From assembly GCA_022414725.1 (NCBI GenBank), contig CM039462.1, forward strand, positions 4,155,161 through 4,219,160: 64,000 nucleotides of DNA, in the 5' to 3' direction. This document shows positions 1 to 64,000 of this stretch, in pieces. Source of the stretch: Microglena sp. YARC (Eukaryota > Chlorophyta > Chlorophyceae > Chlamydomonadales > Chlamydomonadaceae). Numbering within the stretch: the first letter of the stretch is position 1; each line of letters starts with the position of its first letter. Position numbers and translations under genes: made by a program. The notes under the pieces are model-generated. The model worked only from the letters and a program-made list of their open reading frames with translations. It was not told where the DNA came from and did not search any database.

Positions 1-600
1 GGTGGGGTGGGTGGGTCGGGTGGGGGGGGCAAGATGGTTAGGGAGGGTTGCATGATTCCGGGTGAGGTTAAAGGTTTCCGTTGTTCTGTGTCGTGTGTGT
101 GTGTTAGCAATGCCTGGGTGGTGTATGGGTGAGCAAAGATGCATGACAGGGGGTTTGGGTTTGAGGTGTTTGAGATAATGGTTAGGGGGTTTAAAGTTTT
201 GACGGGTTTGAGTGATTAAGATTTTGATTAGTGTTATGAGTAGGACAGTTTTGGTAGGTATGTGTGGTGGGGATAGGGGCGTTGTTTATGTTTGCTGTAT
301 AGTTATCCGATACCGTGGATTTGGCAGGGGCGAGACAGGGGTTGTTGGGTTGAGGTTAGAAATGGCAGGGTGGCAGACTTGGGGTTATCAGGTGTTCTGT
401 GTGTGTGTGTGTGGGGTGGTAGTGAAAGACATTATAGCAGAACTACGGTGGGGTTTGGTTGTTTGAGGTGTGGCGAGCTATACGCATCTATCCTACGGGG
501 GTGGGTCAGGCTTGTGGTTTAGGATGGCAGGTTGGCTTGCTGACTCCGGACTATCCCATGAGTTGTGTCGTTATCCGTGTGTGGAGTGTTGGGGTCGGTG
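1..600. other. GT-rich low-complexity sequence, no gene seen
   Basis: Dominated by G/T with many short GTGTG and TGGGG tracts. The open frames here have the composition of simple sequence and match nothing recognisable. By position it is probably the continuation of the damaged inverted copy that follows: the corresponding part of the right-hand copy is the C/A-rich intron after 10419, whose reverse complement would be G/T-rich. Confidence 0.5.
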
Positions 601-3600
601 GTCGGTGTGTGTGTGTGTTGTGTGTGATTTGTGGGTGGGTGGGGGTGGGTTGGGGGGGCGGGGGAAGGGGTGCCTGCCACGCACCCAAGTAGTCATCCCC
701 AGTGTTCTCCTCAAGTCCATGAGGTCAGGTTCATCACAGGTACATCAGAATCCTCAATAGTCTGCAGGTAAGGGCACACACTTCAGGCATGGACTGGACA
801 AAGCTGCGCGATGCAACTCTCCTGGTCTGCTACATAGCTGAGTCCCATCAAGTTGTCGCGTGTAGCAGCTCAGGTGGATAGATATTCCACTGGCGGCCAG
901 AAGGGCTAGGCGGTCTCTGTGGAGGTTTGGTAGGTGAGGTGGATGGTTTGAGAGTGACCTCCAGCCTGCCCAACAGAATGCAAACTGAGGTACTATTGCA
1001 TCTTCACTAAACAGTAACAAATCGACCAAACAAAACAAACCTGAGTTCCAGTGCATCAACTGTTGTTTTGCTGGAGAGCAGTGGCAGAGTCATGTGGCGG
1101 TTAGCTGTGAGCGCCAAGCCATAATTCTGTAATCTACACAATTTGCTATTGTGTTTCTCCCTGGGCCGGTAAGGACAGCCATACATGCAGAATCTCAAAG
1201 GATAGATTTAAGCCAGTGTTTCACAGCTCTGTGGGGCTGGGGTGGTGGTGTGGAGGAAGTTGTGTTGTGTTGTTTTTATGTTGTAAGGTCGATTGTGGTG
1301 GGCTATTGGGACACTAGTGTGTGGTCTGGGGTCGTGTTTTTAGTGGTAGTCACTATAGATGGATCGAAGTGGTGATGTGTGGGTGCTGTATGTGGTGATG
1401 TAGAGTCTGGTGAGTGAGAGAGTGTGCTGAGTGTCTGTTCATTTGCTATAGGATAGTAGTCGATGGTAGTTGATTATATAGATTTTACGAGAAAACTGTG
1501 GAAGATGCCAGATATGGAGTGCAGAGAAGTTGTAGGCACGCATCAAAGGTGTAATTTTGAGGTGTGACCTGGCAATGGTGGATGATGCGGTTTTTGGCAG
1601 ATGGTGAATGTGTGGCGGTTTGGGCGGTCGTGGTTGGTGTTTTGATGTATGAGCCTGTATCTGCAGGGGTGGTGTTGTATTTGTGTGTGTAAGTAACGGT
1701 ATGGCTGGGATGTGGTCAATGGGGAGATTGGACCACAAGCCCACCAAGGACTGGACGGTGCTAACCAAGCACCTTAAGCTACGACTCTGACCAACTCAAA
1801 CAAGACACCCTTTGCTCGACAGTTTATGGCGATGACAGTGGGTTGTGTTATCAGAAGATAGAGAGACGACAGATCGGTATGAGACGCGAGGTTATGAATG
1901 ACAGCGATGACCTCTGCCACATCCATGGACTAGTCAAACGACCATAGATGGCAGGGGAAGGAGGATCGGGTCGATAGGGGGGATAGACAATCTAACATAA
2001 TCTAAACGGACAACCATTTATTACTATCATTTGAGCACCGATGACGATCGTGGTGATGAGAAGTGGCAGTTTGGGACATGAGCCCACGCCCACAAGGCAC
2101 CACTCATCCCACAGGCACCCAGATTCATCAGATCACCACTAGCGGGCCAGAACACACCAGACTGGTGACATGCTGGCCTACCACAACCACACCACGCAGC
2201 TGGACAGGATTTAAAACGGGGCAACAGACTTTCTGAGGCCTTTGGAGGCCTGTTAAGCTTGGCAGGTCCCACATCCCACCAGCAACCACCACAAACATAT
2301 AACGCACCTTGCAACAATAAAACGGCGGCCGCGCACCATACTATAGCAACCAAGCATCGGCCCCCGTCGGACTGCACCATAAGATTTGCTGCAACGCTCA
2401 GATGATCCTGGAGTTGCAGCCGGACCAACCGGCTTTGTCCTCGAATGACTCTCAATGCACATCGTCTTGGCTGTCTCTCGAACGCGAGAGACACTCGAAT
2501 TTAGCAGTTAAGATACCTGAGGGTGGTAGGCCCGGGGAGTATATAAAAATATCTGAGGGGGTATAGGGTGTAGGGTTTAGAGAATGGTGGGTGTAGGTCG
2601 TCTGGGGGCTGCGGCAAATACCTTAGGGGGCTAGGGGGACAGGGGATTAAGATGGATGGGGGCGAGTGGGGTGCGAGGGTGGGTGGCTGCAATTGAGGGG
2701 GCGGGTTGGGTAGGAGCTATAGTGTTTGAGCATCTGCATATGCCAGGTGCGGTGGCGGCGGATCGCGGAGGGGCAGTGTAGCACCGAAAGATGTTGGAGA
2801 CCCAGTGGGGACACACACAGACTACACTGTCATAGCTTAGCATGTGTGGGGGGAGGGATGGGTGGGATGGGCGAGTGGGCGCCGCGCGCAGGTCTAGAAC
2901 CAATGTGAGGTGGCTGCTCAATAGCCGAGGCGCAGTCATAGTCGCATGCTGCCATCTTACCCTGATATTACAGCTCTCGCTGCATGCAACCCTGTGTATT
3001 TATCAGGCGTGACCTCTCTGCTGACCTGGGGCTCAGAAGGAACGAGGTTAGGATGTACGGCTCCTTAAAAAGATAGCCAAATTACTCACTGCCTGGAATC
3101 AAACATACCAATCTCACAATCTCAATATGACTAGAGTTCGTGGCGCCTGGAATTTGAGTGTATTGACGTGCACCGTAGTGATAGAGATGCGTTCTCACTC
3201 TAACGTTTATGGATAGCAAGTTAGGACCGCTTTAAATCCAGATTCGCAGCACAACACGTGCGGAACTACGTGGGGCATGAGGACACGAATAAACCTCGCA
3301 AATCCATGCGTAGCAACACGCACGACGTAAACACAGGCGATTTCTCTATATACCTTGTGGAGGAAAGCGGACCAACGGCGCAACAGGCAGGGCGGTAATT
3401 CAGTAACACGTCGGCCATTCGTGAGACTCTGGCAGAGTTCTATCGAGAGAGAGTGTGAGGTCAAACACTGAAAAATGAGATAAGCTCCGCTTATGGACAG
3501 GAGCTAAAGGAGCGGTGCGCTATGGGAGGGCTCGCAGGTCTACCACCGAAACGGCCCAGTTTGGCGATAAAGGAGGCATGAGTGGCTAAAAGCAGCGGGG

Positions 3601-4040
3601 CCGCGCATGGAACCGGCACTCGGAAAGCCAAACTGGGTGGCCTGAGCGCTGGAAACACGGTAAGTACCAGTATGGACGGGCAGCTGTCAGGGACAGGTAT
3701 GCAGGGACTGGGAGGGGCAGGACATAGGACGCAGAGGGACAGGGGCACAGGGAGAAGGATGGCGACTTTGGCTCATCCTCGACGAAAGACGAACGGACGA
3801 TAAGTGCTTCGCGTCTAGTCTCCTACCAGTTATTGTATGTACCTCCGCGTCCCCTGAAGCCGCGTGTCCGACATCCGGTGTGTGTAGGTGCGTGTAGGGC
3901 GAGTGTGTGTGTAGCAGAGATGCCCATGCGGTGCGGTCCCCTCGTGTGCGCTCCCCCCTACTACCTATCCCCCACCATACGAGTTAACATTTTCTTTGAC
4001 GGGAGATCTTTCCTACAATCCTTTTTATTTCGCCGGAATC
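600..4040 (-). pseudogene. Degenerate inverted copy of the 5' half of the secreted Cys-rich protein gene
   Basis: Read on the minus strand, this stretch follows the plus-strand order of 7370-10420: promoter-side sequence (about 3800-4040), signal-peptide exon (about 3350-3425), first X-type exon (about 2380-2500), first Y-type exon (about 1030-1140) and first Z-type exon (about 660-930). Similarity is unmistakable, for example the FHLSCYTR-type region near 870, but single-base insertions and deletions occur every 8-12 bases, in exons and introns alike. The start codon and every reading frame are broken. It is either a decayed inverted duplication or a stretch of uncorrected long-read sequence. 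No functional product can come from it. Confidence 0.85.
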
Positions 4041-6060
4041 AGCATCCTGAACCTGCTCGGGACGGCAACCAACATCCTGAACCTGCGTCCGGACGCAAAC
4101 GGGACCCTCCGCAGTTGCGTCTGGAGACGCAAGGACGGCGCGTCCTACACACCTGCCTTGTATGCCCCCCCTCCGCGCCCCCCCTCCCCTCTCACAAGCC
4201 AGTCTCACACTTAGAAAGTCAGAATTCAGCATGCTCGCCGATTGCTCGAGATCGCTACTACCTGCCCTGCTCTCCACAAAGTCCACACAACCTCTTCTCC
4301 TAAAAACTATTCCCATTCTGCTTCAGGTTGTGGCCTCGCCACACTCTAAGACATATCATATCACCCCCCTCCCCCCCATCCCGCCTCGTCCCTACCGCCT
4401 TCACCACACCCCATACACACGCCACTCTCTTTCTCACTTACCCCCCACGCACCTCTGCTTCCACAACCACAACACGCAAAAAAGTCGTCTTCTCCCTACC
4501 CGGTCGTACGACCCTTCACTTCACTCTGTGGCATTCAATCGGTGCAGAAGAGGGACCAGCTGTGGATTGAATCACCAACATTGGGAACGGCTCAGATTAC
4601 CGATCGGCCGAGCACACCGGAGCGCGGGTGCAGGATTGCATGGCTTACAAACCCTTGCAGCTGTCGTCTTCCTCGTACAGTGCCCAGTAGATTACTCGGT
4701 CAACTCAGAACAGGCAACATAATGTAAGCAACGTAACTTCTAATATTCTTAGACAAGCGATAAGAGGTTTGCAAGATGGATGAACGCGTTGGCAAGGGCG
4801 CGAGAGTGTCCAGGGGACGGGAATGTGCCATCGGCGAATCTGACAAGGTAATTAATCGCAACTGGACGCAATGCACTAGAATTGTGATTGCGATGGACAT
4901 GGGCAAAATTGTGCCTGATGAGATTGGTGGTGGGCAACGCTCCGCAAGACGAAAAGAAGCATCACGGTATCTGAAGGTCTGGACTTGATTATCCATCGCA
5001 GTAACGGCCTCAGGGCTGGCAGCATAGTCTTCGCGCCTGGATGGTTAAGCAGAGCTTCGTTTCTCATCGGGCACAGGGTAGCTAGCCCGTTCCTGACTCC
5101 TTGCGAGATTACCAGTCATGAAGTAGCTCTTCGGATTCTGGGCAGCGCTGGGCATTTGTTCACGTTTGCGATTTCGCTTGTTGGCTATTTTCCCTGTCTT
5201 TCCTTGCTCTGGCAAGCTCGCTTTGAGCGCTGGCTGGCGGGTGGCGGGCCTCTTCCGTCCAATTAGGACCGTTGCCATGCTATCATGGTGCATTATCCGT
5301 TAAGAACTGAAAGCTATTATTCCGATGCGCCATGCCAAGGTGCCATATGAGGGTCGGCTGGTGACCTCCGAGGAGAGGATCTCGCTGATTCAAAATGTAT
5401 TGTCGTCATAGTATGCGGAGGCAGTTGTGGACATTGCTATGAGCTGCGCGCGCATTAGCTTAGCGCATCTGCAGTTTTGGTATTTGATTCCGCTAGGCGG
5501 GGAGTTGCTAGTTGGGTGAACGAAAAGTCGGTTGGATTGCAAGTCGGTTACACTTCGCACGCCCATGGTGCGTGGGCACGCGATGATGACACCACCACGA
5601 CCACCACGACCATGATTTCTTTATATAATTATTATATGGCCATATTCTTATGCAGGGGCTATGTTAACAAACACTTTAAGATATGGATGCAAGTAGTACC
5701 GTATATATCATATCTGGATTATTCTATGGAGATTCCCGTTAGCTTAAGTGGCTACCCGTATTTTGCTTTCCCTGCATAGTAACATACTTGGACTTGAACT
5801 TATTTACATGTCTCCAGCCGTCTTCGGCAGTAATAACATAATCAATTAAAATCAAAGCATTCTTATCACAAAAGATTTTTCTTCAAAGAAACGGAAGCAT
5901 AGCGTTATATGTGTTCATTCCCAGGTGTGCGTGTGTGTGTGACTGTGTGTGTGCCAGTGGTGTTGGTGTAGTGGTGGTGGATGGGGGTGGGGGATGGGAT
6001 GGGTGGGGTGGGGTCCAAATCAGTGTCTCAAGCAGTTGCCTTGCTCGACCTCAGGGATCG
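4041..6060. other. Spacer between the inverted arms, no recognisable gene
   Basis: Separates the two inverted arms. Open frames of 60-186 codons exist on both strands, overlapping each other around 4160-5290, but none shows a recognisable domain and coding on both strands at once is unlikely. A short GAC/CAC repeat lies at 5590-5612. The right end carries a dispersed repeat, listed separately. Confidence 0.5.
5775..5905 (-). repeat. Dispersed repeat, shared with 19030-19150
   Basis: An A/T-rich block containing TTCGGCAGTAA, then AATTAAAATCAAAGCAT, then a TTCAAAGAAAC segment recurs in the same order and orientation at 19040-19150. In the second location it adjoins, on the minus strand, a GGTTGGGCAAGTC block typical of another dispersed family here, so both may be pieces of one short interspersed element read on the minus strand. 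No terminal repeats or target duplications were found at this copy. Confidence 0.55.
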
Positions 6061-6065
6061 GCGAC

Positions 6066-6116
6066 TCCCTCCTCCTCCTCCTCCTCCTCCTCCTCCTCCT
6101 CCTCCTCCTCCTCCCT
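6066..6116. repeat. (TCC)n microsatellite
   Basis: About 16 uninterrupted TCC triplets. Three overlapping plus-strand frames and one minus-strand frame read through it as Ser, Leu, Pro or Gly runs. None has other protein-like content, so I treat it as a simple repeat. Confidence 0.9.
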
Positions 6117-6117
6117 C

Positions 6118-7010
6118 CAGAATGGCTACCACAAGAGCGCTGCTGTTCGAAGAAGAAGGTGGTGCCTTTGTCTGGGGGGACAGCGGTTTCTGCGCTTGCT
6201 GTGAGTGAGTGAAAAGAGGAAAGCGCAGAGGTAATAAAAAAACAGCGCGCGCAGCGGGGGTCAAAAAGTCAGCGCGCCAGCGCGCAAAAGCGTGCGCTTG
6301 GAAGTAGCCTGATGTTTATGCCCAATTCCTTATAATAAACACTGCTGCCGTGCCGTAGACCAGCTACGGCCACGTGCCCTGCCGAGCAGTACCGATCTGC
6401 AGTACTGTCGTTTCCTTTATCTGTCCTCTTCGTCCAGATGGACGCATTCTATTGAAAGCTATATACCTTCATCTCTCCCAGACTCCGGAAATTAACAGTA
6501 AGTTGTAGAGTAAGGATTAAATCATCTGGACTTATGGAGTGTGTGTGTATTGGGGGGTTACCTAGACCAGACCTAGATCCACTTAAGCTCGGCCAAAGGC
6601 CACTCGTGCACTGATCAGTACAAATCATTTACCGGTATACCTTAAGTTAAATTATATGCTAGAATGTTGAAAGAAGCAAATTTGATAACAGCTGTAAATA
6701 GCTACAAACGGAGACTGGTCAGATGGCTCCGGAACCAGAATTACCAGAATAGCTATGAAAAGGGGGGGCTTCAAAAACGAAAAAACTGTTTCTTTTGTCG
6801 ACCATTGTTGAAGCTACCTCGAGCCTTTAAAACTACGGGAATCCCTACTCGCCCCTGCAGACTGGACCTTGCATGCTTCCGATGCGATCTAAAAGCGAAG
6901 GACACCGCTGCGCACGATATTGTACCTACCCCAGCGTCACAGAAGTAGCCGCTGTTCAACAGAGCCAGATAACTATTTGTACCGGTGGGATTCCCACCCG
7001 GTGGTCGAAT
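6118..7010. other. Intergenic sequence, nothing recognised
   Basis: No domain, RNA gene or repeat family could be supported here. The short open frame at 6664-6948 (+) has no recognisable motif. Confidence 0.4.
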
Positions 7011-7021
7011 TATGGTCAGTC

Positions 7022-7366
7022 AAATATCATAATAATAAGATATTTGTACACTCTATTCGTCCGGCAAAGTTTGACAGGACGACGACCCTGACGGGACGGA
7101 AGAGGACGGAAGAGGACGGAAGAGGACGGAAACTAGGAAAGAGAGGACAGAATTGTCAGGAAGAAGGGATCTGAGTCGATCTGAGTTACAGACCGATCAA
7201 ATGTAAGCGCGAGAGGAATCCCGCTGCAACCACCTTCTTCAACGTTGCGGTGTGCTGTGGCAACGTTGCAGCACACTGCAATCTTATCTTATCTTATCTT
7301 ACCGTGCCATGTCACCTACACTTATCATAATAAGATTTTCGTACACTTCTATTCGGCAAAGTTTTT
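7022..7366 (+). repeat. Direct duplication of an A/T-rich block, plus a 10-bp tandem repeat
   Basis: A block with ATCATAATAAGAT, then GTACACT, CTATTCG and GGCAAAGTTT occurs at 7022-7075 and again at 7323-7366. Between them lies a short tandem run of GAGGACGGAA (about 7095-7130) and a TCTTA run (7284-7302). This is upstream sequence of the secreted-protein gene; a regulatory role is possible but unsupported. Confidence 0.6.
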
Positions 7367-7583
7367 GTCCGGCAAACGGTCGGTCGGACTGGTCGGAAAT
7401 AAAAAAGAGATGTAGGAAAGATCTCCGTCAAAGAAAATGTTAACTCGATGGTGGGGGGATGGTAGTAGGGGGGAGGGCACAACGAGGCCGCACATGGGGC
7501 ACAACTTGGCCTCACTACCACGCGCCTACCACGCACCTACCACACCCGGGTGTCGGACACGCGCTTCAGGGAGGAAGGGAGGG

Positions 7584-7967
7584 TATAAATACTGGTGGGA
7601 GATAACGCGAAGCACTTATCGTCGTTCGTCTTTCGTCGAGGTGAGGCCCAAGTCGCATCCTTCTCCCTGTGCCCCTGTCCCTGCGTCCTTGTCCCTGCCT
7701 CCCAGTCCCTGCATACCTGTCCCTGCAGCTGCCGGTACTTACCTGTTTCCGGCTTCAGGCCACCGGTTTGGGTTTCCCGGGGCCGTGCAGCGCGGCCCGC
7801 GCTGCTTTGCCACCTTGCCTCACCCTGTTAGTCTACAAGCCGGGCGTTCGGTGGTAGACTGCGAGCCTCTCATAGCGCACCGCTCCTTTAGCTCCTGTCC
7901 ATAAGCGGAGCTTTCTATTTTTCAGTTTGTTTTGCCTCACATTTCACACTTATGTTGCCCCTCGTAG
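7584..7967 (+). promoter_or_regulatory. TATA box and 5' leader of the secreted-protein gene, possible leader intron
   Basis: TATAAATA at 7584-7591 sits about 400 bases before the ATG at 7987. Transcription would start near 7615. A candidate leader intron runs from GAG|GTGAGG (intron from 7641) to a pyrimidine-rich tract ending CTCGTAG (7967), which would leave a short spliced 5' leader. The inverted copy at about 3800 preserves the surroundings but not an intact TATA. The start site and the leader intron are inferred. Confidence 0.55.
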
Positions 7968-7986
7968 AACTCTGCCGAGCTTCACG

Positions 7987-10900
7987 ATGCCCGTGTTACT
8001 GATTACCGCCCTGCTGGTTGCGGCCGTTGGGTCCGCTTTCTCCACAGGTATTAGAGAAATCGCGTGTGTACGTGTGTGTGTTGCTACGCATGGATTTGCG
8101 GATGGGTTTTTTCGTGTCCATGCCCCACGTGTTCCGGCTGTGTGTGTGGAGATCGATTTAAGGGTCTATTTCTATCCCTATAACAGTAGGGGAGAACTCT
8201 ACTACTAGGTGACGTCAACACCTAAATTCCAGGCGCAGAATCTTCAAATTGATTGGGTTGGTTAATTTTGTTGAATTTTCCAGGCGGAGAATTTGGCGAT
8301 TTTTCAGGCCAGGAGGGGCATACCTCGTTTCCTCTGGGGAGCTCCAGGTCAGCAGAAGGGTCACCTGTAAATTAAGAGCAGGGGTTGCATGCAGGGGTGT
8401 AATATCAGGGTAGATTGGCAGCATGCGATATTGGGACTGCGCTGGGCTATTGAGGCAGCCACCTAATGGTGGTTGCTTAGATGCCCCCCCCCACCCACCC
8501 ACCCACCCATCCCTCCCCCCCCACACACACATATATATGATGCGGCAGTCCCGGTTCCAACCATCTTTCAGCTGCTACACTGCCCCCCCATCCGCCCACG
8601 CACCCATGCATATGCAGACACATGCACAGATATCTGTCCACCCACCAACCCGCCCCCACATGCATGCACCCACCCTCCGACCCACCCACCATCTTAATCC
8701 CTGCACCCTAGCTCCCTAAGGTATTTGCCGCAGCCCCCCAGACGCCTACCACCCACCATCTTAAACCCTACACCCTAACCCCCTCAGATATTTGCCGTGG
8801 CCCCCCCGGGGCCTACCACCTCAGCTGCTATACTGCTAAATTGAGTGTCTCTCGCGTGGAGGAGGCCAAGGACGAGTGCTTGGAGTCATTCGAGGAGAGA
8901 GCCGTTGGTGCCGGCTGCAACTCCAGGATCATTGAGGTTGCCAGCAATATCTATGGGTGCGAGGGGGCGATGCTGGTGCTAGTGGTGGCGGCGGCGGTGG
9001 TGGTATTGTTGCAGGTGGTATAGTGTTTGTGGTGGTTGTGGTGGGGATGGTGGGGACTGCAAGTACAGGCTCAGGCTCAGGAAGTTGCCCGTTAAATCTG
9101 TCGGTGCGACAGTGGTGGTGGGGGTGGTGGTGGCGGCGATACAGTGGTGGTTCTGGCGCTAGTGGTGTGGTGATGGTGGTGGCCGTGGTGGAGGTGGTGT
9201 TGGTGGCGCTCATGGTGCAAACTGCCACTTCAGGCTCATTGAGGCTGCCCCCAAGATGTAAATGTTGTTGTGGTGGTTGCAGTGGTGTGGTGGTTGTGCT
9301 GGTGGTGTAGTGCTGGCAGCTGTGTGGTGGTTGTGCTGGTGGTGTGGCGGTGGCAGCGATGGCGATACAGCACAAGCACCACAACCACTGCCACCATCAC
9401 CATACATGTGCCGGTGGTTGTTGAGGTGGTAGTGTCGTGCTTAAGGTGCTGGTGCAGGTGCCAGTCCTGGTGGCTGTGGTGCTTCATTCCCCCCATGCCC
9501 GACATCCCCACCATCCTACATACACACACAAATACAACACACACCCTGCAGGTACAGCTATGTACATCATATACACCATACGACACATGCCACACGCCAC
9601 ACATCACATGCCAAACGACACACACCACATGCCAGGCAACTCAAAACACTAATGCATGCCTTTCATCAATATCAGGGCTCGCCGTCGCATAACACACAAC
9701 ACACAGCACACAACATACAGCACACAGCACACAGCACACGACACCACAGCACACCACAGCACACCACACATCACCACTTCACACCACATAATACCACAAA
9801 CACACCACACAGACACACACACCACCACCACAACCACCACACACTCACACATAAAAACAAACACACACACTCCACCACCACCACCACCCCGCCCCACAGC
9901 TGTGGAACTGGCATCATCTATGCCTTTGAGACTGCTGCATGTATGGCTGCCTACCAGGCCCAGGAGAACACCAATAGCGATTGTGAGGATTACAGAGATT
10001 ATGGCTTGGGCTCATCAGCTAACCGCATGACTTCCACTGCTCCCGCAAACAACATTGAGTGCACTGGAACTCAGGTTTGTGTTTTGTTTGGTGATTTGTT
10101 AGGTGTTTAGTGAAGTGCAATAGTACTCAGTTTGGCATTTTGTTTGGGGCAGGCTGGAGCTCACTCTCAAACCTCCACCTCACCTACCACCTCACAGGGA
10201 CCCTGCCCTTCTGGCGCCAGTGGATTCTTCCACCTGAGCTGCTACACGCGCAACTTGAGTGAGGATGCCGTTGTAGCAGCCAAGGAAGAGTGCATCGGGA
10301 GCTTTGTCCAGTCCATGCCTGAGTGTGTGCCCTTACCTGAGGACTTTGAGGATTCTGATGACCGTGATGACCTTGACCTCATGGACTTGGAGGAGAACAC
10401 TGGGGATGACTACTTTGGGTGCGTGCAGGCCCCTTCCCCCCCCCCCCCACCCACCCACCCACCCACCCACCACAAACACACAAACACACACACACACCAC
10501 CACCACCCCAAACACATACACACACACGATAACCGCCACAATATGGATATGCGGTGTCGGCACCTGAATCCTAAATCAAAAGCCTGAAACCCCCGTAGGT
10601 AGATGTGTTGTGCACACCTAAACCCTAACCCCGTGTCTGCATCTGTGTTGTCTACACCTGAACAATGAACCCCAGTCTGCAGCTGCATTTCTATGCCTCA
10701 ACCCAACACCCCTGTCTGCTGCTATGGCATCTAACAGTAAACATAAAAGCCTGATCCCTACTCCACTGTCATCATCTACATATAAATCTTAATATCAAAC
10801 CCTAAACTTTAAACCCTAAACATTAATCTCAAACCCTCAAACCTAAACCCCTGTCTGCATTTGCGGTGCCTTCACCACCCAGGCTTGCCCGAGCCCTGAA

Positions 10901-11788
10901 CACGAAACCCTTTAACCTCAACCCGGAATCATGAACCCCTCCCTAACACTGCCCCCCCCCCACCCACCCCCACCCCACCCCCTCCTTGGCTGCAGCTGCG
11001 CTGTGTACACTGGATATGGCTTCACCACCCAGGCTTGCCTGGATGCCTATCAGGCACAGGAGAGCAGCAACACAATGTGCAGGCAGTACGCCAGTAGGGG
11101 GCTGGGTGACGCTGCCAACCGCATGAACGCCACCGCCCCCTCCTCCTACACGTGCGGCAATGTAGCTGCCAGGGCCCCTGCCCCTCCCCCAACCCGAAAG
11201 TCCCCTCCCCCGGCACGAAGTACCCCTCCCCCCACCTCCGTCACCCTGCGATCCCCTCCCCCTTTCACCCCTATCTCCACAGGTATGTGAGAGCGTGCGA
11301 GTATGTGCATGTGTGCGTGAGTTCCTATGCATGAAGGCGGGTGGATAGTGAAAGTGGAGTTTTGTCTGATTCCATGTCCCTAGCTGTGTGCACATGTTTG
11401 TGTTCATTTGAAAGGAGTCCGGTGGATTGTTAATGTGGGCTTTTTGTCGCGTTTCATGCTCCGTCTGTTCCGGCTGTGGTTGTTGCAGCTGTGTGTAAAG
11501 ATCGGTCGCAACAATGCAGTGTGATTGTGGCTGCACAATTGGGGCAGTTAGGGCAGCAGTTACTTTTCAACTCGTTGTTTTCATCGGGTGGATCCTCAAT
11601 GGTCTCTTGTGGCCATGATATTGAATGGGGATACACACTTTTGAGTGTAAAATAGAAACTCCCCACCCTCCTGCCCTCACACACACCCATCCTACCAATA
11701 CACTTATCAGTGGCGACATAGCAGGTTTTCATCATCTCTCAGCTACCACACTGACTCTCCACCCGCCCACGCAGATGTACACACATAT

Positions 11789-11833
<45 letters not shown>

Positions 11834-14800
11834 CGTTCTCACCCATCTGCCTACCCACCTACCATCTTAAGCCCGATCCGAAGCCCTGAACCTACCCTCT
11901 GCCCCATTCCCACCCACCCACCCACCCACCCACCATCCTACCCCCTAACCCCCCCAGGTATTTGCCGCGGCCCCCCCGGGGCCTACCACCTCAGCTGCTA
12001 TACTGCTAACTTGAGTGTCTCTCGCGTGGAGGAGGCCAAGGACGAGTGCTTGGATTCATTCGAGGATAGAGCTGTTGGTGCTGGCTGCAACTCCAGGATC
12101 ATTGAGGTTGCCAGCAATATCTACGGGTGCGAGGGGGCGGTGCTGGTGCTGGTGGCAGTGGTGCTGGTGGCAGTGGTGGTTATGGTGGTTGTGGTGCTGA
12201 TGCTAGTGGTGTGTGGTGTAGTGGTGTGGTGGTGGTGGCAGCACCGACGGTGGTGACTGCCACTGCAGGCTCCTTGAGGATGCCCCCAGGTTGTATTGGT
12301 GGTGGTGGTGCTGGTGCCGGCATGAACGCCGGTACTAGTGGTGGTGCTGGAGCTGGTGGATGTGCTGGTGGTTGTGCTTCTGCCCTCCCCCCCCCCCCCC
12401 CCACCCACCCTTTATGCCTGGGGGCACAGTCCCACAGACACACAAACACTCGCCACCTTCACTGTGGCGGCCGGTTCCATCTACACATGTGAGACTGCTG
12501 AGTGCGTGGACCCCAATGTGCCCCCCCCCTCCCCCCCCTAAACCACCACACACACACACACACACCACCGCCACAACTGCACACCACCACTACATCTGCA
12601 CACCATGGCTAAACACACACCATGGTACACCGCACTGCCGCACACATACACACACCGCACATATCCACTAAAACGCACACCACACACACACCACCTACTC
12701 CCCTGCCAAAAAACGAAAACCACCACACACACCAAACACACCTACACAACTACCTAAACACACACATACACACTCCACCACCACCACCACCCCGCCCCAC
12801 AGCTGTGGAACTGGCATCATCTATGCCTTTGAGACTGCTGCATGCATGGCTGCCTACCAGGCCCAGGAGAACACCAATAGCGATTGTGAGGATTACAGAG
12901 ATTATGGCTTGGGCTCATCAGCTAACCGCATGACTTCCACTGCTCCCGCAAACAACATTGAGTGCACTGGAACTCAGGTTTGTGTTTTGTTTGGTGGTTT
13001 GTTAGGTGTTTAATGAAGTGCAATAGTACTCAGTTTGGCATTTTGTTTGGGTATGAGCACTGGGTGTGAGGAGTTCACCAATGTTGGCTTGGCATGAGCG
13101 AGGAGCTTATCAATGTTGGCTTGGCATGAGGAGTTCACCAAAGTTGGCTAGGCTTGGCATGAGCGAGGAGCTCACCAATGTTGGCTTGGCATGGCATCAG
13201 TGAGGAGTTCGCCAATGTTGGCTTGGTTGCATCATCTAACGGCATGACTTTCACTGCTCCCCTTCAACGATGTAAATTGAGGGGGAATGCAGGTTGTTGT
13301 TTCGTTTTGTAAATATTTGGAACACATTGGATATGTTTGGAGCTGAGGGTGGTGTGATAGGCTGTTAGGGTCCCTGCATTCACCATTCGCCTGATTGGGC
13401 CAAAATCTGAAGTGGCCTCCAGCCGATGGCCCAATAAGCAACGTGGCTGGATAAGGGAGGCCTGGCCACAAGGGGCAGTGTAGCTGAACTGAGGCGGAAT
13501 AACACAACACATGTTTATGTTGGCCTGCCATCAGCCTGCCATCTGGACTGGCCCATCACCTAACCGCACAGCATGAACATCACTGAGTGCCCCCTTACAA
13601 GGACCCTGCCCAACTGGCTTTCATGGACACTATCACCTCAGCTGCTAAACCCTAACCTCACCTCACTCTAGGCATCATCTCTCAGGGACCCTGGTCCTCT
13701 GGCAAACCTTGCTTATCTGGCTCAATCTCAAAGCGACCCCTCACAGGGACCCTGCCCCTCTGGCAAACCTTGCTTATCTGGCTCACTCTCAAACCGACCC
13801 CTAACCCTAACCCTCACAAGGACCCTGGTCCTCTGGCAAACCTTTCTTATCTGGCTCAATCTCAAACTGACACCTCACCCTACCCCTCACAGGGACCCTG
13901 CCCCTCTGGCAAACCTTGCTTATCTGGCTCACTCTCAAACCGACACCGCACCCTACCCCTCACAAGGACCCTGGTCCTCTGGCAAACCTTTCTTATCTGG
14001 CTCAATCTCAAACTGACACCGCACCCTACCCCTCACAGGGACCCTGCCCCTCTGGCAAACCTTGCTTATTTAGCTCACTCTCAAACCGACACCGCACCCT
14101 AACCCTCACAAGGACCCTGGTCCTCTGGCAAACCTTTCTTATCTGGCTCAATCTCAAACTGACACCTCACCCTACCCCTCACAGGGACCCTGCCCCTCTG
14201 GCAAACCTTTCTTATTTAGCTCACTCTCAAACCAACCCCTCACCCTACCCCTCACAGGGACCCTGCCTCTCTGGCAAACCTTGCGTATATGGCTCACTCT
14301 CAAACCGACACCTCACCCTACCCCTCACAGGGACCCTGCCCCTCTGGCAAACCTTGCTTATCTTGCTCACTCTCAAACTGACCCCTCACCCTACCCCTCA
14401 CAGGGACCCTGCCCCTCTGGCGCCAGTGGATTCTTCCACCTGAGCTGCTACACGCGCAACTTGAGTGAGGATGCCGTTGTAGCAGCCAAGGAAGAGTGCA
14501 TCGGGAGCTTTGTCCAGTCCATGCCTGAGTGTGTGCCCTTACCTGAGGACTTTGAGGATTTTGATGACAGCGATGACCTTGACCTCATGGACTTGGAGGA
14601 GAACACTGGGGATGACTACTTTGGCTGCGTGCAGGCACCTTCCCCCCCCCCCCCCCCCACCCCACCCCCCACCCACACACACACACACACACACACCTCA
14701 CCCCCCACCCCTGCTGCTGCTGCTGCTGCATCTGCTGTCCATGTTGCTGCTGTTGGTGCTGTATGCATGCATTTTGTACAACTTAATTCAGAACCCTGAA

Positions 14801-15357
14801 CCTGAGTCTGAGTATGTGGTGTCAACACCGGATATGGCTCCATCACCCATGCATGTCTTGATGCCTACCCCTAAACCCTGAACCCCTGCATGTGATGTCT
14901 ACACCAGATATGGTTTCACCACTCAGGCTTGCCTGAGCCCTAAACATTAAACCTCAAAACATAAACTATAATCCCTTAACCCTAACCCTTCACCCCTACA
15001 TCACTATATGCACCCTGCCCTTGTGCCTGCAGCTGCGCTGTGTACACTGGATATGGCTTCACCACCCAGGCCTGCCTGGATGCCTATCAGGCACAGGAGA
15101 GCAGCAATAGAATGTGCATGCAGTACATCAGTAGGGGGCTAGGTGACGCTGCCAATCGCATGAACGCCACCGCCCCCCCCTCCTACATGTGTGGCAATGC
15201 AGCTGCCAGGGCCCCTGCCCCTCCCCCAACCCGAAAGTCCCCTCCCCCGGCACGAAAGTCCCCTCCCCCCACCCAAAGGTCATGTGTGCAGGCGTGCAAG
15301 CATAGTTTCAGGGGTAGGCAAAGGCGTGCCTGCAAGCAGGCATGCAAGAGTGATTGA
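7987..15357 (+). CDS. Secreted protein with four tandem Cys-rich domains and Pro-rich tails (nine exons)
   Basis: Exons: 7987-8047, 8788-8956, 9900-10074, 10198-10418, 10996-11282, 11958-12126, 12803-12977, 14404-14624, 15033-15357. The joined length is 1,803 nt (600 codons plus stop) and all phases agree (1,2,0,2,1,2,0,2). Exon 1 encodes a signal peptide (MPVLLITALLVAAVGSAFST), so the product is secreted. Exon pairs 2+3, 4+5, 6+7 and 8+9 encode four copies of one domain: C, then HLSCYT.NLS, a K-D/E-E-C helix, a Y/F-GC pair at the exon junction, AC..AYQAQE, GLG..ANRM..TAP and a final Cys. Exons 2-5 and 6-9 are near-identical, so a four-exon module was duplicated. Pro-rich segments (KSPPPARKSPPP type) follow domains 2 and 4, and the C-terminus is basic with four Cys. 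I do not recognise the domain. Oddity: the exon 8 donor reads GG|CT instead of GG|GT, so the last junction may be broken. Confidence 0.75.
8048..8787 (+). repeat. Intron 1 with decoy copies of the exon 2 start
   Basis: The intron contains diverged copies of the beginning of exon 2: near 8560-8590 (CTTTCAGCTGCTACACTG) and at 8718-8755 (GGTATTTGCCGCAGCCCCC followed by GCCTACCAC). They are separated by CCCACC-rich simple repeats. The true acceptor is CCCTCAG at 8781-8787. Confidence 0.65.
8957..9899 (+). repeat. Intron 2: GGT-rich then CAC-rich simple sequence
   Basis: The first half is G/T-rich (GGTGGTTGTG patterns). The second half, 9500-9890, is C/A-rich (CACACAGCACA, CACCACCAC) and leads into the acceptor GCCCCACAG. 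The two halves are roughly complementary in composition and could fold back in the transcript. The corresponding intron of the second module (12127-12802) has the same two-part design. Confidence 0.7.
10419..10995 (+). repeat. Intron 4 with degenerate repeats and one decoy of the exon 5 start
   Basis: After a CCCA/CACA tract come loosely repeated phrases (CTGCATCTGTGTTGTCTACACC, AACCCTAAACC). A decoy of the exon 5 coding sequence sits at about 10865-10892 (CCTTCACCACCCAGGCTTGCC), about 130 bases before the true acceptor CTTGGCTGCAG. Confidence 0.65.
11283..11957 (+). repeat. Intron 5 with a 41-base poly-C run
   Basis: An uninterrupted C run spans 11790-11830, a potential i-motif or G4 site on the opposite strand. 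A diverged decoy of the exon 6 start lies at 11720-11758 (CATCTCTCAGCTACCACACTG). CCCA repeats follow, up to the acceptor at 11951-11957. Confidence 0.7.
12978..14403 (+). repeat. Expanded intron 7: ten tandem decoys of the next exon's acceptor edge
   Basis: The equivalent intron in the first module is only 123 bp. Here 13057-13230 is a tandem array of a GTTGGCTTGGCATGA phrase, 13599-13650 is an old decoy of the exon 8 start, and 13680-14403 is a tandem array of about 72-bp units. Each unit carries CTCACAGGGACCCTGCCC, the exact acceptor and first bases of exon 8, followed by CTCTGGC. Two unit versions (GGGACCCTGCCCC and AGGACCCTGGTCC) alternate for most of the array, giving a dimer of about 145 bp. 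The last unit runs into the real exon at 14404. Confidence 0.85.
14625..15032 (+). repeat. Intron 8 with two decoys of the exon 9 start
   Basis: It starts with a C/CA tract and a CTG run (14711-14730). Decoys of the exon 9 coding start lie at about 14818-14865 (ACACCGGATATGGCTCCATC) and 14896-14937 (ACACCAGATATGGTTTCACC). The true acceptor is GTGCCTGCAG ending at 15032. The 5' end of the intron reads CT instead of GT. Confidence 0.65.
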
Positions 15358-15372
15358 TTGTCGCTAAAACTG

Positions 15373-15490
15373 TTGTAGATCAAGATCAGTCGTAGACCTA
15401 TCAATTGTACAACAGCTATAGATCAAGATCAGTCATAGACCAATCAAGTGTACAACAGCTGTAGATCAAGATCAGTTGCCTTTTATCAAG
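15373..15490 (+). repeat. 43-bp tandem repeat, about 2.7 copies
   Basis: The phrase AGATCAAGATCAGT starts at 15377, 15420 and 15463, so the period is exactly 43. It lies just 3' of the stop codon of the secreted-protein gene, probably in its 3' untranslated region or immediately downstream. Confidence 0.85.
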
Positions 15491-16930
15491 ATCAAGACAG
15501 ATGCCTTTTGTTGTGAGGTGGATTTCCTCAGTACCCCCAGTGACGGCGAGGAAGGAGACAGTCCTACCAAAGGAAAGGGAGAGGATCTGAATCCATTGCT
15601 TGTCTGCCGTGGTCAATGGGGGAAGTGATGAATGTTCGTTTGGTTGAGGGTCGGTATCTCCCACCGTCCCTAAGTGCGCTAACTCTTTTATAGAAGAGGC
15701 AATGCCATTCGAACTGAATCCTTGCTGCCCTTGGTTTGTGTAGGGACATCCACCTCCTGGGGTGAAATATCTTTCACAAGTTAAAACACATGTGTTGAAT
15801 ATTGCTTCATTGCTTACTACTAAGATAGAAAGTCAGCGATTTGTTTACTTTCACTATTCGTGTTTTTTGGTGGACCCCCCACCCCCTGTAGGAGCGGGGT
15901 CCCCATATTCACCTTTGGCCAGTTTGTTCCCCCTAATGTAGCAGAGATTTGGCGTTACACCAGTACCACTGGCACTGTACGATGACACACAAACTCAACA
16001 AAGTGCAACTCAACAACTCGCAATTCAAGTGAAGTCTACAACTCAACTCAACATCTCTGAGTTGTTGAATGAATACTCAGTTCAACAACGCGAAACTCAA
16101 CAACTCGAAACTTGCACCTCAACAACTTAGCAACTTACAACTCAACTCAACATTCGCATCTCGCAAATCAACAACTGATCGTCAGAGAGGTGGTGGGATC
16201 CCTATAACCACTATACATTTTGAGGCAATTTTTTCTTGTACGCACATAGGTATCACATTGTTGCAATGGCCTGTTGTAAATACTCATTGTTTCCTGACCC
16301 ACCGTCTTGCCGTATGTGCTTACTTAGCTGAAGTCGCCCCTTTCTTCATTTAGATACGATATGTTTAGTACAGACTGGTCGTCGCACACAAAAAAACTTA
16401 AGAATAATCTATAGTTGTGCTTGAAAATCTGCTGTAAATCTAGTACCATCCATTCGGGGCCCTAATCAACTTTGTTTGGCCTGACATGCTGAGTTAACCC
16501 TGGTTTATTATGTCCAAGTGGTTGTGGGGTCTTAGAACAAAATAATTCCTTATTCTCCGGTGACATCAGCCCTTTGTACATCAGTAGCCGGGAGAAGAAA
16601 AATGATCACTCCCCCCCCCACCCCCACCCCCCCACCCCGTGGCAAGAAACTGGAGTTATCATTATTTCAAACAAAAATAGTAGCAGGACAACGTCCTCAG
16701 CATGGTTCAGCTACACTTCACCTTGGGGCTAGCCTCCTTCCCCTCCCCCCCCCCCACCACCACCACCACTATGGCACCACCACACACACACAGACACAAA
16801 ACTCACCCCCACCCCCACAATCGCACCCACACACTCACACTGCCACACACAAATTCACCCATATGCCCACATTACACACTCATACTCACCCAGAGTATCC
16901 ACCCATACACCCCCATGGGTGTTTCGTGGC
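15491..16930. other. Intergenic stretch with a CAACTCAACA simple repeat
   Basis: 15965-16165 is rich in the phrase CAACTCAACA and variants. Short C-runs occur at 16610-16640 and 16742-16756. Otherwise I see no gene, RNA or element. Confidence 0.5.
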
Positions 16931-16934
16931 GCGT

Positions 16935-16992
16935 TTTAAGAAACACTCTATGGTGGTCTCAGAATGTCATTTGGAGTGAGTAAAAAGCTAGC
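16935..16992 (+). repeat. Dispersed repeat, shared with 54240-54292
   Basis: The phrase GGTGGTCTCAGAATGTCATT, then TGGAG and TGAGTAAAAAGCTAGC, recurs at 54245-54292 with a 3-bp insertion and two substitutions in the same orientation. The flanks differ, which indicates two insertions of one dispersed family. Confidence 0.65.
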
Positions 16993-17454
16993 AAACAATA
17001 TGAGGACTAGCCCTGACTCATTCCGCTATTCTGTAAGTCAGTTTGTCGAGTCCCGTGCCTGGTCTCCTGAAGGAGCACCTCAGCAGACAAGTTGAAGAAT
17101 CTCGGCCTAACTTGTCCCGATTCTTGGGCTGCAACTTCCTTTGAGCGGACTGCCTTTGCTGAAGCTTCTTAGACTAGAACTCTCTGTTTTTCTTTTGTGC
17201 TGACTATTTTTCGTGTGCTTAGTTCTCTCATACCAAATTACCAGCTTCAAGCCCGTGCCCAGCCGCTGGAGACTAATGATAGTGTGGTGTATGAGGAAAA
17301 CGTGTTGTCCGATTAGGGAATCCTATGGTTATATCCGCGTGATACACCACAGATGGGGGGGCAGGGGCCTTGGGGCTGTGTGGTAGGAGCGCAGGACATA
17401 TATGTTATATAGGTTCGATCCAAGAACGCGACTGACCGAGATCGTGTGCAAAAG

Positions 17455-18025
17455 GGTAGACATATGATCGATGGGTGCAAGGGCATGAATTCACGTATTC
17501 GCTGGCTGAACAACATTCTGGCCTTCCGGCCTCCCGTTGTTTATGTTTGCAGTCGAGGCAGGATCTCGATCATAAACCATAGGTAGACAGTCTGTGTTAA
17601 ACGGAAAGATGTGATCGATGGGGGACTGCCTCCTGGAAGCGCTTTCGGGCAGCTGCCTCCATACCAAGGCAGCGCTACCAGTGGTTTAATCGCACCAACC
17701 CGACCACTGGCAGCTCTCTTACTTTGCGCAATTGAAAATTCGCTGATGTACCAAGTCAACGGAACTTGTCGAAGTCCTGCACTGCTGCGCTGCGACCCCC
17801 CTTGCGAGGGGGGTCTGCCCGTGGGCAGGGGTCCGCCCCCCAGCCTTGCTGACGTCAACGATACGAAGGCGTAGAATAGCGGTGCCCTGCAAACAAAAGC
17901 AAACGCGTGAGTTCTTACATTTGCACCCATCGATCATATCCTTCCGTTCCACACAGACTGTCTTCCGCTCTTTTTTTATCGAGATCCTGACTCGACTGCA
18001 AATACGAACAACAGGAAGGCGCTTT
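17455..18025. repeat. Inverted-repeat element with arms of about 95 bp
   Basis: The arm at 17530-17625, reverse-complemented, matches 17930-18025 in order: CATCGATCA, CTTCCGTT, CACAGACTGTCT, ATCGAGATCCTG, CTCGACTGCAAA. A further partial copy of the ATGATCGATGGGTGCAA end lies at 17463-17480. The spacer of about 300 bp contains short frames with no recognised domain. It resembles a foldback or MITE-like element, but no target duplication was identified. Confidence 0.6.
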
Positions 18026-18474
18026 TCAAGAGCACCGTCCTCGCATTGCATAAGTTCACTTCCGCGTCTGCGATGCAACCGACCCCTCTGTACTAACAGG
18101 TTAAAAGGTGCGAACCCAGTCAACATATTCACTCGTTCAATACTACGTCATTCACTGCCCATTTCGTGGGCCATTCTAAAAAAATCCGTCTAGAACACAG
18201 CCCCAGGCAGGGCTCCCAGGCCCCTCGCCCTCGCACCCCCGTCACCCAGTCTCCCCCGGCCTGGCACGAGCCGATTGTTAAGCACGTAACAAGTTCGCCC
18301 TCCTGGTCGTTCGAGCGTTCAAAGCTTTAGCTCGCAAGTAAACTTGGAATATCATGCAGCGAATCCAACGCACTCAATAGATGTATCACCGCCCTTTCGA
18401 TCCTACGCCCGAAGCTCTGCGCAGGCCCCGAGATGAGTACACTCTGGACATCGGCATCTTTCAAGCCATACATG

Positions 18475-18485
18475 GCCCACCATCG
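18475..18485 (+). promoter_or_regulatory. Possible upstream element of the U2 gene
   Basis: GCCCACCATCG lies about 61-71 bases upstream of the U2 5' end. It resembles the plant snRNA upstream sequence element (RTCCCACATCG) with one extra base, and the spacing is close to the plant arrangement. I see no TATA box at the expected -30 position, so this is tentative. Confidence 0.3.
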
Positions 18486-18545
18486 GTCGATTGTATCTAT
18501 GTCAATACCACCTGGTACCAGTTCGCCGGCGTCCACCAGGTAATC

Positions 18546-18735
18546 ATACCTTTCTCGGCCTTTTGGCTAAGATCAAGTGTAGTATCTGTTCTGATCAGTA
18601 TAATAGCTGATTCGAGTCTTCATTGAGACTCATGCTATTATTCTAATTTCTCGTGGGGGACCGGAGTCTCGAAGCTTGCTTCGTGCCCAGTCAAGCATGA
18701 CTCTGGCATTGCACTACTGCCATTGTCGTGCACCC
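18546..18735 (+). ncRNA. U2: U2 spliceosomal snRNA gene
   Basis: The 5' end starts ATACC and continues as CTTTCTCGGCCTTTTGGCTA, the conserved U2 stem-loop I. Next comes AGATCAAGTGTAGTATCTGT with the branch-point-pairing GTAGTA at 18579-18584. A stem-loop GAGTCT/AGACTC (18614-18630) fits stem II. An AATTTCTCG stretch at 18645-18653 sits where the Sm site is expected and is a weak match to AAUUUUUGG. The 3' domain has GGCATTGCACTACTGCC, matching the stem-loop IV whose UAUUGCA loop binds U2B'', and ends GTGCACC. Length is about 190 nt, in the usual range. It pairs with the intron branch site in the spliceosome. The 3' end is approximate. Confidence 0.93.
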
Positions 18736-18949
18736 CGCCCTCCTAAATCCAGTACGTCTGAATGTGGGACTTCCCGCGCACATCTACGACAATCCTCAGT
18801 ATACAGCTAAAGTTACCATATTCCTCCTACCTACACCATGGCAGGTGTTCTTGATTAACGCCCATTTCAGCATGTTATTATGGGAATATAACCATGAGCT
18901 CGCTTTCTCAGGCAGCGTACCAAGGTTGTACAATGGTCGGTGTTTTTGC

Positions 18950-19150
18950 AGTCTAGCCGGCGTAGCCAGATGGGCTAAATAGACTTGCCCAACCTAACTT
19001 GAACAAGTGTACACTCTCCAGCCTCCCAGCCAGTTACTCGATGCTCGCCTCAGCACTTCGGCAGTAACATAAGTACAATACCAATTAAAATCAAAGCATA
19101 ATTATCACACAAGATTCTCTTATTTTTCAAAGAAACCTAAGCATTACGAT
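18950..19150 (-). repeat. Dispersed short element (GGTTGGGCAAGTC family)
   Basis: Read on the minus strand: a TTTGAAAAATAAGAG block, then TGATTTTAATTGG, then GGTTGGGCAAGTCTATTTAG, CTGGCTAC and GACTGCAA. The second half is shared with copies at 19760 and 58605 (+) and at 44880 and 53770 (-). The first half is shared with 5775-5905. Confidence 0.6.
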
Positions 19151-19759
19151 CTATGCGTTCTGGCCTTCTGGGAGAGTGGGAGTGTTCAGACAGACAGGGT
19201 GTGCTAAACCAATAGCAGGAATCAGCTTGTTTGTATTACATTGTCTATCAGCCTTCAGGCTGCTCACTGCCTGCTGGCAGAGTAAAACATGGGTAGCATA
19301 AACACTAGTACACCACACTCCAGAGTACAGAATGTAAGCACATGGCTGTAGACAGTTTAAAGACATGTCAGGCGAATAGCATGAATCAAAGTCTACCGAA
19401 TATGGGGGTACGCAGCAAATTTCTGGGTGCTGCCTGGGTCCTTCAGGAGGATCCCCAGCTCTGCTGCCTGATACACAACCAATTGTATAGCCTGTGTCCT
19501 GCGACGCAACGGAGCCTTCCTTCTGGTCAACGGACCCTCCCAACGTTATGTCTTGCGACGCAATGGACCCTTCGACGTTGTGTCTGCTACGGAGGACGCA
19601 GCGTCCTGGACAACCCTGGTGCATGCCACAGCAATCACGTAAAAATGCGATAATAATCGCAAAATTAAATTATCATCCCAGCTGAGATGACGATTTAATA
19701 ATATTGTAGAATTAAATTATCACTGAAGCACGAAATCATGGCCCCCGTCGGTTAAACGA

Positions 19760-19880
19760 TAGTTTGGGGATCAGTTCATCAGTGCTTTTTCTTTTTAAGC
19801 CCTTCCAAAACGGTTGGGCAAGACCCTTTAGCCTATTTGGTCCACCCCTGGACTGTAACAAGTAAGTAAGTAACTAGCTA
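19760..19880 (+). repeat. Dispersed short element (GGTTGGGCAAGTC family)
   Basis: Shared features in order: GTTCATCAGTGCTTTTT, AAGCCCTTCC, GGTTGGGCAAGACC, TAGCCTATTTGG, CCACCCCTGGACTG, and a terminal GTAAGTAAGTAA tail. The minus-strand copy at 44880-44985 matches block by block and ends in CATACATA-type repeats. A short repeat tail at a fixed 3' end suggests a SINE or the 3' end of a LINE-mobilised element. Confidence 0.7.
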
Positions 19881-20018
19881 ACACCGTGATGTGTGTCACA
19901 TTGACGGACCATCTTCAGACACAAGTATATACCCGCCCAAACAGCAAATCTGCATAAAGGAGGAATCAAATAAATGTATACTCATACGCTATACCTAATA
20001 TCTGCATTGGTCTTGAGC

Positions 20019-20228
20019 CCCTTTCAGTGATATACAATGGTCTAGTGGTAGACCAGATCGCTTGAGGATGAAGAGTCGGGGGTTCGACTCCCCCTTCGGT
20101 CGCTCTTGGCGTTGCAGGTCGTCGTCAACCGCGATGGTAGCTTGTCCAGTTGAGGTAGGAGACCGCTCCCCACCCGCGTACAACGGGCTCCCTTAACACC
20201 ACGCCCCACCAGGCGTTGTCATTACCAC
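20019..20228 (+). mobile_element. tRNA-derived SINE, copy 1
   Basis: The head has an exact Pol III A box, TGGTCTAGTGG (20038-20048), and a B box, GGTTCGACTCC (20081-20091), with tRNA-like spacing and an intact GGGGG/CCCCC T stem. The acceptor arm does not pair, so it is not a working tRNA. The body (about 20120-20228: CGTCAACCGCGATGG, CTCCCTTAACACCACGCC, CACCAGGCGTTGTCATT) is shared with 49002-49204. Flanks TGGTCTTGAGC (20008-20018) and TGGTCTTAGC (20229-20238) look like an imperfect target duplication. Mobilisation would depend on a partner LINE. Confidence 0.85.
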
Positions 20229-20584
20229 TGGTCTTAGCATCCTGTATATGGTTACAACATTACTGTTGCGGAACTTGTGTCGCCCACAAAATCCGTAGGG
20301 TGGTGCACTTACACTACGTTTCCTTTTTCGCTCGCATGGACATGCACGCTGTAGGGGGCAGTGCAAGGGTTGTTCAGAGGGACCCCCAGCTCTAGATCCT
20401 TAGACGCAACCAATTTTACAGCCTGCGTCCTGAGATGCAACCAATTTCATAGCCTGCGTCCTGAGACGCAACCGAACCAGTATAGCCTGCGTCCTAAGAC
20501 GCAACTCACTGAAGCTGGGTCTGCAGCCTAACAGACCCTTCGATGTTGCGTCTGTGACACAGCATCCTGAATAACCCTGGTCAG

Positions 20585-20660
20585 TGGTGGGCCTGGGCAA
20601 GTCTTTAAACTGTATACTCCCTGGTTTCTGCGGGCATCGCACGGGGGACTTGGAATTGGA
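20585..20660 (+). repeat. Dispersed family with CAAGTCTTTAAACTG head
   Basis: The order GGGCAAGTCTTTAAACTG, CTCCCTGGTTTCTGCGGGCA, TCGCACGGGGGAC, TGGAATTGG and GGTGAGCAGCCCAG recurs at 46925-47075 and 54885-54995. At all three sites it runs into CAATTCAAATTCAAAT-type A/T-rich sequence. It is probably a short retroposon whose 3' end tends to grow tandem repeats. Confidence 0.7.
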
Positions 20661-21000
20661 AGGCGGTGAGCAGCCCAGTGTTGGCTGAAACCCCCATGCA
20701 ACAATCCAAAATCAAATTTCATTTGAATTGGCAGGCGGTGAGCAGCCCAGTGTTGGCTGAAGAACCATGTAACAATTCAAATTCAAATTTCATTTGAATT
20801 GGCAGGCGGTGAGCAGCCCAGTGTTGGCTGAAACCCCCATGCAACAATCCAAAATCAAATTTCATTTGAATTGGCAGGCGGTGAGCAGCCCAGTGTTGGC
20901 TGAAGAACCATGTAACAATTCAAATTCAAATTTCATTTGAATTGGCAGGCGGTGAGCAGCCCAGTGTTGGCTGAAACCCCCATGCAACAATCCAATTCAA
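20661..21000 (+). repeat. Dimeric tandem repeat, period 143 bp (72+71)
   Basis: Five units start at 20661, 20733, 20804, 20876 and 20947. Each begins AGGCGGTGAGCAGCCCAGTG and ends in a CAAATTTCATTTGAATT stretch. Two versions alternate strictly: one with GAAACCCCCATGCAACAATCC, the other with GAAGAACCATGTAACAATTC. The array grew from the 3' end of the dispersed element just upstream, probably by duplicating a dimer. Confidence 0.9.
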
Positions 21001-21074
21001 TCTAGTCAGTGCATATCCTTTGTGTTAACCGTTCGTTCAGTCGTTCAGTACACAGTGTATTTGATGCCATGTGG

Positions 21075-21200
21075 TGTTTAGAAGCCGTGCTCACTGCTTG
21101 CTTCCAGCACCCAACACCTTAGCTGTGATATCAGGCAGTTTGGCAATCTCCGCATTCATGCGTGTGACCATGACCACCTCCGTGTCGTACACATTTGTTG
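21075..21200 (-). pseudogene. Partial duplicate of the terminal exon of the HPAT gene
   Basis: Minus-strand sequence encodes VYDTEVVMVTRMNAEIAKLP, then [13 protein letters not shown] and a stop, matching the end of the upstream terminal exon (21263-21439) at nearly every residue. The Pro-rich start of the exon and a clear acceptor are missing. It is probably an exon-edge duplicate, or an alternative last exon if an acceptor exists nearby. Confidence 0.6.
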
Positions 21201-21262
21201 TTTGTATTGCTGTGTGACATACATACACAGTGTGTTTCATACATGCCGTAAGGTAGCCGTGT

Positions 21263-24200
21263 TCATTGCTTTCTCCCAGCACCCAATACCTTCGCTGTGA
21301 TATCAGGCAGGTTGGCAATCCCCGCGTTCATGCGTGTGACCATGTCTACCTCAGTGTCATACAAATTCTGTGGTGCCTTTGGTCCCTCGTGGAGCCTAAT
21401 ACCCTCAAAGAATGGTGGAGGCAGGGGTAAGGTAGGGACCTGGGGTAGGGGAGAGGTATGGTGGTAAGTGGTGGTGGTGGTGGGGATCATACACATTATG
21501 TGGTACGTTCAGTCCCTCGTGGAGCTTAATACCCTCATAGAACGGTGGAGGCAGGGGTAAGGTTGGGACCTGGGGTAGGGGAGAGGTATGGTGGTAAGTG
21601 GTGGTGGTGGTGGTGGTCATATCAATTATGTTGTACGTTTGGTTCCTCAATCAGCCTAGTGCCCTTATAAATTGGTGGAAACAGGGGTTAGGTAGGACCT
21701 TGGGGTAGGGGAGAGGTATGGTGGTAAGTGGTGTGGTGGTAGTGGTGGTGGTCATATCAGTTATGTGGTACGTTTGGTTTCTCGTGCAGCTTAGTACCCT
21801 TATAGAATGGTGGAGGCAGGGGTATGGTAGGAACCAAGGGTAGGGGAGAGGTACGGTGCTAAGTGGGGGTGGTGGTCATACAAATTCTGTGGTTTGTTTG
21901 GTTCCTTGTGGAGCTTATTAAAACCATCATAGAACGGTGGAGGCAGGGGTAAGGTAGGAACTTGGGGTAGGGGAGAGGTACGGTGCTAAGTTGTGGTGGT
22001 GGGAATGGCAGTGCTGGGTAAGGTAGGAACCTGGGGGAGGGGAGAGGTACGGTGGCGGTGTGGCAGGATAGCCTGCTGCTAGTCTAACTTGACATCTCGA
22101 GTATGCCATATCGAAACGTCCCATCGGTTTAGTTCCGTTACAGGCGGGTGGAGGTGGGTGTAAAGTGGTGGGTGGAAGGTTGGTGGAAGGTAGGTGGAAG
22201 GTGGGTGGAAGGTGGGTGGAAGGTGGGTGGAAAGTGGTGGGTGGAAGGTGGGTGAAAAGTGGTGGGTGGAAGGTGGGTGGAAAGTGGTGGGTGGAAGGTG
22301 GAAGGAAGGTGGGTGGAAAGTGGTGGGTGGAAGGGGAAGGTGGAAGGTGGTGGGTGGAATGTGGGTGGAAAGTGGTGGGTGGAAGGTGGGTGGAAGGTGG
22401 GGGCATGAGTAGCAGCACTCACCTTGAGTGCAATGTGGGTGGAAGGTGGGTGGAAGGTGGGTGGAAGGAAGGTGGGGGCATGAGTAGCAGCGCTCACCTT
22501 GAGTGCAAGGTGGGTGGAAGGTGGGTGGAAGGTGGATGGAAGGAAGGTGGGGGCATGAGTAGCAGCGCTCACCTTGAGTGCAAGGTGGGTGGAAGGTGGG
22601 TGGAAAGTGGTGTGTGGAAGGTGGGTGTAAGGAGAAGGTGAGTGGAAAGTGGTGGATGGTGGGTGTAAGGTGGGTGTAAGGAGAAGGTGAGTGGAAAGTG
22701 GTGGATGGAGGAGAAAGGTGGGTGGAAGGTGGGTGGAAGGTGGGTGAAAGGAGAAGGTGAGTGGAAAGTGGTGGATGGAGGAGAAAGGTGGGTGGAAGGT
22801 GGGTGGAAGGAAGGTGGGGGCATGAGTAGCAGCGCTCACCTTGAGTGCCACCATTGGATCTGTGTAGAAGCGCTTATCAAACTTCCAAATCTCCTTCTTG
22901 TCCTTGTCCTCAAAGATAGCGCCCCACGTGTAGTGGTACATGGATGCGTTGTGTGGCTCCAAGTCGTGAGGGGGTTGGGCGATCAGAGTCGTCGTCTTGG
23001 GACCCTCGTTCCTGATGTTCAGCTTGTGGATGGCGACACCAAGATCCCATGCGTACATCTCACGCACCCAGCCTGCATATTGGGTTGAGTGTAGGTAAGG
23101 GTGTGTGCGTGTTTGTGTGCATGTGTGTGGATGGCGACACCAAGATCCCAGGCATGCATCTCACGTACCCAGCCTGCATATTAAGTAAAGTGTAGGTAAG
23201 GGTGTGTGCGTGTTTGTGTGCATGTGTGTGTATGGCGACACCAAGATCCCAGGCATGCATCTCACGTACCCAGCCTGCATATTAAGTAAAGTGTAGGTAA
23301 GGGTGTGTGCGTGTTTGTGTGCATGTGTGTGTATGGCGACACCAAGATCCCATGCGTACATCTCACGCACCCAGCCTGCATATTGGGTTGAGTGTAGGTA
23401 AGGGTGTGTGTATGTTTGCGGATTGTGTGTGGATGGCGACACCAAGATCCCAGGCGCACATCTTACGCACCCAGCCTGCTGGCATAACAGTACAATGGGG
23501 AATTGGGAACAATAGGGAGTTGGGTAAAGTGTAGGTAAGTGTGTTTGTGTGTGTGTGGATTGTGTGTGGATGGCGACACCAAGATCCCAGGCGTGCATAT
23601 CACGCACGCAGCCTGCATATTGGGTAAAGTGTAGGTAAGGGTGTGTGTTTGTGTTTTTGTGTTTTGTGGATTGTGGATTGTGTGTGGATGGCGACACCAA
23701 GATCCCAGGCGTACGTCTCATGCACCCAGCCTGCATATTGGGTTGAGTGTAGGTAAGGGTGTGTGTGGTGGTGGTGGGTGAGTGAGGGTGGTTGGGGAGG
23801 GGCTATGTGTATGTGTGTGTATAGCGACACCAAGATCCCATGCGTACATCTCACGCACCCAGCCTGTTGACATAACAGTACCATGGGATGTTGAGTACAG
23901 TGTAGGTATGGGTTTGTGTGTGTGGGGGGGTGGGGGGGGCGTGTGTGTGGTGTGGGGTGGGTGGGGGGTGGTGTGTGTGGGTGGGGTGGGGTGGGGTGGG
24001 GGTGGGGGTGGGGGTGGGGGCGTGTGTGTGGTGTGTGTGGTGTGGGGGTGTGGTGTGGGGGTGTGTGTGTGTGTGTGGGGGGGGGGGGGGTATGTGGGTG
24101 TGGGTGCTTTGCAAGATGACTCACCTAACGCTGCTTTGGCATCTTAACCTTCCTCAATCCACCTCAATCCACCACACACACACACAAGCACACACCTCCC

Positions 24201-27200
24201 ACCACCACCACCACCACCAAGCACCACATAGCAATATAACTCACATAATGCTGCTTTGGCGTCTTTGTGCGTCTCTATCCACCACGCACAAACACACACA
24301 CGCACACACCTCCCACCACCACCACCACCACCAAGCACAACATAGCAAGATAACTCACATGATGCTGCTTTGGCGTCTTAGTGCGTCTCAATCCACCACG
24401 CACAAACACACACGCACACACACCTCCCACCACCACCACCAAGCACCACTTTGCGAGAGAACCTACCTAATGCTGCCTTGGCGTCTTCGTGCGTCTCAAT
24501 CCACCACGCACACACACACACAGGCACACACCTCCCACCACCACAAAACACACACAACTCCCACCACCACAAAATACCCCCCCCCCCCCCACCCCCCCAC
24601 CAAGCACCACTTGGCGAGAGAACTCACCTAATGCTTCCTTGGCGTCTTAACCCACCTCAATCCACCACGCACACACACACAAACACGCACACACCTCCCA
24701 CCACCACCAAACACACACACTCCCACCACCACCAAATACTCACCCCCCCCACCACCACCACCCCCCCACCACCAAGCACCACTTTGCAAGTGAACTCACC
24801 TAATGCTGCCTTGGCGTCTTTGTGCGTCTCAATCCACAAGCTCAGCTCCTCCCACAGCGGGGTAGCTGCCCGGAAGTCGGAGTAGCGAGCCAGGACAGGT
24901 GCAGGCCCAGAGTCTGGGATGCTGTTTGGGTCAAAGGTAGGGGGGATACTGTTGAGATGCTGTTGGGGTGAGGTGGGGTCGGGTAGGGGGGGTGCTGGGG
25001 TGGGGTGTTGGGATGCTGTTGGGGTCATAAGTAGGGGGGGTACTGTTGGGGTGAGGTGGGGTTGGGTGGGTGGGGTGGGGTGTTGAGATGCTGTTGGGAT
25101 GCTGTTGGGATACTGCTGGGGTCAGAGGCATGGAGCTATGATCAGACAGGCAAGGGGCAGAGCTTTTTGTTCGTTTCAGACAAGCACTGAGCTATGATCC
25201 GACAGGCAGAGGGTGAGATGGGATGTGGGTGATGGGGAAGAGGTGCTGGGTTCTTTTTACAGCTGTTCACATTCAAAAATCCTTTAATATACAACAGACC
25301 ATTTTATAATGCAACGAATCCTTTTAATACACAACAAACCTTTGTACATAAAAAATCATTTTTATGTACAACAGATATTTTTAATATGTGATCCAGCAAA
25401 TCCTTTTTAATATGTGATCCAGCAAATCCTTTTTAACATGTGATCCAGCAAATCCTTTTTAATATGTGATCCAGCAAATCCTTTTTAACATGTGATCCAG
25501 CAAATCCTTTTTAATATGTGATCCAGCAAATCCTTTTTAATATGTGATCCAGCAAATCCTTTTTAATATGTGATCCAGCAAATCCTTTTTAATATGTGAT
25601 CCAGCAAATCCTTTTTAATATGTGATCCAGCAAATCCTTTTTAATATGTGATCCAGCAAATCCTTTTTAATATGTGATCCAGCAAATCCTTTTTAACATG
25701 TGATCCAGCAAATCCTTTTTAATATGTGATCCAGCAAATCCTTTTTAACATGTGATCCAGCAAATCCTTTTTAATATGTGATCCAGCAAATCCTTTTTAA
25801 TATGTGATCCAGCAAATCCTTTTTAATATGTGATCCAGCAAATCCTTTTTAATATGTGATCCAGCAAATCCTTTTTAATATGTGATCCAGCAAATCCTTT
25901 TTAATATGTGATCCAGCAAATCCTTTTTAATATGTGATCCAGCAAATCCTTTTTAATATGTGATCCAGCAAATCCTTTTTAATATGTGATCCAGCAAATC
26001 CTTTTTTAATATGTGATCCAGCAAATCCTTTTTAATATGTGATCCAGCAAATCCTTTTTAATATGTGATCCAGCAAATCCTTTTTAATATGTGATCCAGC
26101 AAATCCTTTTTAATATGTGATCCAGCAAATCCTTTTTAATATGTGATCCAGCAATCCTTTTTTAATATGTGATCCAGCAAATCCTTTTTAATATGTGATC
26201 CAGCAAATCCTTTTTAATATGTGATCCAGCAAATCTTTTTATCCTTTTTTAATACGTGATCCAGCAAATCCAGCAAATTTTTAATATGTGATCCAGCAAA
26301 TCCTTTTTAATATGTGATCCAGCAAATCCTTTTTAATATGTGATCCAGCAAATCCTTTTTAATATGTGATCCAGCAAATCCTTTTTAATATGTGATCCAG
26401 CAAATCCTTTTTAATATACTGTACAACACGTCCTTTTTAATATGTGATCCAGCAAATCCTTTTTAATATGTGATCCAGCAAATCCTTTTTAATATGTGAT
26501 CCAGCAAATCCTTTTTAATATGTGATCCAGCAAATCCTTTTTAATATACTGTACAACACGTCCTTTTTAATATGTGATCCAGCAAATCCTTTTTAATATG
26601 TGATCCAGCAAATCCTTTTTAATATACTGTACAACACGTCCTTTTTAATATGTGATCCAGCAAATCCTTTTTAATATATCCTTTTTAATATGTGATCCAG
26701 CAAATCCTTTTTAATATACTGTACAACACGTCCTTTTTAATATGTGATCCAGCAAATCCTTTTTAATATGTGATCCAGCAAATCCTTTTTAATATACTGT
26801 ACAACACGTCCTTTTTAATATGTGATCCAGCAAATCCTTTTTAATATACTGTACTCCTTTTTAATATGTGATCCAGCAAATCCTTTTTAATATACTGTAC
26901 AACACGTCCTTTTTAATATGTGATCCAGCAAATCCTTTTTAATATGTGATCCAGCAAATCCTTTTTAATATACTGTACAACACGTCCTTTTTAATATGTG
27001 ATCCAGCAAATCCTTTTTAATATGTGATCCAGCAAATCCTTTTTAATATACTGTACAACACGTCCTTTTTAATATGTGATCCAGCAAATCCTTTTTAATA
27101 TACTGTACAACACGTCCTTTTTAATATGTGATCCAGCAAATCCTTTTTAATATACTGTACAACACGTCCTTTTTAATATGTGATCCAGCAAAATCCTTTT

Positions 27201-30200
27201 TAATATACTGTAGCAAATCACGTCCTTTTTAATATGTGATCCAGCAAATCCTTTTTAATATACTGTACAACACGTCCTTTTTAATATGTGATCCAGCAAA
27301 TCCTTTTTAATATACTGTACAACACGTCCTTTTTAATATGTGATCCAGCAAATCCTTTTTAATATACTGTACAACACGTCCTTTTTAATATGTGATCCAG
27401 CAAATCCTTTTTAATATACTGTACAACACGTCCTTTTTAATATGTGATCCAGCAAATCCTTTTTAATATACTGTACAACACGTCCTTTTTAATATGTGAT
27501 CCAGCAAATCCTTTTTAATATACTGTACAACACGTCCTTTTTAATATGTGATCCAGCAAATCCTTTTTAATATACTGTACAACACGTCCTTTTTAATATG
27601 TGATCCAGCAAATCCTTTTTAATATACTGTACAACACGTCCTTTTTAATATGTGATCCAGCAAATCCTTTTTAATATACTGTACAACACGTCCTTTTTAA
27701 TATGTGATCCAGCAAATCCTTTTTAATATACTGTACAACACGTCCTTTTTAATATGTGATCCAGCAAATCCTTTTTAATATACTGTACAACACGTCCTTT
27801 TTAATATGTGATCCAGCAAATCCTTTTTAATATACTGTACAACACGTCCTTTTTAATATGTGATCCAGCAAATCCTTTTTAATATACTGTACAACACGTC
27901 CTTTTTAATATGTGATCCAGCAAATCCTTTTTAATATACTGTACAACACGTCCTTTTTAATATGTGATCCAGCAAATCCTTTTTTAATATACTGTACAAC
28001 ACGTCCTTTTTAATATGTGATCCAGCAAATCCTTTTTAATATACTGTACAACACGTCCTTTTTAATATGTGATCCAGCAAATCCTTTTTAATATACTGTA
28101 CAACACGTCCTTTTTAATATGTGATCCAGCAAATCCTTTTTAATATACTGTACAACACGTCCTTTTTAATATGTGATCCAGCAAATCCTTTTTAATATAC
28201 TGTACAACACGTCCTTTTTAATATGTGATCCAGCAAATCCTTTTTAATATACTGTACAACACGTCCTTTTTAATATGTGATCCAGCAAATCCTTTTTAAT
28301 ATACTGTACAACACGTCCTTTTTAATATGTGATCCAGCAAATCCTTTTTAATATACTGTACAACACGTCCTTTTTAATATGTGATCCAGCAAATCCTTTT
28401 TAATATACTGTACAACACGTCCTTTTTAATATGTGATCCAGCAAATCCTTTTTAATATACTGTACAACACGTCCTTTTTAATATGTGATCCAGCAAATCC
28501 TTTTTAATATACTGTACAACACGTCCTTTTTAATATGTGATCCAGCAAATCCTTTTTAATATACTGTACAACACGTCCTTTTTAATATGTGATCCAGCAA
28601 ATCCTTTTTAATATACTGTACAACACGTCCTTTTTAATATGTGATCCAGCAAATCCTTTTTAATATACTGTACAACACGTCCTTTTTAATATGTGATCCA
28701 GCAAATCCTTTTTAATATACTGTACAACACGTCCTTTTTAATATGTGATCCAGCAAATCCTTTTTAAGTGAAATATGTGATCCAGCAAATCCTTTTTTAA
28801 TATACTGTACAACACGTCCTTTTTAATATGTGATCCAGTCAAATCCTTTTTAATATACTGTACAACACGTCCTTTTTAATATGTGATCCAGCAAATCCTT
28901 TTTAATATACTGTACAACACGTCTTTTTAATATGTGATCCAGCAAATCCTTTTTAATATACTGTACCTCCTTTTAATATGTGATCCAGCAAATCCTTTTT
29001 AATATACTGTACAACACGTCCTTTTTAATATGTGAATCCAGCAAATCCTTTTTTAATATACTGTACAACACGTCCTTTTTAATATGTGATCCAGCAAATC
29101 CTTTTTAATATACTGTACAACACGTCCTTTTTAATATGTGATCCAGCAAATCCTTTTTAATATACTGTACAACACGTCTTTTTAATATGTGATCCAGCAA
29201 ATCCTTTTTAATATACTGTACAACACGTCCTTTTTAATATGTGATCCAGCAAATCCTTTTTAATATACTGTACAACACGTCCTTTTTAATATGTGATCCA
29301 GCAAATCCTTTTAATATGTGAAGCAAATCCTTTTTAATATACTGTACAACACGTCCTTTTTAATATGTGATCCAGCAAATCCTTTTTAATATACTGTACA
29401 ACACGTCCTTTTTAATATGTGATCCAGCAAATCCTTTTTAATATACTGTACAACACGTCCTTTTTAATATGTGATCCAGCAAATCCTTTTAATATACTGT
29501 ACAACACGTCCTTTTTAATATGTGATCCAGCAAATCCTTTTTAATATACTGTACACACGTCCTTTTTAATATGTGATCCAGCAAATCCTTTTTAATATAC
29601 TGTACAACACGTCCTTTTTAATATGTGATCCAGCAAATCCTTTTTAATATACTGTACAACACGTCCTTTTTAATATGTGATCCAGCAAATCCTTTTTAAT
29701 ATACTGTACAACACGTCCTTTTTAATATGTGATCCAGCAAATCCTTTTTAAATATACTGTACAACACGTCCTTTTTAATAATGTGATCCAGCAAATCCTT
29801 TTTAATATACTGTACAACACGTCCTTTTTTAATATGTGATCCAGCAAATCCTTTTTAATATACTGTACAACACGTCCTTTTTAATATGTGATCCAGCAAA
29901 TCCTTTTTAATATACTGTACAACACGTCCTTTTTAATATGTGATCCAGCAAATCCTTTTTAATATACTGTACAACACGTCCTTTTTAATATGTGATCCAG
30001 CAAATCCTTTTTAATATACTGTACACACACGTCCTTTTTAATATGTGATCCAGCAAATCCTTTTTTAATATACTGTACAACACGTCCTTTTTAATATGTG
30101 ATCCTTTTTAGCAAATCCTTTTTAATATACTGTACAACACGTCCTTTTTAATATGTGATCCAGCAAATCCTTTTTAATATACTGTACAACACGTCCTTTT

Positions 30201-33200
30201 TAATATGTGATCCAGCAAATCCTTTTTAATATACTGTACAACACGTCCTTTTTTAATATGTGATCCAGCAAATCCTTTTTAATATACTGTACAACACGTC
30301 CTTTTTAATATGTGATCCAGCAAATCCTTTTTAATATACTGTACAAACACGTCCTTTTTTAATATGTGATCCAGCAAATCTTTTTAATAATACTGTACAA
30401 CACGTCCTTTTTAATATGTGATCCAGCAAATCTTTAGTACAAACACGTCCTTTTTAATATGTGATCAAGCAAATCCTTTTTAATATGTGACTCCTTTTTT
30501 AATATACTGTACAACACGTCCTTTTTAATATGTGATCCAGCAAATCCTTTTTAATATACTGTACAACACGTCCTTTTTAATATGTGATCCAGCAAATCCT
30601 TTTTAATATACTGTACAACACGTCCTTTTTAAATGTGATCCAGCAATCCTTTTTAATATACTGTACAACACGTCCTTTTTAATATGTGATCCAGCAAATC
30701 CTTTTTAATATACTGTACAACACGTCTTTTTAATATGTGACCAGCAAATCCTTTTTAATATATACTGTACAACACGTCTTTTTAATATGTGATCCAGCAA
30801 ATCCTTTTTTAATATACTGTACAACACGTCCTTTTTAATATGTGATCCAGCAAATCCTTTTTAATATACTGTACAACACGTCCTTTTTAATATGTGTCCT
30901 TTTATCCAGCAAATCCTTTTTAATATACTGTAACAACACGTCCTTTTTTAATATGTGATCCAGCAAATCCTTTTAATATACTGTACACACGTCCTTTTTT
31001 AATATGTGATCCAGCAAATCCTTTTTAATATACTGTACAACACGTCCTTTTTAATATGTGATCCAGCAAATCCTTTTTAATATACTGTACAACACGTCCT
31101 TTTTAATATGTGATCCAGCAAATCCTTTTTAATATACTGTACAACACGTCCTTTTTAATATGTGATCCAGGCAAATCCTTTTTAATATACTGTACAACAC
31201 GTCCTTTTTAATATGTGATCAGCAAATCCTTTTTAATATACTGTACAAACACGTCCTTTTTAATATGTGATCCAGCAATCTTTTAATATACTGTACAACA
31301 CGTCCTTTTTAATATGTGATCCAGCAATCCTTTTTAATATACTGTACAACACGTCCTTTTTTAATATGTGATCCAGCAAATCCTTTTTAATATACTGTAC
31401 AACACGTCCTTTTTAATATGTGATCCAGCAAATCCTTTTTAATATACTGTACAACACGTCCTTTTTAATATGTGATCCAGCAAATCCTTTTTAATATACT
31501 GTACAACACGTCCTTTTTAATATGTGATCCAGCAAATCCTTTTTAATATACTGTACAACACGTCCTTTTTAATATGTGATCCAGCAAATCCTTTTTAATA
31601 TACTGTACAACACGTCCTTTTTAATATGTGATCCAGCAAATCCTTTTTAATATACTGTACAACACGTCCTTTTTAATATGTGATCCAGCAAATCCTTTTA
31701 ATATACTGTACAACACGTCCTTTTTTAATATACTGTACAACCGAGTCAGCAAATCCTTTTTAATATACTGTACAACACGTCCTTTTTAATATGTGATCCA
31801 GCAAATCCTTTTTAATATACTGTACAACAATATACTGTACCACGTTTTTTAATATGTGATCCAGCAAATCTTTTTAATATACTGTACAACACGTCCTTTT
31901 TAATATTCCTTCTTTAATGTGATCCAGCAAATCCTTTTTAATATACTGTACAACACGTCCTTTTTAATATGTGATCCAGCAAATCCTTTTTAATATACTG
32001 TACAACACGTCCTTTTTAATATGTGATCCAGCAAATCCTTTTTAATATACTGTACAACACGTCCTTTTTAATATGTGATCCAGCAAATCCTTTTTAATAT
32101 ACTGTACAACACGTCCTTTTTAATATGTGATCCAGCAAATCCTTTTTAATATACTGTACAACACGTCCTTTTTAATATGTGATCCAGCAAATCCTTTTTA
32201 ATATACTGTACAACACGTCCTTTTTAATATGTGATCCAGCAAATCCTTTTTAATATACTGTACAACACGTCCTTTTTAATATGTGATCCAGCAAATCCTT
32301 TTTAATATACTGTACAACACGTCCTTTTTAATATGTGATCCAGCAAATCCTTTTTAATATACTGTACAACACGTCCTTTTTTAATTTTTTTAATATGTGA
32401 TCCAGCAAATCCTTTTTAATATACTGTACAACACGTCCTTTTTAATATGTGATCCAGCAAATCCTTTTTAATATACTGTACAACACGTCCTTTTTAATAT
32501 GTGATCCAGCAAATCCTTTTTTAATATACTGTACAACACGTCCTTTTTAATATGTGATCCAGCAAATCCTTTTTAATATACTGTACAACACGTCCTTTTT
32601 AATATGTGATCCAGCAAAATCCTTTTTAATATACTGTACAACACGTCCTTTTTAATATGTGATCCAGCAAATCCTTTTTAATATACTGTACAACACGTCC
32701 TTTTTAATATGTGATCCAGCAAATCCTTTTTAATATACTGTACAACACGTCCTTTTTTAATATGTGATCCAGCAAATCCTTTTTAATATACTGTACAACA
32801 CGTCCTTTTTAATATGTGATCCAGCAAATCCTTTTTAATATACTGTACAACACGTCCTTTTTAATATGTGATCCAGCAAATCCTTTTTAATATACTGTAC
32901 AACACGTCCTTTTTAATATGTGATCCAGCAAATCCTTTTTAATATACTGTACAACACGTCCTTTTTAATATGTGATCCAGCAAATCCTTTTTAATATACT
33001 GTACAACACGTCCTTTTTAATATGTGATCCAGCAAATCCTTTTTAATATACTGTACAACACGTCCTTTTTAATATGTGATCCAGCAAATCCTTTTTAATA
33101 TACTGTACAACACGTCCTTTTTAATATGTATCCAGCAAATCCTTTTTTAATATACTGTACAACACGTCCTTTTTTAATATGTGATCCAGCAAATCCTTTT

Positions 33201-36200
33201 TAATATACTGTACAACACGTCCTTTTTTAATATGTGATCCAGCAAATCCTTTTTAATATACTGTACAACACGTCCTTTTTAATATGTGATCCAGCAAATC
33301 CTTTTTAATATACTGTACAACACGTCCTTTTTAATATGTGATCCAGCAATCCTTTTTTAATATGTAAAACGTATATGTGATCAGCAAATCCTTTTTAATA
33401 TACTGTACAACACGTCCTTTTTAATATGTGATCCAGCAAATCCTTTTTAATATACTGTACAACACGTCCTTTTTAATATGTGATCAGCAAATCCTTTTTT
33501 AATATACTGTACAACACGTCCTTTTTAATATGTGATCCAGCAAATCCTTTTTAATATACTGTACAACACGTCTTTTTAATATGTGATCCAGCAAATCCTT
33601 TTTAATATACTGTACAACACGTCCTTTTTAATATGTGATCCAGCAAATCCTTTTTAATATACTGTACAACACGTCCTTTTTAATATGTGATCCAGCAAAT
33701 CCTTTTTAATATACTGTACAACACGTCCTTTTTAATATGTGATCCAGCAAATCCTTTTTAATATACTGTACAACACGTCCTTTTTAATATGTGATCCAGC
33801 AAATCCTTTTTAATATACTGTACAACACGTCCTTTTTAATATGTGATCCAGCAAATCCTTTTTAATATACTGTACAACACGTCCTTTTTAATATGTGATC
33901 CAGCAAATCCTTTTTAATATACTGTACAACACGTCCTTTTTAATATGTGATCCAGCAAATCCTTTTTATATACTGTACAACACGTCCTTTTTAATATGTG
34001 ATCCAGCAATCTTTTTAATATACTGTACAACACGTCCTTTTTAATATGTGATCCAGCAAATCCTTTTTAATATACTGTACAACACGTCCTTTTTAATATG
34101 TGATCCAGCAAATCCTTTTTAATATACTGTACAACACGTCCTTTTTAATATGTGATCCAGCAAATCCTTTTTTAATATACTGTACAACACGTCCTTTTTA
34201 ATATGTGATCCAGCAAATCCTTTTTAATATACTGTACACAACACGTCCTTTTTAATATGTGATCCAGCAAATCCTTTTTAATATACTGTACAACACGTCC
34301 TTTTTAATATGTGATCCAGCAAATCCTTTTTAATATACTGTACAACACGTCCTTTTTAATATGTGATCCAGCAAATCCTTTTTAATATACTGTACAACAC
34401 GTCCTTTTTAATATGTGATCCAGCAAATCCTTTTTAATATACTGTACAACACGTCCTTTTTAATATGTGATCCAGCAAATCCTTTTTAATATACTGTACA
34501 ACACGTCCTTTTTAATATGTGATCCAGCAAATCCTTTTTAATATACTGTACAACACGTCCTTTTTAATATGTGATCCAGCAAATCCTTTTTAATATACTG
34601 TACAACACGTCCTTTTTAATATGTGATCCCAGCAAATCCTTTTTAATATACTGTACAACACGTCCTTTTTAATATGTGATCCAGCAAATCCTTTTTAATA
34701 TACTGTACAACACGTCCTTTTTAATATGTGATCCAGCAAATCCTTTTTAATATACTGTACAACACGTCCTTTTAATATGTGATCCAGCAAATCCTTTTTA
34801 ATATACTGTACAACACGTCCTTTTTAATATGTGATCCAGCAAATCCTTTTTAATATACTCCTTTTTAAGTACAACACGTCCTTTTTTAATATGTGATCCA
34901 GCAAATCCTTTTTAATATACTGTACAACACGTCCTTTTTAATATGTGATCCAGCAAATCCTTTTTAATATACTGTACAACACGTCCTTTTTAATATGTGA
35001 TCCAGCAAATCCTTTTTAATATACTGTACAACACGTCCTTTTTAATATGTGATCCAGCAAATCCTTTTTAATATACTGTACAACACGTCCTTTTTAATAT
35101 GTGATCCAGCAAATCCTTTTTAATATACTGTACAACACGTCCTTTTTAATATGTGATCCAGCAAATCCTTTTTAATATACTGTACAACACGTCCTTTTTA
35201 ATATGTGATCCAGCAAATCCTTTTTTAATATACTGTACAACACGTCCTTTTTAATATGTGATCCAGCAAATCCTTTTTAATATACTGTACAACACGTCCT
35301 TTTTAATATGTGATCCAGCAAATCCTTTTTAATATACTGTACAACACGTCCTTTTTAATATGTGATCAGCAAATCCTTTTTAATATACTGTACAACACGT
35401 CCTTTTTAATATGTGATCCAGCAAATCCTTTTTAATATACTGTACAACACGTCCTTTTTAATATGTGATCCAGCAAATCCTTTTTAATATACTGTACAAC
35501 ACGTCCTTTTTAATATGTGATCCAGCAAATCCTTTTTAATATACTGTACAACACGTCCTTTTTAATATGTGATCCAGCAAATCCTTTTTAATATACTGTA
35601 CAACACGTCCTTTTTAATATGTGATCCAGCAAATCCTTTTTAATATACTGTACAACACGTCCTTTTTAATATGTGATCCAGCAAATCCTTTTTAATATAC
35701 TGTACAACACGTCCTTTTTAATATGTGATCCAGCAAATCCTTTTTAATATACTGTACAACACGTCCTTTTTAATATGTGATCCAGCAAATCCTTTTTAAT
35801 ATACTGTACAACACGTCCTTTTTAATATGTGATCCAGCAAATCCTTTTTAATATACTGTACAACACGTCCTTTTTAATATGTGATCCAGCAAATCCTTTT
35901 TAATATACTGTACAACACGTCCTTTTTAATATGTGATCCAGCAAATCCTTTTTAATATACTGTACAACACGTCCTTTTTAATATGTGATCCAGCAAATCC
36001 TTTTTAATATACTGTACAACACGTCCTTTTTAATATGTGATCCAGCAAATCCTTTTTAATATACTGTACAACACGTCCTTTTTAATATGTGATCCAGCAA
36101 ATCCTTTTTAATATACTGTACAACACGTCCTTTTTAATATGTGATCCAGCAAATCCTTTTTAATATACTGTACAACACGTCCTTTTTAATATGTGATCCA

Positions 36201-39200
36201 GCAAATCCTTTTTAATATACTGTACAACACGTCCTTTTTAATATGTGATCCAGCAAATCCTTTTTAATATACTGTACAACACGTCCTTTTTAATATGTGA
36301 TCCAGCAAATCCTTTTTAATATACTGTACAACACGTCCTTTTTAATATGTGATCCAGCAAATCTTTTTAATATACTGTACAACACGTCCTTTTTAATATG
36401 TGATCCAGCAAATCCTTTTTAATATACTGTACAACACGTCCTTTTTAATATGTGATCCAGCAAATCCTTTTTAATATACTGTACAACACGTCCTTTTTAA
36501 TATGTGATCCAGCAAATCCTTTTTAATATACTGTACAACACGTCCTTTTTAATATGTGATCCAGCAAATCCTTTTTAATATACTGTACAACACGTCCTTT
36601 TTAATATGTGATCCAGCAAATCCTTTTTAATATACTGTACAACACGTCCTTTTTAATATGTGATCCAGCAAATCCTTTTTAATATACTGTACAACACGTC
36701 CTTTTTAATATGTGATCCAGCAAATCCTTTTTAATATACTGTATCCTTTTTTAATATGTGATCCAGCAAATCCTTTAATATACTGTACAACACGTCCTTT
36801 TTAATATGTGAAGCAAATCCTTTTTAATATACTGTACAACACGTCCTTTTTAATATGTGATCAGCAAATCCTTTTTAATATACTGTACTCCTTTTTAATA
36901 TATCAAAAATCCTTTTTAATATACTGTACATGTGATCCAGCAAATCCTTTTTACTGTAAACACGTCCTTTAATATGTATCCAAAATCCTTTTTAGTCCTT
37001 TTTAATATGTGATCCAGCAAATCCTTTAATATACACAGTGGCGTCCTTTTTAATATGTGGTCTTTTTAATATACTGTACATGTCCTTCAGTACAGTCCTT
37101 TTTAATATGTGATGGGGTGGTCCGGTTTGGGTGGGCATGCAGTTGCAGCACGATGGGGTGCCTGGTGTTGATATATCCAAAGGAAAACGAAAGGCCAGGA
37201 ACGGCCAGGTCGTAGGCGGATCCCAAGGCCTGGGATGTTGGTTGGGTGGTGTGGGGGTGGGGGTGGGGAAGGTTTGGTTTGGTTAGGTTTGGTTGGGTTG
37301 GGTCGGGTTTGGGTTTGGTTGGGTTGGGTTTGGTTGGGTTGAGTGGGGTGGTGAAGTTTGGGTTGGGTGGGGTGGGGAAGGTTGGTTTGGGTTGGGGTGG
37401 TGAAAGGTAGAAGGTTGGTTTGGGTTGGGGTTGGTTTGGTTGGGTTTGGGTATGGTGGGTTTGGTTTGGTTTGTTTGGTTTGGTTGATTTGGTTTGGTTT
37501 GGTTGGGGAAGGGGGGTTAAGAAGTGTTGGGGTTTGGTTTTGGTTTGGGGCAGGGTGGGTTGGGGTTGGGGTTTGGTTGGTTGGGGGTGGGGTGGGAAAG
37601 GGTGGGTTGGGTTCGGGGTGGGGTGGGGAAGGGTGGGCTGGGCTGGGCTGGGCTGGGATGTTGGGTTGGGTTGGGGTGGGGTTTGGCTGGAGTTTGGTTA
37701 AGTGGGTTGGGCGATGTTGGAATTGCTCGCTACCTGTCGAGTCAAAAGACTACATATGTATTACTTTAATATACATTTATTGTTGTATAGCTTTAAGCAG
37801 GCTAATTTAACTTAATACTCGGCTTAGAGTATAAAACAAGCTATATAATAAGCTATGTAAGATGCTATATAATCAGCTATATATATTAGCTTCAGGTAGC
37901 AGCTCACAGTTTTTGTCCTCAAAGTTTCTGAAGGCCAGGTCATATTAGGTGCAAGCAAAACGTGCGACGCAAGCCTGCTAAAAACAACACTGCCAGCTCA
38001 CCACAAGAGGCTTAAAATAAAACTGCCAGCTCACCACGAGAGGCTTGATCCACACGTAGTCTGTCTCCAGCAGGGGCATTGAGGTTATATTATGCGCAAG
38101 CAAAATGTGCGGCGCAAGCCTGATTAAAAAATAAAACTGCCAGCTCACCAAAGAGGCTTCAAATAAAACTGCCAGCTCACCACAAGAGGCTAGATCCCCA
38201 AGTAGTCGGCATCCAGCAGGAGTTGCCACAGGGTTGCTCTCTATCTGTCGAGTCATAAGACTACATATGTATTACTATAATATACAAATACTATTATTTA
38301 GCTTCAATATATAGCCTGATTAAAAATAAAACTGCCAGCTCACCATGAGAGGCCTGATCCATTCGTAGTCTGTCTCCAGCACGGGCAGCAAGGTTATATT
38401 AGGTGCAAGCAAAACATGCGATGCAAGCCTGATTAAAATAAAACTGCCAGCTCACCACGAGAGGTTTGATCCATACGTAGTCGGTCTCCAGCAAGAGCAG
38501 CCATGGCGCCTGGAGGAGGGAGTTGTTGACGGCAGCTGCGTCAAGGAACTGTTGCATCGCATTGGCTCGGTCGGCCACGGGGAACCAGCACCAGTTGTCG
38601 CACTCGGGCTGGAGAGGATCTGCCCGGAAGGTGTCAATCTGTGGGGAAGTAGGTGTGGGTGTGGGTGGTGGGCCAGTTGTCGCACTCAGGTTGGAGAGGA
38701 TCTGCCCGGAAGGTGTCGATCTGTGGGTAAGGAGGTGTGGGTGTGTGTGGTGGGCCAGTTGTCGCACTGGGGCTGGAGAGGATCTGCCCGGAAGGTGTCG
38801 ATCTGTGGGTAAGGAGGTGTGGGTGTGGGTGGTGGGCCAGTTGTCGCACTCGGGTTGGAGAGGATCTGCCCGGAAGGTGTCAATCTGTGGGGAAGTAGGT
38901 GTGGGTGTGGGTGTGGGTGGTGGGCCAGTTGTCGCACTCGGGGGAGAGGATCTGCCGGAAGGTGTTGATCTGTGGGTAAGTAGGTGTGGGTGTGGGTGGT
39001 GGGCCAGTTGTCGCACTCGGGCTGGAGAGGATCTGCCCGGAAGGTGTCGATCTGTGGGTAAGTAGGTGTGGGTGTGGGTGGTGGGCCAGTTGTCGCACTC
39101 GGGCTGGAGAGGATCTGCCCGGAAGGTGTCGATCTGTGGGGAAGTAGGTGTGGGTGTGGGTGTGGGTGGTGGGCCAGTTGTCGCACTCGGGCTGGAGAGG

Positions 39201-40859
39201 ATCTGCCCGGAAGGTGTTGATCTGTGGGTAAGTAGGTGTGGGTGTGGGTGGTGGGCCAGTTGTCGCACTCGGGCTGGAGAGGATCTGCCCGGAAGGTGTC
39301 GATCTGTGGGTAAGTAGGTGTGGGTGTGTGTGGTGGGCAGTTGTCGCACTCGGCTGGAGAGGATCTGCCCGGATGGTGTGATCTGTGGGGAAGTAGGTGT
39401 GGTGTGGGTGTGGGTGGTGGGCCAGTTGTCGCACTCGGGCTGGAGAGGATCTGCCCGGAAGGTGTCGATCTGTGAGGAAGTAGGTGTGGGTGTGTGTGGT
39501 GGGCCAGTTGTCGCACTCGGGCTGGAGAGGATCTGCCCGGAAGGTGTCGATCTGTGGGGAAGTAGGTGTGGGTGTGGGTGGTGGGCCAGTTGTCGCACTC
39601 GGGCTGGAGAGGATCTGCCCGGAAGGTGTCGATCTGTGGGTAAGCAGGTGTGGGTGTGTGTGGTGGGCCAGTTGTCGCACTCGGGCTGGAGAGGATCTGC
39701 CCGGAAGGTGTTGATCTGTGGGTAAGTAGGTGTGGGTGTGTGTGGTGGGCCAGTTGTCGCACTCGGGCTGGAGAGGATCTGCCCGGAAGGTGTCGATCTG
39801 TGGGGAAGTAGGTGTGGGTGTGGGTGGTGGGCCAGTTGTCGCACTCGGGCTGGAGAGGATCTGCCGGAAGGTGTCGATCTGGGAGGAAGTATGTGGGTGT
39901 GGGGTGGTGGGCCAGTTGTCGCACTCGGGCTGGAGAGGATCTGCCCGGAAGGTGTCCATCTGTGGGTAAGTAGCTTGTGGGGTTAGTTTGCTGAGGAGCT
40001 GGAAGTGGATAGGTAGGTGTATGTGTGGTTGTGTGTGGGTGTGTGGGGTGTGTATGAGGGGGGGGGGGAGGGAAGCAGGGAGTGGTTGACGGCAGCTGTG
40101 TTAAGGGACTGTTGCATCACATTGGCCGGGGTCAGCCACAGGGAACCAGCACCAGTTGTCACACTCGGGCTGGAGAGGATCTGCCCGGAAGGTGTAGATC
40201 TGTGGGGAAGGCGCTTCTGGGTGAGGTTGATGAGGAGCAGAAGGTATGTGGGGGGGAACGGTGTGGGGTGTGTGTGGGGGGTGGGGATGGGGTGGGGGAT
40301 GCAAGGTGGGGTGGGGGGGGGGTGAGGTGTGTGGGCGGGTGGGGGGGGGCTGAGGAGCCGAAGTGGGTTTGGGGGGGCAGGGTGGGGGGGCAAGGTTGGG
40401 TGGGGGAGGTTTGCTGAGGGGGGCGGGGTGGGGTGGGGTGGGTGTAGATGGGGTGTAGGTATGTGGGGGTGTAGGTGTGTAAAGGCTGGAGCTTGGTAAG
40501 TAGGTAGGTGGGCGGGAAGGTTGGTGTGTAGGTGGCAGGGTTCTCTCTAAGGAAAGGAAACAGCTTCAGGTTTGGCCTAAGTGTGGATGAAAGAAGATGC
40601 CTGGAAGATGCCACGCATAGCCAAAAAAAGAAACAGTAGTAGTAGGACCAATTATCGCACTTGGATGGGAGAGAATCTGCCCGGAAGGTTTCGATATGCG
40701 GGTAAGGGGCTTGTAGGGTCAAGTGTACAGAGGGGCCAGGGGTGGGTGTGGGTGGGCCCAATTATCGCACTTGGATTGGAGAGAATCTGCCCGGAAGGTG
40801 TCGATATGCGGGTAAGGGGCTTGTAGGGTAAAGGGTGCAGAGGGCCCGTGTGTGTGTGT

Positions 40860-40901
<42 letters not shown>

Positions 40902-42041
40902 TAATTGCACTTGAATAGGAGAGGATCTGCCCTGAAGGTGTCGATATGCGGGTAAGGGGCTTGTGGGGTTTAGTGTGCAGAGGGGCTGGAGGTGTGTGGG
41001 GGCCCACCCACCCACACACAAACACTTACCCACCTCCCAGTAGACTCATTCACCCACAAGTCACCTCATCTATCAGGGCATCAAGCTTGGTATGATGGAA
41101 GATTCTAGTCATAGCTACCATCTTTTCCCCCCACCCGCCCCCCCCACCACCCACCCACAAACACACACCTCCAGCCCACCAGCAAACTTGCTTGCCCCCC
41201 CCACCCACCCACCCACCCACCCACCCACAAACACACAAACACACACGAACACCCCCCAGTAGACGACTCACCTCATCCATCAAGGCATCAGGCTTGGTAA
41301 CGATGGTAGAATTCTGGTCATGGCAACCATCTTCTCTCCCCCACACCCACCCACACCCACACAAAACACCCATCCTTCCCCACTCCCCAGTAGACAACTC
41401 ACCTCATCCATCAAGGCATCAGGCTTGGTACGATGGAGAATTCTGGTCATCGCAACCATCTTCTCTCCCCCCCACCCCACCCACACCCACACAAAACACC
41501 CATCCTTCCCCACTCCCCAGTAGACAACTCACCTCATCCATCAAGGCATCAGGCTTGGTACGATGGAGAATTCTGGTCATCGCAACCATCTTCTCTCCCC
41601 CCACCCACCACCCACCCACACAAAACACCCATCCTTCCCCACTCCCCAGTAGACAACTCACCTCATCCATCAAGGCATCAGGCTTGGTACGATGGAGAAT
41701 TCTGGTCATCGCAACCATCTTCTCTCCCCCCCACCCCACACCCACACAAAAACACCCATCCTTCCCCACTCCCCAGTAGACAACTCACCTCATCCATCAA
41801 GGCATCAGGCTTGGTACGATGGAGAATTCTGGTCATCGCAACCATCTTCTCTCCCCCAGGCAGCTTCTGGGCGATGTTGAAGGTCGCAACCATGATACGA
41901 GCTTGAAAGTTCTGGTAGGGAGATCCGTTGGAGGTGAAGAAGACATGCATGGTATCCTCGCGATGGCCGGCAGTCTTGGAGTAGGCCAAGGCATCGAAAG
42001 CAGCTGTGGTGGCAATTGTCTCTGCAGACCTGGCGTAGGGG

Positions 42042-42072
<31 letters not shown>

Positions 42073-45000
42073 ATGGGAATAGTCTCTGCAGACCTGAATT
42101 GGGGGGAGTTGAGAAGAGATGGGAAAAGATTGGAGGAAGAGAGATCCGTTCGAGTGAAGAAGAAGTGCATGGTATCCTCAGGATGGCCCGCAGTCTTGGA
42201 GTAGGCCAAGGCATCGAAAGCAGCGGTGGTGGCCATTGTCTTTGCAGACCTGGCGTAGGGGGGAGGGGGGGGGGGAGATGGGAATAGTCTCTGCAGACCT
42301 GAATTGGGGGAGTAGGGAAGAGATGGGAAGAGATTGGAGGAAGAGAGATCCGTTCGAGGTAAAGAAGACGTCCATGGTATCCTCAGGATGGCCCGCAGTC
42401 TTGGAGTAGGCCAAGGCATCGAAAGAAGCGGTGGTGGCCATTGTCTCTGCAGACCTGAATTGGGGGAATAGGGAACATGGGAACATGGGAACAGGGAATT
42501 GTGAGAATAGGGGAGAGATGGGAACATATCAGAAGTTCTGGTAGGGAGATCCGTTGGAGGTGAAGAAGACGTGCATGGTCTCCTCGGGATGGCCGGCAGT
42601 CTTGGAGTAGGCCAAGGCAACAAAAGAAGCGGTGGTGGCAATTGTCTCTGCAGACCTGATATAGGGGTGGGTGAGAGGTTAGGGAAGAGATGCGAATAGT
42701 CTCTGCAGACCTGCATTGGGGGAATAGGGAACATGGGAGCAGGGAATTGGGAGAATAGGGGAGAGATGGGAACATATCGGAAGTTATGGTAGGGAGATTC
42801 ATTGGAGGTGAAGAAGACGTGCATGGTCTCCTCGGGATGGCTGGCAGTCTTGGAGTAGGCCAAGGCATTTAAAGTAGCGGTGGTGGTCATAGTCTCTGCA
42901 GACTTGACATACTGGGAATTGAGGACGGATGGGGGCAGATTGGGGGGGTAGGAAAGACATATGAACATATTGGAGGTACATGAAAGAGATGGGAACAGAT
43001 TTGGGGGTTATGAAAGAGTAAGAACAGCTTGGGGGGAAAGAATAGGGAATAGGGAATAGGGAATAGGGAACAGATTGGGGGAATAGGGAAAAGGGAATAG
43101 GGAATAGGGAACAGGGAATATGTTGGGGGAATAGGGAATATGGAATATGTAACATGGGAGAGTAGGAACAGATTGGGGGGAGAGGGAATAGGGAATAGGG
43201 AATAGGGAATAGGGAATAGGGAATAGGGAACAGATTGGGGGAATAGGGAATAGGGAATAGGGAATAGGGAATAGGGAATAGGGAACAGATATAGGGAACA
43301 GGAATAGGGAATAGGGAATAGGGAATAGGGAATAGGGAATAGGGAATAGGGAATAGGGAACAGATATAGGGAATAGGGAATAGGGAATAGGGAAATCAGG
43401 GAATAGGGAATAGGGAATAGGGAATAGGGAATAGGGAATAGGGAATAGGGAATAGGGAATAGGGAACAGATATAGGGAATAGGGAATAGGGAATAGGGAA
43501 TAGGGAATAGGGAACAGATTGGGGGAATAGGGAATAGGGAATAGGGAATAGGGAATAGGGAATAGGGAATAGGGAATAGGGAATAGGGAATAGAGAATAG
43601 GGAACAGATTGGGGGAATAGGGAATAGGGAATAGGGAATAGGGAACATGTTCATTACCTCTGCCCCTTGGTGCTGGCATTTCCACTTGGAGCAGCAGCAG
43701 TGATGGCAGCTTTGCTGGCATCAGTGGTACTGGCTGTAGTGCTGGCAGTGCTGGCTGCAGTGCTGGCTGTGGTGCTGGCTGCTTTGCTGGCATCAGCATT
43801 GGCCTTAGCGTTGATGTTTTCCAGCGACTTGCTAGCCTCCTTGAGCAGCGACGTCGCGTGTTGCACGTGTGCCACAGTGGATGCGATGCCTGATCCAAGC
43901 TCAACAGGAGGCGGCGGAGAGGAGACAGGTGCTGAGGACGTGGATGCCTGTCCCGCCGTCGGGCTGCCAGTGCTGCTGGTGGTGGTGGTGCTGCTGGTGG
44001 TGGACGTAGGTGCTTGTCCCGTTGTTGGGCTGTCATTGGTGGTGGCAGCGGTGGAGGCGGCGGCAGTGGTGGTGGCAGCGGGGGTGGTGGTGGTGACGGC
44101 GGGGGTGGTGGTGGTGACGGCGGGGGTGGTGGTGGTGACGGCGGGGGTGGTGGTGGTGGTGGAGGACTCTGCGCCTGAGGCAACTGCTACGGTGCTCGCG
44201 TGCTTTTTGGTCTCGCTCATGTCAGACTGGCCCTGCAGACAACGAGTGAGATGGTGAGATGGTGTGTTTGTTTTGTGTGTGTTTTGAGTTTGTGTGTGTG
44301 GCAACTGCCACGATGCTAGCTTACTCCTTGGTCTCGCTCGTGTCAGACTGGCCCTGAAGACAACATGTGAGATGGTGAGATGGTGTGTGCTTGCGTGTGT
44401 TTGAGTTTGTATGTGGTGCAACTGCCCCAGTTCTAGCGTGCTCCTTGGTCTCGCTGATGTCTGACTGGCCCTGAAGACAACATATGAGATGTTGAGATGG
44501 TGCTTGTTTGTGTGTGCTTGTGTGTGTTTGAGTTTGTGTGTGGTGCAACTGCCACGGTGCTCGTGTGCTCCTTGGTCTCGCTCATGTCAGACTGGCCCTG
44601 CAGACAACGTGTGAGATAGTGAGATGGTGACCTTGTGCATGTTCTTGTGTGTTTGTTTTTATGGGCAGATACCTACGGGTTTTATAGGGCAAACTACAGT
44701 GGTTGCAACAGAGGTAGAGCATCCATAGTTAGCATCACTCAAGCCAAGCCAAATCCCACACCTGATGAACACAACTCTATGTTTTCAACGTAGTGGACCC
44801 TAGAAAAACTGTGTGTTCAGACATGAAATGTAACGTTTTGAACAACATTGGTGTTTGTATGAATGTATATATGTATGTCTATGTATGTTGCAGTTCAGGG
44901 GTAGGCCAAATAGGATATAAGGACTTGCCCAACCGTGACAGGAAGGGCTGAAAATAAAAAGCATTGATGAACAACTTTGGTGACAACAACATGTGGAGAC

Positions 45001-46717
45001 GTGGGTAGGTGTAGAAATGATTCATACATACAGGAATATATAAACATAGACATAGAAAACATAGAAATGCAGAAGGTGGAGTATATGGACAAACAGAAAC
45101 ATACCGAAACGCATAAGGTGAAATGTATAGACATATAGACTTAAACAAATATATAGAATCGCATCGAAGGCGAAGTCTGCAGGGGTCCCGCTCCACCCAT
45201 CCACCCATCAGCACCATCCTCACCCCATTACCCCTTCACCCCAATCAGCCCCAGCCTCGGCCCACCACCCCATCAGCACCAGCCTCAGCACCACCCCATC
45301 AGCACCAGCCTCAGCCCCGACCCATCAGCACCAGCCTCACCCCACCACCCATCAGCACCAGCCTCACCCCACCACCCCATCAGCACCAGCCTCAGCCCAC
45401 CACCCCATCAGCACCAGCCTCAGCCCACCACCCATCAGCACCAGCCTCACCCCACCACCCCATCAGCACCAGCCTCACCCACCACCCCATCAGCACCAGC
45501 CTCACCCACCACCCCATCAGCACCAGCCTCAGCCCACCACCCCCCCATCAGCGACCAGCCTCAGCCCACCACCCCATCAGCACCAGCCTCACCCCACCAC
45601 CCCATCAGCAGCAACCCACCACCCATTCAGCACCAGCCTCACACCACATCAGCACCAGCCTCACCCCACCACCCATCAGCACGAGCCTCACCCCACCACC
45701 ATCAGCACCAGCCTCAGCCCACCCCCCATCAGCACCAGCCTCACCACCACCCATCAGCACCAGCCTCACCCCACCACCCATCAGCACCAGCCTCAGCCCA
45801 CCACATCAGCACGGCAGCCTCAGCCCACCACCTCATCAGCACCAGCCTCACCCCACCACCCCATCAGCACCAGCCTCACCCCACCACCCATATCAGCACA
45901 GCCTCAGCCCACCACCCCATCAGCACCAGCCTCACCCACCACCCCATCAGCACCAGCCTCACCCACACCCCATCAGCACCAGCCTCAGCCCACACCCCAT
46001 CAGCAGCCAGCCAATCACTTACAAGCTTCTGCAAGTTGATCTCGTCAGACTGGTGCTCGTGATGAGAAGACTGACCCTGAAGTATGAGCTTTGCGTTTGC
46101 ATGGTGGCGTTCATCTGTTTACACAGGAAGGAGTGGGCAAACAAATTGGATGGATGGGTGGATGGATTGGTGGATGGATGGGTTGATGGATGGGGGGGGG
46201 ATGGATGGGTGGATGGTGTTTTTACGACTGATACTCAATTATGAGCTTTGCGTTTGCCTGGTGGCGCTGATCTGTTTAACGCAGGTAGGAGTGGGCAGAG
46301 TAAATGGATGGATGGATGGATGGATGGATGGGGTAAGATGGGGGGGGGGGGGTACGGGAGGGGGGGGGGGGGGGGGGGGGGGATGTTTTTTTTTTACGAC
46401 TGATACTGAATTGTGAGCTTTGCGTTTGCCTGGTGGCGCTCATCTGTTTACGCAGGAAGGAGTGGGCAGAGTAAATGGATGGATGGATGAATGGATGGGT
46501 GGGGGGTAGATGGATGGGAGGGGGTAGATGGATGGATGGTTGGTTTTTTTAAGACTGATACTGAATTATGAGCTTTGCTTTTGTGTGGTGGGGAGGGGGA
46601 TGGGGGGATGGATGGGTAGATGGATGGGTGGGAGGGTGGATGGATGGATTGGAGGAGGGGGGGAGGGAATGGATGGGGTGGGGTGGGGTGTGTGTGTGTG
46701 TGGGTGTGTGTGTGTGT

Positions 46718-46794
<77 letters not shown>

Positions 46795-49700
46795 TGGATG
46801 GATGTGTTGATTGTTCTCTAGTAGCCCAAAAATGAACTTCTTTTTCAACACCTTCCGCTCCGATAGCCAACACTATCCACCAATGTTTCCAAGTCGCTTA
46901 CAACGCGCCTAGGACTTGTACCTTTGACCTGGACAAGTCTTTAAACTGCCTAATCTGCTTAGTATGCTCCCTGGTTACAGTGGGTATCGCACCGGGGGGC
47001 CTGGACATGGTCTACGGTGACGGGGAGCAGCGCAGAGTTGGCCGAAGAACCATGTCACAATTCAAATTCAAACATTCAAATTATTGATGTGATGGGTACC
47101 CCCGTCTCGGTCTTACCTAAGATGCTGGTGAATGTCACAATTCAAATTTGAAAATCCAAATCATCAATGGGGTGGTTACCCCATCTCAGTCATGCCTAAG
47201 ATGCTGGTGAATGTCACAATTCGAATTTAAACATCCAAATTACCGATGGGATGGTTACCCCTGTCCCAGTCTTCCCTAACATGCTGGAGAATGTCACAAT
47301 TCAAATCCAATATTCAAATTATCAATGGGATGGTTCCCCTGTCCCAGTCTGGGATCAAATTATTGATGGGATGGTTCCCCTGTCCCCTGTCCCAGCCCTA
47401 CCTAAGATGCTGGTGATGACGTTGTGGGGAGGAGGGCGTGCTATGCTTATCGCCCCAACAAATCGCGGTGTACGTTCATCACCTGCATCTTTCCCCTGGC
47501 AAAAGAGGAAACGAGGTGATAAGAGATTAAGGGTTTAGGGTTCGGTGAAAAGAGGTGAAAAGAGGTGGACAGAGGAGAAAAGGTGGTAGAAAGAGGTGAA
47601 AAAGGTGGAACAGAGGAGAAAAGGTGGTGAAAAGAGGTGGACAGAGGAGAGAAGAGGTGGCCGAAAGGTGGCAAGCATCTTTCCCTGGCAATAGAGGACA
47701 CGCGGTGGACAGGAAAGAAGGTGGTAAGAGGTGGAGAGAGAAAAAGGTGGTAAAAAGAGGTGATAAGAGGTGGACAGAGGAGAAAAGAGGTGGGAAAAAG
47801 GTGGCAAGCATCTTTACCCTGGCAAGAGAGAAAACGAGGTGGACTGTGGAAAAAAGGCGGTAAGAGGTGGAAAAAAGGCGGTAAGAGGCGGACTGTGGAA
47901 AAAAGGCGGTAAGAGGTGGACTGTGGAAAAAAGGCGGTAAGAGGTGGACTGTGGAAAAAAGGCGGTAAGAGGTGGACTGTGGAAAAATGGCGGTAAGAGG
48001 TGGACTGTGGAAAAAAGGCGTTAAGAGGTGGACTGTGGAAAAAAGGCGGTAAGAGGTGGACAGAACAAGACCTAGACAGCATCACAAGCAACGCAGAAAA
48101 TTGGCGGAGAGTGTTGGCAACGGAATCGAGCGAACTAATTTTGGGGTTTTTTTGTCACCCTTTTATTGGGCTTAACAGGGTGTATTTAGGGTGGGAAGGG
48201 TGTGCCGCAGGGGTGCAGAAAAGGGTGCCGAAGACCCCCTCAATCTGCAGTGACCAGTCAGTGTACTTGACCTGGTCTTTGAGTAAGTGATGCTACCCAC
48301 TGGTAGATAGGAAGGTCGTTGTCACCCTTTTATTGGGCTTAACAGGGTGTATTCTGGGTGGGAAGGGTGTGCCGCAGGGGTGCAGAAAAGGGTGCCGAAG
48401 ACCCCCCAAATTTGCAGTGCAGTTTAATGGCAACTGCTGTATCCTTCAATTGCTACGCCTTAGTGCACCATGGCAGCAGACTACTTGCATGGGACGGGTT
48501 ATTGAGGGGTTCTGTCTGACAAAGGATAAAAAAGCATCGTCGCTATGCACGTTGGAAAAGGAACAGTGTCTGGTGTGTATTTGCAATGTAGTCGAATAGC
48601 AACTGCTGTATCCTTCAATTGCTACGCCTTAGTGCACCATGGCAGCAGACTACTTGCATGGGACGGGTTATTGAGGGGTTCTGTCTGACAATGGATCAAA
48701 AAGCATCGTCGCTATGCACGTTGGAAAGGGAACAGTTCTGGTGTGTATTTGCAATGTAGTTGAATAGCAACTGCTGTATACTTCAATTGTTACGCCTTCG
48801 TGCACCATGACAACAGACTACTTGCATGGGACGGGCCATTGGGGGGTTCTGTCTGACAAAGGATCAAAAAGCATCGTTGCTATGCACGTTGCTAAGGGAA
48901 CAGTGTCTGGTTTGTAGTTGCAATGTAGTTGAATAGCAACTGCTGTATACTTCAATTGCTACGCCTTCGTGCACCATGACAACAGACTACTTGCATGGGA
49001 CAATCCTGTTTCGACAACTGGCTCAATGGTAGAGCTTGTTGAAATGCTGAAATGTACGGGGTTGGAATTCCTACGGGTGCGCTTTAGTGTTTGCGGTCGC
49101 TGTCAACCGCCATGGCAGCTTTGCCCAGGTAAAGTAGCAGCCCGTTCCCTACCACCGGTAGACCGTTCTCCCTTAATAGCACGCCCCACCAGGCGTTATC
49201 ATTTCTTGCATGGGACTGGTTATTGAGGGGTTCAGTCCAATAGCTCATTAGCTTGTAAGTTGTCTGGTGTTGGTGAGGTAACATTTTACCACATAATCCA
49301 ATATACTGTTTAAGTAATAATCCACAATGGTTATAATCAACAGTACATTGATTATATTATGGAGGGGGTCAGTCTGACAGCTCATCCGCTCGCAATTGGG
49401 CTCCGACCCCACCCCCCCCCCACCCCCCCACCCCCAAGCCATGCCCTCTCCAACCACGACCTCCCCCCTCCTCCCTCCCCTCCCCTCTGTTTCCCCTCCC
49501 TCCCCTCCCTTCTGTTTCCCCTCCCTCCCCTCGCCTCGCCTCCCTGTCCTGCCCCCCCCCCCCCCCCCCCCCCCCCCTCTCCTCCCTCTCCTGCCTCTCC
49601 CTCACTCCTTCCCTCACTCCTCCCTCCTCTTCGGACGAGGTGGACAAGGCGGGGTTGACGGACGAGATGGCTGAAGAGACAAGCTCTGCTCCCGCATGCC

Positions 49701-50050
49701 TCTCCCCCCCCACCCCTCCCTCTCCCCCTCTCCCATCAGAAAATAAGCCCCTTGTATCTTAGCCACACCATCAAGTCACCTTCCACACACCTTCGTGGCA
49801 GACAAGGTGGACAAGGCATGGTTTGCAGACTAGATGAATGGAGAGACAAGCTATGCTCTGCTCCTCCATGCCTTCTCCTGCCCCCCCACCCACCCCCCTC
49901 CCTATCCTCCTCTCCCATCACAAAAGAAATCCCTTATATCTAAGCCATGCAAGCAAGCCACCTTCCACACACCTTCGTAGCGGACAAGGCGTGGTTGGCA
50001 GATGAGATGGATGAAGTGACAAGCTCCCTCCTGCTAGCAGACATCAGATC
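21263..50050 (-). CDS. HPAT: Hydroxyproline O-arabinosyltransferase (HPAT)-type glycosyltransferase, at least ten exons
   Basis: Exons in transcript order: 49973-50050, 47402-47495 (weaker), 46023-46076, 43658-44232, 41789-42029, 38456-38638, about 37125-37229, 24800-24921, 22840-23072, 21263-21439 (stop). Most junctions agree in phase. The 47495 exon to 46076 join does not, and the 3' end of the 37.1 kb exon is unresolved. Ser/Thr/Ala-rich low-complexity sequence (43.7-44.2 kb) precedes the catalytic part. Family hallmarks follow in order: [52 protein letters not shown] (metal-site region, EPDH in plants), [32 protein letters not shown] and [14 protein letters not shown]. HPATs add arabinose to hydroxyproline of secreted proteins in the Golgi. 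No start codon or membrane anchor was found. The gene spans about 29 kb. Confidence 0.82.
21490..22050 (-). repeat. HPAT: Last HPAT intron: five decoys of the terminal exon's acceptor edge
   Basis: The true acceptor CTACCCCAG|GTCCCTACC is at 21440. Copies of CCCCTACCCCAGGT, CCTACC and CCCTGCCTCCACC with part of the YEGIKLHEG coding sequence recur near 21530, 21665, 21805, 21935 and 22020 at spacings of about 85-140 bases. GTGGTG simple repeats separate them. Confidence 0.85.
22140..22839 (-). repeat. HPAT: GGTGGGTGGAA minisatellite with decoy donor edges of the GWVREMY exon
   Basis: Three extra copies of the exon end and donor (CACTCAAG|GTGAGCGCTGCT followed by ACTCATGCCCCC) lie near 22425, 22488 and 22565. 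The true one is at 22840/22839. Between them runs a G-rich repeat of GGTGGGTGGAA units. Some units interleave with GAGAAGGTGAGTGGAAAGTG, itself donor-like on the plus strand only. Confidence 0.85.
23095..23900 (-). repeat. HPAT: Seven decoy acceptor edges of the GWVREMY exon
   Basis: The true acceptor is ATATGCAG|GCTGGGTG at 23073/23072. The phrase CAGGCTGGGTGCGTGAGATG, then TACGC, TGGGATCTTGGTGTCGCCAT, recurs about every 100-130 bases near 23170, 23270, 23370, 23470, 23600, 23730 and 23865. Each copy is preceded by its own polypyrimidine tract and CTTACCTACACT. Each keeps the first 45-50 bases of the exon with few substitutions. Confidence 0.9.
23905..24110. repeat. G/T-rich simple sequence
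   Basis: GTGTGTG and GGGGTGGGGGTG tracts, including a run of 13 G at about 24077-24090, inside an HPAT intron. Confidence 0.85.
24112..24799 (-). repeat. HPAT: Five decoy donor edges of the HPAT exon ending KDAKAAL
   Basis: The true donor is GCATTAG|GTGAGT at 24800/24799. Copies of GACGCACAAAGACGCCAAGG, then CAGCATTAGGTGAGTT, recur near 24118, 24240, 24357, 24470 and 24625 at spacings of about 115-155 bases. They are separated by CACACA and CACCACCAC tracts. Together with 23095-23900 this one intron consists of acceptor-edge copies at one end and donor-edge copies at the other. Confidence 0.9.
24922..25135 (-). repeat. HPAT: Decoy acceptor edges of the 24.8-24.9 kb exon
   Basis: The phrase CTACCTTTGACCCAAACAG before CATCCC at the exon start (24922/24921) recurs with variants near 25015 and 25090-25120, within CCCCACC-rich sequence. 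Confidence 0.6.
25275..37115. repeat. Giant intronic minisatellite of two alternating 26-bp units (about 11.8 kb)
   Basis: Unit A is TCCTTTTTAATATGTGATCC+AGCAAA. Unit B is TCCTTTTTAATATACTGTAC+AACACG. Both are 26 bp and share the first 13 bases. A degenerate prelude (25275-25375) leads to A-only sequence (to about 26400), then mixed A-rich patterns with occasional B, then strict A-B alternation (52-bp dimer) from about 27060 to 36740, roughly 185 dimers, then a broken-up edge to 37115. Stops (TAA) in every frame rule out coding. It sits in the HPAT intron between the exons at 37.1 and 24.9 kb. The stretch at about 28.75-31.9 kb is full of one-base indels and partial units, while other long stretches are perfect. 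Confidence 0.97.
37230..37735. repeat. G/T-rich TTTGGG-type repeat in an HPAT intron
   Basis: Irregular runs of GGTTTGGTTTGGGTTGGGG with several GGG tracts, a G-quadruplex candidate on the plus strand (non-template for HPAT). Overlapping long frames here are Gly/Trp/Val simple sequence. Confidence 0.85.
37740..38455 (-). repeat. HPAT: Decoy donor edges of the exon ending [11 protein letters not shown]
   Basis: The true donor is CTCGTG|GTGAGC at 38456/38455. Copies of the exon end (GGAGACAGACTACGTGTGGA, TCAAGCCTCTCGTG) with donor and the following CTGGCAGTTTTATTTT recur near 38030-38085, 38150-38215 and 38340-38390, with a shorter copy near 37990. GCTATATAATAAGC-type sequence lies at 37830-37890. 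Confidence 0.85.
38639..39985 (-). repeat. HPAT: Sixteen tandem decoy acceptor edges of the [16 protein letters not shown] exon, period about 83 bp
   Basis: Each unit carries CCCACAG|ATCGACACCTTC, then CGGGCAGATCCTCTCCAGCC, CGAGTGCGACAACTGG, followed by CCCACCACCCACACC. That is the true acceptor (38639/38638) plus the first 48 coding bases. Units recur at about 83-base spacing from 38670 to 39950. Long open frames cross the array in all minus-strand frames, an effect of the repeat and not evidence of a gene. Confidence 0.95.
40060..40960 (-). repeat. HPAT: Diverged exon copies and decoy acceptors further upstream
   Basis: 40085-40205 is a longer copy of the 38.5 kb exon, with matches through the NAMQQ region but frame-shifted. 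Shorter copies with an acceptor and a [17 protein letters not shown] start lie at about 40640-40690, 40755-40805 and 40900-40950. Runs of G include 39 bases at 40862-40900. These look like older layers of the same amplification. Confidence 0.8.
41040..41788 (-). repeat. HPAT: Five decoy donor edges of the [12 protein letters not shown] exon, period about 130 bp
   Basis: The true donor is GATGAG|GTGAGT at 41789/41788. Each copy holds about 60 coding bases (GAGAAGATGGTTGCGATGAC through CCTTGATGGATGAG), the donor, and the following TTGTCTACTGGGGAGTGGGG. Copies lie near 41070-41125, 41265-41335, 41395-41465, 41525-41595 and 41660-41725. CCCACC/CACA tracts fill the gaps. Confidence 0.93.
42030..42920 (-). 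repeat. HPAT: Copies of the 5' half of the HVFFTSN exon
   Basis: Four long copies (about 42150-42256, 42345-42460, 42530-42656, 42780-42905) keep the acceptor AG|GTCTGCAGAGAC and 100-130 coding bases through HVFFTSN, with frame mostly open and a few substitutions. Three short copies carry only the acceptor and about 15 bases (42080-42100, 42285-42305, 42695-42715). G runs lie at 42045-42072 and 42261-42275. The true exon is 41789-42029. Confidence 0.9.
43030..43650. repeat. (GGGAATA)n 7-bp repeat
   Basis: Nearly uninterrupted GGGAATA units with occasional GGGAACAGATTGGGGGAATA interruptions, in the intron just after the Ser/Thr/Ala-rich HPAT exon. Because 7 is not a multiple of 3, all minus-strand frames stay open as IPYSLFP repeats; these are not genes. 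Confidence 0.95.
44233..44640 (-). repeat. HPAT: Three decoy acceptor edges of the [13 protein letters not shown] exon
   Basis: The true acceptor is GTCTGCAG|GGCCAGTC at 44233/44232. Copies of the acceptor plus about 55 coding bases (GGCCAGTCTGACACGAGCGA and variants through CTTGCC-type sequence) recur near 44355, 44475 and 44597, spaced about 120 bases, joined by CACACACAAACTCAAACAC. Confidence 0.9.
44880..44985 (-). repeat. Dispersed short element (GGTTGGGCAAGTC family)
   Basis: On the minus strand: GTTCATCAATGCTTTTTATT, CAGCCCTTCC, CGGTTGGGCAAGTCCTTATA, CCTATTTGGCCTACCCCTG and CTGCAACATACATA with a microsatellite tail. It closely matches 19760-19880 and 58605-58710 (+). Confidence 0.75.
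45195..46015. repeat. 28-bp minisatellite (CCCATCAGCACCAGCCTCAC+CCCACCAC)
   Basis: About 28 units, many with small deletions, inside the HPAT intron between the exons at 46.0 and 44.2 kb. The plus-strand frame crossing it (Ser/Pro/His-rich) has no domain and is treated as repeat-derived. Confidence 0.92.
46077..46800. repeat. Intronic duplications upstream of the 54-bp HPAT exon, with a 74-base poly-G run
   Basis: The intron sequence next to the small exon (on plus: CTGATACTGAATTATGAGCT, TTGCGTTTGC, GGTGGCGCTCATCTGTTTA) recurs near 46085, 46236, 46400 and 46555, separated by GGAT repeats. An uninterrupted G run spans 46720-46793 (74 bases). A small missing HPAT exon may lie at about 46815-46890, where a short open stretch is flanked by weak splice signals. 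Confidence 0.75.
46925..47075 (+). repeat. Dispersed family with CAAGTCTTTAAACTG head
   Basis: Same element as at 20585 and 54885: CAAGTCTTTAAACTGCC, TGCTCCCTGGTTACAGTGGG, ATCGCACCGGGGGGCC, GGGGAGCAGCGCAGAGTTGG and AACCATGTCACAATTCAAAT. Its A/T-rich 3' end continues into the tandem array at 47060-47400. Confidence 0.75.
47060..47401 (-). repeat. HPAT: Tandem copies joining an element tail with a decoy donor edge
   Basis: Units of about 85-90 bases combine GTCACAATTCAAATT-type sequence from the preceding element with, on the minus strand, CACCAGCATCTTAG|GTAAGA, the end and donor of the putative exon at 47402-47495. At least three copies precede the true edge. This array fuses a retroposon tail with an exon edge. 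Confidence 0.75.
47496..48075 (-). repeat. HPAT: 28-bp minisatellite with two decoy acceptor edges
   Basis: The true acceptor is TTGCCAG|GGGAAAGATGC at 47496/47495. Copies of TTGCCAGGGAAAGATGCTTG lie near 47685 and 47815. The rest is GAGGTGGACTGTGGAAAAAA+GGCGGTAA (28 bp) and shortened GAGGTGGACAGAGGAGAAAA units. Confidence 0.8.
48150..49260 (+). repeat. Tandem repeats of about 170 bp with a SINE inserted in the last unit
   Basis: A first repeat (TGTCACCCTTTTATTGGGCT through GGGTGCCGAAGACCCCC) occurs at 48153 and 48320. A second, starting AGCAACTGCTGTATCCTTCA and including TTGCATGGGACGGGTTATTG, has units at about 48427, 48598, 48765 and 48936. The last unit is split by the SINE at 49002-49204. 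No coding content is seen. Confidence 0.85.
49002..49204 (+). mobile_element. tRNA-derived SINE, copy 2, with perfect 12-bp target duplication
   Basis: A box TGGCTCAATGG (49019-49029), decayed B box near 49060-49071, and body phrases CTGTCAACCGCCATGGCAGC, CTCCCTTAATAGCACGCCCC and ACCAGGCGTTATCATT shared with 20019-20228. It is flanked by CTTGCATGGGAC at 48990-49001 and 49205-49216. The neighbouring tandem units show the uninterrupted site, so insertion into the array is directly visible. Confidence 0.93.
49380..49620. repeat. C-rich low-complexity sequence
   Basis: CTCCCCTCCC repeats and a C run of about 25 bases (49552-49576). Frames on both strands here are Pro/Ser or Gly/Glu simple sequence. 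Confidence 0.85.
49625..49972 (-). repeat. HPAT: Decoy donor edges of the most upstream HPAT exon found
   Basis: The true donor is TACGAAG|GTGTGTGG at 49973/49972. Diverged copies of the exon end (encoding variants of [11 protein letters not shown]) with a donor-like GAAG|GTGTGTGGAAGGT lie at about 49790-49860, and a more distant one at 49640-49690. Confidence 0.7.
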
Positions 50051-50099
50051 CTACGAGACAAAAACATTAAGATCATCAACATTACAATCAGCATCTTAG

Positions 50100-50540
50100 T
50101 CTCATAGCAGCTTAGGTGTATTGCTCAAGGCCATGTCCTGCAAGCGTTGTGGCAAGGTCAACATGCAGACAGGCAAGGCCCTCGGAGGGCAAAACAACTA
50201 TTGGCATCAACATTACGATCAGCGCATCTCATTCTCATAGCACCACAGGTCCATGCCCTGCGAGCGTTATGGCAATGTCAACATGCAGACTGGCAAGGTC
50301 CTGGGAGGGCAAAAAGACTATGGGCATAAACTTTACGATCAGCATCTTATTCACATAGCACCACAGGTCCATGCCCTGCAAGCGTTATGGCAATGTCAAC
50401 ATGCAGACACAAAAGGCCCAAGGAGGGCAAAACAATGAAGGGCATCAACATTACGATCAGCATCTTAGTCTCATAGCACCACAGGTCAATGCCCTGCAAG
50501 CGTCGTGGCAGTGTCAGTATGGAGACACACAAGGTCTAGC
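50100..50540. repeat. Tandem repeat of about 117 bp, four units
   Basis: Units contain CACAGGTCCATGCCCTGC, AAGCGTTATGGCAATGTCAA, CATGCAGAC, GGAGGGCAAAA and TTACGATCAGCATCTTA. They start at about 50131, 50251, 50367 and 50485. Sequence resembling the intron upstream of the 49973-50050 exon is included, so it may be another edge-associated array. No product recognised. Confidence 0.75.
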
Positions 50541-51895
50541 GTGGACAAAAATTGAAGAGCATAAGAACCCTATGCCATTGTCTCATGTTTATGTTTTTCA
50601 ACTGAGTATAGCTGTTTATAGCTGTTTATAGCAGCTGTGTCGTTCACTATAGTAGCTGTTCACAGCTAGTTAATTATTTTCTGTTCACAGCTAGTCTAGC
50701 TTATGCCTAGCTAGCATGCGTGGTGGAAATGTGAACTATCAAAAATTGCTTGAGGCCTGGTTTGGCGACCCGTTTGTCACAAAAGAGTACTTTACAGTGT
50801 CAAAAATGGATTGCATGCCTCGGTGACGTTTCGGTCATATTTTGGATCAGGTTTGTTTCTCAGTTTCATGCGCAAGGCAATATGTTATGTATTCAGGACA
50901 TCTTTGGTGTTCACTGGCGTTCAAAGTCTGACAAGGCCACCCACACCATGCCAATCGAGCACTATGAGTCTCAGGGGGTGATAAGTACAGACGCTGATAG
51001 GCAGATTTGCGACTGTGCAGTTGAATACCTTGGAATTCTGGCCATTGAATGTAGCACTCACTCTGTGTGTTTGAGAGTTGTGCGAGCGAGGGCGACCGAT
51101 GTACACATATGCCATCAGTAGACACACTGAGAGAGCAATGATAACCATGAGCCTTGAATATAAGCTCGGCCTCGAGCTCGATCGGCCGAAGCCGACTTGG
51201 GAGTTCCTCATGTCGGACCTCGACAGCAATCAAGGAGTTCAAACTTATGATCTGGGAAGGTTTCTGTACGTTAGAGACTGGCGAGGGGAAGAATGCAGCT
51301 CGGTATAGAATCAGAAGACTAATAGCTGCAGATGCATGAATGATGAGAATTGAACAAAGCTGAAGAAGTCGGACCCTTTCCATACAACGAGAAGAAGCAA
51401 AGTCTTCGAGGAAGGTACGGACGTACTTCGAGACAGCTGGCTGGTGGACAGATCGAGAGGAGGTGCGGAGCTCTGAAAAGTTACGCGATCTGACTCAGAC
51501 TCAGTTGAGTGAGGCGATCTGAGGCCGCGATCTCATAACGTGCGTCCCAAATATACGGTATTCGGATACCGTACATCCCATCACATGATGAGCCTATGAG
51601 CCGCGACCTGCGACCTTCCTATCGGGATTCCCCCACCCCACCCCCACCCCCACCCCTTCCCTTTTACGTGCCGCCAATTCTCGCGTCGCTTGCGCCAAGT
51701 TTAGGACTTCATTGGAATAGTGTAGTAGTGTACCCTCATACGAGTACAGAATCTGTACTCAAGAAGAGTGTGGTCCTTCTACTAAGCGTGTTTTCTTTGC
51801 CCGCAGACGGTGAGCAGCCTTGTGATTTTGAGGATGGTTGAAATACCCCTCTGGATGCTGTGGAAAGGTCTTGTCTTGGGTCAACTATGGCCTGT
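50541..51895. other. No recognisable gene or element
   Basis: Contains short frames on both strands around 50750-51380 with no domain I can name. A GCTGTTTATAGCTGTTTATAGC short repeat lies at 50609-50634. The HPAT start codon could lie here but I could not find it. Confidence 0.4.
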
Positions 51896-51897
51896 CT

Positions 51898-52860
51898 ATA
51901 TACATACATACATACATACATTACATGTTAAAGTCTACTTGACACCGCGAGGGTGTATGAGCCTCTGTGCTTTAAACAAAAAGAAAAAGCACCCACAAAG
52001 CAAAAAAAACCATTACATCAGGGGTGTGTCGAGGACAAACAAACCAAGCTCCCAACCACCGTTTTGGTGGCGTAGGTATTAAACCCCCTAGAGCCGGACC
52101 CAGATCTCAACCACTTACAGTGGCGGAGGTAAGAAGCTAACAAATGAGAAGTCACAAGAAGAGAAGAAAAAAAGGGATAATAAATTACGGTGCCACTAAG
52201 CAGTCCAGGGCTTCCTGTCTTGCTCTTCTACAAGTAGAAAGATAGTCGGCTAGGTGGCTCCAGAAAGTCTTAGTGCCATTTCCATTCATAAAGGTTCTGA
52301 ATGTGGAATCGCAGAATTCCACAGTCCATACGGTTAAGTCGGTATCCTCATGGACATGCCTATAAATATCTGTAAACAGCTTCTGGTAGCGGAGGCGAAT
52401 ATCATTATAAAAAGGGCACTCAAACATATGCATTTCATTCTCAGGTTTTTGGAACCCACACATTTGACAGTGTCTCATTGAACGAGGGATGTGTGCTCTA
52501 TCCACCACCCTCATTCTTTCTGTGTCCAGCCAATGGGAACCCATTCTAAACTGTGCTATAGAACGAATCTAATCCTGCTTATGTAAGGCAGATGTAAAGG
52601 GAATCAAGCCATTCTCATCATTGCTGTTGGCTGCGAACCATGTCTGGTATCGGAGGCGTTTAAAGCCAACCCTTCTCTCATCAGGGATGTCTCTGACTGC
52701 ATTGGTGTCACTTGGGTACTTAAACCTCCATGACTCAAAAACTTCAGACATAATACCTTCGACATCGACAGCCTCCAAAATGTTGAGGTTTTTACTATAT
52801 AAATATGTAGTGCAATGCGAGGGGGGGGCAGGAATAAAGTTGGCTGACCGCACGTTCGGA
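51898..52860 (-). mobile_element. 5'-truncated LINE 3' end, copy A
   Basis: The minus-strand coding end runs to 52185. It includes an FRMGSHWLD stretch and a CQMC-x9-H-x3-C Zn-knuckle, as at the C-terminus of many non-LTR retrotransposon ORF2 proteins, ending in LVAP. A stop at about 52570 splits it from the upstream part (to 52853), so it is dead. A 3' untranslated region of about 290 bp follows (GACACACCCCTGATGTAATG, CCCTCGCGGTGTCAAGTAGA) and ends in ACATGTAATG with an ATGT microsatellite tail, as expected for target-primed insertion. Matches 63120-63893. Confidence 0.85.
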
Positions 52861-54240
52861 AGTTGTTATTTTGACCCCCGGGGACCCCCCCCCCCCCCCC
52901 CCCCTCCCCCTCCCCCTCTTTGAGACCTCATATCTAGACACCCAGACAGTATTACATAGTGAAAGGGGGGTCCATGAGCATCATCTCGGCAAGGCCTTTC
53001 CAACCATACAACCAAAATCTATAAATATCAAGTTTGGACAAAGTAATTTAGATTTTAGTATTTTTACAACTTTCTTGGGCGCTCAGCAGTCGTCCGCGCC
53101 CTAGGAGAAGATCACGAATATCGACTGAAGGCGTTTTTTATCTGTCTTTTTATCTTTATCATCATCATTATCATGGCTTGATCTACTCAACTTGTATTCT
53201 GGAGCCTGATGGTCGGCTCGGGTGGTGTGTGTGTTTTGGGGTGGGGGGTGGGGGGTGGGGGGGAGGGGGGGGAAGGTGTGGGGGGGTGGGGTGGGTGGGG
53301 GGCTCGAGTGCTCGACCCCAGGCTCGACTGCTTTAGGAACTTCGTACGGTAGGGGCCGGAATTCAGAACGCGTTGCGCGCGCGCCTTTTTCCGCCCAACT
53401 GCCGCTCGTTCCAAGCTGGACGCGAAGGTCTGGGTGACGTCCAGCCTGGCGTCCAGCCTGGATGTACCTTCCAGGAGATTCACCAATTACACCCTTGGTG
53501 TCACTAACTAACGACTTCAGATTTGTACTCCTCTCGTCGAGACCTTCTCAATGGTGTACGTCACGCTCAAAAATTCGCACTGGCAAGAAAGTTACACGAG
53601 GTACAAATAAAATTGGGAAAACGGTCGGACCCCCCCCCCCACCCCCCCCTCGTATCTCGGCCGCCCGTGGGTGTATCGACATGATTTTTTTTGTATCGAC
53701 TATTGCTCGCGGTTCTCTATCAATATCGAACGTGCGGTAAGAAATATTTTTCCTTGCCCCCCCCTCGGTGCAATGTATTGTTACAGTGGGTTTGCTTGCT
53801 AAAGGGACTTGCCCAACCTCAATCAGGATCAACTATCGATTTCCAAGAGGGGCTAATTGAAATAATCACTTGATGAACTGGTCCCCAACAAATTGTAAGC
53901 ATGATGCCCAATTGCCCACAACAGAGGATATGACTTCAAGTTTTTATAGATTTTGACCGGGGGGGGCCATCAAAACGTATGTGGGGAGGCGCACGCTGTC
54001 AATCCTCTCCGATTTGGTCGTGAACCCCTAAACCGTTTTTAAAAGGGGGAAAAGTGCCTGGGGGCTGAGATATGGGGGGTCCCATATCTCGTAAGGGGGA
54101 GGAGGGGGGGGGGGGGGGGGGGGGGGGTCCCACACTTTCTGAAGTATCTGAAGGGCTCGATTCCCCTCGTAGGTACTTATTTCTCGAGGTCCAAAGTGGT
54201 TCCAAGAGACTACCCTTACCAAGGCCTACGCAGGGCCGTC
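52861..54240. other. Intergenic sequence with long C/G runs
   Basis: Runs at 52885-52904 (C), 53240-53310 (G-rich), 53630-53648 (C-rich) and 54107-54127 (G) sit inside otherwise mixed sequence with phrases such as TTTTGACCCCCGGGG. It also holds the element at 53770-53895. No gene recognised. Confidence 0.5.
53770..53895 (-). repeat. Dispersed short element (GGTTGGGCAAGTC family), diverged
   Basis: On the minus strand: CCAGTTCATCAAGTGATTAT, TTAGCCCCTCTTGG, GAGGTTGGGCAAGTCCCTTT, AGCAAGCAAACCCACTGTAA, CAATACATTG. The block order agrees with 19760-19880, with lower identity. Confidence 0.6.
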
Positions 54241-54292
54241 AGGGGTGGTCTCAGAAAGTCATTTGGAGGTCTGAGTAAAAAGTTAGCTTCAA
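54240..54292 (+). repeat. Dispersed repeat, shared with 16935-16992
   Basis: GGTGGTCTCAGAAAGTCATT, TGGAGGTCTGAGTAAAAAGT, TAGC. See the first copy. Confidence 0.65.
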
Positions 54293-54325
54293 ATACCACC
54301 AGGACCTTTGAGACGAGAGAACTTA

Positions 54326-54605
54326 GTGCCAACAATTTGACCACCGCCACACCTCCACCACTTTACCACCACCACTTGCTCATGGAGCTGTCTAGAAGCT
54401 AGAGAGAACGGAGTGCCAACAATTTGACCACCACCACCACACCTCCACCACACCACCACCACCACTTGCTCATGGAGCTGTCTAGAAGCTAGAGAGAACT
54501 GAGTGCCAACAATTTGACCACCACCACCACACCTCCACCACACCACCACCACCACTTGCTCATGGAGCTGTCTAGAAGCTAGAGAGAACTGAGTGCCCAC
54601 AATTT
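54326..54605. repeat. Tandem repeat of about 92 bp, three units
   Basis: Each unit has GTGCCAACAATTTGACCACC, a CACCTCCACCAC tract, then CTTGCTCATGGAGCTGTCTA, GAAGCTAGAGAGAAC. Units start at about 54327, 54411 and 54506, with a truncated fourth at 54593. The minus-strand frame across it is repeat-derived. Confidence 0.9.
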
Positions 54606-54884
54606 ATCAAGCAAGGTGGTCTTTTCAAGTTCGTTGGACAGAAGAGAAATAACCCCACCTTCCATGTTATCAAAACTAACTGACCCCAAATCGTAGAACT
54701 AAGCATGTTGAGCTAAATTACACTTTGAGGCAAGAGATCGAACTGCCCAAGAAAAAGCTTGTCCAGCTAAGCAAGGGAAACTTCTCTACACTTGGAAACA
54801 AGAGCCCTGCCCACAATTGGTACAACAAAGCAATGGAGTCATACTTTAAATGGGGGAGAGGAGAGAACTACGAGGACTGGGGCA

Positions 54885-54995
54885 AGTCTTTAAACTGTCT
54901 TGTCCGCTTATTTTGCTCCCAGGTTTCCGTGTGTACCGCACAGAGGGACAAGGTATTAGAAGACCGTGAGCTGCCCAGAGTTGGCTGAAGAAACA
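54885..54995 (+). repeat. Dispersed family with CAAGTCTTTAAACTG head
   Basis: GGGCAAGTCTTTAAACTGTC, TGCTCCCAGGTTTCCGTGTG, TACCGCACAGAGGGAC, GTGAGCTGCCCAGAGTTGGC and GAAACATGTAATAATCC, then a tandem TTAATCAATC tail. Third copy of the family at 20585 and 46925. Confidence 0.75.
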
Positions 54996-55289
54996 TGTAA
55001 TAATCCAATTTAATCAATCTTAATCAATCTTAATTCAATCCATCCAAGAGAACTGCCCACATATTATTGCCAGAGCAACTACGGGGATCTAGTTTCAAGT
55101 TAGAGATCATCAGATCATAGAACTTCCCACAACGTAGACAACCGAGGTCTAAATAACCAAACACCACTACATGTACATCTATATATGTATGTTGTGACAC
55201 CTATCAGCTGAGCAGCTAATCTGTTCAAGTGACAGCGGGGTGAAACTAAAATGCAATGCATGCTTCCCGAGGTGTTCGAGTTGGTGGGA

Positions 55290-56500
55290 CATGACCTAGG
55301 TGTCTGCACCATGTGGAGTGTGCACTCACTCAGCAGACATCCGCCTCACACAACGGTGACCTAGGTGCCTGCGCCATGTGGGGTGTGCGCTCACTCAGCA
55401 GATATCTGCCTCACACAACTGTGACCTAGGTGCCTGCGCCATGTGGGGTGTGCACTCACTCAGCAGATATCTGCCTCACACAACTGTGACCTAGGTGCCT
55501 GCGCCATGTGGGGTGTGCCCTCACTCAGCAGATATCTGCCTCACACAACTGTGACCTAGGTGCCTGCGCCATGTGGGGTGTGCGCTCACTCAGCAGACAT
55601 CTGCTGACACAACTGTGACCTAGGTGCCTGCGCCATATGGGGTGTGCACTCACTCAGCAGACATTCGCCTCACACAACTGTGACCTACATGCCTGCGCCA
55701 TGTGGGGTGTGCGCTCACTCAGCAGACATCCGCCTTACACAACGGTGACCTAGGTGCCTGCGCCATGTGGGGTGTGCGCTCACTCAGCAGGCATCTGCCT
55801 CACACAACTGTGACCTAGGTGCCTGCACCACGTGGGGTGTGCTATCACACAGCAGACATCCGCCTCACACAACGGTGACCTAGGTGCCTGCGCCATGTGG
55901 GGTGTGCGCTCACTCAGCAGATATCTGCCTCACACAACTGTGACCTAGGTGCCTGCGCCATGTGGGGTGTGCGCTCACTCAGCAGATATCTGCCTCACAC
56001 AACTGTGACCTAGGTGCCCGCGCCATGTGGGGTGTGCCCTCACTCAGCAGATATCTGCCTCACACAACTGTGACCTAGGTGCCTGCGCCATGTGGGGTGT
56101 GCGCTCACTCAGCAGACATCTGCTGACACAACTGTGACCTAGGTGCCTGCGCCATATGGGGTGTGCACTCACTCAGCAGACATTCGCCTCACACAACTGT
56201 GACCTACATGCCTGCGCCATGTGGGGTGTGCGCTCACTCAGCAGACATCCGCCTTACACAACGGTGACCTAGGTGCCTGCGCCATGTGGGGTGTGCGCTC
56301 ACTCAGCAGGCATCTGCCTCACACAACTGTGACCTAGGTGCCTGCGCCATGTGGGGTGTGCTATATCTCAGCAGACATCCGCCTCACACAACTGTGACCT
56401 AGGTGCCTGCACCACGTGGGGTGTGCTATCACTCAGCAGGCATCTGCCTCACACAACTGTGACCTAGGTGCCTGCGCCATGTGAGGTGTGCGGTCACGGT
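55290..56500. repeat. Tandem array of about 62 bp, some 19-20 units, with a segmental duplication
   Basis: Unit: GTGACCTAGGTGCCTGCGCC, ATGTGGGGTGTGCGCTCACT, CAGCAGATATCTGCCTCACA, CAACT. Shared rare variants (CTGCTGACAC at 55601 and 56120; CCATATGGGG; CCTACATGCC) recur in the same order 519 bases apart, so a block of eight or so units was duplicated as a whole. The array ends about 130 bases downstream of the ankyrin-RING gene's stop codon. Confidence 0.92.
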
Positions 56501-56634
56501 TACCCTCACCTGGTCACCACGGCCACCATGGTTACCCCAAACGGGTTTCGGCTTTGGCTTTGAGGTTTCGGGGACACCGTAGGCAGATCATGCGGCTGCG
56601 CTTGTAGGCTCAGTTCTTGAAGGTGCATGTATGC

Positions 56635-57684
56635 CTACAGAAACACCCGTCTCCTCTCTGCAATATTCTGGCAGCAGATCGGGCAGACTTGGATGCGATC
56701 TGAGCAAGATCGACACATCGTATGGCCACAAGGATTTAAGGTAGTGTCCTTAGGGGCAGATAGGCATACGCCACACTCAGCGGCTGCATCAAGTGCCTGG
56801 TGACGCTCTCTCTGCACATACTTGTCAAATATGGCCTTTCTAAGGCACTCCTTGTCCACCTTGGCCAACAAGCGCTCCAACGTTTCAACGTCTTGGGGAG
56901 CTAGGACATCTCCCTGGCCTGTCATGCAAGCCATGTGCACCTCACATTCATCAATCCTTGACCTTGCTGTTGCTAGCTGCTCCTTGTACTCATTAATCTC
57001 TGACCTTGCTATTGCCAGCTGCGCCTTATGCTCATCATTCCTTGATTTAGATATGATAAGCTGCTCCTCGCAATCATCAACCCTTGATCTTGCTGCTGCT
57101 TGCAGGGTACTCAATTCCCTTTTCTCAGTTTGTAGGTTTCTACTTGAGCTTTGAGAAGCAGGTCGTTGGTCCCCATCGTGTTGGGCATCAGACCTCCGGC
57201 GCATGTGGTTGCGGACGGCATCAACAACGTCATGGCCGCCTAGTCGCAACGCTAGATCTAGTGCTGACAGCCCTTCAATATCCTTAATGCCCACATCAGC
57301 GCCGCGGCCAAGGAGGGCCTTGACGCACTCCATGTGTCCTTTGTATGAAGCTTCATGCAATGGGGTGCTGCCAAAATAATCTTTAATGTTCACATCAGCA
57401 CCGCGAACCAGGAGAGCCTTGATACACTCCACGTGTCCTTTATATGCAGCTTTATGCAAAGGGGTGCTGCCATTACGATCCTTACTGTTCACATCAGCAC
57501 CGCAATCCAGGAGAGCCTCGATGCACTCCTCATATCCATCCAATGCAGCCCCAAACAGAGGGGTGCTTAAGGTCCAACTATCGGTGCTGTTCACGTTGGC
57601 TCCTTGCTCCAATATAGAAACCACCCCATTGACATCACCCCTTCGGGACAACTGCGAAAGTTGTACATCAAGGCTATTCTGCAT
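56635..57684 (-). CDS. Ankyrin-repeat RING-finger protein, probable E3 ubiquitin ligase
   Basis: A single exon encodes 349 aa. I chose the Met at 57684 because a TATA box lies 84 bases upstream, inside the longer open frame that starts at 57864; that longer start would add 60 unsupported residues. Residues about 10-165 form five ankyrin repeats (TPLHKAAYKGHVECIKALL type). About 185-290 is a coiled coil with repeated SRIDECE, SEINEYKEQL and SRNDEHKAQL phrases. A C-terminal C3HC4 RING (C304, C307, C319, H321, C324, C327, C334, C337) ends the protein. RING fingers of this type recruit E2 enzymes, and the ankyrin part would bind the substrate. Near-identical ankyrin units suggest recent internal duplication. 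The gene is intact and intron-less, unlike its neighbours. Confidence 0.88.
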   Translation of the reverse strand: MQNSLDVQLSQLSRRGDVNGVVSILEQGANVNSTDSWTLSTPLFGAALDGYEECIEALLDCGADVNSKDRNGSTPLHKAAYKGHVECIKALLVRGADVNIKDYFGSTPLHEASYKGHMECVKALLGRGADVGIKDIEGLSALDLALRLGGHDVVDAVRNHMRRRSDAQHDGDQRPASQSSSRNLQTEKRELSTLQAAARSRVDDCEEQLIISKSRNDEHKAQLAIARSEINEYKEQLATARSRIDECEVHMACMTGQGDVLAPQDVETLERLLAKVDKECLRKAIFDKYVQRERHQALDAAAECGVCLSAPKDTTLNPCGHTMCRSCSDRIQVCPICCQNIAERRRVFL

Positions 57685-57767
57685 TTGCGGCGCATTGACT
57701 TCCCACCAATAAGAGTGGCGTTGGGTGACCTCCTTCGCTGATGAGCGCGACGAGTGTAGATTCTGCG

Positions 57768-57775
57768 TATATATA
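57768..57775 (-). promoter_or_regulatory. TATA box of the ankyrin-RING gene
   Basis: TATATATA on the minus strand, 84 bases before the chosen start codon. This predicts transcription start near 57740 and a leader of about 55 bases. Confidence 0.5.
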
Positions 57776-58126
57776 GAAGGCAATGTCATAGAGAAGTGGG
57801 AATTCAACCACCATATACGTATCGTGCACGCACACGCGCAACATGGAAAACTGTGCTTAGTCATGCATTTCTTTTATGTGTTGGCAGTAGTAGATGCTGG
57901 CAATACATGTATATATCCACCAATCATATTAGTGGTACTTCTGAATGTAAATAAATCAACTAATTGGTGATACAAGTTCATGTTTGAGACCATTGAACAG
58001 ATGTCGATGCCATATATATGATGTAGTTCAGCACTTATAGATCATGCTGACCTCTTGAACATTTAGTGTTTGAGAGATCTGAGGATGGAAATATTTGATA
58101 ACTAGCTTTCTGATCTGAAAGAGAGT

Positions 58127-58390
58127 TTGTCACCCAGACTTTGTTGACGACAAATGTGCCTTGAGCCACATGTTGGCGTTAGCTATACTTAGGCGCCAAG
58201 GGCCGAGCCGAAAATGGCTATGGGCCCGTGAATGATCTAAAAGAGTTTGCCACCCAGACTTTGTTGACGACAAATGTACCTTGAGCCACATGTTGGCGTT
58301 AGCTATACTTAGGCGCCAAGGGCCGAGCCGAAAATGGCTATGGGCCCGTGAATGATCTAAAAGAGTTTGCCACCCAGACTTTGGAACACA
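58127..58390. repeat. 120-bp tandem repeat, 2.2 copies
   Basis: GAGTTTGCCACCCAGACTTT starts at about 58127 (one variant base), 58246 and 58366. The unit includes TGAGCCACATGTTGGCGTTA and TGGCTATGGGCCCGTGAATG. The two full units differ at a handful of bases. Confidence 0.9.
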
Positions 58391-58604
58391 TGTTGATGCC
58401 ATGGGATGCTGTTCAACAAGTATAGATCAAGCTAATTGTTGAAGAATCGGTGATTTAAATGCAGATCATTGTTATTTGGAGAATTAATATTAATGATGAT
58501 GATTATATTATAAACAAATGATGATAAACGCCCGGATAAATGTACATTTAATTATCTCTGTAGCATGAAAGCAGGTTCTCTGCTGGTAGAACAATTTGTA
58601 GGGG

Positions 58605-58710
58605 CCCAGCTAATTCATTAGTGCTTGTTTTCTTATTGATTCCTTCTGAATCGAGATTGGGCAGGTCCTTACAGCCTAAATGGCTACACATGGACTGCAA
58701 CATACACGTA
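58605..58710 (+). repeat. Dispersed short element (GGTTGGGCAAGTC family)
   Basis: ATTCATTAGTGCTTGTTTTC, GATTGGGCAGGTCCTTACAG, CCTAAATGGCTACACATGGA, CTGCAACATACACGTACACA. Same block order as 19760-19880, with a CA-type microsatellite tail. Confidence 0.7.
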
Positions 58711-58843
58711 CACACATGCATGATTTATCCGTACACACATATGTTCGTAAACATGTGTGTGTACGGTGTCAAATATCCCAACAGCATACCGAGTTATTAG
58801 CAGGGTTGTTCCAAGCCCTCTGAGAGTTTACGTGGCACACGCA

Positions 58844-59161
58844 TGTCAGCATGAATTGCGGTGCTCTCACGCGTTTTATGACTTGGTGACTACTTATGTA
58901 CTTCCTTAGAACTATCGGCTCTGCCAGTACTGTGACAGCTTCCCGTAGACTGAGTCATCCTTCTTGACTTAGTGACAGCTTCCTGTTAGCTGCGTCACCG
59001 GTCTAGCCTGTACCCTGTTAGGTTCCAGGCTGCCGCCCCTTCCTCCAATGGTGCCCCTTAATGGGTCTCCTGTGCTTGTAACTTACTCTCGTCTCCGCAT
59101 TTATAGATTGGCGTGTCTGCCCACACTTTGTCCACTCTCCGGAGTGTTATCCAAGCTGATA
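58844..59161 (+). repeat. 5' LTR
   Basis: 318 bp, TGTCAGC...GCTGATA, preceded by the ACGCA target duplicate. Confidence 0.93.
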
Positions 59162-60474
59162 GGTTATACGGTCCTTCATTTACTACCACTGCTTTACGAT
59201 GCAACTTCCGCGAGGACCTCCCGCTAATTTTGAGAAACTCCATGACATGGATGGTCTTTCCTGGACGCGCGGGATGCGCAGTATCATTCTCAGCGATGGC
59301 TGCGACCGAGTCCTTCCAACGGAGGACCCGGCTCCTCTTGATGATTGGCTAGATGTTTGTGCACCAGCGGCCTCTGCTAACGGTCATGAGAGTCCTTCCG
59401 CCATCGTGGAAGCCACCCCCCCCAGTCAATCCTCCAATCTTCTCTTCCTTTTCCTCCCCTGCCGTCTGTCGCCTCCTCCCGTCTGTCGTAGATGACTCTG
59501 ACGTGCAGACTCAAGTCGGGGACTAGCCTGGACATCGGTGGAGAAACCCTGTCTTCGTCTGCTCGCGTCCTTGCCGTCGCTATCATATCTCCGGTGTTTG
59601 AGGCTCTGCCTGCATACCGGAGGTTGCCAAGCCGACCAAGCTCCCTGCTGATGTCTACGTCGTCTGTGCCCCCTTTGCTCTGCCCAGCCGACGGTCGGCT
59701 CCTGGCATGAGCTTGCGCTCTAGTGGCTCTGTGCTACCTTCTGGAGAATTTTTTCGATCAAGCTGGCAGATCGCCGGCACTGCCGTAGGGTTCGCCAGAG
59801 GAGGACGACCTACGCGTCTGGACCTGGAGATTCTGGAGGTGGTAGGAAGCAGGGGGGTATGGTCAGCACCACTACGGGTGCTGCTCCCTCTACCCCCCAA
59901 CCGGGTGAGTCGAGCGATAGAGGGGGAGACTTGGGATTGACTGATCATCGACGGAAGGATATTAGGACCTTTACATGCCTCGGCTCTACCCTTCGCATCC
60001 TAGCAATAAATTTTCGAATTCTGCCCTTGCGATTTGCGATTTTCTACCATTGGTGCGATTTTCTGCACCAGGTGCGACTTGCTGCACTGTCATTCTCGTC
60101 TCCTTTTTCCCATACCTCTAATCTCGACTTCGACCTAACGCTTCCCCACCTTCTGTGATCCCAGGTCTCGCAGCGCCGGACTTCGCCCATGCTACAGGCC
60201 GAAGTGGACGCCGTCCTGGCCCTAGTCCAGCGGCCGTGGAGGATCTTTGGCATGATATCTTGGGGGATATTTTTCTCTCTTAGGCTCCTTGTGACCCCTG
60301 GGTGCGTTCCCTGGTTCGACAGAGGTTGCTACTTTGTCTTCCCGTGCCCCTGGTTCCCCCCTTACTTAGGTGTATGCCTTAGCTACGTGAGTTTGGGTTC
60401 AAGTGTTTGAGTTCTGATACGGCTTAGGAATTTTTAGTTAAGTGGTATAGAGTCATGGTTGATCTCGATTAGTT

Positions 60475-60775
60475 GGGGCAGTCATGAGTTGTTGATGATG
60501 ACACTGCTCAGCATGGTGCTAGTGTGTTATCTTCGCAATCGGCTGTTCAACTAGGGAGACAAGACTCCTTTGGAGCTTTTCTTTGGGGTTGCACCTGATG
60601 TGTCGTTGTTGCGTTTCTTTGGTTGCCCTTGCTATGTCACCTTAGTATTCGGGAGTAACGCAACAAGCTAGTTAAAAAGGCATTATTTGGTAGACTGGTT
60701 GGGAATTCCCTGGTGAGTAAGGTTTATTATGTTTGGGTTCCGACGTTGCGCCAGTTAGTAGTGAGTAGTGATGTA
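60475..60775 (+). pseudogene. Copia integrase C-terminal fragment with stop codons
   Basis: Translated segments read YLRNRLF, then after a stop GDKTPLELFFGVAPDVSLLR, FFGCPCYVTL, and in another frame LVKKALFGRLVGNS, KVYYVWVP, VVSSDV. These match in order the copia integrase end (YLINR...TPYE..FG..PD..HLR.FGC..YV...K...KA..G..VGY....Y.VW.P......S.DV). At least one in-frame stop and one frameshift make it non-functional. Confidence 0.8.
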
Positions 60776-62549
60776 CTCTCTATCTCCAGTTAGTCTAAAC
60801 TGTCTTACTGGGCTCTCCCATTAGTATGGGTCCCCGTGCCCGCTTGCATCCCTCCTGTCATCAAACGGTGATATGTTACGTAGCGCCGGTAATTCCCTAC
60901 GCCCTTTAACAACCCCAATTGTTGTTGGCTGGCCTGGCTGGGAAGTATCCTTGTTGCATTCTAGACCAGGGCCTGATCTTGCTGTATTGTGTGTGAAGTT
61001 TTAGGGCGGGTGGGAGTTGTATATCCAAACTATAATTTAGCCGAATCTCAGGGGGTCGCCAGGCCCTCCTCTGTGCCACGTTTTATCGGTGAAGCTTTAG
61101 GATTTAGACAGCCTTCGATCATAGTGGTACCTGGATCAGGTCCATTGCCTAATAGTCACTGTGATGACGTAGCCGTTGCCGATAGCGCAAGTGATGATCT
61201 TGAACACTGGTCTAGTTTGATACTGCGTATGGCTGGAGTGTTACAGTCAACCCAGGATTCATTGTTTTAGGTGCTGCTGGTTCTCATACGTAGGTTAACA
61301 TGGCCCTATGTGTGGGTGCCAATTCCTCAGCACCCCCTAGACTGTCTTATAGGGTAGTCTAGATTGGTGGAGCGTTACAACGCTTTGTTTAGGCAGCTTC
61401 CTTTCAGCTGTCTTTCTTGGTTTTGGTGGAAGGTGGTAATTAATTCAGACCACCGTTATAGCGTCTTGTTGGTTTCTGTCTCTTAGTTCCATAGGCAGAT
61501 GGTTCTATCGGTGGAGCTCATCATAGATTGGCTATTTTTTTTACTCCACACTGTTTTTAGATCACCAGCCCCTCAGGTGATTAGAACTTTTTGTGGAGTG
61601 TAGTAGTTGTTTCCCTTCGGATTTTACTGTGAATTGGTGGGCTGGGTAATCTTGCAGTTGTCCTTGCAGATGTACCGCCGCTCACCTCTTTCTTGTTTTC
61701 CGAGTGTATTTCAAGCGCCCTTTCAGTCCATCCTTTGCAGTCAATTCTTTGACGTCCTTTTTTATGCGTTTACTATTTTTTCAAGTGGGCAATCAGTTTT
61801 CTGTACTGTGTTTGTACATCTAAACTCCTATTGTTCATTAAACTGTTTTTCCTTTGTTGGTTACAAGTTTCTTGAAATTTATCTCCGCATCCTTTGGATT
61901 TTTAGTGGCTGCAGGTTTGGTTTGCTTGTGGTTAGGCGCTTGGTTTGTCTTGAGTGTACAAGTTCTTTGCGGTGCGATACCCACCTCCTAGAATGTTTTT
62001 TCGTTAGTGCCGTAGCTGGGGATTTATGATAATTAACTTTCATAAATCTTCTTACTTCCATCTTTGAGTAAGAAACCAGTTCATCATGGTTTTTTCATCC
62101 CAACCTAGTCATGGATTCTATGCTAAGAATAGTTTTTACGGTAGTGGATTTTTCCATCGACTTTATTTTTTTTTACTAGTGGACTTTGGTGTCCTCTTGT
62201 CTTCGTCCTTTAGGCTTTGATTCTCTCGTGTGCTGCTCTCACACGATACTTCAATCTGTCTCTTTGGTTATCATTGATTGGCGTTAGGTTCCTATTCCCG
62301 GATCGGGTTTTCTATACCGTTGTTCCCCAACTTTGATATTCGGTTTTTTTTACCATCCTTTTCTACCTTGGCAAACTTTTGTTTTTGCCTTGTTTCATTC
62401 CTTCCTTCAACCCTTCGGGTTTCATTTGAAGTTTTCTCGATTTTTCGGAGTTCTTTGATTTTTTTTCTTCCTCTGTTACATATAGTTCTATGTCCCCAGT
62501 GCCATAGGTGGAGAAGTAGTATTGTATGTCACCTGTGTCATAGGTGGAG

Positions 62550-62867
62550 TGTCAGCATGAATTGCGGTGCTCTCACGCGTTTTATGACTTGGTGACTACT
62601 TATGTACTTCCTTAGAACTATCGGCTCTGCCAGTACTGTGACAGCTTCCCGTAGACTGAGTCATCCTTCTTGACTCAGTGACAGCTTCCTGTTAGCTGCG
62701 TCACCGGTCTAGCCTGTACCCTGTTAGGTTCCAGGCTGCCGCCCCTTCCTCCACTGGTGCCCCTTAATGGGTCTCCTGTGCTTGTAACTTACTCTCGTCT
62801 CCGCATTTATAGATTGGCGTGTCTGCCCACACTTTGTCCACTCTCCGGAGTGTTATCCAAGCTGATA
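62550..62867 (+). repeat. 3' LTR
   Basis: 318 bp, two differences from the 5' LTR, followed by ACGCA. It is preceded by AGGTGGAG, a short purine-rich stretch that could serve as the polypurine tract; the phrase CATAGGTGGAG also occurs 40 bases further upstream. Confidence 0.93.
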
Positions 62868-63119
62868 ACGCACAGAGCAGTATCCTACAAGGCATTGTAG
62901 GTTGATCATTATTAACCTTTACGGAATTCAGTATTTATCACGCATTCATAATCACTGCTGCTTATGACAGCCTAGAAAAAGCCATACATGTTATTTTGGG
63001 AGGTGGCCTGCCCTTGCCAACTTCACAACCCACCAGGTTGCTATCGATCATCAGCTTCAATCCCTCTCTACCCTTTGGTGCCCTTGTATCCTTCGCAATT
63101 TTAAGAAATAAGATAATCT

Positions 63120-63893
63120 TATGTCCCTGATGAGAGAAGGGTTGGCTTTATACGCCTCCGATACCAGAAATGGTTTGCAGCCAACAGTTATCATGAGAAT
63201 GGCTTGATTCCCTTTACATCCGCTTGACATAAGCAGGATCAGATTCGTTCTATAGCACGATTTAGAATGGGTTCCCATTGGCTGGACACAGAAAGAATGA
63301 GGGTGTTGGATGGAGCACACATCCCTCGTTCAATGAGACACTGCCAAATGTGTGGGTTCCAAAAACCTGAGGATGAAATGCATATGTTTGAGTGCCCTTT
63401 TTATAATGATATTCGCCTCCGCTACCAGAAGCTGTTTACAGATATTTATAGGCATGTCCATGAGGATACCGACTTAACCGTATGGAATGTGGAATTCTGC
63501 GATTCCACATTCAGAACCTTTATGAATGGAAATGGCACTAAGACTTCTTGGAGCAACCTAGCCGACTATCTTTCTACTTGTAGAAGAGCAAGACAGATAG
63601 CCCTGGACTGCTTAGTGGCACCGTAATTTATTATCCTTTTTCCCCTTGTGACTTCTCATTTGTTAGCTTCTTACATTCGCCACTGTTAGTGGTTGAGATC
63701 TGGGTCCTGTTCTAAGGGATTTAATACCTACGCCACCAAAACGGTGGTTGGGAGTTTGGTTTCTTTGTCCTCGACACACCCCTGATGTAATGGGTGTTTT
63801 TGCTTTGTGGGTGCTTCTTCTCTTTGTTTAAAGCACAGAGTCTCTTACACCCTCGCGGTGTCAAGTAGACTTTAACATGTAATGTATGTATGT
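63120..63893 (+). mobile_element. 5'-truncated LINE 3' end, copy B
   Basis: Homologous to 51898-52860 (-). Coding homology begins abruptly near 63122 (truncation point). A TGA at about 63227 interrupts the frame at a different codon from copy A, so the two copies decayed independently. From 63267 the frame encodes 119 aa ending LVAP, with the CQMC...H...C Zn-knuckle (aa 27-44). The 3' untranslated part contains GACACACCCCTGATGTAATG and ends ACATGTAATGTATGTATG. A short tail at the same point in both copies defines the element's 3' end. Confidence 0.85.
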
Positions 63894-64000
63894 GGCTAGT
63901 AAGCTAGCAGTACTCTCAGTCAGGCAATCAGTTTTCAGATATGTCATATCGGCCACGGGTTTTCTTCAAGGTGCTACATGTAGCACATGGGCTAAATTGG

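Follow-up and report, generated by a model that had tools for sequence, protein, structure and literature searches.

The window analysed here is a stretch of 64,000 nt from the genome of the green alga Microglena sp. YARC, with a GC content of 0.48 and without N. Its minus strand carries a gene whose spliced protein matches the Pfam family PF23452 (E=1.8e-42), and this match, together with the homologues, bears out the earlier identification of the gene as a hydroxyproline O-arabinosyltransferase (HPAT). The top matches by E-value are Haematococcus and Chlamydomonas-type proteins with 60-63% identity, which points to a chlamydomonadalean host. The exons were placed using PF23452, homologues and splice signals; E1-E4 are predicted from splice signals, the reading frame and a partial resemblance to P0001 and are less certain than exons a-h, and both ends of the d-e intron are likewise less certain. 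The gene and the satellite that fills this intron are as follows:

21264..51211, minus strand: HPAT gene, 11 exons placed
51211-51062, minus strand: predicted exon E1
50050-49973, minus strand: predicted exon E2
47495-47402, minus strand: predicted exon E3
46114-46023, minus strand: predicted exon E4
44232-43658, minus strand: exon a
42029-41789, minus strand: exon b
38638-38456, minus strand: exon c
37229-about 37140, minus strand: exon d, donor unplaced, adjoining the satellite
25378..37108, no strand: satellite of 52-bp units occupying the d-e intron, not derived from exon edges
About 24923-24800, minus strand: exon e, the e end of the d-e intron being less certain
23072-22840, minus strand: exon f
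21439-21264, minus strand: exon h

Two public gene models, P0014 and P0067, probably belong to the window's own species, judging from their sequences. P0014 matches the HPAT query at 89% over 53% of the query; its pieces are 98% identical to exon e and 100% identical to exon h, its f piece is short by 15 residues, and its f-h junction is the one placed here. The stretch at about 22080-22140 (TELNRWDV...) was ruled out as an HPAT exon, since P0014 joins f directly to h, in frame. The satellite of the d-e intron extends over 11.5 kb and comprises about 220 units of 52 bp with 94% matches; its unit found no match among 62 loci sampled from the same genome. The Thr/Pro-rich linker of exon a contains a 21-bp tandem array of 4.4 units (44066-44158, minus strand), which is a tolerated, frame-keeping duplication inside an exon.

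At most junctions of the HPAT gene, the adjacent intron holds copies of the exon edge, in which exonic nucleotides, the splice site and some intron sequence recur together:

50050..50540, minus strand: E2 acceptor repeats, unit about 118 bp, nearest copy with 35 exonic nt
49600..50030, minus strand: E2 donor, 2 copies by blastn, unit about 170 bp, 54-63 exonic nt
47485..47826, minus strand: E3 acceptor, 1 copy, about 12 exonic nt (0.04 matches expected)
47052..47413, minus strand: E3 donor, 3 copies (2 by blastn), unit about 80 bp, 15 exonic nt
46114..46630, minus strand: E4 acceptor, 3 copies by blastn, 46-48 exonic nt
44180..44663, minus strand: exon a acceptor, 3 copies, unit about 120 bp
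41914..42906, minus strand: exon b acceptor, 4 long copies (unit about 205 bp, 116-123 exonic nt) and 3 short ones
41065..41858, minus strand: exon b donor, 5 copies, unit about 129 bp, 68-70 exonic nt
38591..40967, minus strand: exon c acceptor, 20 copies, 16 of them in an 82-bp array, mostly 47-48 exonic nt (16 of the 19 copies found by blastn)
37937..38505, minus strand: exon c donor, 3 copies with 44-48 exonic nt and 2 with 12
24125..24840, minus strand: exon e donor, 5 copies, 38 exonic nt (blastn lists 4, all with 38 nt)
23025..23866, minus strand: exon f acceptor, 7 copies, spacing 100-137 bp, 48 exonic nt (7/7)
22402..22850, minus strand: exon f donor, 3 copies, unit 75 bp, about 9 exonic nt (0 expected by shuffling)
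21357..22002, minus strand: exon h acceptor, 4 copies with 83-84 exonic nt and a fifth with 15, unit about 130 bp
21090..21312, minus strand: duplicate of the coding-sequence end with the stop codon (last about 110 nt), downstream of the HPAT gene

The last of these is a duplicated edge other than a splice junction. The array counts given in the initial annotation were recovered: 16 acceptor decoys at 38.6-40 kb besides the true site, with four more upstream to 40.9 kb; 7 acceptors at 23.1-23.9 kb; 5 donors at 24.1-24.8 kb by alignment (4 by blastn); 5 donors at 41.0-41.8 kb; 5 acceptors at 21.5-22.0 kb, provided that the one with 15 exonic nt is counted; and 4 long plus 3 short acceptor copies at 42.0-42.9 kb.

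Overall, copies were found in the adjacent intron at 14 of the 19 placed junctions, which confirms the presence of junction-spanning arrays in this gene. Twelve of these junctions were identified by blastn (at least 12 exonic and at least 6 intronic nt), and the f donor and E3 acceptor were added; the d donor lies outside the 19. No copy was kept at the E1, E4 and a donors or at the d and e acceptors (5/19). Broad simple-sequence alignments of 64-70% at E2, the E4 acceptor and donor, a and h, as well as one 63% match 3 kb away from the d acceptor, were dropped before counting.

The copies have a regular shape. Sliding 32-mers through the exons revealed that they extend inward from the exon edge and sit in the intron of the same side, and the exon-side unit proved to be the true exon in all arrays counted. 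The exonic reach, determined by blastn for each junction, is nearly constant within an array and ranges from about 9 to 123 nt over all arrays. Single copies reach up to 128 nt, the deepest ones extending that far into exon b and, in one copy, exon c, while exon h is covered from both ends. The unit length is about 75-205 bp at donors and acceptors alike. A looser measure detected a local copy for 51 of the 100 probes located within 40 nt of an HPAT exon edge and for 40 of the 106 deeper ones, and none of 1533 shuffled probes attained the cut-off. The exon interiors are not empty of copies because of the 128-nt reach, the two-sided coverage of exon h and the repetitive linker of exon a. Duplicated sequence covers 46/69 points (67%) within 60 nt of an exon, 215/273 (79%) at 61-300 nt and 471/725 (65%) beyond; thus, 65-79% of the HPAT introns is duplicated, compared with 14-17% of the sequence outside the gene.

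Junction copies also occur, at some junctions, in a second, unrelated gene of the window, for which the three pieces scanned gave no Pfam match:

8788-15357, plus strand: second gene, four-exon Cys-rich modules in tandem, exons 94-99% identical
8682..8820, plus strand: exon A1 acceptor, duplicated (67 bp)
13180..13300, plus strand: decayed copy of the exon B2 donor edge, 69% identical
13680..14421, plus strand: exon C2 acceptor, array of about 10 units of 73 bp, 18 exonic nt
14810..15080, plus strand: two decayed copies of the exon D2 acceptor edge

Decayed edge copies were found at the D1 acceptor too, and none were kept at the paralogous C1 and A2 acceptors or at the other junctions tested. 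The paralogous B-C introns of the two modules are 123 and 1426 bp long. We considered this pair as the states before and after intron growth but did not retain it as evidence for either direction of change, as the copies in the long intron are only 69-75% identical to the exon edges; they predate the module duplication, and the 123-bp intron may therefore be a contraction.

Could the copies have been brought in by a mobile or spreading intron element, similar to introners, that inserts at junctions? The introns of several gene families are affected in one genome (see below), as such an element would predict. Within the window, however, the array units of six HPAT junctions and of one junction of the second gene find nothing but the junction they belong to or its paralogue (E 1e-8), and a comparison of the same seven units with the 62 sampled loci (289,307 bases) returned a single 31-nt match, to another HPAT-like locus. 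On the evidence of the window and these 62 loci, an origin of this kind is very improbable.

Another question is whether the copies serve as splice sites. AG or GT is kept in 49 of the 57 decoys of ten arrays, so that the units do span the junctions and leave dozens of decoy sites, as had been claimed; among the E3 donor decoys, which are outside the 57, GT is kept in 1/3. Such conservation might be expected of alternative acceptors and donors that yield protein variants or regulate the transcript. The public model P0067, which includes exon b and renders the c region badly, indeed reads the exon b acceptor copies as coding, and gene predictors in such genomes can do likewise. Nevertheless, an in-frame, stop-free insertion is possible from only 8/57 decoys, stops or frameshifting indels are present in some copies, and arrays are absent from the paralogous C1 and A2 junctions. 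The exonic distance of the copies to the true site ranges from 0 to 0.29, with substitutions and indels in many of them.

The distribution of differences over codon positions bears on the same question. The true exon and at least one copy differ at 137/1100, 140/1096 and 226/1090 sites of codon positions 1, 2 and 3, respectively (40 contributing exon cores of 55; five cores with one in-frame stop), and none of 4000 shuffles, with exon and base context as strata, attained the 226 third-position sites. An excess at third positions is expected if it is mainly the true exon that is constrained. On a rough reading, decay of the copies would be even over codon positions, at about 0.126 per site, with mostly silent changes of the true exon adding about two thirds of this value at third positions, which yields the observed 0.207; the calculation pools the sites and is no fitted model. 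Differences among the copies themselves also favour third positions (60 vs 46.3 expected, p=0.002; in a second count, 113 vs 93.7 expected, p=0.002). This bias could be taken as a sign of function, but the first and second positions differ as well, and we consider it very unlikely that the copies are functional. The bias is unexpected from one-time neutral copying and suggests that the copies left the true edge at different times, since budding of this kind would produce it. The youngest copies would then be expected nearest to the exon, and this is unsupported by the exonic distances to the true site, which do not rise along the distance from the exon (p=0.24); distances between neighbouring copies rise weakly (p=0.05).

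These observations raise the question of whether edge copies are a peculiarity of one window. At 13 other HPAT-family loci of the same genome, copies were found at 49 of 86 exon ends (23/43 and 26/43, on the tolerated side) and in 5 of 44 exon middles. In the reversed-sequence control, the values were 1/43, 1/43 and 0/44, respectively. This sample comprises 44 of 56 Pfam matches, the remainder being 2 in the window, 4 unsampled and 6 weak or overlapping ones, and one low-complexity end was dropped per side, leaving 43 each. At kinase loci, copies were found at 11/22 ends and in 0/11 middles, for 11 of 136 matches hand-picked as short partial-domain matches, and at proteasome loci at 4/46 ends and in 0/23 middles, for all 23 matches listed. 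The kinase and proteasome loci were left in their original orientation, which does not affect the sum over both ends. Edge copies are therefore not the universal rule of intron growth that was first supposed, in view of the proteasome loci. Local duplication density differs between the families as well: at a distance from exons, cover is about 12% at proteasome and 34% at kinase loci (both >300 nt) and 46-54% at HPAT-like loci (>480 nt), and the edge-copy rates roughly track it.

The survey also bears on a possible artefact of assembly. Repeats of this type are hard to assemble, and an amphioxus draft misassembled one (mentioned in a part of PMC3087553), so long-read mis-joins or expanded repeats had to be considered. 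This explanation is highly improbable: many of the copies differ by substitutions and indels, and such copies flank 35/44 HPAT-like exons (in a looser test) and 7/11 kinase exons, on several contigs.

The key question is whether duplication is aimed at exon-intron boundaries, as the initial annotation proposed; such aim might come, for example, from coupling to splicing, R-loops or reverse-transcribed splicing intermediates. Copies at 14 of 19 junctions of a single gene and the heavy duplication of its introns relative to the sequence outside could be read in this way, and so could the 44-48 nt of exonic reach common to four arrays (the c, f and E4 acceptors and the c donor), which may be chance or a hint of an anchor. 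Over all arrays, however, the reach varies widely, and the stop-codon end of the gene is duplicated as well.

Cover profiles at the other loci are more informative. In HPAT-like exons, cover is 60/694 (9%) deeper than 60 nt, 141/436 (32%) at 31-60 nt and 213/423 (50%) at 1-30 nt. In the introns it is 173/343 (50%) at 0-30 nt, 50% at 31-60 nt, 42% at 61-240 nt, 46-48% at 241-960 nt and 2475/4591 (54%) beyond 960 nt. Copies are thus clearly commoner at exon ends than deep inside exons; the contrary result had been named beforehand as grounds for abandoning the idea of edge-derived introns. Selection alone can explain the contrast between exon depth and exon end. No peak of cover is seen at the ends: end minus intron cover is 0.012 on average, with the end higher in 7/12 genes (Wilcoxon p=0.73), although the ends of Pfam matches stand only approximately for exon ends, which could smear out a narrow peak. 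Across the 12 genes, cover at the ends and cover in the introns are correlated (rho 0.75, p=0.005). When only the tolerated direction is counted, flank points are covered less often (1535/4449 upstream and 1667/4449 downstream, 35-37%) than the ends (53-60%), as aimed duplication would predict; counted in either direction, they reach 2261/4449 (51%), near the rate at the ends. Kinase cover is 14/286 in the exon interior, 74/158 at 0-60 nt, 336/660 (51%) at 61-300 nt and 867/2546 (34%) beyond 300 nt; its excess within 300 nt would also favour aim. At proteasome loci, cover is low everywhere, and the few copies at their ends do not fit a process directed to junctions as such.

An account without aim can be given as follows. 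Slippage, unequal exchange or template switching would duplicate short stretches at a high rate in introns that would formerly have been about 100-125 bp long, so that nearly every tolerated duplication would have overlapped an exon edge. The survivors would be the duplications that leave one intact, correctly bounded exon, and those within exons would mostly be lost. The spliceosome would pair the acceptor and donor nearest to the exon body (exon definition) and hence ignore the decoys, and the edge copies would become the building material of intron lengthening. Unaimed tandem duplication was simulated with exon lengths and periods taken from the HPAT gene and its arrays, and products were retained only if one set of intact exons remained. 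The share of edge-touching duplications was 96, 92, 72, 52 and 18% for ancestral introns of 100, 125, 200, 300 and 1000 bp, respectively. Introns of this size are represented in the window, as a 123-bp one persists in the second gene. Short ancestral introns and selection can thus give rise to the edge rule without aim: a boundary-centred process is not needed to explain the arrays and, as the absence of a peak at HPAT-like exon ends indicates, is not what the cover profiles of these loci suggest.

Several observations run against the unaimed account. Kinase cover is not flat, the HPAT exon interiors in the window are not clearly depleted (40/106 vs 51/100), four arrays have a common reach that may be more than chance, and the approximate Pfam ends may blur a peak. 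In addition, the exonic part of the copies is nearer to the true site than the intronic part in 7/9 arrays, and all donor arrays carry about 60 or more intronic nt per unit, beyond what splicing needs. Taking both sides together, we regard it as likely that the HPAT arrays are junction-spanning minisatellites ('mirages', see below) that arose by untargeted tandem duplication, and duplication aimed at the boundaries as unlikely.

The arrangement itself is already known, contrary to the first impression that no such system had been described. In the amphioxus (lancelet) reports, in the parts available to us, 'mirages' are minisatellite-like tandem duplications spanning the exon-intron boundary at acceptors and donors, described for the globins BflGb6 and BflGb9, Adh3, troponin C and PGBD5; their units measure 10-160 bp, AG or GT is present in many copies, the length differs between haplotypes, and regular splicing is left undisturbed according to the authors' RT-PCR (PMC3087553, PMC3902484). 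The HPAT units resemble those described in these parts in spanning the boundary with an exonic and an intronic portion (at 14/19 junctions), in affecting both 5' and 3' boundaries, in their minisatellite-like length, which exceeds the amphioxus range in a few arrays, and in that many, though not all, copies keep AG or GT (49/57 here; 1/3 at the E3 donor). They differ in occurring in a green alga, with up to 20 copies per site and at most junctions of one gene, and in extending to about half of the exon ends tested in two families, compared with five named genes, and no genome-wide count, in the amphioxus passages.

Other systems are related more distantly. In Chlamydomonas reinhardtii and Volvox carteri, the density of tandem repeats is highest in introns, with more of them near intron-exon junctions (PMC3887541); this agrees with the position of the repeats here, and the relevant passages of that survey do not mention exon-edge copies. 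Internal gene duplication, as outlined in portions of PMC4974935 and PMC3443670, likewise involves tandem duplication touching coding sequence and splice signals, but in that case a new intron arises from a duplicated exonic AGGT, whereas in the present gene it is introns already there that seem to have grown longer, with decoys that look unused. Variable internal tandem repeats of human paralogues overlap exon-intron boundaries, as here; unlike the present ones, they alter transcripts and, in recent duplicates, can give rise to new introns, according to the sections of PMC2812944 concerned. In a literature search made mostly at the level of listings and largely among papers outside subscription, no account of edge copies in algal introns was recognised. 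The novelty lies in the kingdom, in how many junctions are affected and in the quantitative test.

These results suggest that intron growth can be accounted for simply and quantitatively, with neither targeting nor transposons. The several-fold higher duplication at HPAT-like and kinase loci than at proteasome loci is a family difference that goes beyond the current account. It is conceivable, at somewhat less than an even chance, that in this alga the introns of many genes owe their lengthening from about 100 bp to kilobases mainly to mirage growth. In that case, with copies budding from a true edge that changes slowly, each array would be a dated series of past states of this edge, and splicing would be strictly exon-defined, ignoring dozens of near-perfect decoys per transcript. 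The locus also offers a dense natural test of splice-site choice, in which the true site stands beside up to 20 copies with the same exon start and mostly with AG.

By eye, two pairs of nearly identical frames were noticed in the final 12 kb of the window: 52188-52568 (minus strand) with 63228-63623 (plus strand), and 58976-59224 with 62682-62897 (both plus strand). They are perhaps parts of transposable elements; the one paired frame scanned had no Pfam match. Positions 56638-57873 of the minus strand contain a 412-aa frame without interruption, which encodes ankyrin repeats and, at the C-terminus, a RING finger.
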